Shown: positions 1-64,000 of the stretch, piece after piece
How the letters are laid out: every line of letters starts with the position of its first letter
How positions within the stretch are numbered: the stretch's first letter is position 1
NCBI RefSeq assembly: GCF_000003815.2
Contig: NC_049979.1
Coordinates: forward strand, 14,380,567 to 14,444,566
DNA length: 64,000 bases
From: Branchiostoma floridae
Lineage: Eukaryota > Chordata > Leptocardii > Amphioxiformes > Branchiostomatidae
Direction: 5' to 3'
Program-made: the position numbers and the translations under genes
Notes under the pieces: generated by a model
Told to the model about the DNA's origin: nothing
Seen by the model: only the letters and a program-made list of their open reading frames with translations
Database searches by the model: none

Positions 1-548
1 TATCTAAATACAGTAGTACTTCAGTCTCATGTATTTTGTAGGAAACTGTATAAAATATTATTTGTACACAGCAGGGTTTTTGCATTGATTGGACTGCCAT
101 GAGAACAAGGGAAAAGTTCATGCTCTGGTTGCTGGATACCAAACCTTACATGGCCATTTGGCAACAGGTCCAAGAACCTTTAACCCTAACTTTAAGCTGT
201 TCTAGGCCTGGTGCTAAACCTATCCTGATTGGCTAGGGGATGGACTGTCATGGTGTGGCAATGTCCTGATACCTCCCCATCTTTGTGCAATAAGATACCT
301 ATACATTGCCATTGCCAATGCCAATGAACATGTCAATGATTTATTCTCACTCAGGTGTCAGATATTTTGGTTCCAACCTGACTGCCCAAAACTATTATAA
401 AGAAGTCATTTACATATAACAGAAAAAAAAGGGGTTGTTAAGTCATGAGCACCCCAAAATTTCTGGCCTCTGCCTTGTCATTTCTGTATGTACCTCTACA
501 TCATACACGTATTAGAAACATCTCCTGTTTTTTCCCCCTCAAATCCAG
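1..548. other. Upstream sequence or first intron of MRPL49
   Basis: No exon could be supported here. The sequence ends in a pyrimidine-rich stretch and an AG at 547-548, which is the acceptor of the first visible MRPL49 exon. It is therefore probably intron 1, with the transit-peptide exon outside the window. A short open frame from 445 overlaps the acceptor in the wrong frame and is not coding. Confidence 0.6.
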
Positions 549-777
549 GCTGAAAGATGTACAATGCCCAAAGTTTCAGCCTGTCTCTGTTCACAACAAG
601 CTACAAGTCCATCAGCAGAGGGTGTTAGGACAGACCCACTGAAGCCTGCACAGCCAGAGTTTGTAGAATCTAGAGAAGACTTCAAATGGGTAGAGAGGTT
701 GATACCGAGACACCAGATTCCTCCCATCCCTGAACATCCCAACTACCCAACACCATGTGGCTGGGTACCACCCAGGG
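549..777 (+). CDS. MRPL49: MRPL49 exon: linker and WVERLIP / GWVPP region
   Basis: The acceptor is TCCAG before 549. The frame opens GCT GAA AGA and runs to CCC AGG G, followed by a GTAATA donor at 778. It leaves phase 1, completed by AT of the next exon (Asp). About 40 variable residues precede the conserved FVES/WVERLIP block. Confidence 0.9.
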
Positions 778-2036
778 GTAATAAATATGATCATCTCACT
801 CAACTGTGTTATAGATAATTTTGATCTTAATATTGATTACAAAGCCAATGTTTTCCAAGAGCATTGTCCCATCACCAGTGCTTAACACTTCAGTGCCACC
901 CAGCAGAAAATGGAAGTAACGTTACTGCAGTTGATTTTTTACACAAACTCTATGCACAATGTTAAAGTCCTCCATTTGAAACTTTAAGTCATATTATGTT
1001 TTAAAGAAAACTACAAAGTGCTCTTCTAGTTATAGGACCATTACTGGGTATTAAAGGAAAATCAATCATTTAGTGTTTATCAAAGTTTACAACTTAAACA
1101 GGACAGATGTAAAATGTTTGCAGACTGTAACCATTCACATCTTTCTGTACACCACCAGATCCTCCCCCAGATCTCCCGTACTCTGTTCGGAGATCTCGCT
1201 TCTGCCACATCCCAGTGTACCAGAGGTTCAGGAAGGGGGGATCACGCAAACAAACCGTCATCGCACACATTGAAGGAGACATATGGGTAAGGCTGCTGAG
1301 AGTTCTGTGATGCACACAAAATCTTTTTTGTACCATCAAATGGTATCCCATCTGATAAGAGAGTCATGAAAGATTTGGTCATTTTGTATCCAACATATGT
1401 CTGTTTGCTGTTTTAGAAGTTCAACATATTGTTGTCACTCTTCATGTAGTAGCCTGACCATAGCTTGCAGCAGCTTGCTTTGACTGCAGTATAAGCCTTG
1501 TTTTGTATATGTTAAAAGGAGTAGACTTTCTCTTACTTTGTCAGTGTCTTCATTTAAAACATCCCGTGACCACAGAACTATAACAGCAATCATTAGGATA
1601 GACGTAGAGTTGCTATGGTTGTAGATTACTGTAAATGTTTACAGGGATTTAATTTCGCAGTAGCGGGAAAAGGGACTTTTCGTGGTGGTTTTAAGTTCTC
1701 GCTGAAGCGGCCACTGCGAAAACTGCGAACATCAAACCACCGCGAAAGTTTCTGTACGTACAGCACTTGTTTGTTGCGTACTAAAGATTAGATAGATGAA
1801 GAATAAGATAAAATGCAAGTATGATTGTTGGATGTCTTCATAGAATTATCCAGAGCTGACAGGCCTTACTTGTTTGTTTTGTCTTCCAGGCTTTGGAAAA
1901 GGAGCTGGAAAAGTTTTTACCTGCCATCATTGGTAGAAATCCCGCCATACAAGTCAACGAGGTCGCCAGAAAAATCGTTGTCAAAGGTCTGGTAATGGAG
2001 GAGGTGAAGAAGTGGCTGTTAGAGAAGGGCTTCTAA
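549..2036 (+). CDS. MRPL49: Mitochondrial large ribosomal subunit protein mL49 (spliced, 5' partial)
   Basis: This is a structural protein of the mitochondrial 39S large ribosomal subunit, working in translation in the mitochondrial matrix. Three exons are joined: 549-777, 1159-1286 and 1890-2036, with GT-AG junctions and a continuous frame, giving 167 visible residues before TAA. Family hallmarks are the FKWVERLIP segment, the [11 protein letters not shown] segment, the [10 protein letters not shown]-to-IPVY core, the IEGDIW segment and the C-terminal WLLEKGF, all matching vertebrate mL49 in order. The visible part is already about as long as the human protein, so only a short first exon carrying the start codon and part of the import signal should be missing. 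The ATG at 564 is in frame but lacks a basic amphipathic leader, so I do not take it as the start. No neighbour in the window belongs to the same pathway. Confidence 0.93.
1159..1286 (+). CDS. MRPL49: MRPL49 exon: central conserved core
   Basis: The acceptor is CACCAG and the donor GTAAGG. It encodes the [16 protein letters not shown] block and ends exactly after the Trp of EGDIW, where the next exon continues in phase 0. The best-conserved family positions lie here. Confidence 0.92.
1627..1765. repeat. Hairpin (MITE-like) element in the last MRPL49 intron
   Basis: Inverted arms near 1676-1699 (TTTTCGTGGTGGTTTTAAG) and 1728-1749 (reverse complement reads CTTTCGCGGTGGTTTGATG) surround a short GC-rich centre. 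Outer ACTGTAAATGTTTACAG-like and CTGTACGTACAG segments suggest the edges. This is the structure of a small non-autonomous foldback repeat; the family is unknown. Confidence 0.5.
1890..2036 (+). CDS. MRPL49: MRPL49 terminal exon
   Basis: The acceptor is TTCCAG at 1884-1889. It encodes [10 protein letters not shown] through the terminal WLLEKGF and TAA at 2034-2036. The C-terminus is nearly identical in pattern to vertebrate mL49, which fixes the frame and the stop. Confidence 0.93.
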   Translation, partial: ALEKELEKFLPAIIGRNPAIQVNEVARKIVVKGLVMEEVKKWLLEKGF

Positions 2037-2209
2037 ATCACTGCTGTAAACTGTGGGGGATCAGAATGGACTACCATAAAATATGATGAACACTGATATC
2101 AGAAGTTTGGTATGTTATATAAAGAAACTGTAAGGAAAAGATGCAGGTCACCATTTGATGCAATAGAAAGTGAAATTAGCTATGGAATGAGCTACCACAG
2201 AGATTCCTA

Positions 2210-2215
2210 AATAAA
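2210..2215 (+). terminator. Polyadenylation signal AATAAA of MRPL49
   Basis: A canonical AATAAA lies about 175 bases after the stop codon, a normal 3' UTR distance. The cleavage site was not determined. Confidence 0.6.
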
Positions 2216-3271
2216 TACCAAGTTTGGAAAAGGTACGGGGCTGGCTCATCCTCTCTACTCTGTACCCTGATGAACACATTTGCCATTTAACAATACAACA
2301 TGTACATACATTGCAAGACTGCTGATTCTGGACATTATTCTAAATGCTATGTACAGTGTGAACAAGTACATAACACTACCACATCTACAAACAACAGATG
2401 ACCATTAACTGTATCTAGGATTGAGTTTACAGTAGATCAGCTGTGAAAATTCCATCCCATGCCTTAAAGCTCTTGTTAAGTGTTTAACTTGTCCCTGTTG
2501 AATCTTCTGCATGCATGTATTGTTTTAAGATTTTTAGAATTAATTTTTTAATGTCAATCTACCAAACCCCATTTGTATTCTTTCTACAGCAAAAACACAC
2601 ATCACATTGGTTATCTACTTCCTTCACCAAGCTGTAAAGATATACATGTACATGTATCTCACCTTGGTTGGTATAAAAGATTTGTGCGAAGACACAAGTT
2701 TGTTTTGTATAAAGTTTTGCCTGTCCACAGCTTCACTTTCTAGTGGGCTTTTAGAATGGAGCAGATATGTTCCGTAACATCACTATAACATAAAGTTTAG
2801 AACATAGGTCTACAAAAAACTATCATAACTCCCTGGACAGGTATGATAATGGTAATACTAACAACTGTGTGTGCCATACACTGACCCTATCATTTGAAGC
2901 TTTTTGCAATAGTCCTGTGTGTATAGTTTAATGGAAGTACCAGATGGTCTTATGGGACGTCTATATCTCGGTGCACTTAGGTGCTCAGCGGTGCTCACTT
3001 CATCACTGCCAGTTACTGCAACTCACATGATAAATCAGACATACTTCAGTTGGTAATATGGTTGCATGTTTCAAATGGATGTTGCAAAGTGCTACTACAA
3101 AAGCCTGTCAGGTAGATGATAGAAAATAAATCAGATAAGTTTGCACGTTGCACTGCTACTACAGCATCCTGACAAAATTGCGCCCCTAGCGGCACGACCC
3201 ACTGATCGACCCCTCCTAGAAGCTATTTTTTGGGAGTGGACAAATAGCCCTGATGGTTAGAACCTCCTTCA

Positions 3272-3273
<2 letters not shown>

Positions 3274-3308
<35 letters not shown>
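3274..3308. repeat. AT dinucleotide microsatellite
   Basis: About 17 uninterrupted AT units. Confidence 0.95.
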
Positions 3309-3311
<3 letters not shown>

Positions 3312-4096
3312 TACCCGGTGCAAAATGGCAAGTTAAGAATTTGTTCAGAATCAACTGACATAAGTTATACAAATGACGACCTTATTTGCATACTAGCAAT
3401 TAATGTGAAAGAAAAATAAAAAGTTTCCATTTGGCGAAGGTTTGAGTTCGTAGAACTTCAGTTCATCACTTTTCCATTAGAGGTCGCTTATAGATCATTT
3501 GCCTGGTACCACCTCTTGGTTTACCGGTCATTCAGGAAACAATCTCCAAGTAGCTAGCCCTCGAGACGGGAGATTGTAACGTTTCCTGGCTTTTCTGACA
3601 GGCCGGTGTACCGTTCGCGTGTGTGTCAGGGCAGCCAGGAGCATACAGATCTCTTCCTGGATATTATGTTTGACCTGTTTGGCCTTTGGATGTGAAGTTG
3701 TCGAACCATCATGTGTAATGACTGTCAGACTTTTCTGGTAGGTTGTATATTACATACTGAATATAGTTTAATGAGATGCCCTCTTCAACTCATCTCACAC
3801 TATTCATATTGATTAAAGCGATATCATCAGTTGGAAGGATTTAGACGATGTTTCTTGACAGGAAGTTGACAGGCATAGCGTAGTTCGTGGACAAATGAAT
3901 TAGGACTGATGACGGGTCAGGACAGGGTTCAGAACGTGCAATTCCCATGAATGGTAACAATACTGGCAGCAGTACATTTGTTTACACGGGAAACGAATCA
4001 ACAGGAATCAAGCAGAACCAGCTGGAATGAAGAATTTGCAAAATCTGTGCTACATTCGGGCGGGAATTCTAAATAGCTCTTCACACGGGAGGCGGA

Positions 4097-4471
4097 ATGA
4101 GCCGGAATGCCGTCTGAATAAAAATTCTTTTATATTCCTGGGTATTCTAGAAATTTTCACTGCATTCCAGATATTTGTGTTCATTCTTGTGGCTGGCCGG
4201 TTCTCCCGCGAATGCAATCAGAATGTTTCTAATGTTGAACTGCCTTAGAAAGCGGCCGTACTGCAGTTGAAATAGTTAGAATACACTTTAAATGCCGTTC
4301 GATATTTCTCCATCTAAAATGCACCTCGAACGTTTAAGTATGATAGGAACAGTCGGGGTGGCCACAAGAATAGGCGCAAATATTTGGAATGCAGCGAGAA
4401 TTTATAGAATACGTGATTAAGAATCCCCAGAAACATACAAAGAATTTTCTTCAGACGGTATTCCGGCTCAT
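4097..4471. repeat. Foldback element with about 100-bp inverted arms
   Basis: The left arm 4097-4193 starts ATGAGCCGGAATGCCGTCTG. The right arm 4361-4471, read in reverse complement, starts ATGAGCCGGAATACCGTCTG. Both continue with matching TATT/ATGTTTCTGGG and GCATTCCA..ATATTTG blocks and end at ATTCTTGTGGC. The loop is about 167 bp. This is a diverged palindromic mobile-element copy with no coding capacity. Short frames read off the two arms look alike only because the arms are homologous. Confidence 0.8.
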
Positions 4472-5789
4472 GTCGGGCCTTAAGAGGTGAACACGGCATC
4501 CTTTATTCATGGTCAAGAGCAGACCGGCGCCTTTACTTCCTGAGCTTTTTTGGCTGCGAACTAGCAGCATCCGACGGCGCAAGGTAAAATTTTCACATCG
4601 TAAAACTACCGGTGTTATCAATCTGGATTTGCCTCCCTGACGCACTTCCGCCCCTTCTAGAGCCGTCAAGGTTGCTGCATGTCCCTTCAGTCCTAACTTA
4701 GCCACTCTTGATGAGCTGGTTTTACCGGCTTCAAAATGTATGATGTTGCACCGCATACGTAAAGCAAGTACATATAAACGTCATAGACTAACCCCCGCCC
4801 GCGGAAAGGAGTCGTTCTCTTTCCTTCCTTTTACGACATTGCCCCTACGCTCTGCACTGCTGACTTCGGTGCTGCATGGTTCAAACCGGAATAATATAGG
4901 TGAGCCCACAGGTGCAATTTAAAGACTGGTGATGGGTCTGAATAGACACAAAACAACAAGTCACAGAAAAGCGCCGGAAATAACTGGATTTGGTAGATCG
5001 TAACACGTTTATTTCCCTACGTCTGGACCAGTTGTTCGCTGATTTCCGTCGAAGCACGATGTTACTTTGTGCCGTGTCGGACATTCGAGTTCTTGCCGAT
5101 ATAAATGTCCACCTTCCGCTTCGTGTGCTTTCCCAAATCTGCTACCTTGCTATGTCGAAATTCAGTTGATTTTGCAAGGTCATTCATCTGTTTCAGAAAC
5201 TCCAGTTTAGCTTTGTCTGCCTCATTGGAACGTTTATGCTCTTTCCAAGTTGTGCAACTTTTCCACTTCGCCTTGGACGGAGTAACGATACGCACGCAAA
5301 AGACATACAAAAAGAAGCCGAAGCCCCACATCTGCTTAGGGGTTGGGAGCACTTAGCTCCCTGATTAGGACCGCCTTTGACAGCCTAACGTGTTAGCTGT
5401 AATCATCCATAAATGGACTTCCCCCTCCCGATCGACCTTTGTCACAACTATTTCAGACCTCACTCGTCTTCGGTGTGAATGTAAGCCGTCTCCGGTCAGC
5501 GGGTGCCTTTGAAAAACATCAGACGAAACATCACATCACACACACGCTAGTCGCGTACTCCATGAAGGTGAAGTGTCACATACTGTATTGATAGCCATTC
5601 CATCAGATAGTTTTGAATAACGCTTAGAGTTAGATATTCTAGGGTTTATTAAAGCGTTTCAACTTATTCACTGCAAGTTAACAACCCGCTTCTGGCTTCT
5701 TCTCTTTGAAATGTGCAAAATGCTGTCTCCAGTCTTTACACCTTGATATGAGACACACTACGGTCACCATCATTGCTTTCTTCCTTTTC

Positions 5790-6110
5790 AAACAACTATT
5801 ACTGTATTTCACCAATAATGCACTGTAGGGTTAGTATCGATTTATGACAACTTCTTTTCCGCAACTGGCGTAACTTCCGTTGAGATACAAAATGTAGTAC
5901 ACTTTGGGTTTTTTCTTCGAAAGGATTTGCAGTTTTTACTATTTCATTTAGGAGTAAGAAGTCGCACGTAGAGACATTTCAAAACTGGACGGCTATCTTA
6001 CCGACCAGGCCAGGTAAATAAGGCAGAAAATATCAAACAACGGTGACACACATATTGCAGTCACATCTACATGTATAACATTCCATTCAAGACACAGAGA
6101 GACAGCTGGG
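5790..6110. repeat. Diverged interspersed repeat, copy 1
   Basis: It shares an ordered set of blocks with 46280-46560: TTTCTTCGAAAGGA, then ATTTAGG(A/T), then GACATTT(C/G)AAAA, then ACCAGG, then AA(C)AA(C/T)GGT, then CAGTCA. Spacing is similar. The type of element is unknown. Confidence 0.5.
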
Positions 6111-6953
6111 GTTTTATTCCTTCGAGATCGAGTAACATGAAGACAGGTGAATGGTTTGAATGTAACAATTAATTCAAAAGGCTCGAATCATCACGCATTC
6201 AGAATTAGGTTTAGGAAAAACTTGCGTTTGCGTTTACACAACCGACTTTCTCTTGGGTGGACCGCTGGCAACGGACATACGACCTGATATCCGAATGATA
6301 AAAATGCCGGAGAATCGTTTTACAACATGTTCTTGTTTCTGTTGTAATAGGAAAGCCTGATATAAATAAACCCACTAATTCAAGGTCACCCTATTAAATC
6401 TATTCTGCTAACAGTCGAAATGTTTAAAAAAAAAAACAAGAGAGAGAATACTTACCTACCTGCCGTTATGTATTAGGACGTTATTGAAAACACAATATTA
6501 ATTTTCCTAGACCTTTAATAGTGTAATTACATACATTTCCACGGATAATGACTAATAACAGTAACTAATGGCAATGTATCGAAATAGCCGCTAACTTCTA
6601 CGCCAGTTTGCAAAATTTGAAATGGAAGAAAAAACTGAAGTGGTATTTGACCTTATGTAGGCATGTGAAGCATTTTCTTGCGAATTAATTGATTTTGCCC
6701 TTAATAAACTTCTTTATCAAGTCTTCTGTGACTTGGCGACGTCTTGGCGCGCGAAGAAAGTAGCTCAAATATGAAGTCATCTTCTGGGTTCATTTGAGAA
6801 ATCTATGCTGCCGCCTTGGTCAAATATTTTATCGACATTTCATTTTCCTCCTCACGCTTTCTGGAACTAGGAGACGCCAAGCTAAGTGGCCCCAGTTGCA
6901 ATTCACGTGGCTGTCTTAGCCTCCTTCACCGGCCTCTCTGGGAAGCTTGGCAA

Positions 6954-6983
6954 TTTTTTTTGGGGGGTGGGGGTGGCGGTAGG
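6954..6983 (+). repeat. Homopolymer / G-rich tract
   Basis: A T-run is followed by GGGGGG, GGGGG and GG-rich segments about 120 bases before the assembly gap. Such tracts often break assemblies and can form quadruplexes. Confidence 0.6.
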
Positions 6984-7104
6984 TCGATTCGCGATTTTTA
7001 ACCGGGAATATGCCGGGAAAGGAAAATATGCCGGGAAAGGAATATACACCGATGGACTGTCATGGACACAGGGTTCTAGCCAGCATCTGTCCTTCTGTGC
7101 ATTG

Positions 7105-7241
7105 NNNNNNNNNNNNNNNNNNNNNNNNNNNNNNNNNNNNNNNNNNNNNNNNNNNNNNNNNNNNNNNNNNNNNNNNNNNNNNNNNNNNNNNNNNNNNNNN
7201 NNNNNNNNNNNNNNNNNNNNNNNNNNNNNNNNNNNNNNNNN
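7105..7241. other. Assembly gap (137 N)
   Basis: Undetermined bases. Just upstream, 7007-7042 contains a tandem copy of an AATATGCCGGGAAAGG unit, so the gap may hide more copies. Confidence 0.99.
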
Positions 7242-8907
7242 GATGTATGTTGAACTTTCTGTCCTTCCCAACATATTCCTGTAGTGTTTTCGATACGTAT
7301 CTACATCAATGACAATGTAAAAATCGTTGCAGCAGACTGAGTAGAGGTTGTCACACGCCGAACCAAGAATAGCCGATCTGCTGGGCCTCTGAGAAAGTAT
7401 GACCTGGTGAAAAGTCTAATTTCCGGTCATCAGTAGATCCGGGTGGGTGATCTACCTGGTTTGTCCGTCCCAATTACCCGGGATTGGGGAATCGATTTTG
7501 AGGCGAGAGTCTGAAAGGGAGAGTTTCTTCACCACAGCGGTACGGACCTGCATAGCAAAGATGTTATCGACTTCTTGATAATTTTAAACTGGTCTAACAA
7601 ATGACGATGTCTTTACGTTCTGATGATATGAACCGCCCAGATCGTTATCTACCTGTCAGAGCTTGCAAACTCCCAGTTTCAAATACCTGTGATGCAAGAA
7701 ACATAGAAATCAATTCTTCGTCTTCTTAATGGCCCTTGAAGAGCATAAATCATTATTAACGTAAATGCACGCTCAGTACTAGTACCATGCGTATCAACCA
7801 GTCATCGTGGCGTATTGTTGCTATCTTTCTTATTCCATAATCTAACAAGTTTGAGTTATGCAGCTGCGGCTTAAGTGTGAGGAGTTGTTTGGTGGAATAT
7901 ATCCAGGCTGTGACGCGCCGCAGGGCACTAATGTGTAAGTGACAAACACAGAGAGAGGCGAGAGAATACAACTGTCACATCTCCGTATTCCCCACAGAAC
8001 CACTGATAATTGCACCTTTCTTATGGGAGAATATGCTGGGTGTTTGACTGACAAAGTTGCTCTCAGAATTCGGCATAGCAATTTGATCCATTGCGGTTAT
8101 GACGTCACACGTGACAATCTAATGTGAACTACACAAGTATTCTTGACGTTCCTGCAACTTACATAGACTCATAGCAGACCTTGTGGTCTGAGGTTTTATA
8201 CTTGTATTGCCATTATCAGCAGATGCTGTTCCTTTTTTTACTTCTATGGGATTTTGAGAGCAAATGCTTTATTGTTGTTTTATCGTTTTATTCTAATGCT
8301 GTAGAAATTGGTAGCCATCAGCACACAGGAACAATAAAAACATTATGACAAGAAAACAGTAATATAAAAACGTCAGTTATAGAAGTGTATGCTATAAAGA
8401 CTACACCTTTTACCACGCTTGATAACATAGCTATCCGCAAGACAGAGAGAGGGGCAAGAAAGTACAGCTTCGACATTTTCCTATCCTCTACTGATTCCGT
8501 GATAATTACGTCTGGAAGAAGAAAACAGTTTGATGGGCACTGATTCCAATCACGGTAACACGGGAGGGCGTTTGTCGTGCGTAGTCGCGCCCGGGCGTAA
8601 ATCCGGACCTTTAATGAGATATTGAAGACGTACTAATGACGGCGTGGACCACTCAGGATGCACGCATGGCGTCCCAACTTGTGACAATGAAAATATCGTC
8701 TGTCAAATCCATGCTGATGAGTACTTCATAATGATAATCCACCGGTCGTGACGGATCAACTCATGAAAGGCACAGTTTCAGTCGTGACTGCCATTAGTCC
8801 ATAGATTAATGTCAAATGAATACGTTCTGCTGTGTTTTCGTGCAAATAACCTTTGGCACTCGTCACTTATCATCATTCATCTATAACTGTTTGCTTTAGT
8901 CTGTTAT

Positions 8908-8933
8908 GTTTTGTTTTGTTTTGTTTTGTTTTG
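8908..8933. repeat. TTTTG pentanucleotide repeat
   Basis: Five consecutive GTTTT units. Confidence 0.95.
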
Positions 8934-11900
8934 CTAAGTAGTGGTTTAACATACGTCCAGCTTGATGCTCGCGCTTGTACCTGTCCTTGGTGCTGAAGTT
9001 ACTTTTCTTTAACACCAGCTCCTTTGATATGATGTTATGACTTTATGCTAGAGTTCTATAGGACATAGATTCAAATGCCGTGATGTAGAAAGAGCATGAT
9101 TTTCGTGACGACACGCGAAACGTCCAGTAAAAAGATGTAACGATAGGATTCCTGAGGAATTTGAAAATGACTTTCTACATGGAAACTGGCTGGCGTTCCT
9201 CCATGCTATAGATATATCCGTGTCTTGTGGCAGTACATAACTTACCCTTACATCTGTGGAGGTTTGTCATCCTTAGGATCTAGGAAAACATATTGTATCG
9301 GGTACATAAGTTATCAAATCTTTATTAGAACCCATCTTTGCGGTGATTTTGGTATGCATGGCGCCGTCAGGCATAAGATGTGTGTGGAGTTTCTAATAAT
9401 CATCTAAAATCACTCAAATCATATACCTTGATGCTTTGAAGAAGAGCTTCTAATCAACTTACTTTCTTCCCGCACTGCTCTCGTCGCGCTTATGTCTTAT
9501 TTCCTCTCCTCTTCTGCTAATATCAGGGCTATAAAGGACAAAGTAATATATCGCTCCTCATGTTATATCTGTGTAGATGTCCCAAATTTGATTTGGTCTC
9601 AACTACTGACAGCCCAAATATCGATTATGCTAGAGCTGATTGAATTAGATGGTTATGAGAAATGATGAAGTACATGTTTATAACATTACTTTTACTTCTG
9701 ATAGGGCCTTGATGGAAGTGTATCGAGCAATGCCATTATATCACGCTTACTAGTTACGTGTGCATTTTCCTCTTATCGTCTAATGCCGACAGAAATGGGA
9801 ACGGGTCGGACAACGGAGCAATGTTATTTCAGCCTATCTGTCTTGAATTGTATGATAACGTCACCTTTAATGTGTCAATTTCCGAGAAAATGGAAGTGCG
9901 TCGAACCAGTGTGACACTGTGATGAAATTTTATAGCATCTACTATACAACTGCAAATACGATGATATAGATTTCGCTCTCACTCTATTTCTCAGAAAATT
10001 CAAGTGCATCATACGTACCCCTGTCGAATTTAATTTTGTCCTGTATGTTTCTAAATTGTAAAGACAGTTGCTCCTGTAACACAGGCATTCGGAAGTACTG
10101 TGGCAAAGGTGAAGATTGCCAATCGGGCAGGTCGCGCCACTAGTGAGGCTGTTTTGTACCGGTTAAATAATAACGGGACATTTTCTATACATTTTACCCA
10201 CCGACCCCTATATAAAAGTTACAACCGGCATTGATCTCATCTGGACATGATGTCTACAATTTCAAAACGTTAATAACTGTTTCTGATCATTCCCAAGGGC
10301 GAGAATCCCCAAGCACCCCGCACCTACTATACTATAGTTGCGTTGTGTTGTGTTGATTAGTTGAAGATTTATGAGTGTACTTCCCGTGGTTTGGTTTAGT
10401 CGCTTTTTACTTGAGTTAGTACGGAGCCTTTAATGTGATTACCAAACAGATACCTTGACTTGAGAAAAGCCACGCGATTTGAGACGATTCGCTCCATGTA
10501 TCAGTTTGTATCTTTTTATTCCATCTTTAGAACTGCATATCGTCTATCAATATGTGCAAACATAAAATGATGAACCAAATGATACTTACTGCACAATATA
10601 CAAGGATTTTAAGTGCCAGTTAAGTCGATCTGAGTCCCAAATCACAGCATTCCACCCAAACGAACGATCTCGCCGACAGTTTACGGCACGTTTGAGACGC
10701 GGTATTTCCAAACAAGATGAACGTAAAGCACTGTCCGCCGCGGGTTCCCGAGGAACGCCAAAGTTGTAAACCATCCCGGCATGCCTGGTTTAATGGGCAC
10801 TGGGCGATGAAAGGAGAAAAGCTGGAGGCTAAATGTGAGATCGTTTGTGACGACAAACTGAGGAGTTTGTTACTTCAGATCGTAGTGGGAAGAAATGATC
10901 AACTCAAGGGACGTTAATGATATTGTAAGTCTAACTTGTACGTGTACCTGAAAAAACAGTAGTCTGACCTGTACTCCCCCGGTAAGATAAATTTAGATAA
11001 GATGAAAAGAAGTTGGGACAAAAGAACTTCACGTCAGCATTGACGCGTCGTTGACTGGCATGAAAGCCCATTTGTGTTGGTGCCTACCATGGTAACGCAG
11101 CTCTAACTGTGTCTCTTCATCGGGTTCAAATGACCAGGTTAGAAGTTTAAACCTGATGAAGGTCGCAGCTGAAGATACGTTGTGTTGAAAGGAACGGCTT
11201 GATCATATGGAGTCAACCTATGAACAGTTTACCTGAATAAGCCAGCATCATGTTGACCTAAACATTTATTTTTCATGCAATACGCATCACACTTGACTTA
11301 ACTCTGCCTACGTTTTAAACCATTTAATTGTAAAATATACTTTGACTTTCTATTTTTTTTATTTTACTGAATTCTGGACTGCCCAACCCCAATTCTGCAA
11401 TTCATCATTGTATCCGTATTCGACATTATCCGTTTCGACTTCTTTATTTTCAGTGGTGAAGATAATATCAACAAGTGACCGTAGGTAACAAACTCTGTGA
11501 CCTAATTATGGTTTATGTTGGTTGTGATGTTTTCCGTGGTGTATGACTCGGTGTTTATGTATATGAATATTATGATCAGTGGGAGTCTGCGAAAACTAAC
11601 ACTGGTCCAGCATTCATGTGTAGAAACGAGCTGTTGATATGGTACGTGCTAGTGCACGTACCTGTTCCGTGGTGTAGTGCTACAAATCGTTAAGAGTTTC
11701 CCAACGTCTGCTTGGAAATAGTCACAATGTCACCACCCTATATCTGCTTGACTTGCATGTCAAGCTCTGGATAGGGACATGGGCCATGTACCCATAACCG
11801 CCTCTGTCCTCGTACATATTCTGGCCCCTTATCGCTAAGTCTGCGTCTGCATACCCTACACCTGAGGGAGCCTAGCTTCACTGGGTTAAAATTGTGTGTT

Positions 11901-12530
11901 CACGTTAGTGTCTGCTTATTCCCGAGTTGTTGACAAAACCTTATCGCAGAGTTCATCTCCAACAGCTGTTCTGGAATATACTTTCCTGTGTGGCTCATTG
12001 AGAACCGACTTTTATGTTCCTTTAATGACCCCTGTCAATCAAATGCCTACTTTTCCCTACCCTGGAGGCCATCCGGGATAGGGTAGCGATAACTCCTTCT
12101 TCGGGCTTAAACTCCCCCGGAGTGATAATGTGAGATTGTCGGGCTGACTGCCTTGGCTCCCCGACAAAACATGCTAACAAACCTCGCTAGCTACCCGGTC
12201 CTGTCTGGCTCCCAGGGTAACTTTTCCCGGGTACGAGGTAGCACAGCTGTTGTCAATTTCCGACGAGGCCAACATCTGCTTGACGGTATCAAATAACTAC
12301 AACCTTAAGTTAAGGCACAATCATAAGGAAGACCTGAACCACTATACCGGACGGCGTAGGGGTGAAAACTGAAATTATTACATCCATAATAAAAACAGCT
12401 ACGGCGAAAAAAAAACAACGTGCATCATTTCCTAACCGAGTACAGACGACATGCCAATCCACATGCGATTGCGGCATACGGAACATAGAGATATAGGTGC
12501 GAACACCCAACGCACAGAGTGATTACAATA

Positions 12531-12567
12531 CTCTGTTACTGGAGGTTACCCTCCAGTGTCACAGAGT
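12531..12567. repeat. Short hairpin
   Basis: CTCTGTTACTGGAGG is followed within a few bases by CCTCCAGTGTCACAGAG, a near-perfect inverted repeat. It is probably part of a repeat; no function is implied. Confidence 0.5.
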
Positions 12568-13404
12568 AACAACTGCTTGGTTTCTTTACTACTGTGTCTT
12601 GTACCTTTTTCTGTTAATTGATAGCAAAATAAAGAGCGAAAAGTCTGGTGGCAGTCGTTGTAGAGCATGTAGTATTACTTCAAACGTAATTACGTAACTT
12701 CTGAGCACCACTTTTCAGATTCCATGAAAATTCAAAGGCCAGCCCGTATGCGGCATGTCTGTGGTATTAGTTGGTAATGTCGAGGCCGTTCATCAAGAGG
12801 CCTTGTTGAATATGCCGCTGGTGAATTGCTGCACTTCAAAGTGTGTAAAAGGCGCTTTGAAGTTGAGGTAGGATTAGATCCCTTTTCCACACTGCTCATC
12901 ACAGACAGATGGCAAAAGTTACAATACAGAGTTAGCTTTTACACCAGAGAAGACACATGCTATATTGTTCAACTTCTACACTACTTGTTTGTCCCCTTTC
13001 ACCTGCAATTAGCCCTCTGGTAAGAATTTGCAATAAATTTAAGTTTTTGTCAAGACCACATTGACAAAATTCCATCACAACATCTCAAGATTTACACGTT
13101 TTAACCATGATAATTTCTTCGTCTGAATAGCCATTTGGCCCTCGTTTATGTTTAGTGACACAGGCATTTTGACGGTAAAGAATCGATGGAAGAATACCGG
13201 TAGAATACAGAAAACGTCATTTGTATCCTAACGTCTGCTCGGAGATTCGGTAGGAATGTACCACTGTGTGCTCAGTGGAGTACCAGGCCTCTCTACACGC
13301 CATGTATCCTCTCAACTCTTATTACTGAGCACGAGTCTTACGTCAACATTCTGTTGTGAGAATGCCAACTGTAATTCTTCTATTATTTTTGGACAACACG
13401 TCGC

Positions 13405-13968
13405 AGACTATTTATCATGGCATCAATATTAAAGTTTGTAAAAAAATCAAATTAACGTTTTATTGTATTCAGCAACAATGATTGCCATATTCACTTGACA
13501 TACGCGTACATAAATGCACACCCTTCTCCTGTTATTTGCACATCACACCATCAGCAAAACATTCTTCAGACTCGAAGTTTTTGTCGAGAGATAGTTCAAA
13601 CATGACTGCCAATGACGTCACAGTGAACTTGGCGACCAGTTCGGAAAGTCACACGATGTTGGTGAGAGCATGATTTTGAGAAGCAAACAGTGCTTAATCA
13701 TTGTAAAGTGCATGTTATTGCAAAATATTTTCCTTTACGACTTTCCAAAGCACGATTCTCTCACTGTACTAGGTTCTGTAGCGGTCGTATAATCACCGTG
13801 ACGTCATTGGCAGGCATAATTGGATTACCTTGCGATAAAATCCTGGAACAAAAGGGTGTAGATTTGGTGCAAACTTGTAGCGTGTTAATCATTGTTATTG
13901 AACATGATAAGAAAATGTTGTATATTGGTTTCCTACAAACTGTAAGATCAGCGACAGGATAAATAGTC
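13405..13968. repeat. Long imperfect foldback element
   Basis: The left arm 13405-13683 and right arm 13739-13968 are inverted relative to one another. Shared blocks, in order from the outer ends, are GACTATTTATC, AGTTTGTA, TTCA(G/A)(C/T)AACAATGATT, CACACCCTT, TG(A/C)CTGCCAATGACGTCAC and GTGAGAG. The loop is about 55 bp. It has the shape of a foldback transposon or large MITE with no coding capacity. Confidence 0.75.
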
Positions 13969-14510
13969 AATGGTGTGATGTTCAATATTTATATACCCAC
14001 ACTCATAAACCATGACACGCAGTGAGCATGACAGTCCCATCTGACGAACTATCCGCGCGTGGCTTTGTATCGGTGAGATATTCGTGGCTTCAGAGTGGAG
14101 CAATCAGTGATACAAGTCTCCACCAGACTCCCTCAGGTGACTCCCATCTTAGACTTGGAGTTGGTCGAAAAAGTCGCATCTGTACTCTTTCTCTCTAGCA
14201 ATCACACGATGTGACGTCATTCATAATAAGTTTGGATTACTTTCGCTATATTTTCACCATTCCAAAAAGTCTGTAGGAACCCTTTAGAAACTATTTGGTG
14301 ATGTCATTGCGTTTCCTATCATACCATCTCTATATGCATGTTAGATGTATTTGCAAGTAGCCCTAGGGTAAGTATTTGCAATAAACCTAGTTCATTCTCC
14401 CTGTGGTCTGTAAAACGAGGCGTCTGCCCGATAACGTTTTTACGTGGTATGGAGCCACGAGTCGGCGGACTGCCCCGGCCCCAGTCAAGTCTACGTCCTC
14501 ATCTCACGTT

Positions 14511-14565
14511 AGGTGCAGTGGTTAGTAGTCATGATTCTGGACCAATGGGTCGAGGGTTAAGATCC
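14511..14565 (+). repeat. Possible tRNA-derived SINE head
   Basis: AGGTGCAGTGGTTAGTAGTC resembles a pol III A box. About 40 bases later GAGGGTTAAGATCC resembles a degenerate B box. Spacing fits a tRNA-like promoter, but the acceptor stem does not close, so this is a SINE-type remnant rather than a tRNA gene. Confidence 0.4.
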
Positions 14566-14896
14566 GACAATCATCACTCGGGACCGCCATGCTATAGAAA
14601 AAGATTAAGGCTCTCAGGCCCAGCCAATGTGAGCCACGTTTCAATCTTGACATCTTAACGCCCAGAGGACCCCCAGTACACTAAAGCTGTAAACCATGGA
14701 TACGTTTTGTTAGACCATTGGGAGGATGGCTTTTTATGAGCTAAGATTGGATGGAGATACGCGTCCTTTATCACAAGTCCTGCCCCATCTCTGGTGGGCA
14801 CGGTATTACCGGAGCTGTCACGACACGTTTGTTCAGACCTGTTAGCAATAATTTACGAGTCCAACTAGATCCTTCAGATAGCCCACACACCGGTGG

Positions 14897-14987
14897 TCAC
14901 GTGACGATTATTCAAAGCCCACCGTGCCGACAGGTACCTACTTGTTGACCAATAGACGCCGGTCTCCTGACCACGTGCTCAAATATA
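14897..14987 (+). promoter_or_regulatory. Putative promoter of the glycoprotein hormone receptor
   Basis: Upstream of the ATG at 15080 lie a TCACGTGA E-box (14897-14904), a CCAAT box (14949-14953), a second CACGTG E-box (14972-14977) and a TATA-like AAATATA (14981-14987). Order and spacing suit a pol II promoter with a roughly 70-base 5' UTR. The transcription start was not determined. Confidence 0.45.
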
Positions 14988-15079
14988 TTCAGCAGATTTC
15001 CTCGATAAGTTGTACCAGTAGCGGCTGTGCATCTCCGAGTAAGAAGTGGCCGCTCAGGTGTGACTCCTGGCCATCTAAG

Positions 15080-15264
15080 ATGGTTCCGCCGGTCGCAAGT
15101 CTGCTGCTGCTGGTCCTGACGACTTCTTGCTCTCCCCCAGCCGCGGAGGCGTGCCCGCATGACTGCGACTGTGCCGCGGGTTCAGACCGGGGCACGGCGG
15201 TGGTATGCCGGGGTCCTGCCGTCACAGCAGTTCCCAGTAACATCCCCAACGGCACAGTCACACT
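15080..15264 (+). CDS. Receptor exon 1: signal peptide and LRR N-cap
   Basis: ATG at 15080 is followed by a hydrophobic leader (SLLLLVL) and a likely cleavage near AEA before the ACPHDCDCAAG cysteine cluster that caps leucine-rich repeats. An NGT glycosylation sequon lies near the end. The GTAAGT donor follows ACA CT, phase 2. Confidence 0.92.
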
Positions 15265-18200
15265 GTAAGTTTATCAACTTTGCTAGCATAAAACATCTGT
15301 GCTGAATGTTTAGCTAACGGCGAAGTGAATATTGGATTAACAGTTGAGTAATAGGTGGAGTATCAGTAAGTGCGGAGGTGGAGGTTAGAAGTATTTTGTT
15401 GACTTTTCCTGCTTATATTTAAACCTTGTAAATACAACAGTAATCCTAAAAACGAACAGAGTGTTCCGTAAACGCAGACCAGCATGGTACTTTTGTCAGT
15501 AGTCATTCTACTGTGCAGCACACCTACCCTTAGCAAAAGAGGCGGTGGATATCAATTTAGATTTGAAAGAGGTAAAATTGTCACTTTAACAACGTCCTGA
15601 CGAATCAAGTGTATGGAGATGTGAAGTATGCTTTTGGGGGGACTCCAGACTACGGTGGTATTAAGGTAGGTAATGTCTAGTTAGCGGGAGCCCGAAGTCT
15701 TAAACCGCAAACTACTACAGAACAGCAAGCGGTTTGTCATGGAGAACCAACACCCCGATTACATACGATGTGTGGTGTGAATCCCAATCTGGTGGCGTTC
15801 GCGCCAACTTGCATTCATTTCTGATTCATGACAACCGGAGGTGAAATTCAACGTGGTAGCATTGTATGAGGTAGGAGTCAGAATGCGTGTCAATGAATAT
15901 AAGATCAGTGAGGAGACATGTCTGTACTGGAGTTTTCTGTACTCAGTGTCGGGTTTTCCGCCATCTGAGCAATTTTTCGTCAGACGTTTCATCCATTTTT
16001 CCGTGCTCGATGAACTTCGTATCGCTATGAAATAAGCTTGGAACTGTTGCAAATCATAACACATTGTCAACTCATGGGTGCCATTTACAAGCTATCCCTG
16101 TGTGCAACTACCCCGTATTAGTACACAATACGACTGTCTCCTCCTGATTTATGGTTATATTATTGATGTCATTTCCCGCATGAACTTGTGTTCCTTCGGA
16201 CTCAGCTAAACATTAGTCCGAAACCTTGCTTTCAAGTTTTAAGTTGGTGTTCTGTATGGTCCGTTATTTTACCAGTAAGTTGTGATGCATATATCGTGAT
16301 TTTTTGTCCGCTTTGTACCTGCGCTTTTGTCCGCTGTTCTGTTATCAAGACGGTGGTGGAATTTGGTTCGAGTTGTGTGCTCAACTCCTTAATTACAACT
16401 GGCCTGTAATCTTAAGGGGCATCTGCATTTCTCTAGCTCTTTAAAGTTGCCATGAAGTGGATTGCTTTCGACATGTCAGTTACGTATACAGGTTGATTTG
16501 CCATGACCCATGTGAAACCCCACAGCTTTCCATTACAAACACTCACAACTCACCATCATTGACTGACGCAGCGGGGATATGGCAAACCCGACCGTCGACA
16601 AGGATCTACGAGGAACTTTTCTAATACAGACTCTAAGAGAAACAATCAACGAGAAACGTTTCCATTACACAACCTTGTACGACACAGACACACATCAAAC
16701 ACTGTCCTCAATCTGCCGAACCTGTCGGACTATCGTGAGGGAGTCCGTAGTTAGGTGTTTATGATTGAGGTCGGAGCTGTTTACGAGGGGTATCGGTTGG
16801 GCACACCAAACATCGCGAGCAAACATGACCCTGCAAGAGGGTACAAAGTGATAACAAGGAGGTTAATGAGTCACGAGCCCTGTACAACATGCCCTAGTCT
16901 TGTAAGCATGAAACCTTTCACCGCGCTAGATGATTACAGCAGTGCTGTATGCTGTCAGTTGGCGTGCCGTTGTGAATATGTTATCGGTGGCTGGGTAACA
17001 CTAGTAGCAATAAAATACCCCCTATAAACTTGAATTACAACGTCGATCGACTAGAGAGTACTTCTTAAAGTTCAAACCAAAGTGAGAAAAATGAAGAATA
17101 TTCCCTTATGGTACTAGGCTAACAATAGACTTCGTCTAATTCTTAATCTGTGGTGCAGTGGGTTGTGTTCTCGTCCTATTCCATTGCCTTTCGTTATTAG
17201 ACGCTGTCAAGACGGGGTTGCAAAACGTGAGAACACAGATAAGTATAGAAGATAAGAGGCTAAAAAAACAGGACTAAGATTAAAGAATACTTGAGCACAA
17301 CAGAAAAATAGCAGGCAAGTAGGGTGACAAGGAATTTAAGAATGAAATGGGCTGTCAGTTAGGAATTCAAGTGTCTTAATACAATCACACTGTCATGAAA
17401 ACAGTGTATCAGCAATGGCATTTAATGCCTGTCGGCTGAAAAAATTAGGCAGCATCTAGTATGATAGACTGTTGGTAGGAGTACCTATGCTTCAGCAAGG
17501 AGGTTATAACCTTCTTGGTTTCAGATTCTCTCGCAGTAAACAGGTCTGGTCTAATCTCCAAGCAGATCCTACGGTGCCATAAGATAGTATCAAAGCTGGC
17601 CAAGGAGTGTAGCTGGCCAAGGGAGTCAAACGGGAAAGTTTGATACTATACATTACGCACCGTGGATCTGGTTCGAGATTAGTCTGGTCAGCGATCTGCA
17701 TGCCGAACAGATCAACCAATTTCGCCTGAACGCCTCAGAATCCGCCAGGCTTAGAGCAGACACGGTAAATCGATACGTAACATCGCAGCCAAAACAAGGT
17801 AAACGCCATTTCGTTCTTCTCTGCACACTGCATTGCAGAGATGGAAATGTAGGTTTTAGCTGTATCCGGGTTCGATATCTACTTAAAGTACATTAACATC
17901 ACAAAAACTGCCACATGCGTATGGAACAACAACGTGCACAACAAAAACTCTTCTTATCCTACACATTCCCCCAGTACTTCGGTAGATTTACATTTTTAAA
18001 TGATATACTGTATTTCTAAACGTGCTTGGTTTTCCGTTGCGTCGACTTCTAACGTCTACTAGACCAGGACGGTGCAATAAAAGTTTCTTTCCGTTATCAG
18101 GTCTCTAGGCATGGGCCCAAAACAGACTCAAGTACAAGCTCGGTCTTCTGAAAACTGCTTCACTTAGATCACCGTAATGCATTTGTTTGCGGGGTATGTT

Positions 18201-21200
18201 GTAAATCTATCTGGGGAGGTTGGATAAAACGATGTTTAACGATGCACGTATAATCAGCATATAGCCTGTAATGCGGTGTACTAACACATGATGTTTGGAG
18301 GTGGATATCAAAGGCTTAGCTATGCTACAACCAGCCGCCACCACGTGCCTGTGATGCTATTGTGTTGTGTTTATGACGAGTACCGATACAGGCAGGCCAG
18401 AAACATCCTAACGGAACAATATTGATAAGTGTTGTCCTCTCAATTTCGACACTTTCCCCCTCCTTCATGTGACGTCATCTGTGACGCTCATATGGTGACA
18501 GGTGGGTGGTTGTAAAGAAGTAATTAAGCCTTACTCTCTGAACATATTAGTCTAGATTGTGCTTACTTAAATACCATCATCAGAAAAGCAAATGTCTATT
18601 TTGTAAATTGTCCATTAGCTTGAGTAGCTAGGGGTACATCTGATGAGTAACTAATAACAGGCAGTAACATCACTTTTATAACTCTGAAAGGCAGGACACC
18701 AAGTAGCAAAGAAAGCCCCAACTGTTGTTTATATGATATAACACACATGTATTTTGTCTATTTTTATAACTCGATGTAATAAGCTTAAGTGCATATGCAA
18801 TGACCGTACCAATATGTGTATCGATGACACTAAAGGCCACTCCAACTGTGCTCCGTGAATGTCATTGGTTTTGATGCCGTCATCGTTTTCTGAAAAGGAG
18901 GAACAAAGGGAACAAAAATTAGGGCCACGCCCGCACTTCTCTAAGGTGTTTATTAGAAAGTTGCCTCAACCTTGAATGGCGCTATGTGCCGGGTCACGAA
19001 GTCCAAATGCAGAGGCCATGACTGTGTTCCGAGACGACATGCATGTTCTAAGTATTGCATGTAACGTTATGCCATAAGCTGTGTGACGAACGCTACAGAA
19101 ACACCGTGAAAACGCAGTCATTTTGCCATCTGGACTGGCGTTAAGATTAGAGAATATGGCTCGTATACACTGCTGCTATAAAGAGAGGGTTATTGGTTTG
19201 CATAACATATAGGACTAGCTTTTAAAACGACGTCCTGCTTTATGATCCCCCTATAGGCACACGGCGTCTCTAACAATACCATTATCCCGTCGTTTATTAT
19301 ACTGAAGGGCGTCATATATCGAGCTATTTGTCTAAATGTGCTTGAGTATACACGGAGCTTTTGTACCTAAACAGGTGCATTGGCCACACAGAAACCTGTC
19401 ATACATCATAACAAGTGGCTGTGTTTTTTGCTTTAAACAAACACACAGGCCAACTAAGGTCACCCAGAGGTCATATCTACTCATGAATCAACAGCGCTCA
19501 CAATGAGCCCGGCTGAGACCTCAGGGCTGAGACGCAGGTCTCCGACGGGCTCTTCTTGGCTAGTCCCTAAGCGAATAAAGTTACCTAGTCTTTATAACCC
19601 ACTGTCAGATTCCTCAGCAAAAGCAATGAGAGAAGGACAAAAGGACAAACCTACTTTAGAAGCTGAATTTAAAACTAACCTTTTGACTTTGTTTGTACAA
19701 TTGGATGGCAAAAAATCTGCAATGCCAATGCTAAGAGGAGAGTAGTTCTTTCGTCTGTAAACATGAAAATAACGAATGCAATTTAGCGGCTCGTCTATAA
19801 AGAGTGTGGGCATCTGTGCAATCAGCACGATAAAATCACATGATGATAAAGAGTTCACTCCTGAACGATATAAAGCTGACCACGCTCTGAGTCAGGAAGT
19901 TACAAGTATTACCTTTTGTCTAACATTCGTCTTTTACAAAGTTATGCCTTTCGACCATTTTAGGGGAAATGGCTGCTTTTAACGTCTTGTAATCTATTCT
20001 AACTTCTTCCTTACATTCCTAAAATTGCACACACTCAAATAAACCCCACTGAGGTAGGCCCAGACATAAAGAGACCAAGATTCTACCACAGCAATAGTTG
20101 GAGCATTTCCCATTTTCATCCATATTCACCTTGTATCCGTCTCTCTGGACCTATCTAGCAAACCCCCGGTCTCAGAGCTGTTTTGTTAGAAGAAACATAT
20201 TATGTCCTGACGATAGTTTGAAGAAAGCAGCAGTAATGGTTTATGATATGTCAGCTAGTCTTCATTTTCATGCATTCCCTTCGTAGCCGTTTCTCAGAAC
20301 AGATTTACGGAAATGTTCCGAGTCAGACGTGTTCCGCGTACTTACCAGGTGGATATTAATAGCGGTCGTATCGTGATCCCTGCAGTTTGTATAGCATTAA
20401 CTGTTGCTAGTATCATGCTTAACCTTCTGCATGGCGAGTCACTCGATATGCCAAGTTTCCCTCTCGCAGTGCATCCCCGGAGAGTTGGTGAGACGTGATG
20501 AGAATGATCGGCTCGGTACAAAGAGAATCCCACTCAGAAATGTCATCATTACCTCATCATCTTTTGCCATCTGCTCTACATCAAATAGAAACAGTAGCTC
20601 TAAAGCTACACATGGATGGCGTATGTTTTAATAGCTTTGAACGTAGGACGTCATTAGGAATGTAGCAAACAGCAATTGTTGGTCTCCATCGAAGTCCCTT
20701 ACAGCCTGAAAAATAGAAAAGTTCTACCTGCTTAACAAACATGGTCACGAAAGTCAAAATATGACTACCGTTCCCTTGCTTGTACGCATTCTGAAAAGGG
20801 GTTTCAACTGTGAATACTTGTCTTGTTCAGTATTGTGTTGAATTTGTCCTTGATACAAATGGGCATTAGAATGAAGCTGTCGTTCTGTCCCCTTGAAGAG
20901 ATATCGGCCTTGCAGGTCGCACATTTTGCTGCCGTGTCTTCCTGATGAGACGCAGCTTCCCAAATCTCCGAGCAGATATATAACTTGTCTCTCCGGCCAT
21001 TGTAATGGAAGTCAGTGCGTGATGTACTGATATTGAGTAAATCCCCATTTAGGGTAGACCACATATCCGGACCAGCCAACACGTAAGGGCTCAACGTCGC
21101 AGTTTAATGTACCAACTCTGACTGCCTCGTGAAGCACCGATTCGCCACCCCTGGACTTTCATGCTAGGACCTTTTTGTCCCAGCAGCAGAACGATAGAAC

Positions 21201-24200
21201 ATTTGTTTAAATGACTTCCCTTCGTAAAAGCCCACCGGAATATGACAGAGCTTAACTGCAAGAGTTCAGAGCCATGAAGGGATTAACCTTCACTTTAAAT
21301 CCCTTAGCTGTGCGACCCTGCGGTCGATAGCGTTCAGGGATGTGGATGATATTTGATTCATACTGAATGGATAAAGACCTCGCTTGCACATTTTTCCACA
21401 CAAATATGTTGAACAGTTAACAGATACAAAATAAAATCAACTATTTTTATTCAAATTAAATGTACTTGTGTCTTACCTTGCAATGAGCCTTCAGACATGA
21501 GTTTGCAAATAAAATCGTTCATTCATTCTAACATTCTAAAATTTCCAAATCGATATCTGATTCCATTATTGTTAGGGTTTAGACATCCATACCATTTGTG
21601 TGTGTGTGAGAGAGTACCAACCCGCAAGGCGTGCTGACGGCATATATCTCTGACATAGATGATTGGGATTTCGGTAAACAGCAGAGAAATTCAAGGAAAC
21701 GCAATGAAAGAAAGATTGGATGCAGATGTAGGGTGTTGTACACGATTATTCTTTATTACCTAGAACAAGAAGTTGTGCATGTATTCCGGGCCGTGCAGGG
21801 TATTACCTACTGAAGCGGTAAGGCACGGTGGCTGGTGATGATGAAATATGCACACCTTCCAGACCGCACGACGTCAGCGGTAATCATGACCGATGTTCCA
21901 GTAACAGGTAATCGCAATGTATGATTTAACACCAGAGAAGTAGAACAATTTTTCTGACTTCTGGGATCAAAGAGTCTTTACATTAATGGAGTTCTGCTCT
22001 CATGTGCTTTACATAACACAAGAAGTTAAGCTCCACCAGGCTTTGTTTCTGAACAAATTAAAGTTGGCCAAAAGCCCTGATGGCGTTTGTCCTCAGATGA
22101 GGCAAATTCATTAGTCCGCTGGAAACCGTTTACTTAGTCTTCTAAATTGCGTCCTTTTTGTGTGCTATTGAACGCATTACTCTTTCACGCCGCTCGGACG
22201 CCATGAGTTAGACATGAATCACGATTGGAAGGAACTTTATACTTTGCTTTAGGCCCATCTTGACGGCCGTGTTATTAGCCGAGCTCTTTTGTCATATGTT
22301 CTTTACCCCCCGATCAAAGGTAGCCACGGTCAACACACAAAACTGCCGGAAATGCGGAGGTCTATCATTGCTTCTCAAAATTATCGATCAGACCATCGTG
22401 AAAGCTCATACATAACGCGGAAAAAATACCTCCTTTGCAGCACAACAGAGTACTTTTAACTTTTGGTGGAAAGTAAGTAGTGAAAGTTTAGCGATAAAAG
22501 GTGCCATATGGCCGCTAGCGGTGCAAAGATGCTTTACTGTCTTTGTGCCCAAAAAATCTGCGGCGCAAAATCACTGCCAGTGATTCAAATGTAGTCCATT
22601 TTGCGGTCTCCGTTTGTTTGCGAGTACACAGTGGTGAGAAGGAGCAGATGGTTGGTAACAGATGTGAATAATTTAACATCTAGTCTGTTTGCACGTGTGC
22701 TGTTTGGTTTCTCATCTACACTCATGGCGGTTATATGGGTGTGTGGCATGTTTTATTGTACTGATTAGACAGACCAAGTACATCGATCATTGTGCCGCTA
22801 TTATGTAGTTTGCTTTCTCTGACACAAAAGAAATGTCCTGCTTTATCACCCATATTTAGTGCCTTCTTCGGGATGACTAGCCCACTACTATGTACACGTG
22901 TCCTCACCACAACATTGGTTTTACTCACCAAACAAATCAGTTTCATTTCCTCACCAAAAACATTGGTTTCTGTCACCACAACATTGGTTTCGTGCCTAGT
23001 TCACTCAGCTGAAAATCTGATCGGTGATTACATGTTGGTGTTGTAATCAAATTTTACCTAGAACATGTATATGGGTGAACTTTGCATTTTGGTTACATCA
23101 CTTAACCGGCAAACAGCCATTTGGCATAGCACACCGGCTCTTCACTGGCACCTTGACAAATACAATGGACTTATTGCGAGTTCCATACCACTAGTTAAAC
23201 CTTTCGTCACAGTAGCATACCGTAACGACATGTACCTGCTTCTCGCACCAGGGAGTTCCACCAGACGGCCATCCCCAGCTTGACGGCCGGCGGGATGCCA
23301 ACGGCGGCGCTGAGCAACCTCACCTTGATGTGAGTATTTTCTTGTAACGATTCACACAAACTCGGTGTGCGCTTCTCTGGTTAACAGTACATTAATCGTC
23401 CCCTCCCGCTGCAAGTCTCCAAAGTGCTTGCCAGCCACGAGACTTTGAAACTTTCAGGGTTCTCAAAAATAAGTAGAACTTTGATATCCCCGATGTCTTT
23501 TGCAGCAGCAGCCACTAAGGCTGGCTGATACTTTCTAAAGGTCGCTGGTATGATCTTGTATCCTCTATCTTCTGTTTTCTTTAACATGTAGGTGAAAGAA
23601 ATCTTGTATAATTTGACGGATATGACACATTGTATGATGGAAATTCTGATGGAGAAGAGGTTCCGTCGTCAGCACTTTATGCAGATCTTATCTCTTAAGT
23701 ACAGCGATGCCGAATTCAGGGGTGCCTAAGAAACATACAATTACCGAATACATACTAATTTCACTGAAATCATACGAGCTTTTGCGTCTGATCAATCAAT
23801 TTGTATGTTTCTTGTGGTAGATCGTATGAATGGTATGAATTCTGTGAATTCCGAAAAATACGTATGAATACTTCGGCAGCCCTGGTCTACCAGCCAGACT
23901 GTCGTTTAAAAATGACATACTGTAGTTATCAGCTAAACTGCGCGCCGATGGAGATTTACTTGAATCTTCTACAACAAGGTAATTTTTACTTCCATATCAC
24001 TCGATACTTCCTCCCCTGCAGAAAGTTCCAAGAAGACACTTCATTAGCCCAGATCGAGCCGGGAGCCTTCGACGGCCTCACCAATCTGCAGTACATGTGA
24101 GTAACGGACTGGAACTAACTCTATCCATTACTGTGTAATAAGTGTAACATATCATGTGCACGTTACAGACGCCCCCTCCCCTTCCTGTACACAGACACCC

Positions 24201-27200
24201 ACACAGTTATCGACTTCTGGTGTTGTAACAGACTTTCGCACGTAAAAGCTGTCAGACTTAATCTGCGCGAGAGAAGAACTGACACGCACAAAGTTTGATG
24301 AAGCACTGCCCCCTAGGCCTGGGTATGTCCAACACAATGCTAGTCTGGGATTATGAGGGGGAGGTCGTGATGTTTTCTTGGTGTTTTTCTAGACGGAGGG
24401 GTTGTGTGTTGGAAAACTTGTCAATCCAGAAAACGTTACAAGCCTTTGAATTCCGTAATCCGCATCTGCTGCAGGATTACCGAGACCTCCAGATGTTTGT
24501 GGAAACAGCACGCCTGACTTGACTAGACCTACTGGAGCAGGGCTGTCTGCTCTTTAAATAGAATGTGTCGATTAATTGAAAACGAAAAACCCTTGCATCT
24601 TCATCAAAGTAATACGCCCACAAGCATGCGCAGCCAAAGCAAGAACATATTTATTGCAGTTGAGGTATTCCTGTTCTGTAGGGTTGATGTATATCACTGC
24701 ATATTCCTATCATCTACAGTGAGTTCCGGAGAGTCAGCAGTCTTCATAACCTGAGGAACTTTACAGGAACCATTCCTTCACTGAAGAAGCTGTGAGTTTG
24801 CTTTGTCAAACTTCCAACAGGCGACTGTGTATACTTTTGATTCCACTATAGTTAATAACGCCCCCCCCACCCAAGAAAAGAGTGCTCCAATGAAAATGCA
24901 AAATACATACATGCATATTGCATCATCGCCTGATCTCGTCAGAATGAAACAGATATTTACTTGTTTTTATAAATCTGTCTTATCCATGAAAGAGAGATAT
25001 CAGGGTTGTGCACGAAGCTGTGAGATTTCTTGATGATACGATGACGTGTGTTTCATTATGCTTTTTATTATGCTTTTCACGACGATAAAGCTGCCATGCT
25101 TATTTTCCGGCAGGTCTCTCGTCAACTGCGGACTGACATCCATTCCAGACTTCAGTCGTTTGATGTCTGCCGAGCTAACCGTGGAAATGTGAGTACAAGC
25201 GGGCGAGGAAAATGAAATTGGCTTTCTTAGTGTTTTTTGGACGCATTTACTGCCGGGGAGCCGGGTAATGATTCCCTAACAGCACATTTAGCCGAGGAGA
25301 GGTGTTGGGTGTAAACGAGCCTTTCCAGTGTAGGATATCGTCATTTAGTATAGACGCAGTCGCTAAACACGGAACCTCCAAATAGCGCACTCTGAAAGGA
25401 GCTGACGTTTCACAAAGGTGATGAATATAAACGTTTTTTAAAACTCAAAGTTAGCAGGAACATGTGTACAGCCTTACATTAAGTATTCTTTTTGTACAGT
25501 AGTTTGCACCAAGAGACTGAGACTCAGTACTGTCGTGTTAATGCTATGGCAGCATCATAACAGTTAAAGGATGTTCAACAAAAGTGGAGTTGATTGAGAA
25601 GCCTCCAGCCAGTTTTATTGTACCATGCCGACACGATTCTCTATAATCATTTTTTCTCAAAAAGGCTTTTGCTTCATTTCCTCGGATTTTGTCCAAAATC
25701 CACATTTACGTGTTGCTGTGTCTGTCTCAGCGCCTCATTGCTAATGAGACCTGCCTCTGTATCTTCCACAGCGATCTGGAGTTTAATCAGATCACATCGG
25801 TCCCGACCAGAGCCTTCAGCAGCTTACCCGAGAACGTCCACACCGTGTAAGTTACACTGTTCAAGCTACAGCCATGTAGCTGTTGAAATGAATAATGTTC
25901 AAAAGCGTTGAAGGGAATGGCGAAAATGTAGAACGTCGGGAAATAAGCTGATCCAGCTCCAAAGTCGATCCAGCTCCAAAGTCAATAGTATTACTATAAT
26001 TTATATGACCCTGTCAGAAGCTATGCTCAGACTTGGACATCAACCATTGTTGGTCTGGACATAAACACCGTCCATGGAGTTTTCAGTCGTGGTAGACATA
26101 CATCGCTGTACAGAAGGGTAACGATCAGCACATAAAATTAACGACGTCTAACCGTTCACTGCCGACATTCCGGATGAGCAGTAAAGAGAGAGTCAGTCGC
26201 TGCCAATACAAATCACACGGCTACAATGTAACTTGCTTTGGTTCGATGTGCTTTGCTTGTCATCAATATATGGATGTGGATACACTTCCTCAAGATAGCT
26301 AAATTATCATGTCAAGAACTGAAAAACATGCCAAATAGCTGCTACTCAAGCAACTGAACTGGAAAGGAGTTTGGAAACAAGTCAAAATTTTTCGAAATAA
26401 TATCCGGTGGCTGGAGTAACTGCTATTTGCACATTTTAACCTGGATGTCTAACCTTCATCGAAGTACTGAAAACATGGTTCACGAGACCCATCTTGCTAT
26501 GATATCAAGACGCACGAAATTAACTTCAACTTATCCTGGCTAACTTTAATGTTAAGTATTGTTTTCTGTACTAAGGAATTGTTGTTGGTCTTCTTGGAAT
26601 CGTATAGTCATAAAGAAGTATACCTAGTACTAAAACCACCTGTCATGTTCCTTTCCAGAGAGCTAGAGTTTAACCAGATCCGAAGTGTGGCATCCCGAGC
26701 GTTCTCCGGCAGTAACATCTACAACCTGTACGTGTCGCAAGTTAAAGTCTCTGTCATGTACACTACTTCTTAAATTGCATCTTCTAAACTTTTCCGGGAG
26801 AGAAAATCGCAATCTTATTTTGTTGCCCCTTTGCTGGCGCGCGTGGGAGGATTACGCTCCAGTAAAACAGGTTAAGGTTTTCACTCCCAGGTTCTGCTTG
26901 GAAATTACGTAGCCCGCCATGGAAGCAAACTCTGATTACAACTGTGCCAGATGTTGCAGGAACGGGATTTGGGGGTCCCACTGTAAACATTTTCCATTAA
27001 GCATTGCTTCCTGTGTGCTTTAAAGGGAAGAGAGGTCAATTACGTCAAGAACTAGCTGCTTTAGTCTTGAACTTGTGGAAACTAGAATAGATATCCTGTA
27101 AGAAACTACCGAAACACAACAGCTATCTGTAGAAGTTCCCTTCATGAAAGTCCGGGCCATCTGTTCCTCCCAAATGCATTATACACGATTTATGTCATAG

Positions 27201-30200
27201 GCTAAATTTTAACCAAACTGTCAACTTAGAATAGGTTTCCTCTCTAGCTATATTGGTATTTTGCCTTCCTATTATTTTCTTATTATTTAGAAAGAATAGT
27301 AGTTGCATTGAATATTGATAGCTGGGTATGAAAGAATTTTAGATATGATTGTTTGGCCATATGGATGACATCCTCATTTTATTGCCCCTAATATTATTTT
27401 CTGAGATGAAATACAGCACTTCGGTACACACCACTGCACTATGTTTCACTGATATACAATGGTACAAAAATACGTTCGCACATATTGATGCATGTAACTA
27501 CTAATTACCAGTCATTATATATGCACAGAGTTAAATTTCTAGGTAGAGTATAACACCCAAGACTGATAGATTTAAACTTGGAATTTAAATGACTCCCGGC
27601 CCACAGATACCTGCAGTACAACAGCCAGTTGACGTCTCTCGCTGATGACGCCTTTGAGGGAATCAGGCAGCTGACTCGCCTGTAAGTTATCAACACTTTT
27701 TTCAGTTGTTTTGTATGTCACCAGGAGTTTTATTATTCATGGATTGTCAAGCCATGACGCGTTAGGTTGCTGTACGAACAAAGTCGTCTGTTTTATGGTC
27801 TATGCATGTAAAAGATAAAAGACTTTTAATGCACTGTCATTTCAGCACCAAGGCCAGAAACACCCCACGATCTCCCAATCTTCATATCACGATACCATAA
27901 AAAGGATATCTGACGTCTGAAGGACTTTTATGCATGTAATGCATTTTCTATTATCAGATTAGGTCTCCATTTCTGTACAGAGATGGATTGTCAGACGTGC
28001 GTAGCGTTACATCAAACTTTTTCCTAGTGTGTGTGAGTTAGCGCGTAAGTTGTCAAACTGTCAAACTTAATAATAAACACAACACTTCAGAACAAACTTT
28101 TGAATCTACGTCTAACTAGTCCTCTTTCATCCTTTAGTAATTAAACCAGACAACGCTAAGTTGCAGATGCTTCATGTAGCAAATTTTTTGTCCGAAACTT
28201 TGACAAATTCTCCCCTAAGTGCCCTGCCCCGTGGTACTCGGCACATAGTTTTAACGATGGGGTCCTTACTTCATCAGCACAGAACACAGGTCACCAATAT
28301 ACGCATCATCCGCGGGCCGCCTGGAGGACATGTTGAGTAGGATGACGCCCGTAAACTCTCAGCCTTGTGACTATCAACACTCTGTGCCATTTCCTAGGTC
28401 GGTCTGTAAGACACGATTGCACAATTTCCTGCCTCCATGAGTATCATTACGCACCCAATCTCGCGCCTTAGCCATCATTACCGGCGCTTCACGGATATCC
28501 ATTAGATCTACTTAGACAGGGGCTTTTAGACGACACCAACTATACTTAATAAGCCTGGCATGCTTGCGATGTTTGAGCTTCAAGAAGTCGTTTTATTACA
28601 TCACGAGATGAACAATTTTACGTTATATACGCTCACGCGCATACTTATCGTGACATCTGCTCAAAATTACAGACGTCAAGTGTGACGTGTGAAATTTCAT
28701 CCTACGGTAGTTTTATAAAGGGCTTGAAATATTATTGCAGAGACGCATTGACAAGCTACGAGCATTGTTGCGTAACGAAGCTGATCTTCCGAAAGAAAAG
28801 AGATTACATTTCTTAGGAAAGACGGACTGAAATAAATCCGCGCGCGGTGTGAAGGGAAAATAAAGTGTGTGGTCAAATCCACCGACAGCTGCGCGAGAAG
28901 GCATTTGAAATTGTTTGCAAAGATGAAGGTTACAAACGCCGCTTCTACACAAGCTATAAGTCTGCTTCTTGTCCTTTAATGGGGTTCACGCCCCTGTCTG
29001 TGCGGCACGTGATGGATCGCACCATGTTCTTAGACAGGGATTAAGTACGCACATTAACGTCCTTGCTATCATTGTGGGCACTACCACAAGACTTATCATT
29101 GAGGAGAAATGTCAAGAGGTTTAAACCAGAAGCCATTAATTTTTGCATTATGAAATGCACAAGGACGTCACTGCAAGATATCCCGAAAGACATCATTTTG
29201 AAACGATTCCGTGATTTATGAGATGCACACTTGTACTCTGCTTGTGGTAAGCGCGTCGGTTCCATTTGATGGTGTTTTAAAAGATCTTGCAATGGAGAGA
29301 AAGGTCAACAGCTTTCAAGCATAAGCCATTTATAACTGTCGTGGATATTGAACAGGTATCTTCGCATGTAGGACGTCCTTTTTCAAACTATGTAATGATG
29401 TGTGCGATGTTCTGGGTGTAGGGATAGATTTGATCATCCCATTTGATGGTGTTATGTCTGAAATGAAATATAGTGATTTCCTTGTGCTCTGTGGAGTAAA
29501 TGATGTTAATGGTGTTAGTTACATGATGATATCAATTGTAAACTCAAAGTGAAACTAGATAGCAACCTTTCATTTCGTGAGTAGGTAAACCTTACCTAAA
29601 TATTCTTTTTAGACGTGTAATTTGTTGGCATCTATAGGCAGTTAAACGCACAATTGGTTTTTAGAAATAGTTATTATAAGGTTGACTTCATTGGTGCTTA
29701 TATCATAGCAGATAGCAAAACTTTGAGTGCAAGTGGAAGTGGACCATACTTATGTTTGTCTCATCTATCGCTTTTATCAGGGGCGAAACACATAGACAAT
29801 TTGTACATTAACGTGGGGCAGACCAATTCTAGCAAACATGTAGAATAAAATTACCACTAGTTACCATGCCATGCGTGCACGAAACTTTAGGCAATATCAC
29901 AACACGCTACTGTTATGTCTAATCAATCTACTCACACATTTACGCGAGGTTATGGGCCACAAGAACCAGGTAACCCCGAGCGTCTGCCACACAACATATC
30001 CGAGGGCTTTGTGCAGGTTTCATTTTGAATGTTTATTTTTCTATTCTGTCTTTCTTTTGTCTGTCTGTCCGTCTACACATGGCGGTAGCCTGAATGGCGT
30101 TGATATGAACAAAAAAGCACACATATACACACGCATACATACATACATATACAATCTGCATAATCCTGAAATAAGTTAGCCATCATTACATACTAGTGTC

Positions 30201-32930
30201 TGCAGTCTTGTTGTTCAGATTGATTGCTTTATGGAGAAAGGAGTTCTGAAGTCTTTTTGTTCTAACTGGGGGATGGCAAAGCGTGTTTATTTCTCAATGT
30301 TCGTCCCATAGCAGTTGTTCTGGAAGGAGGGACAAGGTCATGTAGGGGATGGTGAACTACCAACATCTGTTTTGTTTGAGAGCAGCATATGCGCATCCTC
30401 ATGACATTTCATGTCTGTTGTTCTAGCGACTTGTCTGGCACGAGTATCACCAGGCTGCCCACGCGAGGGCTGCAGTCACTGACGGTCCTGACGGTCAAGG
30501 ACACGCCAACTCTCAAGGACTTTCCCGCCATCACCAACTTCTTCCTGCTGCAGGAGGCAACTCTGACGTACGCAGCGCACTGCTGCGCCTTCAAGTAAGG
30601 ACGACGCAGGGCTGAATCGTAGCTTACATATTGTCCATGAACCGATACACAGTGACTTTGCTCCCATTCATGTTTACATCAATGGTTACGACAGTAAATA
30701 GAGATCAGTCTGTAATATACATGCATTGAAAGACGTAGCAAATAGTTTACACTTTATCATTAAAGTGGCAAAGACTTAAAACCCCAAGGCTTATATCTTA
30801 GGCCCGTCATCTAAAACATAATTTATGTATACATGAGTGTGATACACGTGTCTACAGGCCTGTCTGATACACTTATGCCCCTGCAGGTACCAGAGAGCAG
30901 AGTTGCAGTTCGGCACTCAGGCGGGTACCCCGGCGGCTTGTGTCACCACAGCCACGCCGGCACCGCACCAGGGAAGCGGCGGTGTGCTTACCGGGAGGAA
31001 ACGGAGACGTGTAGGCGAGGCGTCTCGGAGCGCCGACCCGTTTAACCAGCTCTCGACCCCCGTCCCATACTCAGGTGGTGGCGGGTCGTCACTAAGCGGA
31101 GGGGGAGAACGTGTGACTTCCCAGGGAACTACACTTGCCGAGAGGACCCGAACAATAAGAGACACTGGCAGTGGCTTAGGAGGGACAACCAGTCGACGAC
31201 CAAGTACAGAGCCTGTACATACTCCACAGACTGACGGGGGAGGGTGGCCAGGAGGGGGTGGGTGGCCTGGTGAGGGGGGTTGGCCTGGTGGGGGTGTGGT
31301 GTGGCCGGGTGAGGGGGGTTGGCTGTCACCCATACCCCCTGTAGACCAAAACGTGACTGGAATCAGCTGTGGGGAAGTGGTAGATCTGCAGGAGGACTTC
31401 ACGTGCCGACCCGAACCCGACGACTTCAACCCGTGCGAGGACATCACCGGCTACGTCTGGCTGCGCGTCATCATCTGGTTCGTGTCTCTCCCGGCTGTCT
31501 TCGGAAACCTGCTGGTCGTGCTGGTGCTGCTGCTCACCAAGACCAAGATGAACGTCGCCAAGTTCCTCATTTGTAACCTAGCCTTTGCGGACTTCTGCCT
31601 GGGGTTCTACCTGCTGATGCTAGCGGCTGCAGACATTTACAGCTCACACAGCTACTACACGTGGGCCATCGTGTGGCAGACCGGCGGGGGGTGCCAGGTG
31701 GCCGGGTTCCTGACCATGTTCGGCAGCGTCCTGTCAATCTTCACGCTCACCTTCATCACGGTGGAGCGCTGGTACGCCATTACCTACGCTATCCACCTGG
31801 ACAAGAGAGTCACCATGCGCTTGGCAACTAGGGTGATGGTGTTGGGATGGATCGCTGCCATCGTTATGGGATTGCTGCCTCTGGTGGGAGTCAGCAGCTA
31901 CTCCTGGACCAGCATCTGCCTGCCGATGGACACGACCGACCCCCACGACTTGGGCTACGTCGCCACGACCATGATCATCAGTGTGCTGGCCTTCGGTCTT
32001 ATCTGTGGCTGTTACATCGGGATGTACCTCGCTGTGCGACACACGGATGGGGCCTACGGGATAGAGGCCAAAAAGAACGACGCTAAGGTGGCCAAACGGA
32101 TGGCTATTCTGGTCTTTACAGACTTCGCCTGTTGGTTCCCCATAGCACTATTTGGTATCACCGCTGCCTTCGGGCATCCTCTCATCGATGTCACGAATTC
32201 CAAGATCCTGCTGGTCATCTTCTACCCGATCAACTCGTGCGCTAACCCGTTCCTGTACGCCATCTTCACGAAAACGTTCCATCGAGACTGTGTCACGACT
32301 CTGGCGCGGTTCGGGTTCTGTCAGGCGAAGGCCATGCAGTATCGCGGCACCGTGTACTCCAACACTGCGTCTGTTGCAGGCCGCCACAGTCAGAGCACCA
32401 TGAGTTCAGTGCACAAGGTCTCCACAAAGTGTAACCATTCTCACGCGTCCTTAAAGACCCAGTGCGCGAGCTGCTCCACTCCAAAGTCAACACGGACCAT
32501 GACCAAAACGTCCATACCCATGACGTCGCTATTCAAAAGTCCCAACAGTAAGAAAACCCAGGCTGTAGAAATTAACCACACCGCCATAGTAAATGGCACC
32601 CCAAAAAACGCTAATCCAGATGGCAAGCAGACAAAAGACGAGAACGACAAGGACAAAGCTGCCATCAGGAAAAAACTGAGCATTGTAAATGAAGCGTCCG
32701 AAGGGACGTCAGTAGCCGAAGACTCGACTGTAGGTAAAGAGGCAAAAGAAGAGCCCATAGTGCTGTCGGAAGAATCTCGAAAAAAGACAGACTCTTCCGA
32801 CACACTGTCGGAGGGGTGTAGCAGTAGTAGCAGTTCTAGTAGTAGAGAAAGTATTTCAGAAAAACCTCCCCCTATCCGTGTGGACGGTGACGACACCATA
32901 ACAATATCTCTCCCCAAAACATGGATATGA
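15080..32930 (+). CDS. Glycoprotein hormone receptor (TSHR/FSHR/LHCGR-type leucine-rich-repeat GPCR), 10 exons
   Basis: This is a plasma-membrane receptor for a cystine-knot glycoprotein hormone, by family probably the thyrostimulin-like GPA2/GPB5 dimer, signalling mainly through Gs. Exons are 15080-15264, 23252-23329, 24022-24096, 24720-24791, 25114-25188, 25772-25846, 26659-26727, 27607-27681, 30427-30594 and 30887-32930. They sum to 2916 nt (971 residues) and every intron is phase 2. In order the protein has a signal peptide, a cysteine-rich LRR N-cap, leucine-rich repeats coded one per short exon, a YAAHCCAFK hinge entry, a long Gly/Pro-rich hinge (about residues 290-465), the FNPCEDI juncture before TM1, seven TM segments (about 479-755), ERW at the end of TM3 (584-586), FTDF in TM6, NPFLY in TM7 (744-748) and a 215-residue Ser-rich tail. 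The ten-exon layout is that of vertebrate TSHR and FSHR. Hinge and tail are longer than in the human receptors. Which of the three vertebrate receptors it is closest to cannot be decided by eye. Confidence 0.97.
17543..17690. mobile_element. MITE-like inverted-repeat element
   Basis: The arm 17543-17595 (GGTCTGGTCTAATCTCCAAG onward) matches the reverse complement of 17639-17690 (GACCAGACTAATCTCGAACC onward). Both continue CAGATCC(T)ACGGTGC and end AGTATCAAA. The short centre holds two AGCTGGCCAAG(G)GAG copies. There is no coding capacity, so any transposition relied on enzymes made elsewhere. Confidence 0.7.
22902..22991. repeat. 23-bp tandem repeat, four degenerate copies
   Basis: A TCACCACAACATTGGTTT-like unit begins near 22903, 22925 (degenerate), 22949 and 22972. 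Confidence 0.65.
23252..23329 (+). CDS. Receptor exon 2 (leucine-rich repeat)
   Basis: 78 nt, CACCAG acceptor, GTGAGT donor, phase 2 on both sides. It encodes EFHQTAIPSLTAGG and ends LSNLTLM with an NLT glycosylation sequon. Confidence 0.88.
24022..24096 (+). CDS. Receptor exon 3 (leucine-rich repeat)
   Basis: 75 nt, CCTGCAG acceptor, GTGAGT donor. It encodes KFQEDTSLAQIEPGAFDGL through LQY; the IEPGAFDGLTNLQ pattern is a textbook LRR turn. Confidence 0.93.
24720..24791 (+). CDS. Receptor exon 4 (leucine-rich repeat)
   Basis: 72 nt, CTACAG acceptor, GTGAGT donor. It encodes EFRRVSSLHNLRNFTGTIPS with an NFT sequon. Confidence 0.9.
25114..25188 (+). CDS. Receptor exon 5 (leucine-rich repeat)
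   Basis: 75 nt, CGGCAG acceptor, GTGAGT donor. It encodes SLVNCGLTSIPDFSRLMSAE; the NCGLTSIPDF motif is typical of the fourth repeat region of this receptor family. Confidence 0.93.
25772..25846 (+). CDS. Receptor exon 6 (leucine-rich repeat)
   Basis: 75 nt, CCACAG acceptor, GTAAGT donor. It encodes DLEFNQITSVPTRAFSSL. Confidence 0.93.
25950..25983. repeat. 17-bp tandem duplication
   Basis: GATCCAGCTCCAAAGTC occurs twice head to tail in intron 6. Confidence 0.85.
26659..26727 (+). CDS. Receptor exon 7 (leucine-rich repeat)
   Basis: 69 nt, TTCCAG acceptor, GTACGT donor. It encodes ELEFNQIRSVASRAFSGS. The LEFNQI start repeats that of exon 6, as expected of neighbouring repeats. Confidence 0.93.
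27607..27681 (+). CDS. Receptor exon 8 (leucine-rich repeat)
   Basis: 75 nt, CCACAG acceptor, GTAAGT donor. It encodes YLQYNSQLTSLADDAFEGI. Confidence 0.93.
27682..30426 (+). other. Receptor intron 8 (2.7 kb)
   Basis: No coding exon was seen. Positions 29095-29470 contain a diverged head-to-tail repeat of about 190 bp. The other introns of this gene (2 to 7, and 9) hold nothing recognisable beyond the 17-bp duplication. Confidence 0.6.
30427..30594 (+). CDS. Receptor exon 9: last repeats and entry to hinge
   Basis: 168 nt, TTCTAG acceptor, GTAAGG donor. It encodes LDLSGTSITRLPTRGL through TYAAHCCAFK. The S/A-HCCAF cysteine pair is a family signature; in vertebrate receptors it is disulfide-bonded to the cysteines preceding TM1. 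Confidence 0.96.
30887..32930 (+). CDS. Receptor exon 10: hinge, seven transmembrane domain and tail
   Basis: One 2044-nt exon carries the hinge, the whole serpentine domain and the cytoplasmic tail, as in vertebrate glycoprotein hormone receptors. Visible landmarks are a basic RKRRR run (residues 328-332), Trp-Pro-Gly repeats (about 410-436), an NVT sequon before SCG, FNPCEDI, CNLAFADFC in TM2, ERWYAITYA after TM3, SICLPMDT in extracellular loop 2, KVAKRMAILVFTDF leading into TM6 and NSCANPFLYAIFTK in TM7. The tail has a poly-Ser tract and ends KTWI. The stop TGA is at 32928-32930. Confidence 0.98.
31230..31325 (+). repeat. G-rich minisatellite coding Trp-Pro-Gly repeats
   Basis: Repeated GGTGGGGGGGTTGGCCTGG-like units encode GGGWPGGGGWPGEGGWPGGG-type peptide. 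Multiple G-runs on the coding strand give strong quadruplex potential. It lies in the hinge. Confidence 0.8.
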
Positions 32931-35900
32931 TATGATAACGGGTATTGGGGCCTTCCGTCCAAGTTAATTACTACACAACACCAAGAACAGTAAAAACTTG
33001 TAGACTTGCATTAGGGAGCGAGGTCGTTTAAAAGTTTGAAGTTTTGAGGTGCCAGTGTACATGTGTACAGGTACGTTTTACACGAACTTTCCTTTATCGT
33101 GTAATTCAAAGAAAGAGTTTCTTTATTTGAAGTGCCATTCCAACTTCAAAGTAACCTGTATTTGTGGAAAGACATGATTAAAATAATTTCAGGCATATCT
33201 GAGCGATTTGGGGACTACAAACGATCAAAAACGTGCGATAGGACATTTTAATGTCCTAAATCTCATTACCAAGTTGGAACTGAGAGAAACTCCATAAACA
33301 TTGGATAGCCAGGTCTTCACCTCGAGGGGTGATACAAGGAATATTATCGAGACGGTGTGCAGACAACTACTAATAAGTGCAAGACAATTCGAGCGTCTTC
33401 ACTGGTAGAGAGAGTAGAAATAACGAACAGAAATAACACGTCTTGTTTATCAGACCTTTGGTCATTACAATGATTAGTCATTATGCTACAGTGGAGCCTT
33501 GTGAATCCATCCAAACATCCCTAGGGAGAGATCTACAGCTGTTTACCACAGATAAAAGGTATAAGACAATTAATATTGACATCAGGTCCTGGTGTTATCA
33601 GCAGTTACAACCATCAATATCGCTAATGATGACTTGAGGTTTTGTGAAATCATCTGAACATCTCCATGTGTGATAATCAAAGACTTGCCAGTGTAATCAA
33701 AGTGCATACTAATATAACTCAAGTTGTTTTTCAGACACTGCCTTAGCCTTTAAGTGGACAGACCTGTCAAATTGAATCTATGAAATCATTAGTACCTGTA
33801 AATAAACAGCTTAAATTCGCATTTGCAAAGATGAAACTTTCCCGCTGTGTTGAAAAACAAGACTGCTGCCCCAGGGTTTACGCTAGGTCGTGTTCTTGTG
33901 CAGAACACGATTATCTGGCTATTCAGCAATGCAGGATATGACAAATGGCAGGAACTGGGAGATAACATATCTTGATGAACAAACTCAATCATGCCTACAT
34001 TGTTACGTTCGAAAAGCACGTTGCCATCCAGCCACAAAGTATATACTGTGTAAAAAGTACGTAGTTTCAACATTGTCAATAACGCATAAACCAGAAGCAT
34101 TGAGAGACCTTATATTCTACAGGTGCGTATAAACCTGTACCGTACGAGAGTATTGTATGTTAGAATGGATGAAAAACAACAGGCGGATGATCTCGATGCT
34201 TAAGTTCAGAACGCGATTTCACTTACTATTATTGGGCATCACTGCTATATACAACGAACTCGATATATCTAGATTACATTAAGACGGAGGTTAACAACCT
34301 GTAAACATGGAAGTTGTGTGTCTTCTTAATGGCAAAGATTCCTGCTATCTACTAGTATTACTGGAGCACTAAGGAGTCGTAAGAGACACAATCCAAACCT
34401 AAACGACCGTTTTGCTTACAATAAGACGACGCGTAAGTGCCAAAGATGGATGAACTTGATTGTCTCTTGCAATGGACCATTACATTGGGTACCAAAAAGA
34501 AGATAAGACAATATCCAAGTCCAATGAATGCGCTGGTCTTAGGAGCCAAACGAGATTAAAGCTACCGGGCTTTCTGTCAGGATCTGTCCGGTCTCATCAC
34601 AGACGGACAGGGAGGGTGACTAAGGAGGGTTTGTCATTTTACATAGGATGGTCTCCCCGGTGGAGAACGACGAGCAATGTACTAAGGCAGTGCCCAGATG
34701 GGAAAAGGTGTACATAATGATACCACTTTTGTAAAGTTCATAGTGCATAGACATATCACATTGTTATTGTATTAGATAAGTTAGGTACATATATATGTAT
34801 ATGTTATGTATACGCAATATATCTGTGTGGCTCGATGCCTTATCACCAGTCAACATCTGACATCCGTGTAATGTAATGTATTTGTACTGGATATAACCAG
34901 CACTGTGTTTACATCTACAACTGAGGACAACAGAAAGAGACGTGTGCCGTGATATTTCTATAAACCAAGAGAATTAATATCTATTGTATATACACTGTAC
35001 ATACTGGCTAAGGCGACTTATCTATCCCATACTTCATGGTATGGCAACTATCTTTCCGAGTTGTGGTAAATACTAAGGGTCATTTTGTTGATCACGATTG
35101 CCGGTCCATGGTGTCTATATATAGTTCATGGCTGAGTAACGCACTGCAGTGATATGTGAATGTAGGGAGTGTACTTGCAAGCGCCTCGTTAGACTTTGTG
35201 ACCGCAGACCAGAATGTTGTCCCGTTCTCCGACTGATGTAGCTACGTGAGTGACGGATGATATATCACCATTACAGATTATGAACTGTTTTTGTCTCTGC
35301 GTATCCATGTGCTGTAATATACACATTCGCCAACTACTTCATCACAAAACTCAATACCACCATGCATCCACGTTAACTACTGGAAACTCGATAAGGTCCT
35401 GAATTTCAGTAACTTAGTCAAGACCTATTTAGGTTTACGGAACATGCATATCCGAACGAATAAAGGATAGGAAGACAAGCGAACAAGTTAACCATCTGAC
35501 CACTGATGGTGGCGGTATCAAGCGGGGCGTCTAGAACATGTGACTGAAAACGGCTGAGGGATGAGGCAGCCTGTGCTTGTGCTGAAGGGTCACTGGTCCA
35601 GTATTATTTGCTTGTGCCACTTGTCACTACCTGTGTTTTCTGTGGAAATTCCCTTGTCAGTGTAACGAAAAAGTGCCCCTCATCATAGGTAGAAGATGTA
35701 GAACAACCTCATGCCCAGAAGGCAACAGGCATAAGTCATCAGATTCTGTTGAATAGATGGTATTAGACCTCATCACAAGCTGATATCTCAGGGCACAGAA
35801 AAAGTCATTTAAGAAATCCTTTCTACTATATGTGATCCTGCGCCCCTACCCTCAGGGTTATCTCAAGTCGCATCTGGTAAAGCCCTGCACAAACCGATGG

Positions 35901-38900
35901 CCACGATCGCCACGCCATCTCAGCCATGAAATAGTGAGATTACGGTAAATTATGCGGGAAAGCTACATTTACTGATGTAGTTTAAGGCTTCGGGTGCAGT
36001 CCTTTACATTACTTTGGCAGGAACGAGAGAACAAATCAAGCCGACCAGTGGATATCAAATCCTTATCTTCCATTTATCAGAATTCCATTACCTTAACGGA
36101 CAGAGGTTACGTGAAATCCATTGCTTCTATGAGAGTCGCGCGCACACAGAATAACCAACTATCTCATCTGTGAGAAACAGCGCCAGTTAATCAGTCAACC
36201 TTGCTAACTGTACACCACCCTTATTTCCGGGTAATCGCTTACAATGTAAAGAGCAGCCATCCATTCAAATATAGAGTTTGACACCGGAACTTGTGCCGCT
36301 CGTGCCAATGAAGGTGGAGGGTTGGTTTGGTGTCTCAGCTGACGGGGGCATTCACAGCGTTTTCTACTTCTTTCAAATAGCGTGCGTTGCTGACAGTATG
36401 CTAAACGTTACGTGGGGCACAGAAGAAATGTTATTCATAAACGTTGTTAAAAAGAATTCAAACGTAAAGATACTGAAATAAATCATTTCATTTTGAAAGG
36501 AGGAAAACGGCAATGGATCTGAAAGGTTGAATCACTTTAATAGCTTCGCTTTTTTTGGTGAATCAAATTTTTAAAAAAGAAGTCAGAATCAGGTAAACAT
36601 CAACTCAGCCGAGTACCAATCAGTCAACCTCAGTAATGCCTCCCCCTGATTCCAGGCACAGTAAGTCATTACATCTTTACTCTCAAACAGTCAGTTGTCA
36701 TCACATCATCTTCCACCATAAATCCCTATGAATGCTGCCTGGAGGACTCTTTCACAACGCTTCGAGTGCCTGCAATGAGTAACAATCCAGGGACTGCAAG
36801 CTATACAGCTAATGTAACGTTATCATGCATCAATCGTACACCCCTGGGAAATATGAATAAAACGTTATTGCAACTTCTTGCCAGAGAGCCAATTGTAACT
36901 TAACTGGATAACGATGAAAAATCAAGATACGTATTATGAACAGCATCATGAGAAATTGGTGGCTACTCAATGAAAAATGTTTATGTAAAACAACATTTGT
37001 TGGGTATGACCTCTTTGGTGGTCGCGATTATCAAAACGTCACTTTAATGTAATACGTAGATGTACTGATTCTAACATAAGTTTGTTTTTGATCTTCTAGA
37101 TCTGTAATAATAGCGAAATCGGAGATCAGGTTAACATGATAGACAAATGTACTGGGCTAGTGTGGTGACTCTGGGAAGAATGTAAAAATGGACCCCTTCA
37201 ACAGACTTGTGCATTTTCCACAAGGCAACTTTAATGTGTGCTCCATGGATATAACAGACTACACCATACAGTGCAGTATGGGCAAATTAACAAAATATAC
37301 AGCTAACCCTCTTTGGCTGCTGAGAATATTTTCTTGTTGTATATGTCAAATATTTTGTGTACCAAAGAGTAACGTTACACATAGTTCAGCAGGTCTGGAT
37401 GCGTAGTAAACAATACAAGCAACTCTATATACGGGCCCTTCAAATGTAGAGGGAATATCAAATGGATGGCAAATGGCAATCTATAAGCAGCACACCTCAA
37501 TTGAAGCAGTTTTTGTTTTCTTACCTTTGATACATAAAAAACACAACTTGGAAATTCACAGGACACACATTTCACGTGGTGTAACACTGTTGCAACTGGC
37601 TTGCTAACAACCACTGGTGCAATAAGGTCTATTGCAATTCTGACACTGGCGCAAGATGCACTGATCTCATTGAAGGCCGAGATCAAAACATTTCCTACTC
37701 AGTAAGTAGTTTTGTACAAGTTTGCTTCATATGTAATGTGTACATTGAAACTGAATTTCACTACACTTTGTAAACATCTACAACAGCCAATAGTTTGAAG
37801 GTTTGAATACCTTTATGCAAAATGTCTTTCCCCTTAGCTTGTTTTCCTACTTTCCCTAAGACCTATAGCAACAAGGTCTAATTTTTTTCCAAGCCTTGCT
37901 ACAGAGATACATGTAATGCCTTGCTATTTCATTAACTATTTTCAAGCTGGTCACTGGAAAGGCACCTGATAGCTACATTGTTTTACTACTTCGGTGGTTT
38001 CAAATAGACAAATTTAACATAACCTAACAAACTTATTAAGTTTATCCACAATGTCAAGGCGATAAAGACTAATAACAGATTATCAGAGCTTGAATTCCAG
38101 CTTTAATATCAGCTGCTGAAGGTGTACTATTCTTACCAATACTGACATACAATACTAGTCTTACAACAATAAATATCAATCTTTCTTGCTCACATGGCAT
38201 CTGAGTGTCTGCCTTCTCCAGACATTTTCATTGCTTTTCTTTATTTTACTTTTTAACTTTCCATGAAGTACAGTACAGTTGTATGAGCATACTCACACTT
38301 TATCAATAACATGTTCAGAGTTTGATCATTTTCAGAGGTACAACAATACACAGGCTAACTTGAAGTAGATGCATTGCAAAAGTCAAAGTTGGAATCACAT
38401 CAGTTGGAGAAGATAACGTGTTCAGTTGAGTGCTGAATTTACCACAGGAATAAGCTTTTAGTCAGACGTGGCATTTCTTGTACAGAATGCAAATCCCAAC
38501 CCAGCAGGAAATGTTTGTAAGATGCAGTAAGTCAATTGTGCACCACCTTGGCTTAAATCACAATTTTAAACTGTTGCACACGATCTCCAGCCACAGACAG
38601 CCATTGGTACTACTGTGCTTAATATGGACCAAAATATTGTTCAAGCAGCACCACTTATCTGTGTAGGAATCTTTGCAAAACTTTACACAAAGGTACATTG
38701 CTAAGTACTGCCTTGAAGGATACCATACCCTGAAATTACAATTCAAATTAAGATGAAGACAGTATATGAAGGAACCACGATATTTGCTATAGCAAAGGAA
38801 CATGAAGATACAGAGCCAAGGATTTTAGTCAGTGGAGAGCATGACTGATTTTGCTGCTGCTCTCCTCCCATTACATCTGGTACATGTAGCCTGCCCCCCT

Positions 38901-38913
38901 CCCACTCCCTTCA
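32931..38913. other. Receptor 3' UTR and intergenic spacer
   Basis: No coding exon could be supported. An ATTAAA near 33177 is a possible polyadenylation signal for the receptor. The frames at 33890-34132 and 37375-37686 (-) have no recognisable domain. A reverse-strand AATAAA (TTTATT at 38240-38245) could end the GTF2A1 transcript. Short AT-rich runs near 34780-34830 are low complexity. Confidence 0.55.
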
Positions 38914-39021
38914 CTACCATTCAGCATCTCCTGTAGCCTTCTGGAACACGTAGTCTTTCCCACCAAGGTTCATAATGCCATCCTTCAGGTGAAACTTCCA
39001 CTTGTTCTTGCTCCGGTTGAT
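38914..39021 (-). CDS. GTF2A1: GTF2A1 last exon (beta-barrel C-terminus)
   Basis: It encodes INRSKNKWKFHLKDGIMNL to GDAEW and TAG. The acceptor is TTCAAAG. This C-terminal strand region contacts TBP in the known TFIIA structure and is nearly invariant in animals. Confidence 0.97.
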   Translation of the reverse strand: MNRSKNKWKFHLKDGIMNLGGKDYVFQKATGDAEW

Positions 39022-42000
39022 CTTTGAAGAAGATGATGACAAAAACAATCAATGATCTATGTCTGTACTTTTAAAACCTAACAGTACTTTCTTGCAGATA
39101 TCAAAAGTATTTCCCTATTCTGAAAAAATGCAAGAAATACATTAACATATTGCAGTTTAGTGATTAGTATTTTTTATGTCTCCAATCTACAGAAATGGCT
39201 GTTGAAAAGCTTACAACTTACAAGGATGACATTGTCTGTTAAGGAATCAAAACCTGTAAACATCTATCCCTTAATAATGTTTCAATTCAAGTGTCTATTT
39301 GACAGTCTATAAGAAGATAAGGAAATGAGAATGACAAGGTCACTCACTCTTTCATACTGACACACGACCACATTGTCAATGTCAAATAGGTCAGTGGGGT
39401 CATCGTCGCTCACATCATCTTCTGAGTTCAGGGGCTCCTGGAGATGGGCAGGGAAAAACTTAGTAAGTACGAAATTACTTCAACAGTCTGTATACTTCTA
39501 ACTCAGAATCTGTCTATTAATACCTAATGTTGGTACATTTCTCACTTCTATTCTCCACACTTTTTTTTCTCCAATATAGCCATTTCAGCCAAAAATGTTA
39601 TCTGGGAAAACAACAGGTCAATATGTGCTACTGGATGACATTGAAGATGTGGCTATATTGCACCTGCAAAGTCAGAAGTGCCCACTACTGACAACATTTA
39701 ATCCTGCAGTTTCCAATGATGGCCTGGCACAGTGGAAAAGAGACATCTGCTGACAAAGCTAAGAACTTCAAGTGAAAGAGTGCCTTTTCACTGTATCAGA
39801 TGCAATACTGCTTAAGCCTCAACTGCAGTTTTAAGTAACAGACCCACCTCCTCCTCTCCTTCAGCATCATCATTCTCATCATCTTTATCCTCCTCATCCT
39901 CTTTATCATCATCATCGTCATCATCATCTTCGTCTGAAGTGTCATTGGCTCCGTCCACCTGTATGATGGGGTGGGCAGTGGTGGTGGCCTAGTGGGGGGA
40001 ATCACAGTACAATACATGAGTCAACCAGACATAGACCAATCCATCCAAGTACAAATACACAAACTTGTCACAAAGGAGGCTAAGCAGGTAATTTCAAGGA
40101 CAAACAATGAAGCCTTGAATTTCAGGTTATCTATCTACTACAAAGACATAATAAGCGGATGACTAACATACCAGAGACTGGACCTGAACAATGGACGGCA
40201 TCTGCCCTGCCTGCCCCTGTGCCTGCTGTCCCTGCTGCTGTACTGGCTGTGTCTGGCTACCTGATGGCTGCTGTACAATAGTCTGGGAAAATACATCAAT
40301 AATAATGTCATAAGATTAAAAATAATATGTCAATGACAAAAAAATTACTACATAAACTTTTACAAACAGTAGGTATATTTTCTTGCCAGGTATTGGTAGT
40401 GCATTACCTGAATGTGAATGACATTATTATCAACACAACATAATCACCAATCACCAAGGTAGTGAGCTTTTGCTGGTCTGGTATGACAAGTTCCATGAAT
40501 ATAGAATAGCAAACGTGAAAAAATCTCTATCTCCAGACATGCGCAAGTGTCTCTCTCCTGTTTATGTGAGGAGTAGTGCACCTGTGTAGGATGTCTTTAT
40601 CTTACCTGTGGCTGCTGGATCTGTATTGTCTGTCCCCCTGGCTGCTGTATGTAAACCTGACCTGGCTGGTACCCTGGGAACGACATGGTCGTCTGACCTG
40701 AACAACATGTAAAACATCATCTCAGAGAAGCAAAATGAAACATACCTTGAAATATGGCTCATTAGAAATGGTAGCTTACTGAACATACAGGTATTTGAAC
40801 CAAAAAACATATGTTAAGTATTTTCTGGACATCTGACAATTCTAACAGTAAGCTATTCTACTGGACCAAGATAGTATAATGCTTGGCAGCTACTTTGTTG
40901 GTTTGCTATCAATTGGTACCACACCTTGAGGTAGTGTGAGCCCTGGAGCGACAGTTCTCATGACTTGACCTTGCTGGTACACAACTTGACCTTGGGGCAA
41001 AGCAACAGTTGCAGAACCTGATGAAGCTGCAGATGTCTGAAATGGGAAACAATGTTTGACAGGAGTGCCCTAGTTTGCTATAAGAAAGCAAATAAAAGTT
41101 TCCTTCTTCCAAAATTGCGTTCAAGGTTTGACACAGAAAATAAACAGATCTAACATGTAACGTTACATAGCAGTAAACAGCTGATTCAGACATATTATCT
41201 CTGATATATCTGCCGGTATGTCAATATATCTAATGACCATAGAAAAGAGGTCTTAAAGTTGAAAACAAATTGTTGACAAATGCAGATGGTTTCTGCATTG
41301 CTTGCATACATCTGAGTAGGTGACTTGGCATTTTATCTTACATCCTGCTATCAGCAGTGCTATGAAAGGTGCATTTGACTCACCAAGTCAACCCCATTTC
41401 CTAGCTGGGCTGCATAGGCAAGNNNNNNNNNNNNNNNNNNNNNNNNNNNNNNNNNNNNNNNNNNNNNNNNNNNNNNNNNNNNNNNNNNNNNNNNNNNNNN
41501 NNNNNNNNNNNNNNNNNNNNNNACAAGGGTCTTAGCTAGGACGTGCAGGAATGCCAGCATTGACATAGGGAATCCCACACGTTTAACTCTGGTGCACTAG
41601 GGAAGGCCACACAAGAGAGTGGATACATGTAGTAATGGCATTACTTTGTTGTGTTCCCACTTGCCAGCCCGTAGGACCAGCAGTAGGCAAACCGCCTCGG
41701 GGCGATTGCTGTATCCTGCTGGCTGAATGAAAAACACACAACAACTTGTCACGAACATCTAAAAAAGTCTGACTAAACGTTAATAGCCTCCCCAAATGTG
41801 GTTAATTTCAGGGACAACTAACGGTATTCTTTGCTACACATTTTTGCATAGAAAGCATCAAACAACAAAGATCATGATAACTTTGAAAGAAGCATTTCAA
41901 AAGCAACCTTAAGCATTTCTCTTACCATTGACTGTTAACTTTACTACACAAACTGTGCAGACAACAGGACAAAGTTTAAGTGTGGCATAACAAGAAAACA

Positions 42001-43172
42001 TATAAAAATGGACCCGTATGTCATCTCCCTGGGTCTGTTATGTCTCTCAACTCTCACCTGCATACAGCACACCTGTGAACTTCTCACCTGTATGTGCCTG
42101 GGCATGGTGAGAGAAGCCTCCAGCTACCAGGTGGACATCAGGATTCAGACCCTCCACTGCCTTGGACTGCAGCAGCTTGGTCTCCCATACCTGGAGCAGA
42201 TCAAGTACAGTCCACATGGTTTACCACGAAATTGTCCATTTGTATGNNNNNNNNNNNNNNNNNNNNNNNNNNNNNNNNNNNNNNNNNNNNNNNNNNNNNN
42301 NNNNNNNNNNNNNNNNNNNNNNNNNNNNNNNNNNNNNNNNNNNNNNAATCCTACAATTTTCAGTCCAATTTGTATGTTTCTTAGTGTGTATTTTATACAA
42401 TTTGTGTTGTGATTTCATGTTCATGATGTAGGTGTAAACAGCAAATGTCGTTATCTTACTTCCTGCTAACTCTGGTGCAAGTACAAAAATTAATTTTTTT
42501 CCTCATCAAATTGTTGTCTTGAAATGTCTAGAGTACATGGCCATCAAGTTCTTGGGCTTAAGCTGAACCAATAAAGTGACTGTTTTTACACTGCACTTGT
42601 GCCTCAAAGGGGTTGCCAGCTATTGGCTGGTCACACCATTTCTACACTCCCTTTCCCACCTCACTCTGCAAACAGAATGGTACGACCCGGTCATCTGATC
42701 TGCAGATCTACCAACAGCCAATCACAGGATGAGTCCAGCGGCTTATGCAAATTTGCCACAAAATATAAATGGCGACAGGCTTTATGCAAATTCACTGACA
42801 GCACAGGCAAAGCCAGATCCGTGGCGGAGTGACCTGCATATCCAGGAAAGTCCAGTGGACTAGGCGGCACTGACGTACGTGTGATATCGCCATTTTGTTT
42901 GGCTTGGCGCCACTCCTGATAGATGTTACCTCTTGGATCGTCCTTGGAGGAATTTGGGGGGTCATATAACGTTACTGGGTGTAAAATATGGCAATTTTGG
43001 GGCATCTTGGGCAGTTCGTGAGTTACTACCCAACGTTTTTTTACAGCTTGCAAACGTTACACTCACATACCTGCTTGAGTTCTTGCAGAACTTGTTCGTC
43101 GACTTGTTCGTCGAGGAAGGCTTCCCTTACGTTGTTGATGACATCGTCGATAACACTCCTATACAGCTTGGA
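38914..43172 (-). CDS. GTF2A1: Transcription initiation factor IIA alpha/beta precursor (TFIIA-alphabeta), 5' incomplete
   Basis: The large TFIIA subunit binds TBP and DNA at pol II promoters in the nucleus. Exons on the minus strand are 43172-43071, 42190-42088, a tentative 41722-41645, one from within the 41423-41522 gap to 41384, then 41036-40925, 40697-40606, 40282-40172, 39988-39848, 39437-39348 and 39021-38914. The last six sum to 654 nt in frame to TAG. In order the protein has the N-terminal SKLYRSVIDDVINNVREAFL helices, a Gln/Pro-rich linker, a QVDG Taspase-1 type cleavage site, an Asp/Glu tract, EPLNSEDDVSDDDP, VVVCQYER and KNKWKFHLKDGIMNL to the final DAEW. This order matches animal TFIIA-alphabeta. 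The exon with the start codon is not certain; a 30-nt candidate lies at 43471-43500. Stonin sits upstream on the same strand. Confidence 0.95.
39348..39437 (-). CDS. GTF2A1: GTF2A1 exon: EPLNSEDD / VVVCQYE
   Basis: 90 nt, phase 0 on both sides, CTCCAG acceptor and GTGAGT donor. It encodes EPLNSEDDVSDDDPTDLFD and NVVVCQYER, the start of the conserved beta subunit domain. Confidence 0.97.
39848..39988 (-). CDS. GTF2A1: GTF2A1 exon: QVDG site and acidic tract
   Basis: 141 nt, phase 0 on both sides. It encodes ATTTAHPIIQVDGANDTSDE followed by an uninterrupted Asp run and a mixed Asp/Glu/Lys tract. QVDG (39950-39961) matches the Taspase-1 recognition pattern that separates alpha from beta. Confidence 0.96.
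40172..40282 (-). CDS. GTF2A1: GTF2A1 exon: Gln-rich linker
   Basis: 111 nt, phase 0 on both sides. It encodes TIVQQPSGSQTQPVQQQGQQ and continues to IVQVQSL. Composition fits the poorly conserved glutamine-rich centre. Confidence 0.92.
40606..40697 (-). CDS. GTF2A1: GTF2A1 exon: Gln/Pro linker
   Basis: 92 nt, accepting phase 1 and leaving phase 0. It encodes QTTMSFPGYQPGQVYIQQPG and ends IQIQQPQ. Acceptor TTCAG, donor GTAAGA. Confidence 0.9.
40925..41036 (-). CDS. GTF2A1: GTF2A1 exon: Ala/Gln linker
   Basis: 112 nt, phase 0 in and phase 1 out. It encodes TSAASSGSATVALPQGQVVY and continues to LTLPQ. The donor GTGTGG is weak, but the junction keeps the frame. Confidence 0.85.
41384..41422 (-). 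CDS. GTF2A1: GTF2A1 exon truncated by the assembly gap
   Basis: Reading out of the gap on the minus strand, LAYAAQLGNGVDL runs to a GTGAGT donor at 41383. It leaves phase 0, exactly what the next exon at 41036 needs. The 5' part of the exon is hidden by the Ns. Confidence 0.7.
41423..41522. other. Assembly gap (100 N) inside GTF2A1
   Basis: The round length suggests a gap of unknown true size. It removes the 5' part of a linker exon and perhaps a whole exon. Confidence 0.99.
41645..41722 (-). CDS. GTF2A1: Tentative GTF2A1 linker exon
   Basis: The acceptor ATTCAG is followed by codons for SRIQQSPRGGLPTAGPTGWQ and a possible donor at GTAATG. The entry phase (1) matches the preceding exon. The 3' boundary and the link across the gap are unverified. 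Confidence 0.5.
42088..42190 (-). CDS. GTF2A1: GTF2A1 exon: end of N-terminal helical domain
   Basis: 103 nt, phase 0 in and phase 1 out, CTCCAG acceptor and GTGAGA donor. It starts VWETKLLQSKAVEGLNPD, which follows the ELKQ of the previous exon just as in vertebrate and fly TFIIA. Confidence 0.95.
42247..42346. other. Assembly gap (100 N) in a GTF2A1 intron
   Basis: It lies in the intron between the two N-terminal exons, so no coding loss is expected. Confidence 0.99.
42614..42791 (+). promoter_or_regulatory. Promoter-like cluster: CCAAT boxes, two octamers and a TATA-like box
   Basis: On the plus strand an inverted CCAAT (ATTGG near 42614) and a CCAAT at 42718-42722 are followed by ATGCAAAT (42745-42752), ATATAAAT (42763-42770) and a second ATGCAAAT (42784-42791). 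It lies in a GTF2A1 intron, antisense to the gene. No coding frame follows. Confidence 0.4.
43071..43172 (-). CDS. GTF2A1: GTF2A1 first recognised coding exon (N-terminal helices)
   Basis: 102 nt, phase 0 on both sides, CTCTTAG acceptor and GTATGT donor. It encodes SKLYRSVIDDVINNVREAFL and ends VLQELKQ, the dimerising helices of TFIIA alpha. In vertebrates a short start exon precedes this one, so the ATG must lie further upstream on this strand. Confidence 0.96.
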
Positions 43173-43470
43173 CTAAGAGTCGTGGAATCAATATTATTCA
43201 TGGGTTTGACCAGGTTACCGTTGGTTAAATTACTAAACCTCGGTCATAATTTGTGGCAGCTGCGACATAATTTCTACATACGGCTTCACGCGGCGCAAAG
43301 CCAAACATGCTTTTTTCTCTTGTTGACGTTACATCGATTAACGTTAAATAAAAAAAATGTATTCCACCTGTTTTGTTGTGAAGCAAAGCTTTTATTATTG
43401 CTTCGTGAATTGTACTTAATGCTACAGAGAAACAAAGTAGTTCCAGTGAAAACGACTGACACTGACTTAC

Positions 43471-43500
43471 GATAGTAACAGCAGAAGCTGAAGTTAACAC
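43471..43500 (-). CDS. GTF2A1: Candidate GTF2A1 upstream microexon
   Basis: After GAGTTAG the frame GTG TTA ACT TCA GCT TCT ends at ATC before a strong GTAAGT donor, phase 0. It would place (V)LTSASAVTI before SKLYRS, similar in tone to the short Ser/Ala/Thr start of vertebrate TFIIA. A TAG directly upstream means a further start exon is needed. Confidence 0.35.
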
Positions 43501-46279
43501 CTAACTCGCACACAAAGACAAAACACGTCCCTTGCTAAACACAAAAACACATGTGTACCAAGGTAATACTAGTTTTCGAGAGGTTGAGATGAATAATCTC
43601 TCACACCTCGCAGTTTGAGGTCTTATGTCTTCGCATGAAGGACAAAGCAACTTGCGCAGATGTCATCACGCTCTCCCTACAGTTCCAGCCAGCCAAAATG
43701 GCTACAAATGGCGCGGCCTACGTGCAGCGTCCACTTTGAATACCCAACACTAAAACCACGGACACAAAACATGCTGCTTTCCTTACCACTGCAGAAGACG
43801 TGGTCATAATGACCTATGCGGGCAGGATTTTGAGTTTGACTGCCCCGTTCCCTCCCAGCGATGTGGGCTTGTTGGAAGCCGATGCTGCTCTGCAGAACTG
43901 CGCTTATATACTCGTCAACACCCTCCAATACCGACTAGAGGGGTCTGTGTAATTGCCCAATTCCCTCGGAATGAACCATTGCAGCAAGGGAGGAGGCAAC
44001 ATACTACCGGTAGTACTCTCCAAGCAGAGGTTGGGTAGTAGAGATAGTAACGTTAGATATCGGGATTTTTACCGGCTCGCTCCCCTCACGTCTGCCTCAA
44101 AACGCACCAGGGCAGGGCTTTCTTGTCAAAATATTGTGTTGGTACCCCGTCCTGCATAGTATAAAAAAATTATTTGGCAATTCTTTTTATTGCACATGAT
44201 CATTATGCTCATCCAGTATACTGGTCACTGCCTTCCCACAAGTAATCACATTATGTTGCAGTTTCCTATCATGGAAGCTCATCAATGTGGGTAGTGACCA
44301 TTGTACAATGGTGAACTGTCTCCAACACAAACTTAAGGCATGTATGGATCAAATTTTCAACATTAACAACAAAGTTAACATTACAAACAAATGACCTTAT
44401 TGACACATGGTCTTGCATATAACGTCAATGCAATATAGTAAATGCAATAACTGTTACGGGATGTCAGCTATTGGTCAAACGTGCCAGGAAGTTTATATCG
44501 CCCACTGTCTCTGTGTAGTGATACTTGAAGTGCCCTGATATATGTGGCCTCCTTTATACCTCTCACAAAGTAGTCCTCTTTAGTGCCAGTATTCTGACTT
44601 GTCCAGTGAACAGTCATGGTTTAGTGATTCAATGTGGATATGTTGAGACTTCCGACAACAGTGAGCTTTGTGTTCAAAGAATCTAGTTCTCAATTACTTT
44701 ATTAGTGTCTTTGTCACATTTTTAGCAATCAGCACTGGTGATAAAGATGTCGATGCTAGTTCTTAAAAAAAAGTGGTAAGGACTGTTGGCACTAAAGGGT
44801 CCCTAGACATTCTCTAACTTAACATAGATGTTTTTACTGGTCTATGAGTGCTTTTTCTCACTGCACTGTCTGTTTTATATGTAACAGTATAGTTCGTTTG
44901 ACTTTGAAAGACTTTCTACTACATTTTATGCTTGACCTAATTTTATTTTACTGTGTTGAGAGAATCAGATAATAACCAATAGTATCAGATGTAACTGGTT
45001 CTGTTTATGTCTCATTGAAAACACATAGCAACATCCAAATGTGCTTCTAATATAATAACAACAGGACAAGAAAAAGTCTGATCTAAAATTCTCTTTATTC
45101 ATACTACTACATTGACAGCTACTGTGTTACCTTACACACACTGGGTGTCATCCATCTATACAGACTTCTATGTACACACTGCTAAAGATACTTCTACATT
45201 GCACCTACGGTGACTTCTGGAACATTTACAACAATACCCTTTCTGATATACAATATTACCAGTATATCTTTGATAATCATTTTATTTCTGCCTTAAAACA
45301 TACAAGACAAATAAATTACCACAATAGCACCAGATTTACCAAAAAAGTCATTAGCAATCTGGTGCAGGAGTTCAATACAGTACATCAAAAAGTTCATTTC
45401 CCTTTTCATCAGTCATGTGGATGTAGTTGATAATACCATTTCCAGTGTGTGAATTGGAAATGTGCAACCTCTACCTACGGATGTTTTGTATTGCATCATA
45501 CTAATAGAACAGAACTGAAAGTATAAAAATAAGTGGTAAAAATGTTTAACTATCACAAGTACCTCTCTCTATAAATTGCACAAAGAAAAAGACCTTGAAA
45601 CAAATACACCTGAGAAATTTTCTATTAACTGAATGTTATGTAATGTCAATACCTTTCCATTGCCATGTTTTGTTCGAATGTGAAATATTTGTCCTGAGAA
45701 ATTGCACTCATTTTCAGAAAATCAACTTAAACTTTACATTGTATTTGTTCATCTTTTTTCAAACACATAAGAATTCAAACTCAGAATATTTTTCTGCACA
45801 TCACTACTGCCTCTCTCAGGAAAACCAATCCCTTACAATAAGTTATATTGGCTGCAGTAAAGGTAAACCTGGACTGGAGGAAACATAATAATGAAAAACC
45901 TTGATTTGTAGTCAATGATGATCAATATCAATGAATCTTTGGTCCAAAATGAGATTCCATGATTCAAGCTGAACATGAATTGCACACATGTATATGATTG
46001 GTAGTTACCTCAGTCTAATAAATACAAAGTTATCTGATTGAATGATATTAATAATATTAAGATATTTTCAATACATAGTCACAGAGGTAGCTAAAGTGCC
46101 TAAACTACAACTTCTCTGGGGGAGCTTTTTAAGTCATTGCACACTCGTTCTCATTGAAATGTCGAAAATGGCATTTTTTTGGTCGAAAAATAGATCGGCT
46201 TTATTTTCACTGAAAACTACTTGGTTGTTTGGGAAAATTCCTCTTTTAACCATAGCCGAAAAATGGCAACTTATTATTT

Positions 46280-46560
46280 TCGGTCCCATTGGTAATGCAT
46301 TACAGGGCGTGTAACAAACGTTACCGGTAACGTTTGTTACAACAGCATACTTTACCCGGTTTTCTTCGAAAGGACTTACCTTATTGACTACATTATTTAG
46401 GTATAAGTGGATGTCCCTGGGGACATTTGAAAAGTGGGCAGCTTTTTTACACCAGGTCAAATAGAAAGCTTAGGCAGCATCGAACAATGGTAACGTTTGT
46501 TACAGTCATTTCTGTACAGCATTTTGTTAAGCAAGGTGGGATACAAATGACAGTCAACAA
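46280..46560. repeat. Diverged interspersed repeat, copy 2
   Basis: This is homologous in block order to 5790-6110 (TTTCTTCGAAAGGA, ATTTAGG, GACATTTGAAAA, ACCAGG, AACAATGGT, CAGTCA). It differs by carrying GTAACGTTTGTTAC motifs. Confidence 0.5.
46311..46340. repeat. Perfect 30-bp palindrome
   Basis: The 15-base half GTAACAAACGTTACC is followed immediately by its exact reverse complement. Two further copies of the 14-mer GTAACGTTTGTTAC occur at 46490-46503 and 46672-46685. Confidence 0.97.
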
Positions 46561-49500
46561 CCCTTTGTTGTTTCTTTAGAAAGCCAGAAAAACTATACAG
46601 CGTCACAAAAACGGCCATTTCTAGTCTTATACGTGGATAATATAACCGTGGCAACCATCGTACTCATGGTGGTAACGTTTGTTACAGAATCTGGCGACAG
46701 GCATAAACCACCTCACACAGCCTCCAAGATCAGTGATAGTAGCGATCTGACGTGATCGGACAGAGGGCCTGGGTAGCTGGTTTCACCTGCCGAACAATCA
46801 TTCTGTGATCTGAATTGTTACATTTTTGGCTACTATTTGAATTCTTCGTTTCTTCTCAGGCGACAGCGATTTTTTAGGGTGTGAAATCCCGCCAGTGGCT
46901 ATAATAATCTTCTAACTCATCAACCAATACGAATGTTGTGGTGCATCTTTTGTAAAACATTACTGGGGTTGTGGAAAAATGAAGGAACCAGTGATGTTGT
47001 CTATAATCTGCTCCATATCAAGGCGTAAAGTCAGGCGACAGCATTTCGACATTTAAATGGGAACGAGCCTGCAAAGTGTGTGATAAGTTAATATATGAGC
47101 AGAAAAGTCAACAAACATTAACTGAAACCTGCAAATACATTGTATAAAATTACAAACAAAAATTACTATACTTTGACACTTCCTGACATTAATTTCAACA
47201 CATCATCTCTCAGGAATACAATATACAGTGTAAGTGGTCCATAATATCTAATATGACATGGGTTACTGCTAAAAACCTTGCTGGTGTTTGGCATAGCAAT
47301 TCATTTTTTCAACTGACAACAAATGGTAAAAATATAATCTCATTTGCTTCAAGCAGCAACAAAAAAGTACAACATGCAACATAAAACTATACAAAACAGC
47401 TTTTACTGGCTGACTTGATATGTCCAAAATAGCAACTGAAATTTTCAATAGTATTATATAAATAATATGAGAATACAGCTCCAGAATCTTCTGGAAGTCA
47501 AGTTATTGCAATGGAAAACAGAGTTACTGCCATTGTACATGTAGCAGTATTTTTATTTAAGTTATCAAAAATGGGCTGTTGCATATTCCTTCCATAATCT
47601 TCAATATTTTCAAACAAATGGAATCATTGCAGCTAGAAGCAGTTACTATTGCACAAATGTCACATAACTCCATACCTACCAACAATTATTAAAGTCTGCT
47701 AGTGACACTTTCATACAGCACTCTCCAAATGCCCTACTTGCTCCTGTGTGCTGATGACAACATTCATATTTAATACTATAAGTACTCTGCCTAGCTATAC
47801 TACACTCTGAGCAGACTACATATTCTCTGACCTTACACTGCTACTGCCCATCTCTAAAGGAACCAATGCACATCACCTTGATGGCACTGATCAGCATGTT
47901 CAGGACACATCATATGCATTACTTTCTATGCTGCATTACTAACTACCACCCTGCACTGCACAAAATAATCTCCACCCCTTTCTGTGGTGATAGAAATTTG
48001 TACAATTTGTCACCTTTCCACATGATGGAATATGTTGATCCGTGTATCATTATATGGGTTATGGGAGATGTCTTTATATAGAGTCCCATCTGACTCTCAT
48101 CACAACATATACTATTTGAAGGATGATCTTGAATTACAGAAGTTTTCCATTATAATTGTATTCAACTTGTTATGGTGGAGTTAAGGGGAAACTATGACTA
48201 CTGCTACAATTATTACATTTATATTGGATGAGAAGATTATCGAACACCTGACAATGCACATTGTTTCTGTTCATGTTGTCTCAGTGGAATGAAATACATA
48301 TAAAGCCAAATTGGCTACCCTAAATGCAGTCGGTAATAGTTGCTCAACAAGTAAACCCAATAGAGAACTTCCTCTGATGAGCCAAAATACAGTAGTGGGC
48401 ACGTCAGATTGTTACTGGTCAGGACTGCATGTTTGTACGTTGACTGTAACGACCACCACAGCAATACCAACTTGCACCATACCACAGCTCCGTCAATCAC
48501 AGAAGTTTGTAGTGCTTTAGTCTTCTATACGCACAAGGAGGAGGGTGTGTTGCCGATGGGATGTAAAACCTGAGTGTAGAAAAAGAAAAAGGAATGTCAG
48601 ATGTCTTAAAGTGCCTGCTTCGTCACTTAACAAAAAGATGTGTCTCAATCCTTTCTTATTTCTATGACTGTTCAGCTGCATCGAAATTCTTGACAGTAGA
48701 TTAAATCACATATCAGACACATGTACTGCACTTTGATGAGTAAAAGGTGGGTAACCCAGGACTGTTGGTTTCATCCACTAATATTGGGGCATTGCTCCTC
48801 TTCTCATTGATGCAGTTGATTCTCTATGGTGCTTGCAAGGTGTAAGCAGGACCAACAGCTTATTGCACCTTCTGAAAAACGGCATCCCTACTGGTAGAAA
48901 GCAAATCAGGGTCCAGAACAACCAGAATTGGTAGCTGCAACCTTCTGATTCAGATGCAGGATTGCACAGCACTATACTCTATCTACAAAATGTAAATGAC
49001 CTACTCTATGTGAACCATAGGAAGGGACACAGGACTCACCAAATTGTCTTAGTCCTCAGTTCTGCAACATTTGGAGAGAGAAGGAAGGGGAATAACATTC
49101 TAAGCAGTTTGTAGCCACAGACTCTGAATTTCAAAATACACAGCACTTTCTGGATACAACTACCTCCCAAGACAAGCAGTCTTTTGTGGCACTGGTTCCA
49201 AGAAGAAAGAGAACTAAAGGAGGGAGTGGGAACTGATAGAACCAATTACTGAGCGTGACTGCAAAAGACTGAAATAAGACGTCTACAAGGAAACTAAGAC
49301 ATAATTCTAAGGAACAATTTTCTCAAGAAAGCTTTCAGCTACTAGCACAGTGACTGGCTGTCAAAGGCCACTAATCTAACTTTGAGGAACAAAAGCAAAA
49401 CAGAAGAAGCCACAATCAGAACTATACTGTGCACAGAAGAAAACAGGGGTACTACTAGTATTCCATTATAGCTGATGATGAAAAGCAAAGCAATGGGAGA

Positions 49501-49596
49501 ACGGAATGAAAAGACCAGTATTGCCTCTACATTCAGTGCTGTTTTCACTTTCCACTTTTTAACAGGACAGTACATGCATGTCCTTTGTACATGTAC

Positions 49597-49618
49597 AACA
49601 CACACACACACACACACA
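49597..49618. repeat. CA dinucleotide microsatellite
   Basis: Eleven CA units. Confidence 0.95.
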
Positions 49619-49839
49619 TAAAGATATCTACATGTATGCTCCAACAAGAAATGGCAGTACTAGGCAGACAGAAAACAATACAAATTTCAAATGTTATATA
49701 ACATTCATTATGTTAAGAAGAAAACCAGAATTGTATACCAACTGCAAAAGTACACATTAGACTAACACTAATTATATTTAATTGAGCCCATGAAATGACA
49801 AAGTACGGTTATGCTTTTACTGGACAGAGGTTGGTCATC

Positions 49840-50144
49840 TTACTCAGGACGGCTGTTCAGTGGTTCGTCTAGAGCAGGATTCCCAGACTTTGGGCAAGGA
49901 TCTGGATCCTCCTCTCTCTCAATTGCCACCTTGTAGCTGTAGTGTGCTTTATACCTCACCCACTTCTCGGGGATAACTGGCGCAGCTAACGGGTTGGACA
50001 CGGAGATGGACCGTACAATACTCTTGGAGGCGGTGGTCAGGGGCATGGTGAAGTCCACCTCAAAGTGTGGCCCAAGTGATGTGGGGATGTCGAGCTCACT
50101 AGCCATGTCAATTCTACAGATGAGGGTTTGGGTGGAGTATGCTC
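49840..50144 (-). CDS. Stonin last exon (end of mu-homology domain)
   Basis: The acceptor is CCCCCAG. It encodes AYSTQTLICRIDMASELD, then VDFTMPLTTASKSIVRSISV and WVRYKAHYSYKVAIE, followed by a short acidic/Pro tail and TAA. The final beta strands match the stonin mu-homology domain closely. Confidence 0.95.
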
Positions 50145-53100
50145 CTGGGGGACAACAACATGTATATAGAAGTTTAAATGCGTTAATTATATTGTAGGAT
50201 GTGATGGATTCTGGCATATACTGCCTCTTTGCCACGACAGGGACATTAAAGGCTCATGGTAGGGCTTAATTATATGTCAGTAATATCAATTGTAAGTAAT
50301 ATTCACTAATAAGCTGTTGCTACCAAGGAAAACAGGGTTTATAGTGGTGAGTCAAAAATATGTGTAAGGTGCACAGATACTGTACTTTGTGTTGGAGTAT
50401 AATTCAATTTCAGTGTCTACAAAAGAAGGGCTGAACAGGAGAACAGATCTGACATGAAAAACAGAATAGTGAGACAAGCAATGCAAAAGCAATGAAAGAG
50501 ACAAGACTAACACAAAGGATATAGCACCAAATGATGTGGTATATGGGAAGTGTAGTTATCAGCCTTCACAATGACAGCAATTGAGACCATGCCATGTATT
50601 TGTCACTTTACCTGCTTTCTCTTTGCTAGCAGTGAAAGGGAGGGGTTTGCCAGTGAATGGAACATTGCCAGTGAATGGAACAACTGCAAGGGAAGATGGA
50701 GACAGTTCTTGTCAGTTAGAATGGCAAGTGTCACATAATACCTAGAACATAACCATCTTATCTCTATTCCCAAGATCTAAATGTTAGCAGAACATTTCAT
50801 ACTGTTTAATGTACAAATCCTTTCATATACATGTACTTGATCTATCCTCCTCCTGTTACTAGTATATACTCAGTGTAACTACCTACCATAGCACATTTCA
50901 AAGATGGATCAGGTAAGTAGTAGATGATGAGTAAATGGTAATCATCAGGTAGCTGTCTAATAGTCCATCTAGTTACACTTTAAAACACTTGGTGTCTTTT
51001 CAAATTCAGAGTTACAGAATATTTTCTGTAGTAGCCCAATCAACTGAATGTTACAAAATCCAGAAAACTAACTCACCTTGATTTCTCTCAGGCAGCCGGC
51101 TTATCTTCCATACTATTGCCCTGAAGGCGTATTCATACTTGGCCGTTCCTACTGACACTTCAATCCTGGGAGACGTGTACTGCTCAAAGGTGGATGAGCC
51201 CTTGGGCAGCTTTTTCTTGCTAGAACGCAGAGACTTGGTGCCGAGGGGCCCCACTGGAGTCTCGTTCCGCAGGTACTTCATCCATAGATCAGGAACGGGC
51301 AGACGGATCATAATGTTTTCACAAGGAACAGCTTCTGGGTCCTTCTTGTTAACATAACCTGTGCAGGTTGCATCACATCTGAGCTCGAAGTGAGGTCCCT
51401 TATTGATGTACCTTGCTTTGACAACAAGTGGTAATTCCTTTTTGTTGCTCTTAACTTTGTATCGCATGAGCTGAAACTTGTTACCATCAAGAGGGCAAAA
51501 CTTGATTTGCCTGGTGCTGATAAAATGTTCCTTATTGACACAGCTGTGGAATTCTGGGTTGAGGAGCTTGATCCATTCATCACTTTTGTTTGGAATGATG
51601 TCCTGGCGCCGGACAACCTCGTTTCCTCGGATCTGCTTGTCGTTCATTCCCAAGACGCACTCTGGCATGCCTGTGATGAATACCAGTGTTTGAATGTTGA
51701 CCTCTACAGCCTGTTTCTCAATCTCACCCGTGCGTGCCACAATGCCGCGGAACTCATCCGTCACTTCAACTGTGATCTCATCCTCGATGTATGTTGTTCC
51801 CCTATCTCGGTAGGCTGGAAGCTTCATAAGAGCATCGTTTACAGCCCTTACAAAATTCAAGAGGTCATCATGCTCAAGAGTTCCAAACTTTACCAAAGTA
51901 GAGGCTAGAGGAATGTGATCGATGATGGCCCTTGGACGGAGAAGACGCTTCTCTTTGTAGGAGACATATTCTATCTTGACGGTATGTATCCGACCCTTCT
52001 CATTGTATGCTTGTAGAGTGGGCTCACTTACACTGAAAGTGGAGTGCAGCTGTACTTCCTTGAATGGTTCTGTGTTATTTTTCTCATAATACAACTTCAA
52101 CATGTTACCATCCACAAGCCTCGTGTATGTGGGTGTCCAGTATCTCTTCTGGCCAATGAACTTTTTCTTCTCTGGAACACGTAGCATGAGGTACCAGCCG
52201 TCCTCCTCACATTTTGGAGGAAAGCTTTCATCCAATGGTGAGGTGTCTGGACTTGCAGGAAGGGGCTGTACAACACTGATTGGAAGTTTTACAGTTGGGA
52301 AGGGCGACGCCTCCTCATCAGGTGGGGTGGTTGGAGTTTCTGCCTTAAAGGGATTGTATTTCTTTTTGGTTTGTCTTGGAGGGGTGGCTGGAGAGCCAAC
52401 AGCTGCCTTTGGAGAAAAGGGATCAATGGTGGTTAAAGGAGGTCCCATGGCTAACCCAGCATCTTCTACTGGACTCTGAGCTGTTGGCTTGATGTCAGCC
52501 ACTGAGATGTGCTGCATTGGGGACAAGTTGAGCTCTTCCTCTGGAGATGCGAGAGGTGCAACTACTTCTGTCTTCTTAGGGGGACTACTGACGGGGGTGC
52601 CTTCTTTGGAGGCACTTTTCTGTGGGGCAAATGGATCAAGTTCTTCTAGCTTCAGGCTTTCTCTGGATGGAGAGATGGCAGTAGGGGGAGATGGAATGCT
52701 TGGAGACATTGCTGCAGCACCGGTTGCTCCGGCAAACAGGTCTGGGGTGTTAGCCTCGTCACCGGGCTTTGAAGCAAATGGATCATCAGGCATTGCAGCA
52801 GGTTCTCCTGGGGATGCAAACAAGTCATCAGCTGCTGCTGCATCTGGCGGTGATGGTGCAAAGACTTCTCCAGCTGATAGTGTGGCAGGTGCAACAGCAT
52901 TGCTTGTGGGTGCTTCTGGCTGTGATGGTGAGGAAAGTAGGTCGATGGCCATGGTTTCAGGCTGAGCTGCGGCTTGTCCTTCCAAGACGTCTTGCTTTAC
53001 GGCTTCATCGGGCTTTGGTACAAAAGCATTTGTCGGTATCATGGCTGGTTTCAGTTCAGCCTCAGGGGATCCTCCCAACAAGTCTGGTGGAGGCACATCC

Positions 53101-56100
53101 TCAGCAACTGAGCCAAAGAAGTCAATTGTCATGGCTGCTGGTGGTGTTGCAGCTTTTGCTGCACTAGTAAACAACTCAGGTGTTTTAGCATCACCTCCTG
53201 TTGATGCAAATGGGTCAGCCGGCATTGACAAGGGTTTGGCTGTTGTCTCCATGTCACTGAACAGATCAAAATCTGATGTGCTCTTCTTTGCCTCTTCAGG
53301 TGCTGGCCTTTTTTCTGTCATTGGTACAAAAGAGTCCTCAAAGTGAGTGGAAGGACTCTTCTGGCTCAGTGGCTGCTCCGGTTCTGGCCACTCTTGTACA
53401 ACAAAGGCATCCTCGAAATTAGCAGAGAAACTCTTTGTCGGACCACCTTCATCAGTATCCATAAGACCACCTGGCACAAAGGCATCTTCAAAATGAGCAG
53501 ATGCACTTTTTGTTGGAGCACTTTTCTCAGATGCATTCAACTCATCTGGAACGAAAGCATCCTCAAACATATCAACTGGCTGAGCAGCAGACGCAGCTGG
53601 CTCTTCAACATGGGCAGACTTACTCTCTGGTGGCGTTGCCCCAATTGCTTCCTCTACTGGGCTCTTTGCAGTTTCTTGGACTGGGCTTCTGGTGACAACT
53701 TTTGCCTGTGCAAGTTGGTTCAGCGGTACACGTTTCTTGACGGCAGATGTTACAGGAACACCGGGAAGCCCCAACAGCTTTGCTGCTTCTATTGCATCAA
53801 AGGCTGGACTAGGTTGGGCTGAGGGTTTGCTTGGTTGGGAGGGTTTAGCTGAAGGAGCTTTTTCTTTTGGAGTGGATGGCTTGGTGACTGCTGGTGGTTG
53901 AGGGTTAGGGGGTGATGTTTGTGGGCTGGCCAGGGGTGGAGTGGAAGCTACTGGTGCAATAACAGCTTCAGTTGGCGAGGGCATTGAGGCAGGAGCTGGG
54001 GCGATTGGGGTGGGTAGGGAATCAGGCGGTGGAGAGAAGTGGGGAGACTCTTTCTCTGGCTCCACTGCCTCGGATTGCATGATGCCAATGGGAAGGAAAG
54101 TTGGCGGTGCAGCTCCTGGTGCTGTTGGTGACTGAATGTTGAACAAGTCCACCTCAGGTTCTGCAGGCTTCGGAGACAAAAATGGGTCTTTACCGGGCTC
54201 TGCAGCATCCAGGGATGAAGAGGCAAACAAGTTGAGAGCTTGCTCAGGTTTAGATGAAGAGATAGCAAACAAATCGTTAATGCCACCCTTAGATTTGGAC
54301 GCTGACACTGCTGTGTCTCCATTCTTAGGAGCAAAAGGGTCATCTGGCATCGTTACAGGCTCTGCTTCAAAAGAATCTCCCTCAAATTCAGCACCAAAAG
54401 GATCTACAGCCTTTGATGGCTGTTGTGTACCAAATGGATCAAAATTATCTTTCTTAGCCCCCTCTTGTGTCTTTAATGGGTTTGTTGGTGACAGTGCCTG
54501 TTGTTTTGCGGCAATATCTGCAAGAAAGGGATTTGTTGGTGATGGCTGTGTGGGTGTAAGGCCTGACTGCATCATGAGGAAATCCAGGGTGTCAGGAGTC
54601 TTAGCCTTTTCTCCTTTTTTCATGAGGAAGTCAAACTCAGACCCCTGTGGTGGTGGAATTAGTGGTTCTGTCAAAACAGGTTTCTTACTGGGCTGCTTTG
54701 AAGGCTCCTCTTTCTTAGTGTCTGCTTCCAAGGCTTCCAGAAAAGCTGCGTCCCCTTCCTCAAACTCAAAGCCTATCCAACCGGACGGCTGACTTGAGGT
54801 GCTGTCTGTCCTTGATGTTGTCTTGTTTGTAGCTGATGCTGGTACCTGTCTCTTTATTGTCTCCTTGGTATCATCAACAAATGGCACCCATCCAGCCTCT
54901 GAACAACCCTCAGCCTCCGAGCCGTTACCATGACTACTGTCTTGGGACTCTGGTACGCTGCTGACAGAAGACATGGCATCACTGTGGTTCGCTGTCTCAC
55001 TTTGTGTGTCCCCAGATGCAAGGAAGCTACTGGAATCAGACATGGCCTCTACATCAGCACTGCTTGAGGGATCTGCAAAACAGAAAAAGTTGCTGTTAGT
55101 CAGGATTCTTGTCATGGAAAAGAGATTATTTTTCACCAGGAGATAAGAAGCGCAGCAGCATCTCTTCAGCACCATGGACAGGGTAAGGAAAAAGAGTTCA
55201 AACACAAGCAATATCTGGGTAATGAACACATACACAGCAGATTCTAAAATGCCAGCCCTTAAACCTTCAGACTGCAAATGCTGGGTAAAACTGTGTATGT
55301 GTGGGCGGGGTCAATTGGATGTTTTTTTTTTCTAGTTCTGGAAACATGTTGGCCGAAACAGCTTGTACCATAACATCATCATGCTGGATATTCGACTAAA
55401 TAGTGATTGCCATGTCAGTACAGTCTTTCAATGGGAATATTCATGTATTGACGTCAGTTGATATTACATATGAAACAGTTGATATCACATATGAAACAGC
55501 TGATATGCTTATTGCAATGTGACTTTACCTGGTCCCATCTTCACACAGTATTTGAAATCATAATTGAAATCAAGTACCAGCCTTCTATGGTTCCTCTTCT
55601 ATCAACATAATGAATGAGAAGAGTAACTCTCAATGTTCTTTGTGCAAACTAAAAAAGGGCTTGTCATGTTCATCACATCTAAATATTGGGTCTGGAACAC
55701 AAAGTATGTAATAAAATATTGAAGATGGCTGAGTAGAAATCATGTAACATGCCTTATACTGCACAGGGTGAAATGAATGGTTGTAAAGACCCACACTAAT
55801 GAAACACTGCCCTCCTGAGATGTTGTGTGACCTGAATTGTCACATTGCAGCTGAGCACAGGCGATAGATTTACAGCTCAGGGAACTGACAGCAGTCCCAT
55901 CAAAGTATTGGAGCAGGACATTTATCACACAAGTACAGCATGGGTCTCACTGCAGGATATTCGTCTGTGACTGTTGCATGATTTGCTATGTGGATACAGT
56001 AATCTGGGAATGATATCATTTACATGAATCCCTCATATTTGGACATGTATCATGAGTACAAGTCTTACTTTAACCTTAATTAGTTTGACATATATGTTTA

Positions 56101-59100
56101 CCGGAATACCTGCAGGTAAATTACGTGGACAGAGTGACATTTCAGTGGAGGGGGGCAAAAATGGAAGGGCACCAAGCATTAGGGAAATATTCGAGGATAA
56201 GGCTCATGGGATATTACTCATTATTTTGAAAGGATATCGATGCATGGCTGTAGATTATAGAATAAGCCGAGAATCTGATAGCAGAAATAGGCACTGAGCT
56301 AGCAAGAATGTAGACAAAAGGAAATTATTTGATATCCTACAAAATAGAAATGTAAGTCTTAGCCATGGTAGATCTAACAACATAATGGCTCACAAATAAC
56401 TTGCTTTACAGAAAAAAAAAATTCAGCAACTGAAAAATATAACAGCTCTGTATTGAGCTCTTGATCAATCAATCAATATGTAAAACAAACTAACTGATAA
56501 TTCTTGATCACCTATCTTTTTAATTAAGAATACTGGGTAGCCCATATTCTCATAGAAATGGCTGCACAAGTGCCAAGGGCCGAGATTCAAAATACCCCTT
56601 CACCCTTAATTACAGTGTCAAACTAATTTATGAAATGGACATTTTGCACCCTTGCCCCTGTATTCTATGACAAAAAATACTTTTAGTCCATGTGATGCCA
56701 TTACATTGATTATTTTCTTTATGTACCCTGAGATATTATGTTTCAGCAGGCCTGGTCAAAGATGAGGCTACACATTGTGTCTGTCAATGATACAATGGTA
56801 TGCATCACGCTGACAAAAGGAATTTAAAGGTTTTTTTTAAGGTTAATTGAGAATTGCCAGACTTTTGATGTTGCATGAAATGAGCAAAAGAAAAAAAAAG
56901 GAAGGCCTCATCTAGTTTGTATTTCCAAGAAGTACTACAACATTAATCAATTGTAGTCCCTGACAGGAGCTTTCCTGTGTATTCCACTGTGCTTCCAAAC
57001 ATGCCCACGGAATGCAAAAATATGCCTTCGAACCTGCAGTCAACCTTGGAATCCAAGTTGGATGTGCAGAAACAGTTGCAATTCCAAAAAAATTACTTGT
57101 ACAACTGTCAATTGCTTCAAATATTGTACCAAAGACATGACAATTATATGCAAATCTACAAATGTACTCTAACAGTGCTGGTGTTTATACTGGTTTGAAG
57201 GGTCATTTTGGCAATTCAAGTTTGTTGCCAAAATCAGCCTTTTAAATGGTTTTGTGGTTGATATTTCTGCATCAGTGCATGAGAGTAATGTGTTACCAAA
57301 AACTGTGTCCATGGAACAGCTGCACTATTGATTATGACCCACTTTGTTACCATGATTAGCACTAATGATGGGCTACAAAATGGTACACTGTGGACAAGGT
57401 CTAATGACTGTAGAACATGGCATCTTATTTCAAAGCAAGGCACTGATAGCAAAAATGCTTGTTTTTTTTCACAAACACCACATACTTATTCCAATCTCAA
57501 CTGCCTTCAGTATTTCTGCCAAATTTAATGCATTTTCAGTTTTTCTATCATTTACCTTAAAAATATTAGGTAATACACATACTGAGTGACACCTTTGATG
57601 ATGTGGTTACAGACTAGGAACCCATAAGAGAAGATGCTAGATATTCAATAATGTACCCTTGTATAGCTTTGCAAATTGTAGTTTCAGATCATGACAATCC
57701 CTTTTATCTTTGGCCATCTTGCCTTGAGGGCAATGCATGCAGTGAAAAAAACACCCATGCAAAATGAGAAAATACATATACACATGTATATCTGCTTTGA
57801 TCTTAGATCACAAAGCCTAGTTCTAACCAGTCCTGATGCTGTGGAGATTGCTCAAAGGCAGTAACAACAGACTCCTCCCAGCAGAGCTTTTAGATAATAA
57901 AGTTTTCTGTCAACATAAGCTGTCTCTTTGAGTCTTCGTTCACTCTAATCTTATATATATGTACTGATATTTACCTTTAATGTTCACTTATTTAACATGA
58001 TAAGAAAATGAATTTGAATGAGACTTGACAGAAAATGAATTTTTTTCAAATAAATAAATGAACTGCAGTTTTTCTACTGGGCACCGCCCTTTCACTGAAA
58101 CATCCCATCCTGCACATTTTAAGTGCAGTTGCCCTCTTGACAAACAACCTTCCGAATCCTGTTTTACATTTAGCTGGTTTGGCCAAGAAATGTCTCTGTT
58201 GTCATGTAAAGAGATTGTATCCATGAATCATGTGCACATGGCAGTTTATCACTATACAATATAGAACATTATACATATTATACAGCAGCTGTTATCTTAC
58301 CTTGTACATTATAAACTGTACATCCAATATTATTTTACCGCCCTTGTTGCCTAGCACAAAGACCTAAAGATGAAGATGAGCTGCCTCCATCTTGATTTCC
58401 CTTCCAGCTTATCTGCTAGATCTCTAGAAGCATCTAAACCATATTCTGCAGTTGAACTTGGAGCCTGCCATCCATTAACGGCTACCTGCAGGCTGTACCT
58501 GCCAACATGCTCTTATCAGTCAGACCAGCAGAAGTACATCTACGTCAGTTGCTGACAGCAGGGATGAAAGCAGTAGATAATGAAACTCTGGGGACCGGAA
58601 GGATACAGGTTTGACAAAGAATTCTAACCATGACCTACTTAAAACAGCTTTTCAGGGATTCCCCCATCTATCATTGTACAACAGGATCGGAGTGCAACAG
58701 ACAGAATTTGGAGGGACACAGCATCTGTCTGGTTTGGTATAATGCATAAATAGACTGCTAAGTTAGCTAGGATTTCATTAGACTGGATTGGCCAGACTAT
58801 ATTAGAACTTGGAGTATTTAGCAATGCAGAAGAAAACCAAAACCAAATTATTATGTTTACAGAATTTACCTAAAACAAGCAAGGGGGATGAAATCAACAC
58901 TTTTCCAGCTCTTAAACTCCAGGTATCATGATGGATACAGCCATTGGAAACATCTTTTAAAGCAGCTCGACTATTATAGCTGCACCTTAATTGTGGAAAT
59001 TTCTGATAGTCTGTCTCCATATTGTGGTTCCCCATATAAATTCCCAGCTTCTTATTAGTGTTAAAGCAATGGCCCATTATACAAGGGTAATTTGGAAAAA

Positions 59101-62100
59101 GCCAAGGCAACATTAAGTGTTATCATACACATGCAAAGTGAGGATTTGATGGTACTAAATTATTACTTTCCACTGAAGCATAAAATGTCCTAATTTTTAT
59201 GCTTCATAATCATTGACGCAAAAAACCATAACACCTAAGCATAGCAGAACATGGCAATCATGCAGAATCAATGAAACGGTGATCTACCAGCACTGCCTAA
59301 ATATTCTGCCCCATGCACTGGAAAGACATTACTCACACCTCACACCCTATCTTCTCCTACCAGACCTGTAACATAAGCTATCTCCCAACAGCTGGCTTGT
59401 TCCACAGACTACATTTAGATGCAGCACGGCACACAGACTTGTAAAACGTTCTGTTGGGCACTGACAGATTGTCCTGCTTGGCAATGAGCATCCTTGTGAA
59501 AGGCTGTTTTTATGATTACAGGCGTGTACCTGGCATTATTTTCAAACAAGTTATAGACTTGATGTGTCTGTGATAGAGGGCATAATGACAGGTACAAGCA
59601 TTTGTGTTGTTTACACAGGTACTCATCAACATTCTGAATAGGTTAAGTGCTAATTTGATATGCCTGGAGCACACTGCATATTTTTATGACTGAGATGTGT
59701 GGCAGACTAAGATGCTCAACTTTGGTCAAATAATTAGATTTGTGATTCAAGCATGTCTTATTTGGCATTAGTGTCATTAAGATCTATACATGTCTTGTAT
59801 ATTTGTTGTGTTAAAAACTCGTGGGGAAGAATAGCTTTGATCAGTGTACTAATTGTGGACTGAAACAAACACCATTCAAACAGAAGCTTGAGATATCCTA
59901 GCACTTGCAGGGGAATTTACACAATTAGGAGATTGAACTGTGCAGCTGCTAGTTATAATATAAGTGATTGATAATGCTTGGTCCCTTGTGGTCTCTCTGG
60001 ACAGGTGATCAGATGAAACAGAAGTCATGAGTAAAGAAGTTAATTTGTTGATGAACCATCATGAGGTCCATAATGGGCACGTCTGGAGTTTATCTGATAT
60101 ATCAGAATTCTGGTAAATATGCCATAATCACCTCTGACAAAGATAATATTAATATCTCTGGGTAACTATGCAGCCCAAAATAAATCTCACCCATTATCAA
60201 ATAACCTTTGAATCAGTGTTGTTTCTCTTAAAATACTGTTTAATGTGCATAATACTGATATGCCAATGGCATGCCAACTTAAGAGCCTAAGAGTTTAATG
60301 ACATGGCAGTAAAGTTGATCACCGTTTCACTAATTCAATCAGCAGTAAACGATGTCACAGATGATACAATGCCTAGTTATCAGCCAAACTCTTGTCACAT
60401 TTGACAAGCACAACCTCCAAAGCCTACCTGTGGATGTAGCGGTGCTTGAAGATGCAGGGGACTGTTGTGCCTCGGCCAGGATCCAGTCATCCTTGGCAGG
60501 AGACACTGGTGTGTGGGGGGTAACAGAGACCGTTGGAATGGCTGGCTGTTCCACAGCACTCCCCTCTGGAAGACCAGGTTCTTCAGTTGGTGTCTTTGCA
60601 CTGCAGGGTGCCTTCTTTTCTGTGAAGCTTCTTGTGGCTGGGGGAGAAAATACCCAGATTTGATAACACAACAACATGGAGAGATATTTCCATGTTAGAA
60701 TTTTGCTAGATTCTGAATTTCATAAATCGTAATCACAACATATGTTTATGTATTGAATGAAATACATTAGCGACCGGAAAACATGGTAACTAAAATCAAA
60801 ATGACTAAAATGCTCATTTATGACGGGACCAGAATGAATTTGTCGTCTAGTCTTGAAGGCAAGCTATGATTTGTTGTAATCCTTTTCATCCATCAAACCT
60901 CACCAAAGAGTCATCCTGGTGACGATGAAGTATTTCACTACTAAGGTTCTGCCAGGTATCAGTAATCCTGTCATTTGATAGAATTTTGTTGCTCAAGAGG
61001 AAAAAAGCTAGGCATAATTTTGTTATCTTCATTAACAAAATTGGTGTGTAGAAAATATAAGAATCAGATCGAATTACATGTATGCCAAAGGGTAAGTTAT
61101 CAGGTGCTGACATGTCTGAAAGAAAAAAGAACAGACCTACCCAGCTCAATCTAGATATTCACCAGTACAGTTTTTAATCTAGTGAATGTAAAATGATAAA
61201 TGGTAACCAGCCGAAGGCGAGGTGGAGGTCATGCTGATATCTGCTGGTATTGACCCAAGTTGGACAGCGGCTGGACTGCTGATTTTCAAAACTGGTTGTT
61301 TAACCTTCCCAATGTCAGGCGTTATGACACTTGGTTTTGTAAACCCAAGGAAGTTAATATATGAGCTCATACCTCCTTGGTAAACCCTAGTAATGGGTGG
61401 GTTACACACAGGTGTCTGTGTGAGGTGAAGACACATGCTAATACACTTCAATGGCCCACTAGTAGTCTACAGTATTGCTACCAAGGAAGAAATACACTAT
61501 TTCATGACCATTTGTATATGGTCACAGAAAATACAACCTGACATCCATTGTTTTGCAGTAATGCATTGTAGTACAATCTTAACACAAGGCTGACAGTAAT
61601 GCTTGGAGTACAAGGGCTGACAGTAATGCTTGGAGTATCTGAAAGCAAATGAATATCTGGCTAAAGGAAATGGTATATCCTTTTAAAAAATGCATCTTTC
61701 AACAATTTTATGTGGGCTGAAATAAGAGGATCACATAATGACTGACATTTTATTTCCAAACAAAGTGTTTACACAAGGGCTGACAGTAATGCTTGGAGTA
61801 TCTGAAAGCAAATGAATATCTGGCTAAAGGAAATGGTATATCCTTTTAAAAAATGCATCTTTCAACAATTTTATGTGGGCTGAAATAAGAGGGTCACATA
61901 ATGACTGACATTTTTTTCCAAACAAAGTGTTACTTTTGACTGCATTGTCATAAAAAATTTATGCCACATGAATTAAATATTTCCCCTGTACCCATAGATT
62001 GATTAGCCAATGCTCTATATAACTCTATTCTATCCCCAATGTTGTACATATATTGCTCTAAGAGTCAAGATTGCTCAATTTGTCATTTCTTTACACCTTT

Positions 62101-63596
62101 TATCTAAATCTGGAAGGTTTTATCCCATTTTAAAAAGAGTTATTTTCTAGGGGTTTTATCTACCAGTAGTTCATTTTAAAAAGAATTGTTTTGTTCAATG
62201 TTATTCTTTATAAAACTGTACTTTTGATTTTATTGATACAGTAAATGATGCTATCAAGTTTATGGGATCATTTCCTGAAGTTTTGTATTTTGACCCTATC
62301 CAGCTGACTTCTGATGGGGTCATTGGTAATGTGGCAGTCTATGACTAATTAATTATTATGCAGATTATGCATTGTTATGCAGATGAGAGTAACTAGCTGC
62401 TTGATTAGATCTCTGCAAGCCATTCAAATTAGACCCTTTGGTAGTACATTGTATTTCTCTTTTGTCAGGGTTTAATAATACCTGTTTACTTTGAATAAAG
62501 CTTGAAAAGCATGATAAAATATGTCTTCCCAAGAACTAACAATAGGGGGCTCCTTATCAGATGTTTTTTGAGAAAGCTTGCAGCAATAGACATGCAAGGA
62601 GCTGCATGATACAACATAACCAGCTGCTGTACGTGCCTGCAAAGGTGGTGCTGAGAGTTGTAAGTTGTTACCCCAGGTGCGGGTACAGATATGAGTACAG
62701 AAAAAAAAGGCGAGGGATATCATCATCTGAAAGGATATCAAATGCACAGTGACACACCCACCTTCTTCCAAACTGGCACTTGTCTGCAGAGGGGGAGTAT
62801 CGGTATCACTCTTCTGTTTCTTCTGAGGGTTCTGAGTGATTTTCTCATCCTGTGAGTCCAGATTCCTCGTGGTCTGCATGGATGGGCTGCGGGCTACCTG
62901 CTCCGCCACTGGTGGTGAGGATGGGGTGGTGGGGACGGACTGTGAACCAGACTGTCTCTGTGTTTCAGCTTCACCCTCTACAGCTGCTGCGGCACCCCCC
63001 TCCCCATCAGTCAGGCCTCCCTCCCCACTAGCCAAACCTGTCACACTAATAGTCTTCACTGCTGTGCTATCTGCATCCTTTGCAGGTGTAGCCTCCACCT
63101 CCATCGCCTCTGTCACAGCAGATTCTGCACCCACCTGTCCTCCCTGTACTACCTCCATTCCTTCTGTATCCTTTACTGTGTCCTGGTCGGACGTTTCCCC
63201 TTGTTCCTGATGCATTTCTGCTCCCGTCTGCTCGCCCTCCGCGGCAGCACTGTTAGCTTGTGTTGGCTCATCATCGCCCATAACATGATCCTGCGGCCCG
63301 CTGTCCCTGGGGCCATCTTCCTCTCCCTGTGCACCGTTATTATCACCGCTAACAACGCCCCCAACTCCCTCACTCGTGCTTACTCCTTCCCCTGCTGTAC
63401 TATCCATTATCACCTTTTCTGAGTCTTCCCCATATTTTTTCGAAGTCAACTGTGCTTGTTGGTCACCTCCCACTGTTTCGTCCACAACCTCCGAGCGCTT
63501 TTCCTCCTCCTCCCGGGGCGATCCCTTCTCCGCATCGCCGCTAGCTACTGCGGTTTGGCCGCCAACATGGGCGGTTTCGCCTCCGTTTTCTGCCAT
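49840..63596 (-). CDS. Stonin (stoned B / STON1-STON2 family endocytic adaptor), 5 exons
   Basis: Stonins are cytosolic adaptors that link synaptotagmin to AP-2 and Eps15 during clathrin-mediated endocytosis. Exons on the minus strand are 63596-62762, 60637-60428, 55072-51077, 50683-50612 and 50144-49840. They sum to 5418 nt (1805 residues) and every intron is phase 1. In order the protein has an acidic N-terminal region (1-348), two WxxF sequences (WVPF, WIGF), many DPF, DLF and NPF motifs, four FED(A/S)F repeats, a stonin homology domain beginning near 1307 (GWYLMLRVPEKKK) and a mu-homology domain from about 1440 to the end (EDEITVEVTDEFRG, RLPVPDLWMKY, KYEYAFRAIVWKI). It is about twice the length of vertebrate stonin 2; the extra length is in the disordered N-terminal part. 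Whether it is closer to STON1 or STON2 cannot be said by eye, and it probably predates that split. Confidence 0.93.
50145..51076 (-). other. Last stonin introns around the 72-nt exon
   Basis: Apart from the cassette-like exon at 50612-50683, nothing recognisable is present. Confidence 0.6.
50612..50683 (-). CDS. Stonin 72-nt cassette-like exon
   Basis: CTTGCAG acceptor, GTAAAG donor, phase 1 on both sides. It encodes VPFTGNVPFTGKPLPFTASK and a few more residues, with VPFTG duplicated. It inserts 24 residues between RLPERNQ and AYSTQTLICR of the mu-homology domain. Skipping it keeps the frame. Confidence 0.75.
51077..55072 (-). CDS. Stonin main exon (3996 nt)
   Basis: The acceptor CTGCAG precedes ATCCCTCAAGC and the donor is GTGAGT at 51076. 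It encodes residues 349-1680: Ser-rich start, WVPF and WIGF, a long Pro/Ala/Ser linker with eight DPF and two NPF motifs plus DLF/LFA repeats, four FED(A/S)F units, then the stonin homology domain and most of the mu-homology domain. The open frame continues upstream to 55277, but that part is hydrophobic intronic sequence before the acceptor and is excluded. Confidence 0.95.
55073..60427 (-). other. Stonin intron 2 (5.4 kb)
   Basis: It is AT-rich, with no coding exon and no clear repeat family. Short frames (for example 58370-58555 +) lack support. It may hide alternative promoters or regulatory sites that cannot be recognised by eye. Confidence 0.55.
60428..60637 (-). CDS. Stonin exon 2
   Basis: 210 nt, CCCCCAG acceptor and GTAGGC donor, phase 1 on both sides. 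It encodes TRSFTEKKAPCSAKTPTEEP and later SPAKDDWILAEAQQSP. The 5' phase matches the donor at 62762 and the 3' phase matches the acceptor at 55072, which ties the acidic first exon to the stonin body. Confidence 0.8.
60638..62761 (-). other. Stonin intron 1 (2.1 kb)
   Basis: It contains a 163-bp tandem duplication (61611-61932) and a coding-like minus-strand segment near 61205-61390 without convincing splice sites. Otherwise it is AT-rich. Confidence 0.6.
61583..61932. repeat. 163-bp tandem duplication
   Basis: Copies begin with CAAGGGCTGACAGTAATGCT at 61611 and 61774 and are nearly identical (A/G in AGG(A/G)TCAC, a small change in the T-run). A 28-bp partial copy precedes them at 61583-61610. 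The high identity suggests a recent event or an assembly artefact. Confidence 0.9.
62762..63596 (-). CDS. Stonin exon 1 (acidic N-terminal region)
   Basis: ATG at 63596 starts MAENGGETAHVGGQ; an in-frame TGA lies 18 bases upstream, so this is the first possible Met. 278 codons rich in Glu, Gly, Asp, Ser and Gln follow, with a basic NPQKKQKSD stretch near the end and a GTGGGT donor after GAA GAA G. Low complexity prevents assignment by homology. Membership in the stonin gene rests on matching splice phase and the lack of any other partner exon. Confidence 0.72.
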
Positions 63597-64000
63597 CGCA
63601 CCAGCTCCAATTCACACAAAAAATTAAGTAGACTATCAGAACATAGTTAGCTTCATTGTCAGCACTTCTTACTCGGCGTCGCGGCTAAACACGATTGGAT
63701 AATGTAATTTTGTCAGTCGCGAAGGTCGCCGACTCACTCGTGTACCGCCATCTTGTTTTGAGCTACCATCCCCATCTCGCGTTTGCGGGGATCACATGAC
63801 GTCATACTCATAGCGTGAATCCGGCCTGGCTCAGGTAAGGTAAAAATCTCTATGGAAGCACACTTACAGGTACGTGTCGGAGCAGCACTTGTGTTGTTTA
63901 ACAGACATTCCGTAGGAGAACTATGATGCTATTGAATACCAAGATATTAATGGCTAGAATTCGTTTTCCAATCTACCATCTACAAATCTCTTGCACTGGG
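63597..64000 (-). promoter_or_regulatory. Stonin 5' UTR and promoter region
   Basis: It is GC- and CpG-richer than its surroundings. Reading toward the gene it has a palindromic CRE TGACGTCA (63797-63804), CAAGATGGCGG (63745-63755), a YY1-type element in the sense orientation typical of TATA-less promoters, and a CCAAT box (63694-63698). The ATG in the YY1-like site opens a five-codon upstream frame ending TGA. A plus-strand CAG|GTAAGG at 63834 could be a donor of a divergent transcript. Confidence 0.5.

What the first reader, a model, noticed from the sequence alone, without database searches (positions are those of the whole stretch)
15080..63596. Single ancestral copy of the receptor-GTF2A1-stonin block found twice in vertebrates
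The sequence shows a glycoprotein hormone receptor (+), then GTF2A1 (-), then stonin (-), adjacent with no other recognised gene between. Human 14q31 has TSHR (+), GTF2A1 (-), STON2 (-), and 2p16 has STON1, GTF2A1L, LHCGR and FSHR in the mirrored arrangement. Conserved order and orientation for three functionally unrelated genes implies the block predates vertebrate genome duplication and was copied whole. It offers an outgroup for dating how TSHR, LHCGR and FSHR split.
Basis: partly seen in the sequence, partly recalled or inferred. Interest (0 to 1): 0.85.

Follow-up and report, generated by a model that had tools for sequence, protein, structure and literature searches.

The report
Ancient hormone-receptor gene neighbourhood, single copy
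An invertebrate-type genome segment carries, side by side, one copy each of a hormone receptor, a transcription factor and an endocytosis gene whose relatives sit together twice in mammals, so it probably shows what the chromosome looked like before vertebrate genome duplication; this is deep but ordinary gene order, useful for rooting the thyroid and gonad hormone receptors.

Summary
A glycoprotein hormone receptor (+, 15080-32930), a TFIIA alpha/beta gene (-, 38914-43172) and a stonin (-, 49840-55072, inferred 5' exons to 63596) lie in this order; a codon scan, which misses many short exons, shows nothing in the two gaps. By chromosome band, TSHR (14q31), LHCGR/FSHR (2p21) and MRPL49 (11q13.1) belong to three parts of one published four-part paralogon from chordate proto-chromosome 11, which also holds the ligand genes GPB5 and GPA2. 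A single-copy, pre-duplication neighbourhood is the best reading, and receptor and ligand genes seem to share one ancestral chromosome. Trees agree but weakly: the receptor falls outside TSHR+LHCGR+FSHR in 4 of 5 rooted trees, and LHCGR+FSHR pair in 6 of 6, but joining it to TSHR was rejected in only 1 of 5 AU tests. Other animal assemblies and the species could not be checked. Conserved microsynteny of a known kind: useful, not startling.

The parts
600..2036 (+). MRPL49 (mL49) gene, at least three exons: about 600-776, 1152-1286, 1890-2036 (stop)
   Evidence: PDB mL49 hit E 6.4e-10 for the first piece; tblastn 1.7e-10, 3.6e-13, 2.3e-12 with partly recalled MRPL49; Pfam Img2 1.8e-27 on the joined pieces
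15080..32930 (+). glycoprotein hormone receptor gene (type A LGR), 9 exons found, 950 aa
15080..15264 (+). receptor exon 1: signal peptide and LRRNT-like start
23252..23329 (+). receptor LRR exon (TSHR exon 2 counterpart)
24022..24096 (+). receptor LRR exon (probably TSHR exon 4 counterpart)
25114..25188 (+). receptor LRR exon (TSHR exon 5 counterpart)
25772..25846 (+). receptor LRR exon (TSHR exon 6 counterpart)
26659..26733 (+). receptor LRR exon (TSHR exon 7 counterpart); donor uncertain
27607..27681 (+). receptor LRR exon (TSHR exon 8 counterpart)
30427..30594 (+). receptor exon 9 counterpart, ending in the conserved CCAFK
30887..32930 (+). last receptor exon: hinge with GGGGW repeats, 7TM domain, long C-tail
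38914..43172 (-). TFIIA alpha/beta (GTF2A1-type) gene: exons about 43172-43071, 42190-42088, 41036-40925, 40282-40172, 39988-39848, 39437-39348, 39021-38914; first short coding exon not found, join between second and third unsolved
39848..39988 (-). TFIIA exon with Taspase1-type site IIQVDG and acidic run
   Evidence: motif IXQL(V)D/G from PMC8410044
49840..55072 (-). stonin: main exon 55072-51077, small exon 50683-50612, last exon 50144-49840
60429..60637 (-). probable 5' exon of stonin (coding signal only)
62763..63596 (-). probable first coding exon of stonin, ATG at 63596 (coding signal only)

Best explanation
The window shows a single-copy ancestral neighbourhood, MRPL49 - glycoprotein hormone receptor - TFIIA alpha/beta - stonin, on what genome reconstructions call chordate proto-chromosome 11. 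Two rounds of genome duplication copied it with its chromosome. The receptor-TFIIA-stonin trio survived on two copies (human 14q31: TSHR-GTF2A1-STON2; 2p21-p16: LHCGR/FSHR-GTF2A1L-STON1), the receptor on the 2p copy later doubling in tandem; on the 11q13 copy MRPL49 and the ligand gene GPA2 survived while the trio was lost. The thyrostimulin ligand genes and their receptor therefore probably come from one ancestral chromosome. Shown: the genes, their order and strands here. From papers: the mammalian neighbours and the paralogon. Inferred: the duplication history and the losses.
For: Order and strands. Mammalian neighbours: dog region genes listed as CEP128, TSHR, GTF2A1, STON2, SEL1L, with two likely pseudogenes also there (PMC3375262); human STON1-GTF2A1L/LHCGR/FSHR locus (PMC5543064); FSHR-LHCGR tandem at 2p21 (PMC4536197). 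Paralogon: [GPHalpha] with chr2 18-68 Mb, [GPB5] with chr14 27-106 Mb, [GPA2] chr11 61-67 Mb, [Ghost] chr19 36-49 Mb, fitting chordate proto-chr. 11 (PMC3280201); a second paper puts genes around the amphioxus and human ligand locus in linkage group 11 (PMC4079206). MRPL49 at human 11q13.1 (PMC1459182), within one 0.79-Mb sheep region with GPHA2 and NRXN2 (PMC10298528). Trees: window receptor outside the three human receptors in 4 of 5 rooted trees, LHCGR+FSHR together in 6 of 6; GTF2A1+GTF2A1L 74/83 with the window outside; STON1-STON2 46.4% identical against 43.6% and 37.1% to the window.
Against: Few taxa, weak support: the branch that sets TSHR+LHCGR+FSHR apart from the window is never starred. 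One of 5 rooted receptor trees (LGR4 outgroup, mixture model) puts the window inside, support 47/28; window+TSHR was rejected at 0.05 in 1 of 5 AU tests, window+LHCGR in 3 of 5, window+FSHR in 4 of 5. TFIIA alternatives not rejected (p 0.116, 0.181), and by raw identity the window is nearer to GTF2A1 (75.2%) and to GTF2A1L (69.9%) than these are to each other (68.1%). A random gene would fall somewhere in the paralogon about 7% of the time (216 Mb of some 3,100; arithmetic), so MRPL49 alone is modest evidence. Placement of TSHR and MRPL49 inside the table's intervals is by band. The table of PMC1459182 prints the MRPL49 gene list also in a 9q34.3 row, apparently by shifted rows. Species not identified.
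Confidence: 0.82

Rival explanations
1. The vertebrate pair of blocks arose by a small segmental duplication of a few genes, not by whole-genome duplication.
For: Only three families are seen in both copies here; nothing in the window itself tells the size of the duplicated segment.
Against: The chr2 and chr14 regions are parts of a four-part paralogon of 197 gene families (PMC3280201); MRPL49 falls in a third part.
Confidence: 0.06
2. The genes came together independently in this lineage and in vertebrates.
For: Gene order in other non-vertebrates was not testable here.
Against: Same three families in the same order; chance of order 1e-9 for named neighbours (arithmetic, after the fact); a fourth neighbour also maps to the same paralogon.
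Confidence: 0.03
3. The receptor is an orthologue of TSHR alone, the TSHR/gonadotropin receptor split being older than this lineage, with the other copy lost here.
For: Window+TSHR not rejected in 4 of 5 AU tests; nearest by path to TSHR.
Against: 4 of 5 rooted trees place it outside all three; identity to TSHR, LHCGR and FSHR is alike: 51.9, 52.5, 50.7%.
Confidence: 0.09

Closest known systems
Mammalian TSHR-GTF2A1-STON2 locus (human 14q31)
   Same: Receptor, TFIIA large subunit and stonin listed one after another (dog; human strands recalled)
   Different: Listed between CEP128 and SEL1L; here MRPL49 lies upstream. CEP128 and SEL1L were not searched for with queries of their own
Human STON1-GTF2A1L-LHCGR-FSHR locus (2p21-p16)
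   Same: Same three families (mirrored strands recalled)
   Different: Two receptors in tandem; GTF2A1L/ALF is testis-restricted; here one receptor was seen
[GPHalpha-GPA2-GPB5] tetra-paralogon of PMC3280201
   Same: Human counterparts of the window's genes fall, by band, in three of its four parts; built with amphioxus homologues
   Different: The passages read deal with the ligand genes; I did not see the receptor, GTF2A1 or stonin loci placed there, and its gene lists (supplements) could not be opened
Single invertebrate LGR-A / amphioxus LGR1
   Same: Invertebrates have one LGR-A; tethered amphioxus GPA/GPB activates LGR-1 at very high doses (PMC6752823, PMC8522476)
   Different: No sequence of that receptor was available to compare

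Membership tests
Glycoprotein hormone receptor (type A LGR) | 7TM domain closest to TSHR/LHCGR/FSHR, not to LGR4-6 or RXFP | tested here: met
   50.7-52.5% identity against 26.8-31.0% to LGR4, LGR5 (recalled), RXFP1; E-values
Glycoprotein hormone receptor (type A LGR) | LRR ectodomain in short phase-2 exons, one last exon for hinge and 7TM | tested here: met
   phase 2 was a search criterion and the vertebrate phase is recalled; one LRR exon not found
Glycoprotein hormone receptor (type A LGR) | conserved internal-agonist segment before helix 1 (FNPCEDIMGY in the human receptors) | tested here: met
   FNPCEDITGY; its role as described in PMC6752823
Glycoprotein hormone receptor (type A LGR) | sulfated tyrosine of the hinge (TSHR Tyr385) | tested here: not met
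   0 Tyr in the 60 residues before NPCED, against 4, 3 and 4 in TSHR, LHCGR, FSHR; called a feature of all GPHR in PMC4536197, which itself finds it missing in teleost LHR1, so not a strict requirement
TFIIA alpha/beta (GTF2A1) | conserved N- and C-terminal domains with acidic middle | tested here: met
   Pfam TFIIA 3.8e-58
TFIIA alpha/beta (GTF2A1) | Taspase1 site IXQL(V)D/G | tested here: met
   IIQVDG in exon 39848-39988 (motif)
Stonin | stonin homology domain plus mu-homology domain | tested here: met
   Adap_comp_sub 2e-39; alignment through both domains to recalled STON1/STON2
Block inherited from before vertebrate genome duplication | same genes linked in other non-vertebrate deuterostomes or protostomes | not testable with these tools
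   no such genomes in the collections; the genome search did not complete
Block inherited from before vertebrate genome duplication | each protein outside the vertebrate paralogues | tested here: inconclusive

The most novel reading that the evidence does not exclude
Receptor and ligand genes of the thyrostimulin system came from one ancestral chromosome, and the receptor-TFIIA-stonin core has been held together for some 500 million years, in this lineage and in both vertebrate copies, by a working constraint, such as shared regulatory DNA or stonin-into-TFIIA read-through (recalled for human STON1-GTF2A1L), rather than by luck.
Probability: 0.2. Interest if true: 0.7.

Novelty: new member of a known kind. 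Interest (0 to 1): 0.45.

Why it matters
A single-copy outgroup locus lets the split of TSHR from the gonadotropin receptors be tied to a genome duplication instead of to a gene tree alone. With the published pairing of the paralogon parts ([GPHalpha]+[GPA2] against [GPB5]+[Ghost], PMC3280201) the chr2/chr14 split would be the first round, so TSHR and the LHCGR/FSHR ancestor would date to 1R, in keeping with two receptors in lampreys. The MRPL49 link extends the block to a third part of the paralogon and puts receptor and ligand genes on one ancestral chromosome, a testable statement on how the system arose.

Tried and rejected
Considered that the stonin ORF might be a general adaptor mu subunit: rejected, since it aligns over the stonin homology domain too and is 43.6% identical to recalled STON2; AP mu chains in PDB reach E 1.4e-14 at best (different search spaces, and no stonin appears among those 24 hits). 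Considered further genes at 1-15 kb: apart from MRPL49 the codon scan left 6906-6983 (-), 17.6 bits, near an N run, and five ORFs chosen there gave no Pfam hit at E 0.1; most ORFs there were not tested. Rfam (gathering) and ARAGORN gave nothing. The missing LRR exon was sought among 166 phase-2 AG..GT candidates, 45 best printed: not found. My first codon scan had one training exon out of frame and was redone. My first TFIIA tree had two wrong letters at exon junctions and was redone: supports and p values moved little. Paper searches for the block outside vertebrates: no listed title or abstract start and no passage read names it; lists were capped (for example 25 of 81, 15 of 185, 15 of 65), the library lacks most subscription journals, and supplements could not be opened. 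Searches served MRPL49 position and read-through. Papers: passages of PMC4079206, PMC4536197, PMC4227674, PMC5543064, PMC3375262, PMC6752823, PMC8699336, PMC8522476, PMC1459182, PMC10298528, PMC6504862, PMC8410044, PMC7054216; passages and sections 15 and 16 of PMC3280201; all others only as search listings.

Full report
What is there. The plus strand carries a glycoprotein hormone receptor. Its last exon (30887-32930) holds a hinge, seven helices and a long tail; among PDB sequences it matches human TSHR at 1.6e-120, LHCGR at 2.4e-115 and FSHR at 1e-110, and LGR4 only at 1.8e-38. Eight upstream exons (15080 to 30594) complete an open 950-aa frame, with LRR_8 at 1.9e-20 and a weak LRRNT. Every junction is in phase 2, but the exon search asked for phase 2, so this is partly built in. 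The alignment shows one leucine-rich repeat fewer than in TSHR; the counterpart of exon 3 was not found among 166 candidates. On the minus strand, 38914-43172 encodes the TFIIA large subunit (Pfam 3.8e-58), ending in a 36-residue stretch 83% identical to human and holding IIQVDG, which fits the Taspase1 motif given in PMC8410044. Seven exons were drawn; the join between the second and third is out of phase, so the model is incomplete. Also on the minus strand, 49840-55072 encodes a stonin, mostly in one exon of 3,996 bases.

Neighbours. In the two gaps between the three genes no segment reaches 12 bits in a codon scan. The scan is blunt: trained on two exons of this window, it picks up 9 of the 22 exons that I assign to the four genes. 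So large-exon genes are excluded, small ones are not. CEP128 and SEL1L, the mammalian flanks, were not searched for as such.

Comparison with vertebrates. A dog mapping region holds, as listed in the text, CEP128, TSHR, GTF2A1, STON2 and SEL1L and two likely pseudogenes (PMC3375262); a human locus is named STON1-GTF2A1L/LHCGR/FSHR (PMC5543064). FSHR and LHCGR stand in tandem at 2p21 and are taken to come from a local duplication; in the elephant shark they were not found in tandem, which the authors say questions the origin of the tandem (PMC4536197).

The paralogon. PMC3280201 defines a four-part paralogon that fits chordate proto-chromosome 11: [GPHalpha] with chr2 18-68 Mb, [GPB5] with chr14 27-106 Mb, [GPA2] on chr11 61-67 Mb, [Ghost] on chr19 36-49 Mb; 197 gene families, 187 recovered in amphioxus. 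PMC4079206 likewise puts genes around the amphioxus and human ligand locus in linkage group 11. TSHR at 14q31 and LHCGR/FSHR at 2p21 belong, by band, to the second and first. MRPL49 is at human 11q13.1 (PMC1459182; the same gene list is also printed in a 9q34.3 row, apparently by shifted rows) and lies with GPHA2 and NRXN2 in one 0.79-Mb sheep region (PMC10298528), so it belongs to the third. The four genes of the window thus map to three of the four parts. A random gene would hit some part about 7% of the time (arithmetic on the table's intervals), so MRPL49 alone is modest evidence. The same proto-chromosome carried gpa and gpb, the ligand genes. That placing is mine; I could not open the paper's gene lists, which may already contain these families.

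Trees. Rooted 7TM trees: with LGR4, LGR5 and RXFP1, the window is outside (TSHR,(LHCGR,FSHR)), supports 92/96 and 89/92; AU p 0.032, 0.022, 0.0135 against joining it to TSHR, LHCGR, FSHR. With one outgroup at a time (LGR4 or RXFP1) and two models, 3 of 4 trees agree and one puts TSHR outermost (47/28); window+TSHR is not rejected in any of the 4 (p 0.237, 0.087, 0.303, 0.152), window+LHCGR is in 2 of 4 and window+FSHR in 3 of 4. LHCGR and FSHR pair in all 5 rooted trees (at the starred level in one, 96/92) and in the four-sequence tree with ectodomain that I rooted on the window (93/93), where the other pairings are not rejected (p 0.081, 0.086). TFIIA, 113 columns: GTF2A1+GTF2A1L 74/83; joining the window to either not rejected (p 0.116, 0.181), and raw identity is higher between the window and each human protein (85/113, 79/113) than between the two (77/113), as a fast GTF2A1L would give. 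Stonin: STON1-STON2 204/440 identical, window-STON2 189/433, window-STON1 159/429, with no outgroup, so only suggestive. STON1, STON2, GTF2A1L, LGR5 and the fly TFIIA were recalled and not verified.

Dating. In PMC3280201 the chr2 and chr11 parts pair against the chr14 and chr19 parts (bootstraps 100 and 99). If that holds, TSHR and the LHCGR/FSHR ancestor parted in the first duplication. This is an inference from their tree and not a result of mine.

How it works. The locus needs no mechanism of its own: working genes, kept in order. Whether a constraint holds them together is open. Stonin and TFIIA run the same way here, with stonin first, as in both vertebrate blocks by recall, and a joint human gene name STON1-GTF2A1L exists; read-through is a possible reason, untested here.

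A difference worth noting. The receptor has no tyrosine in the 60 residues before NPCED, where TSHR, LHCGR and FSHR have 4, 3 and 4, so the sulfated tyrosine described for these receptors (PMC4536197, which also finds it missing in teleost LHR1) is absent. Instead there is a stretch of GGGGW-like repeats.

Limits. Species was not established: base composition (about 42% G+C) fits amphioxus by recall. At 52% identity to human TSHR in the 7TM domain it is no ordinary vertebrate TSHR, which is reported at 80-93% across species (PMC6504862). No other animal genome could be read. Verdict: a true, informative case of deep microsynteny; a new member of a known kind. On rechecking I lowered confidence in the main reading slightly (0.83 to 0.82), raised the TSHR-orthologue rival from 0.08 to 0.09, because the weak support had been understated, and corrected the TFIIA tree.

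Noticed in passing
   Followed up: yes
31200-31400 (+): Hinge of the receptor holds glycine-rich GGGGW(P) repeats over an 18-base tandem repeat (31232-31319) and lacks the tyrosine that is sulfated in human receptors.
   Followed up: partly
32350-32930 (+): Receptor C-tail is about 190 aa long with a serine run, much longer than in human TSHR.
   Followed up: no
23330-24021 (+): No counterpart of the second LRR exon (TSHR exon 3) was found; lost, diverged, or hidden.
   Followed up: partly
61610-61931: A 163-base unit repeated twice in tandem at 98% match, within an inferred stonin intron.
   Followed up: no
7105-7241, 41423-41522, 42247-42346: Runs of N (assembly gaps); the last two lie inside introns of the TFIIA gene.
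   Followed up: no
6906-6983 (-): Isolated segment with codon-like signal (17.6 bits) near an N run, no assignment.
   Followed up: no
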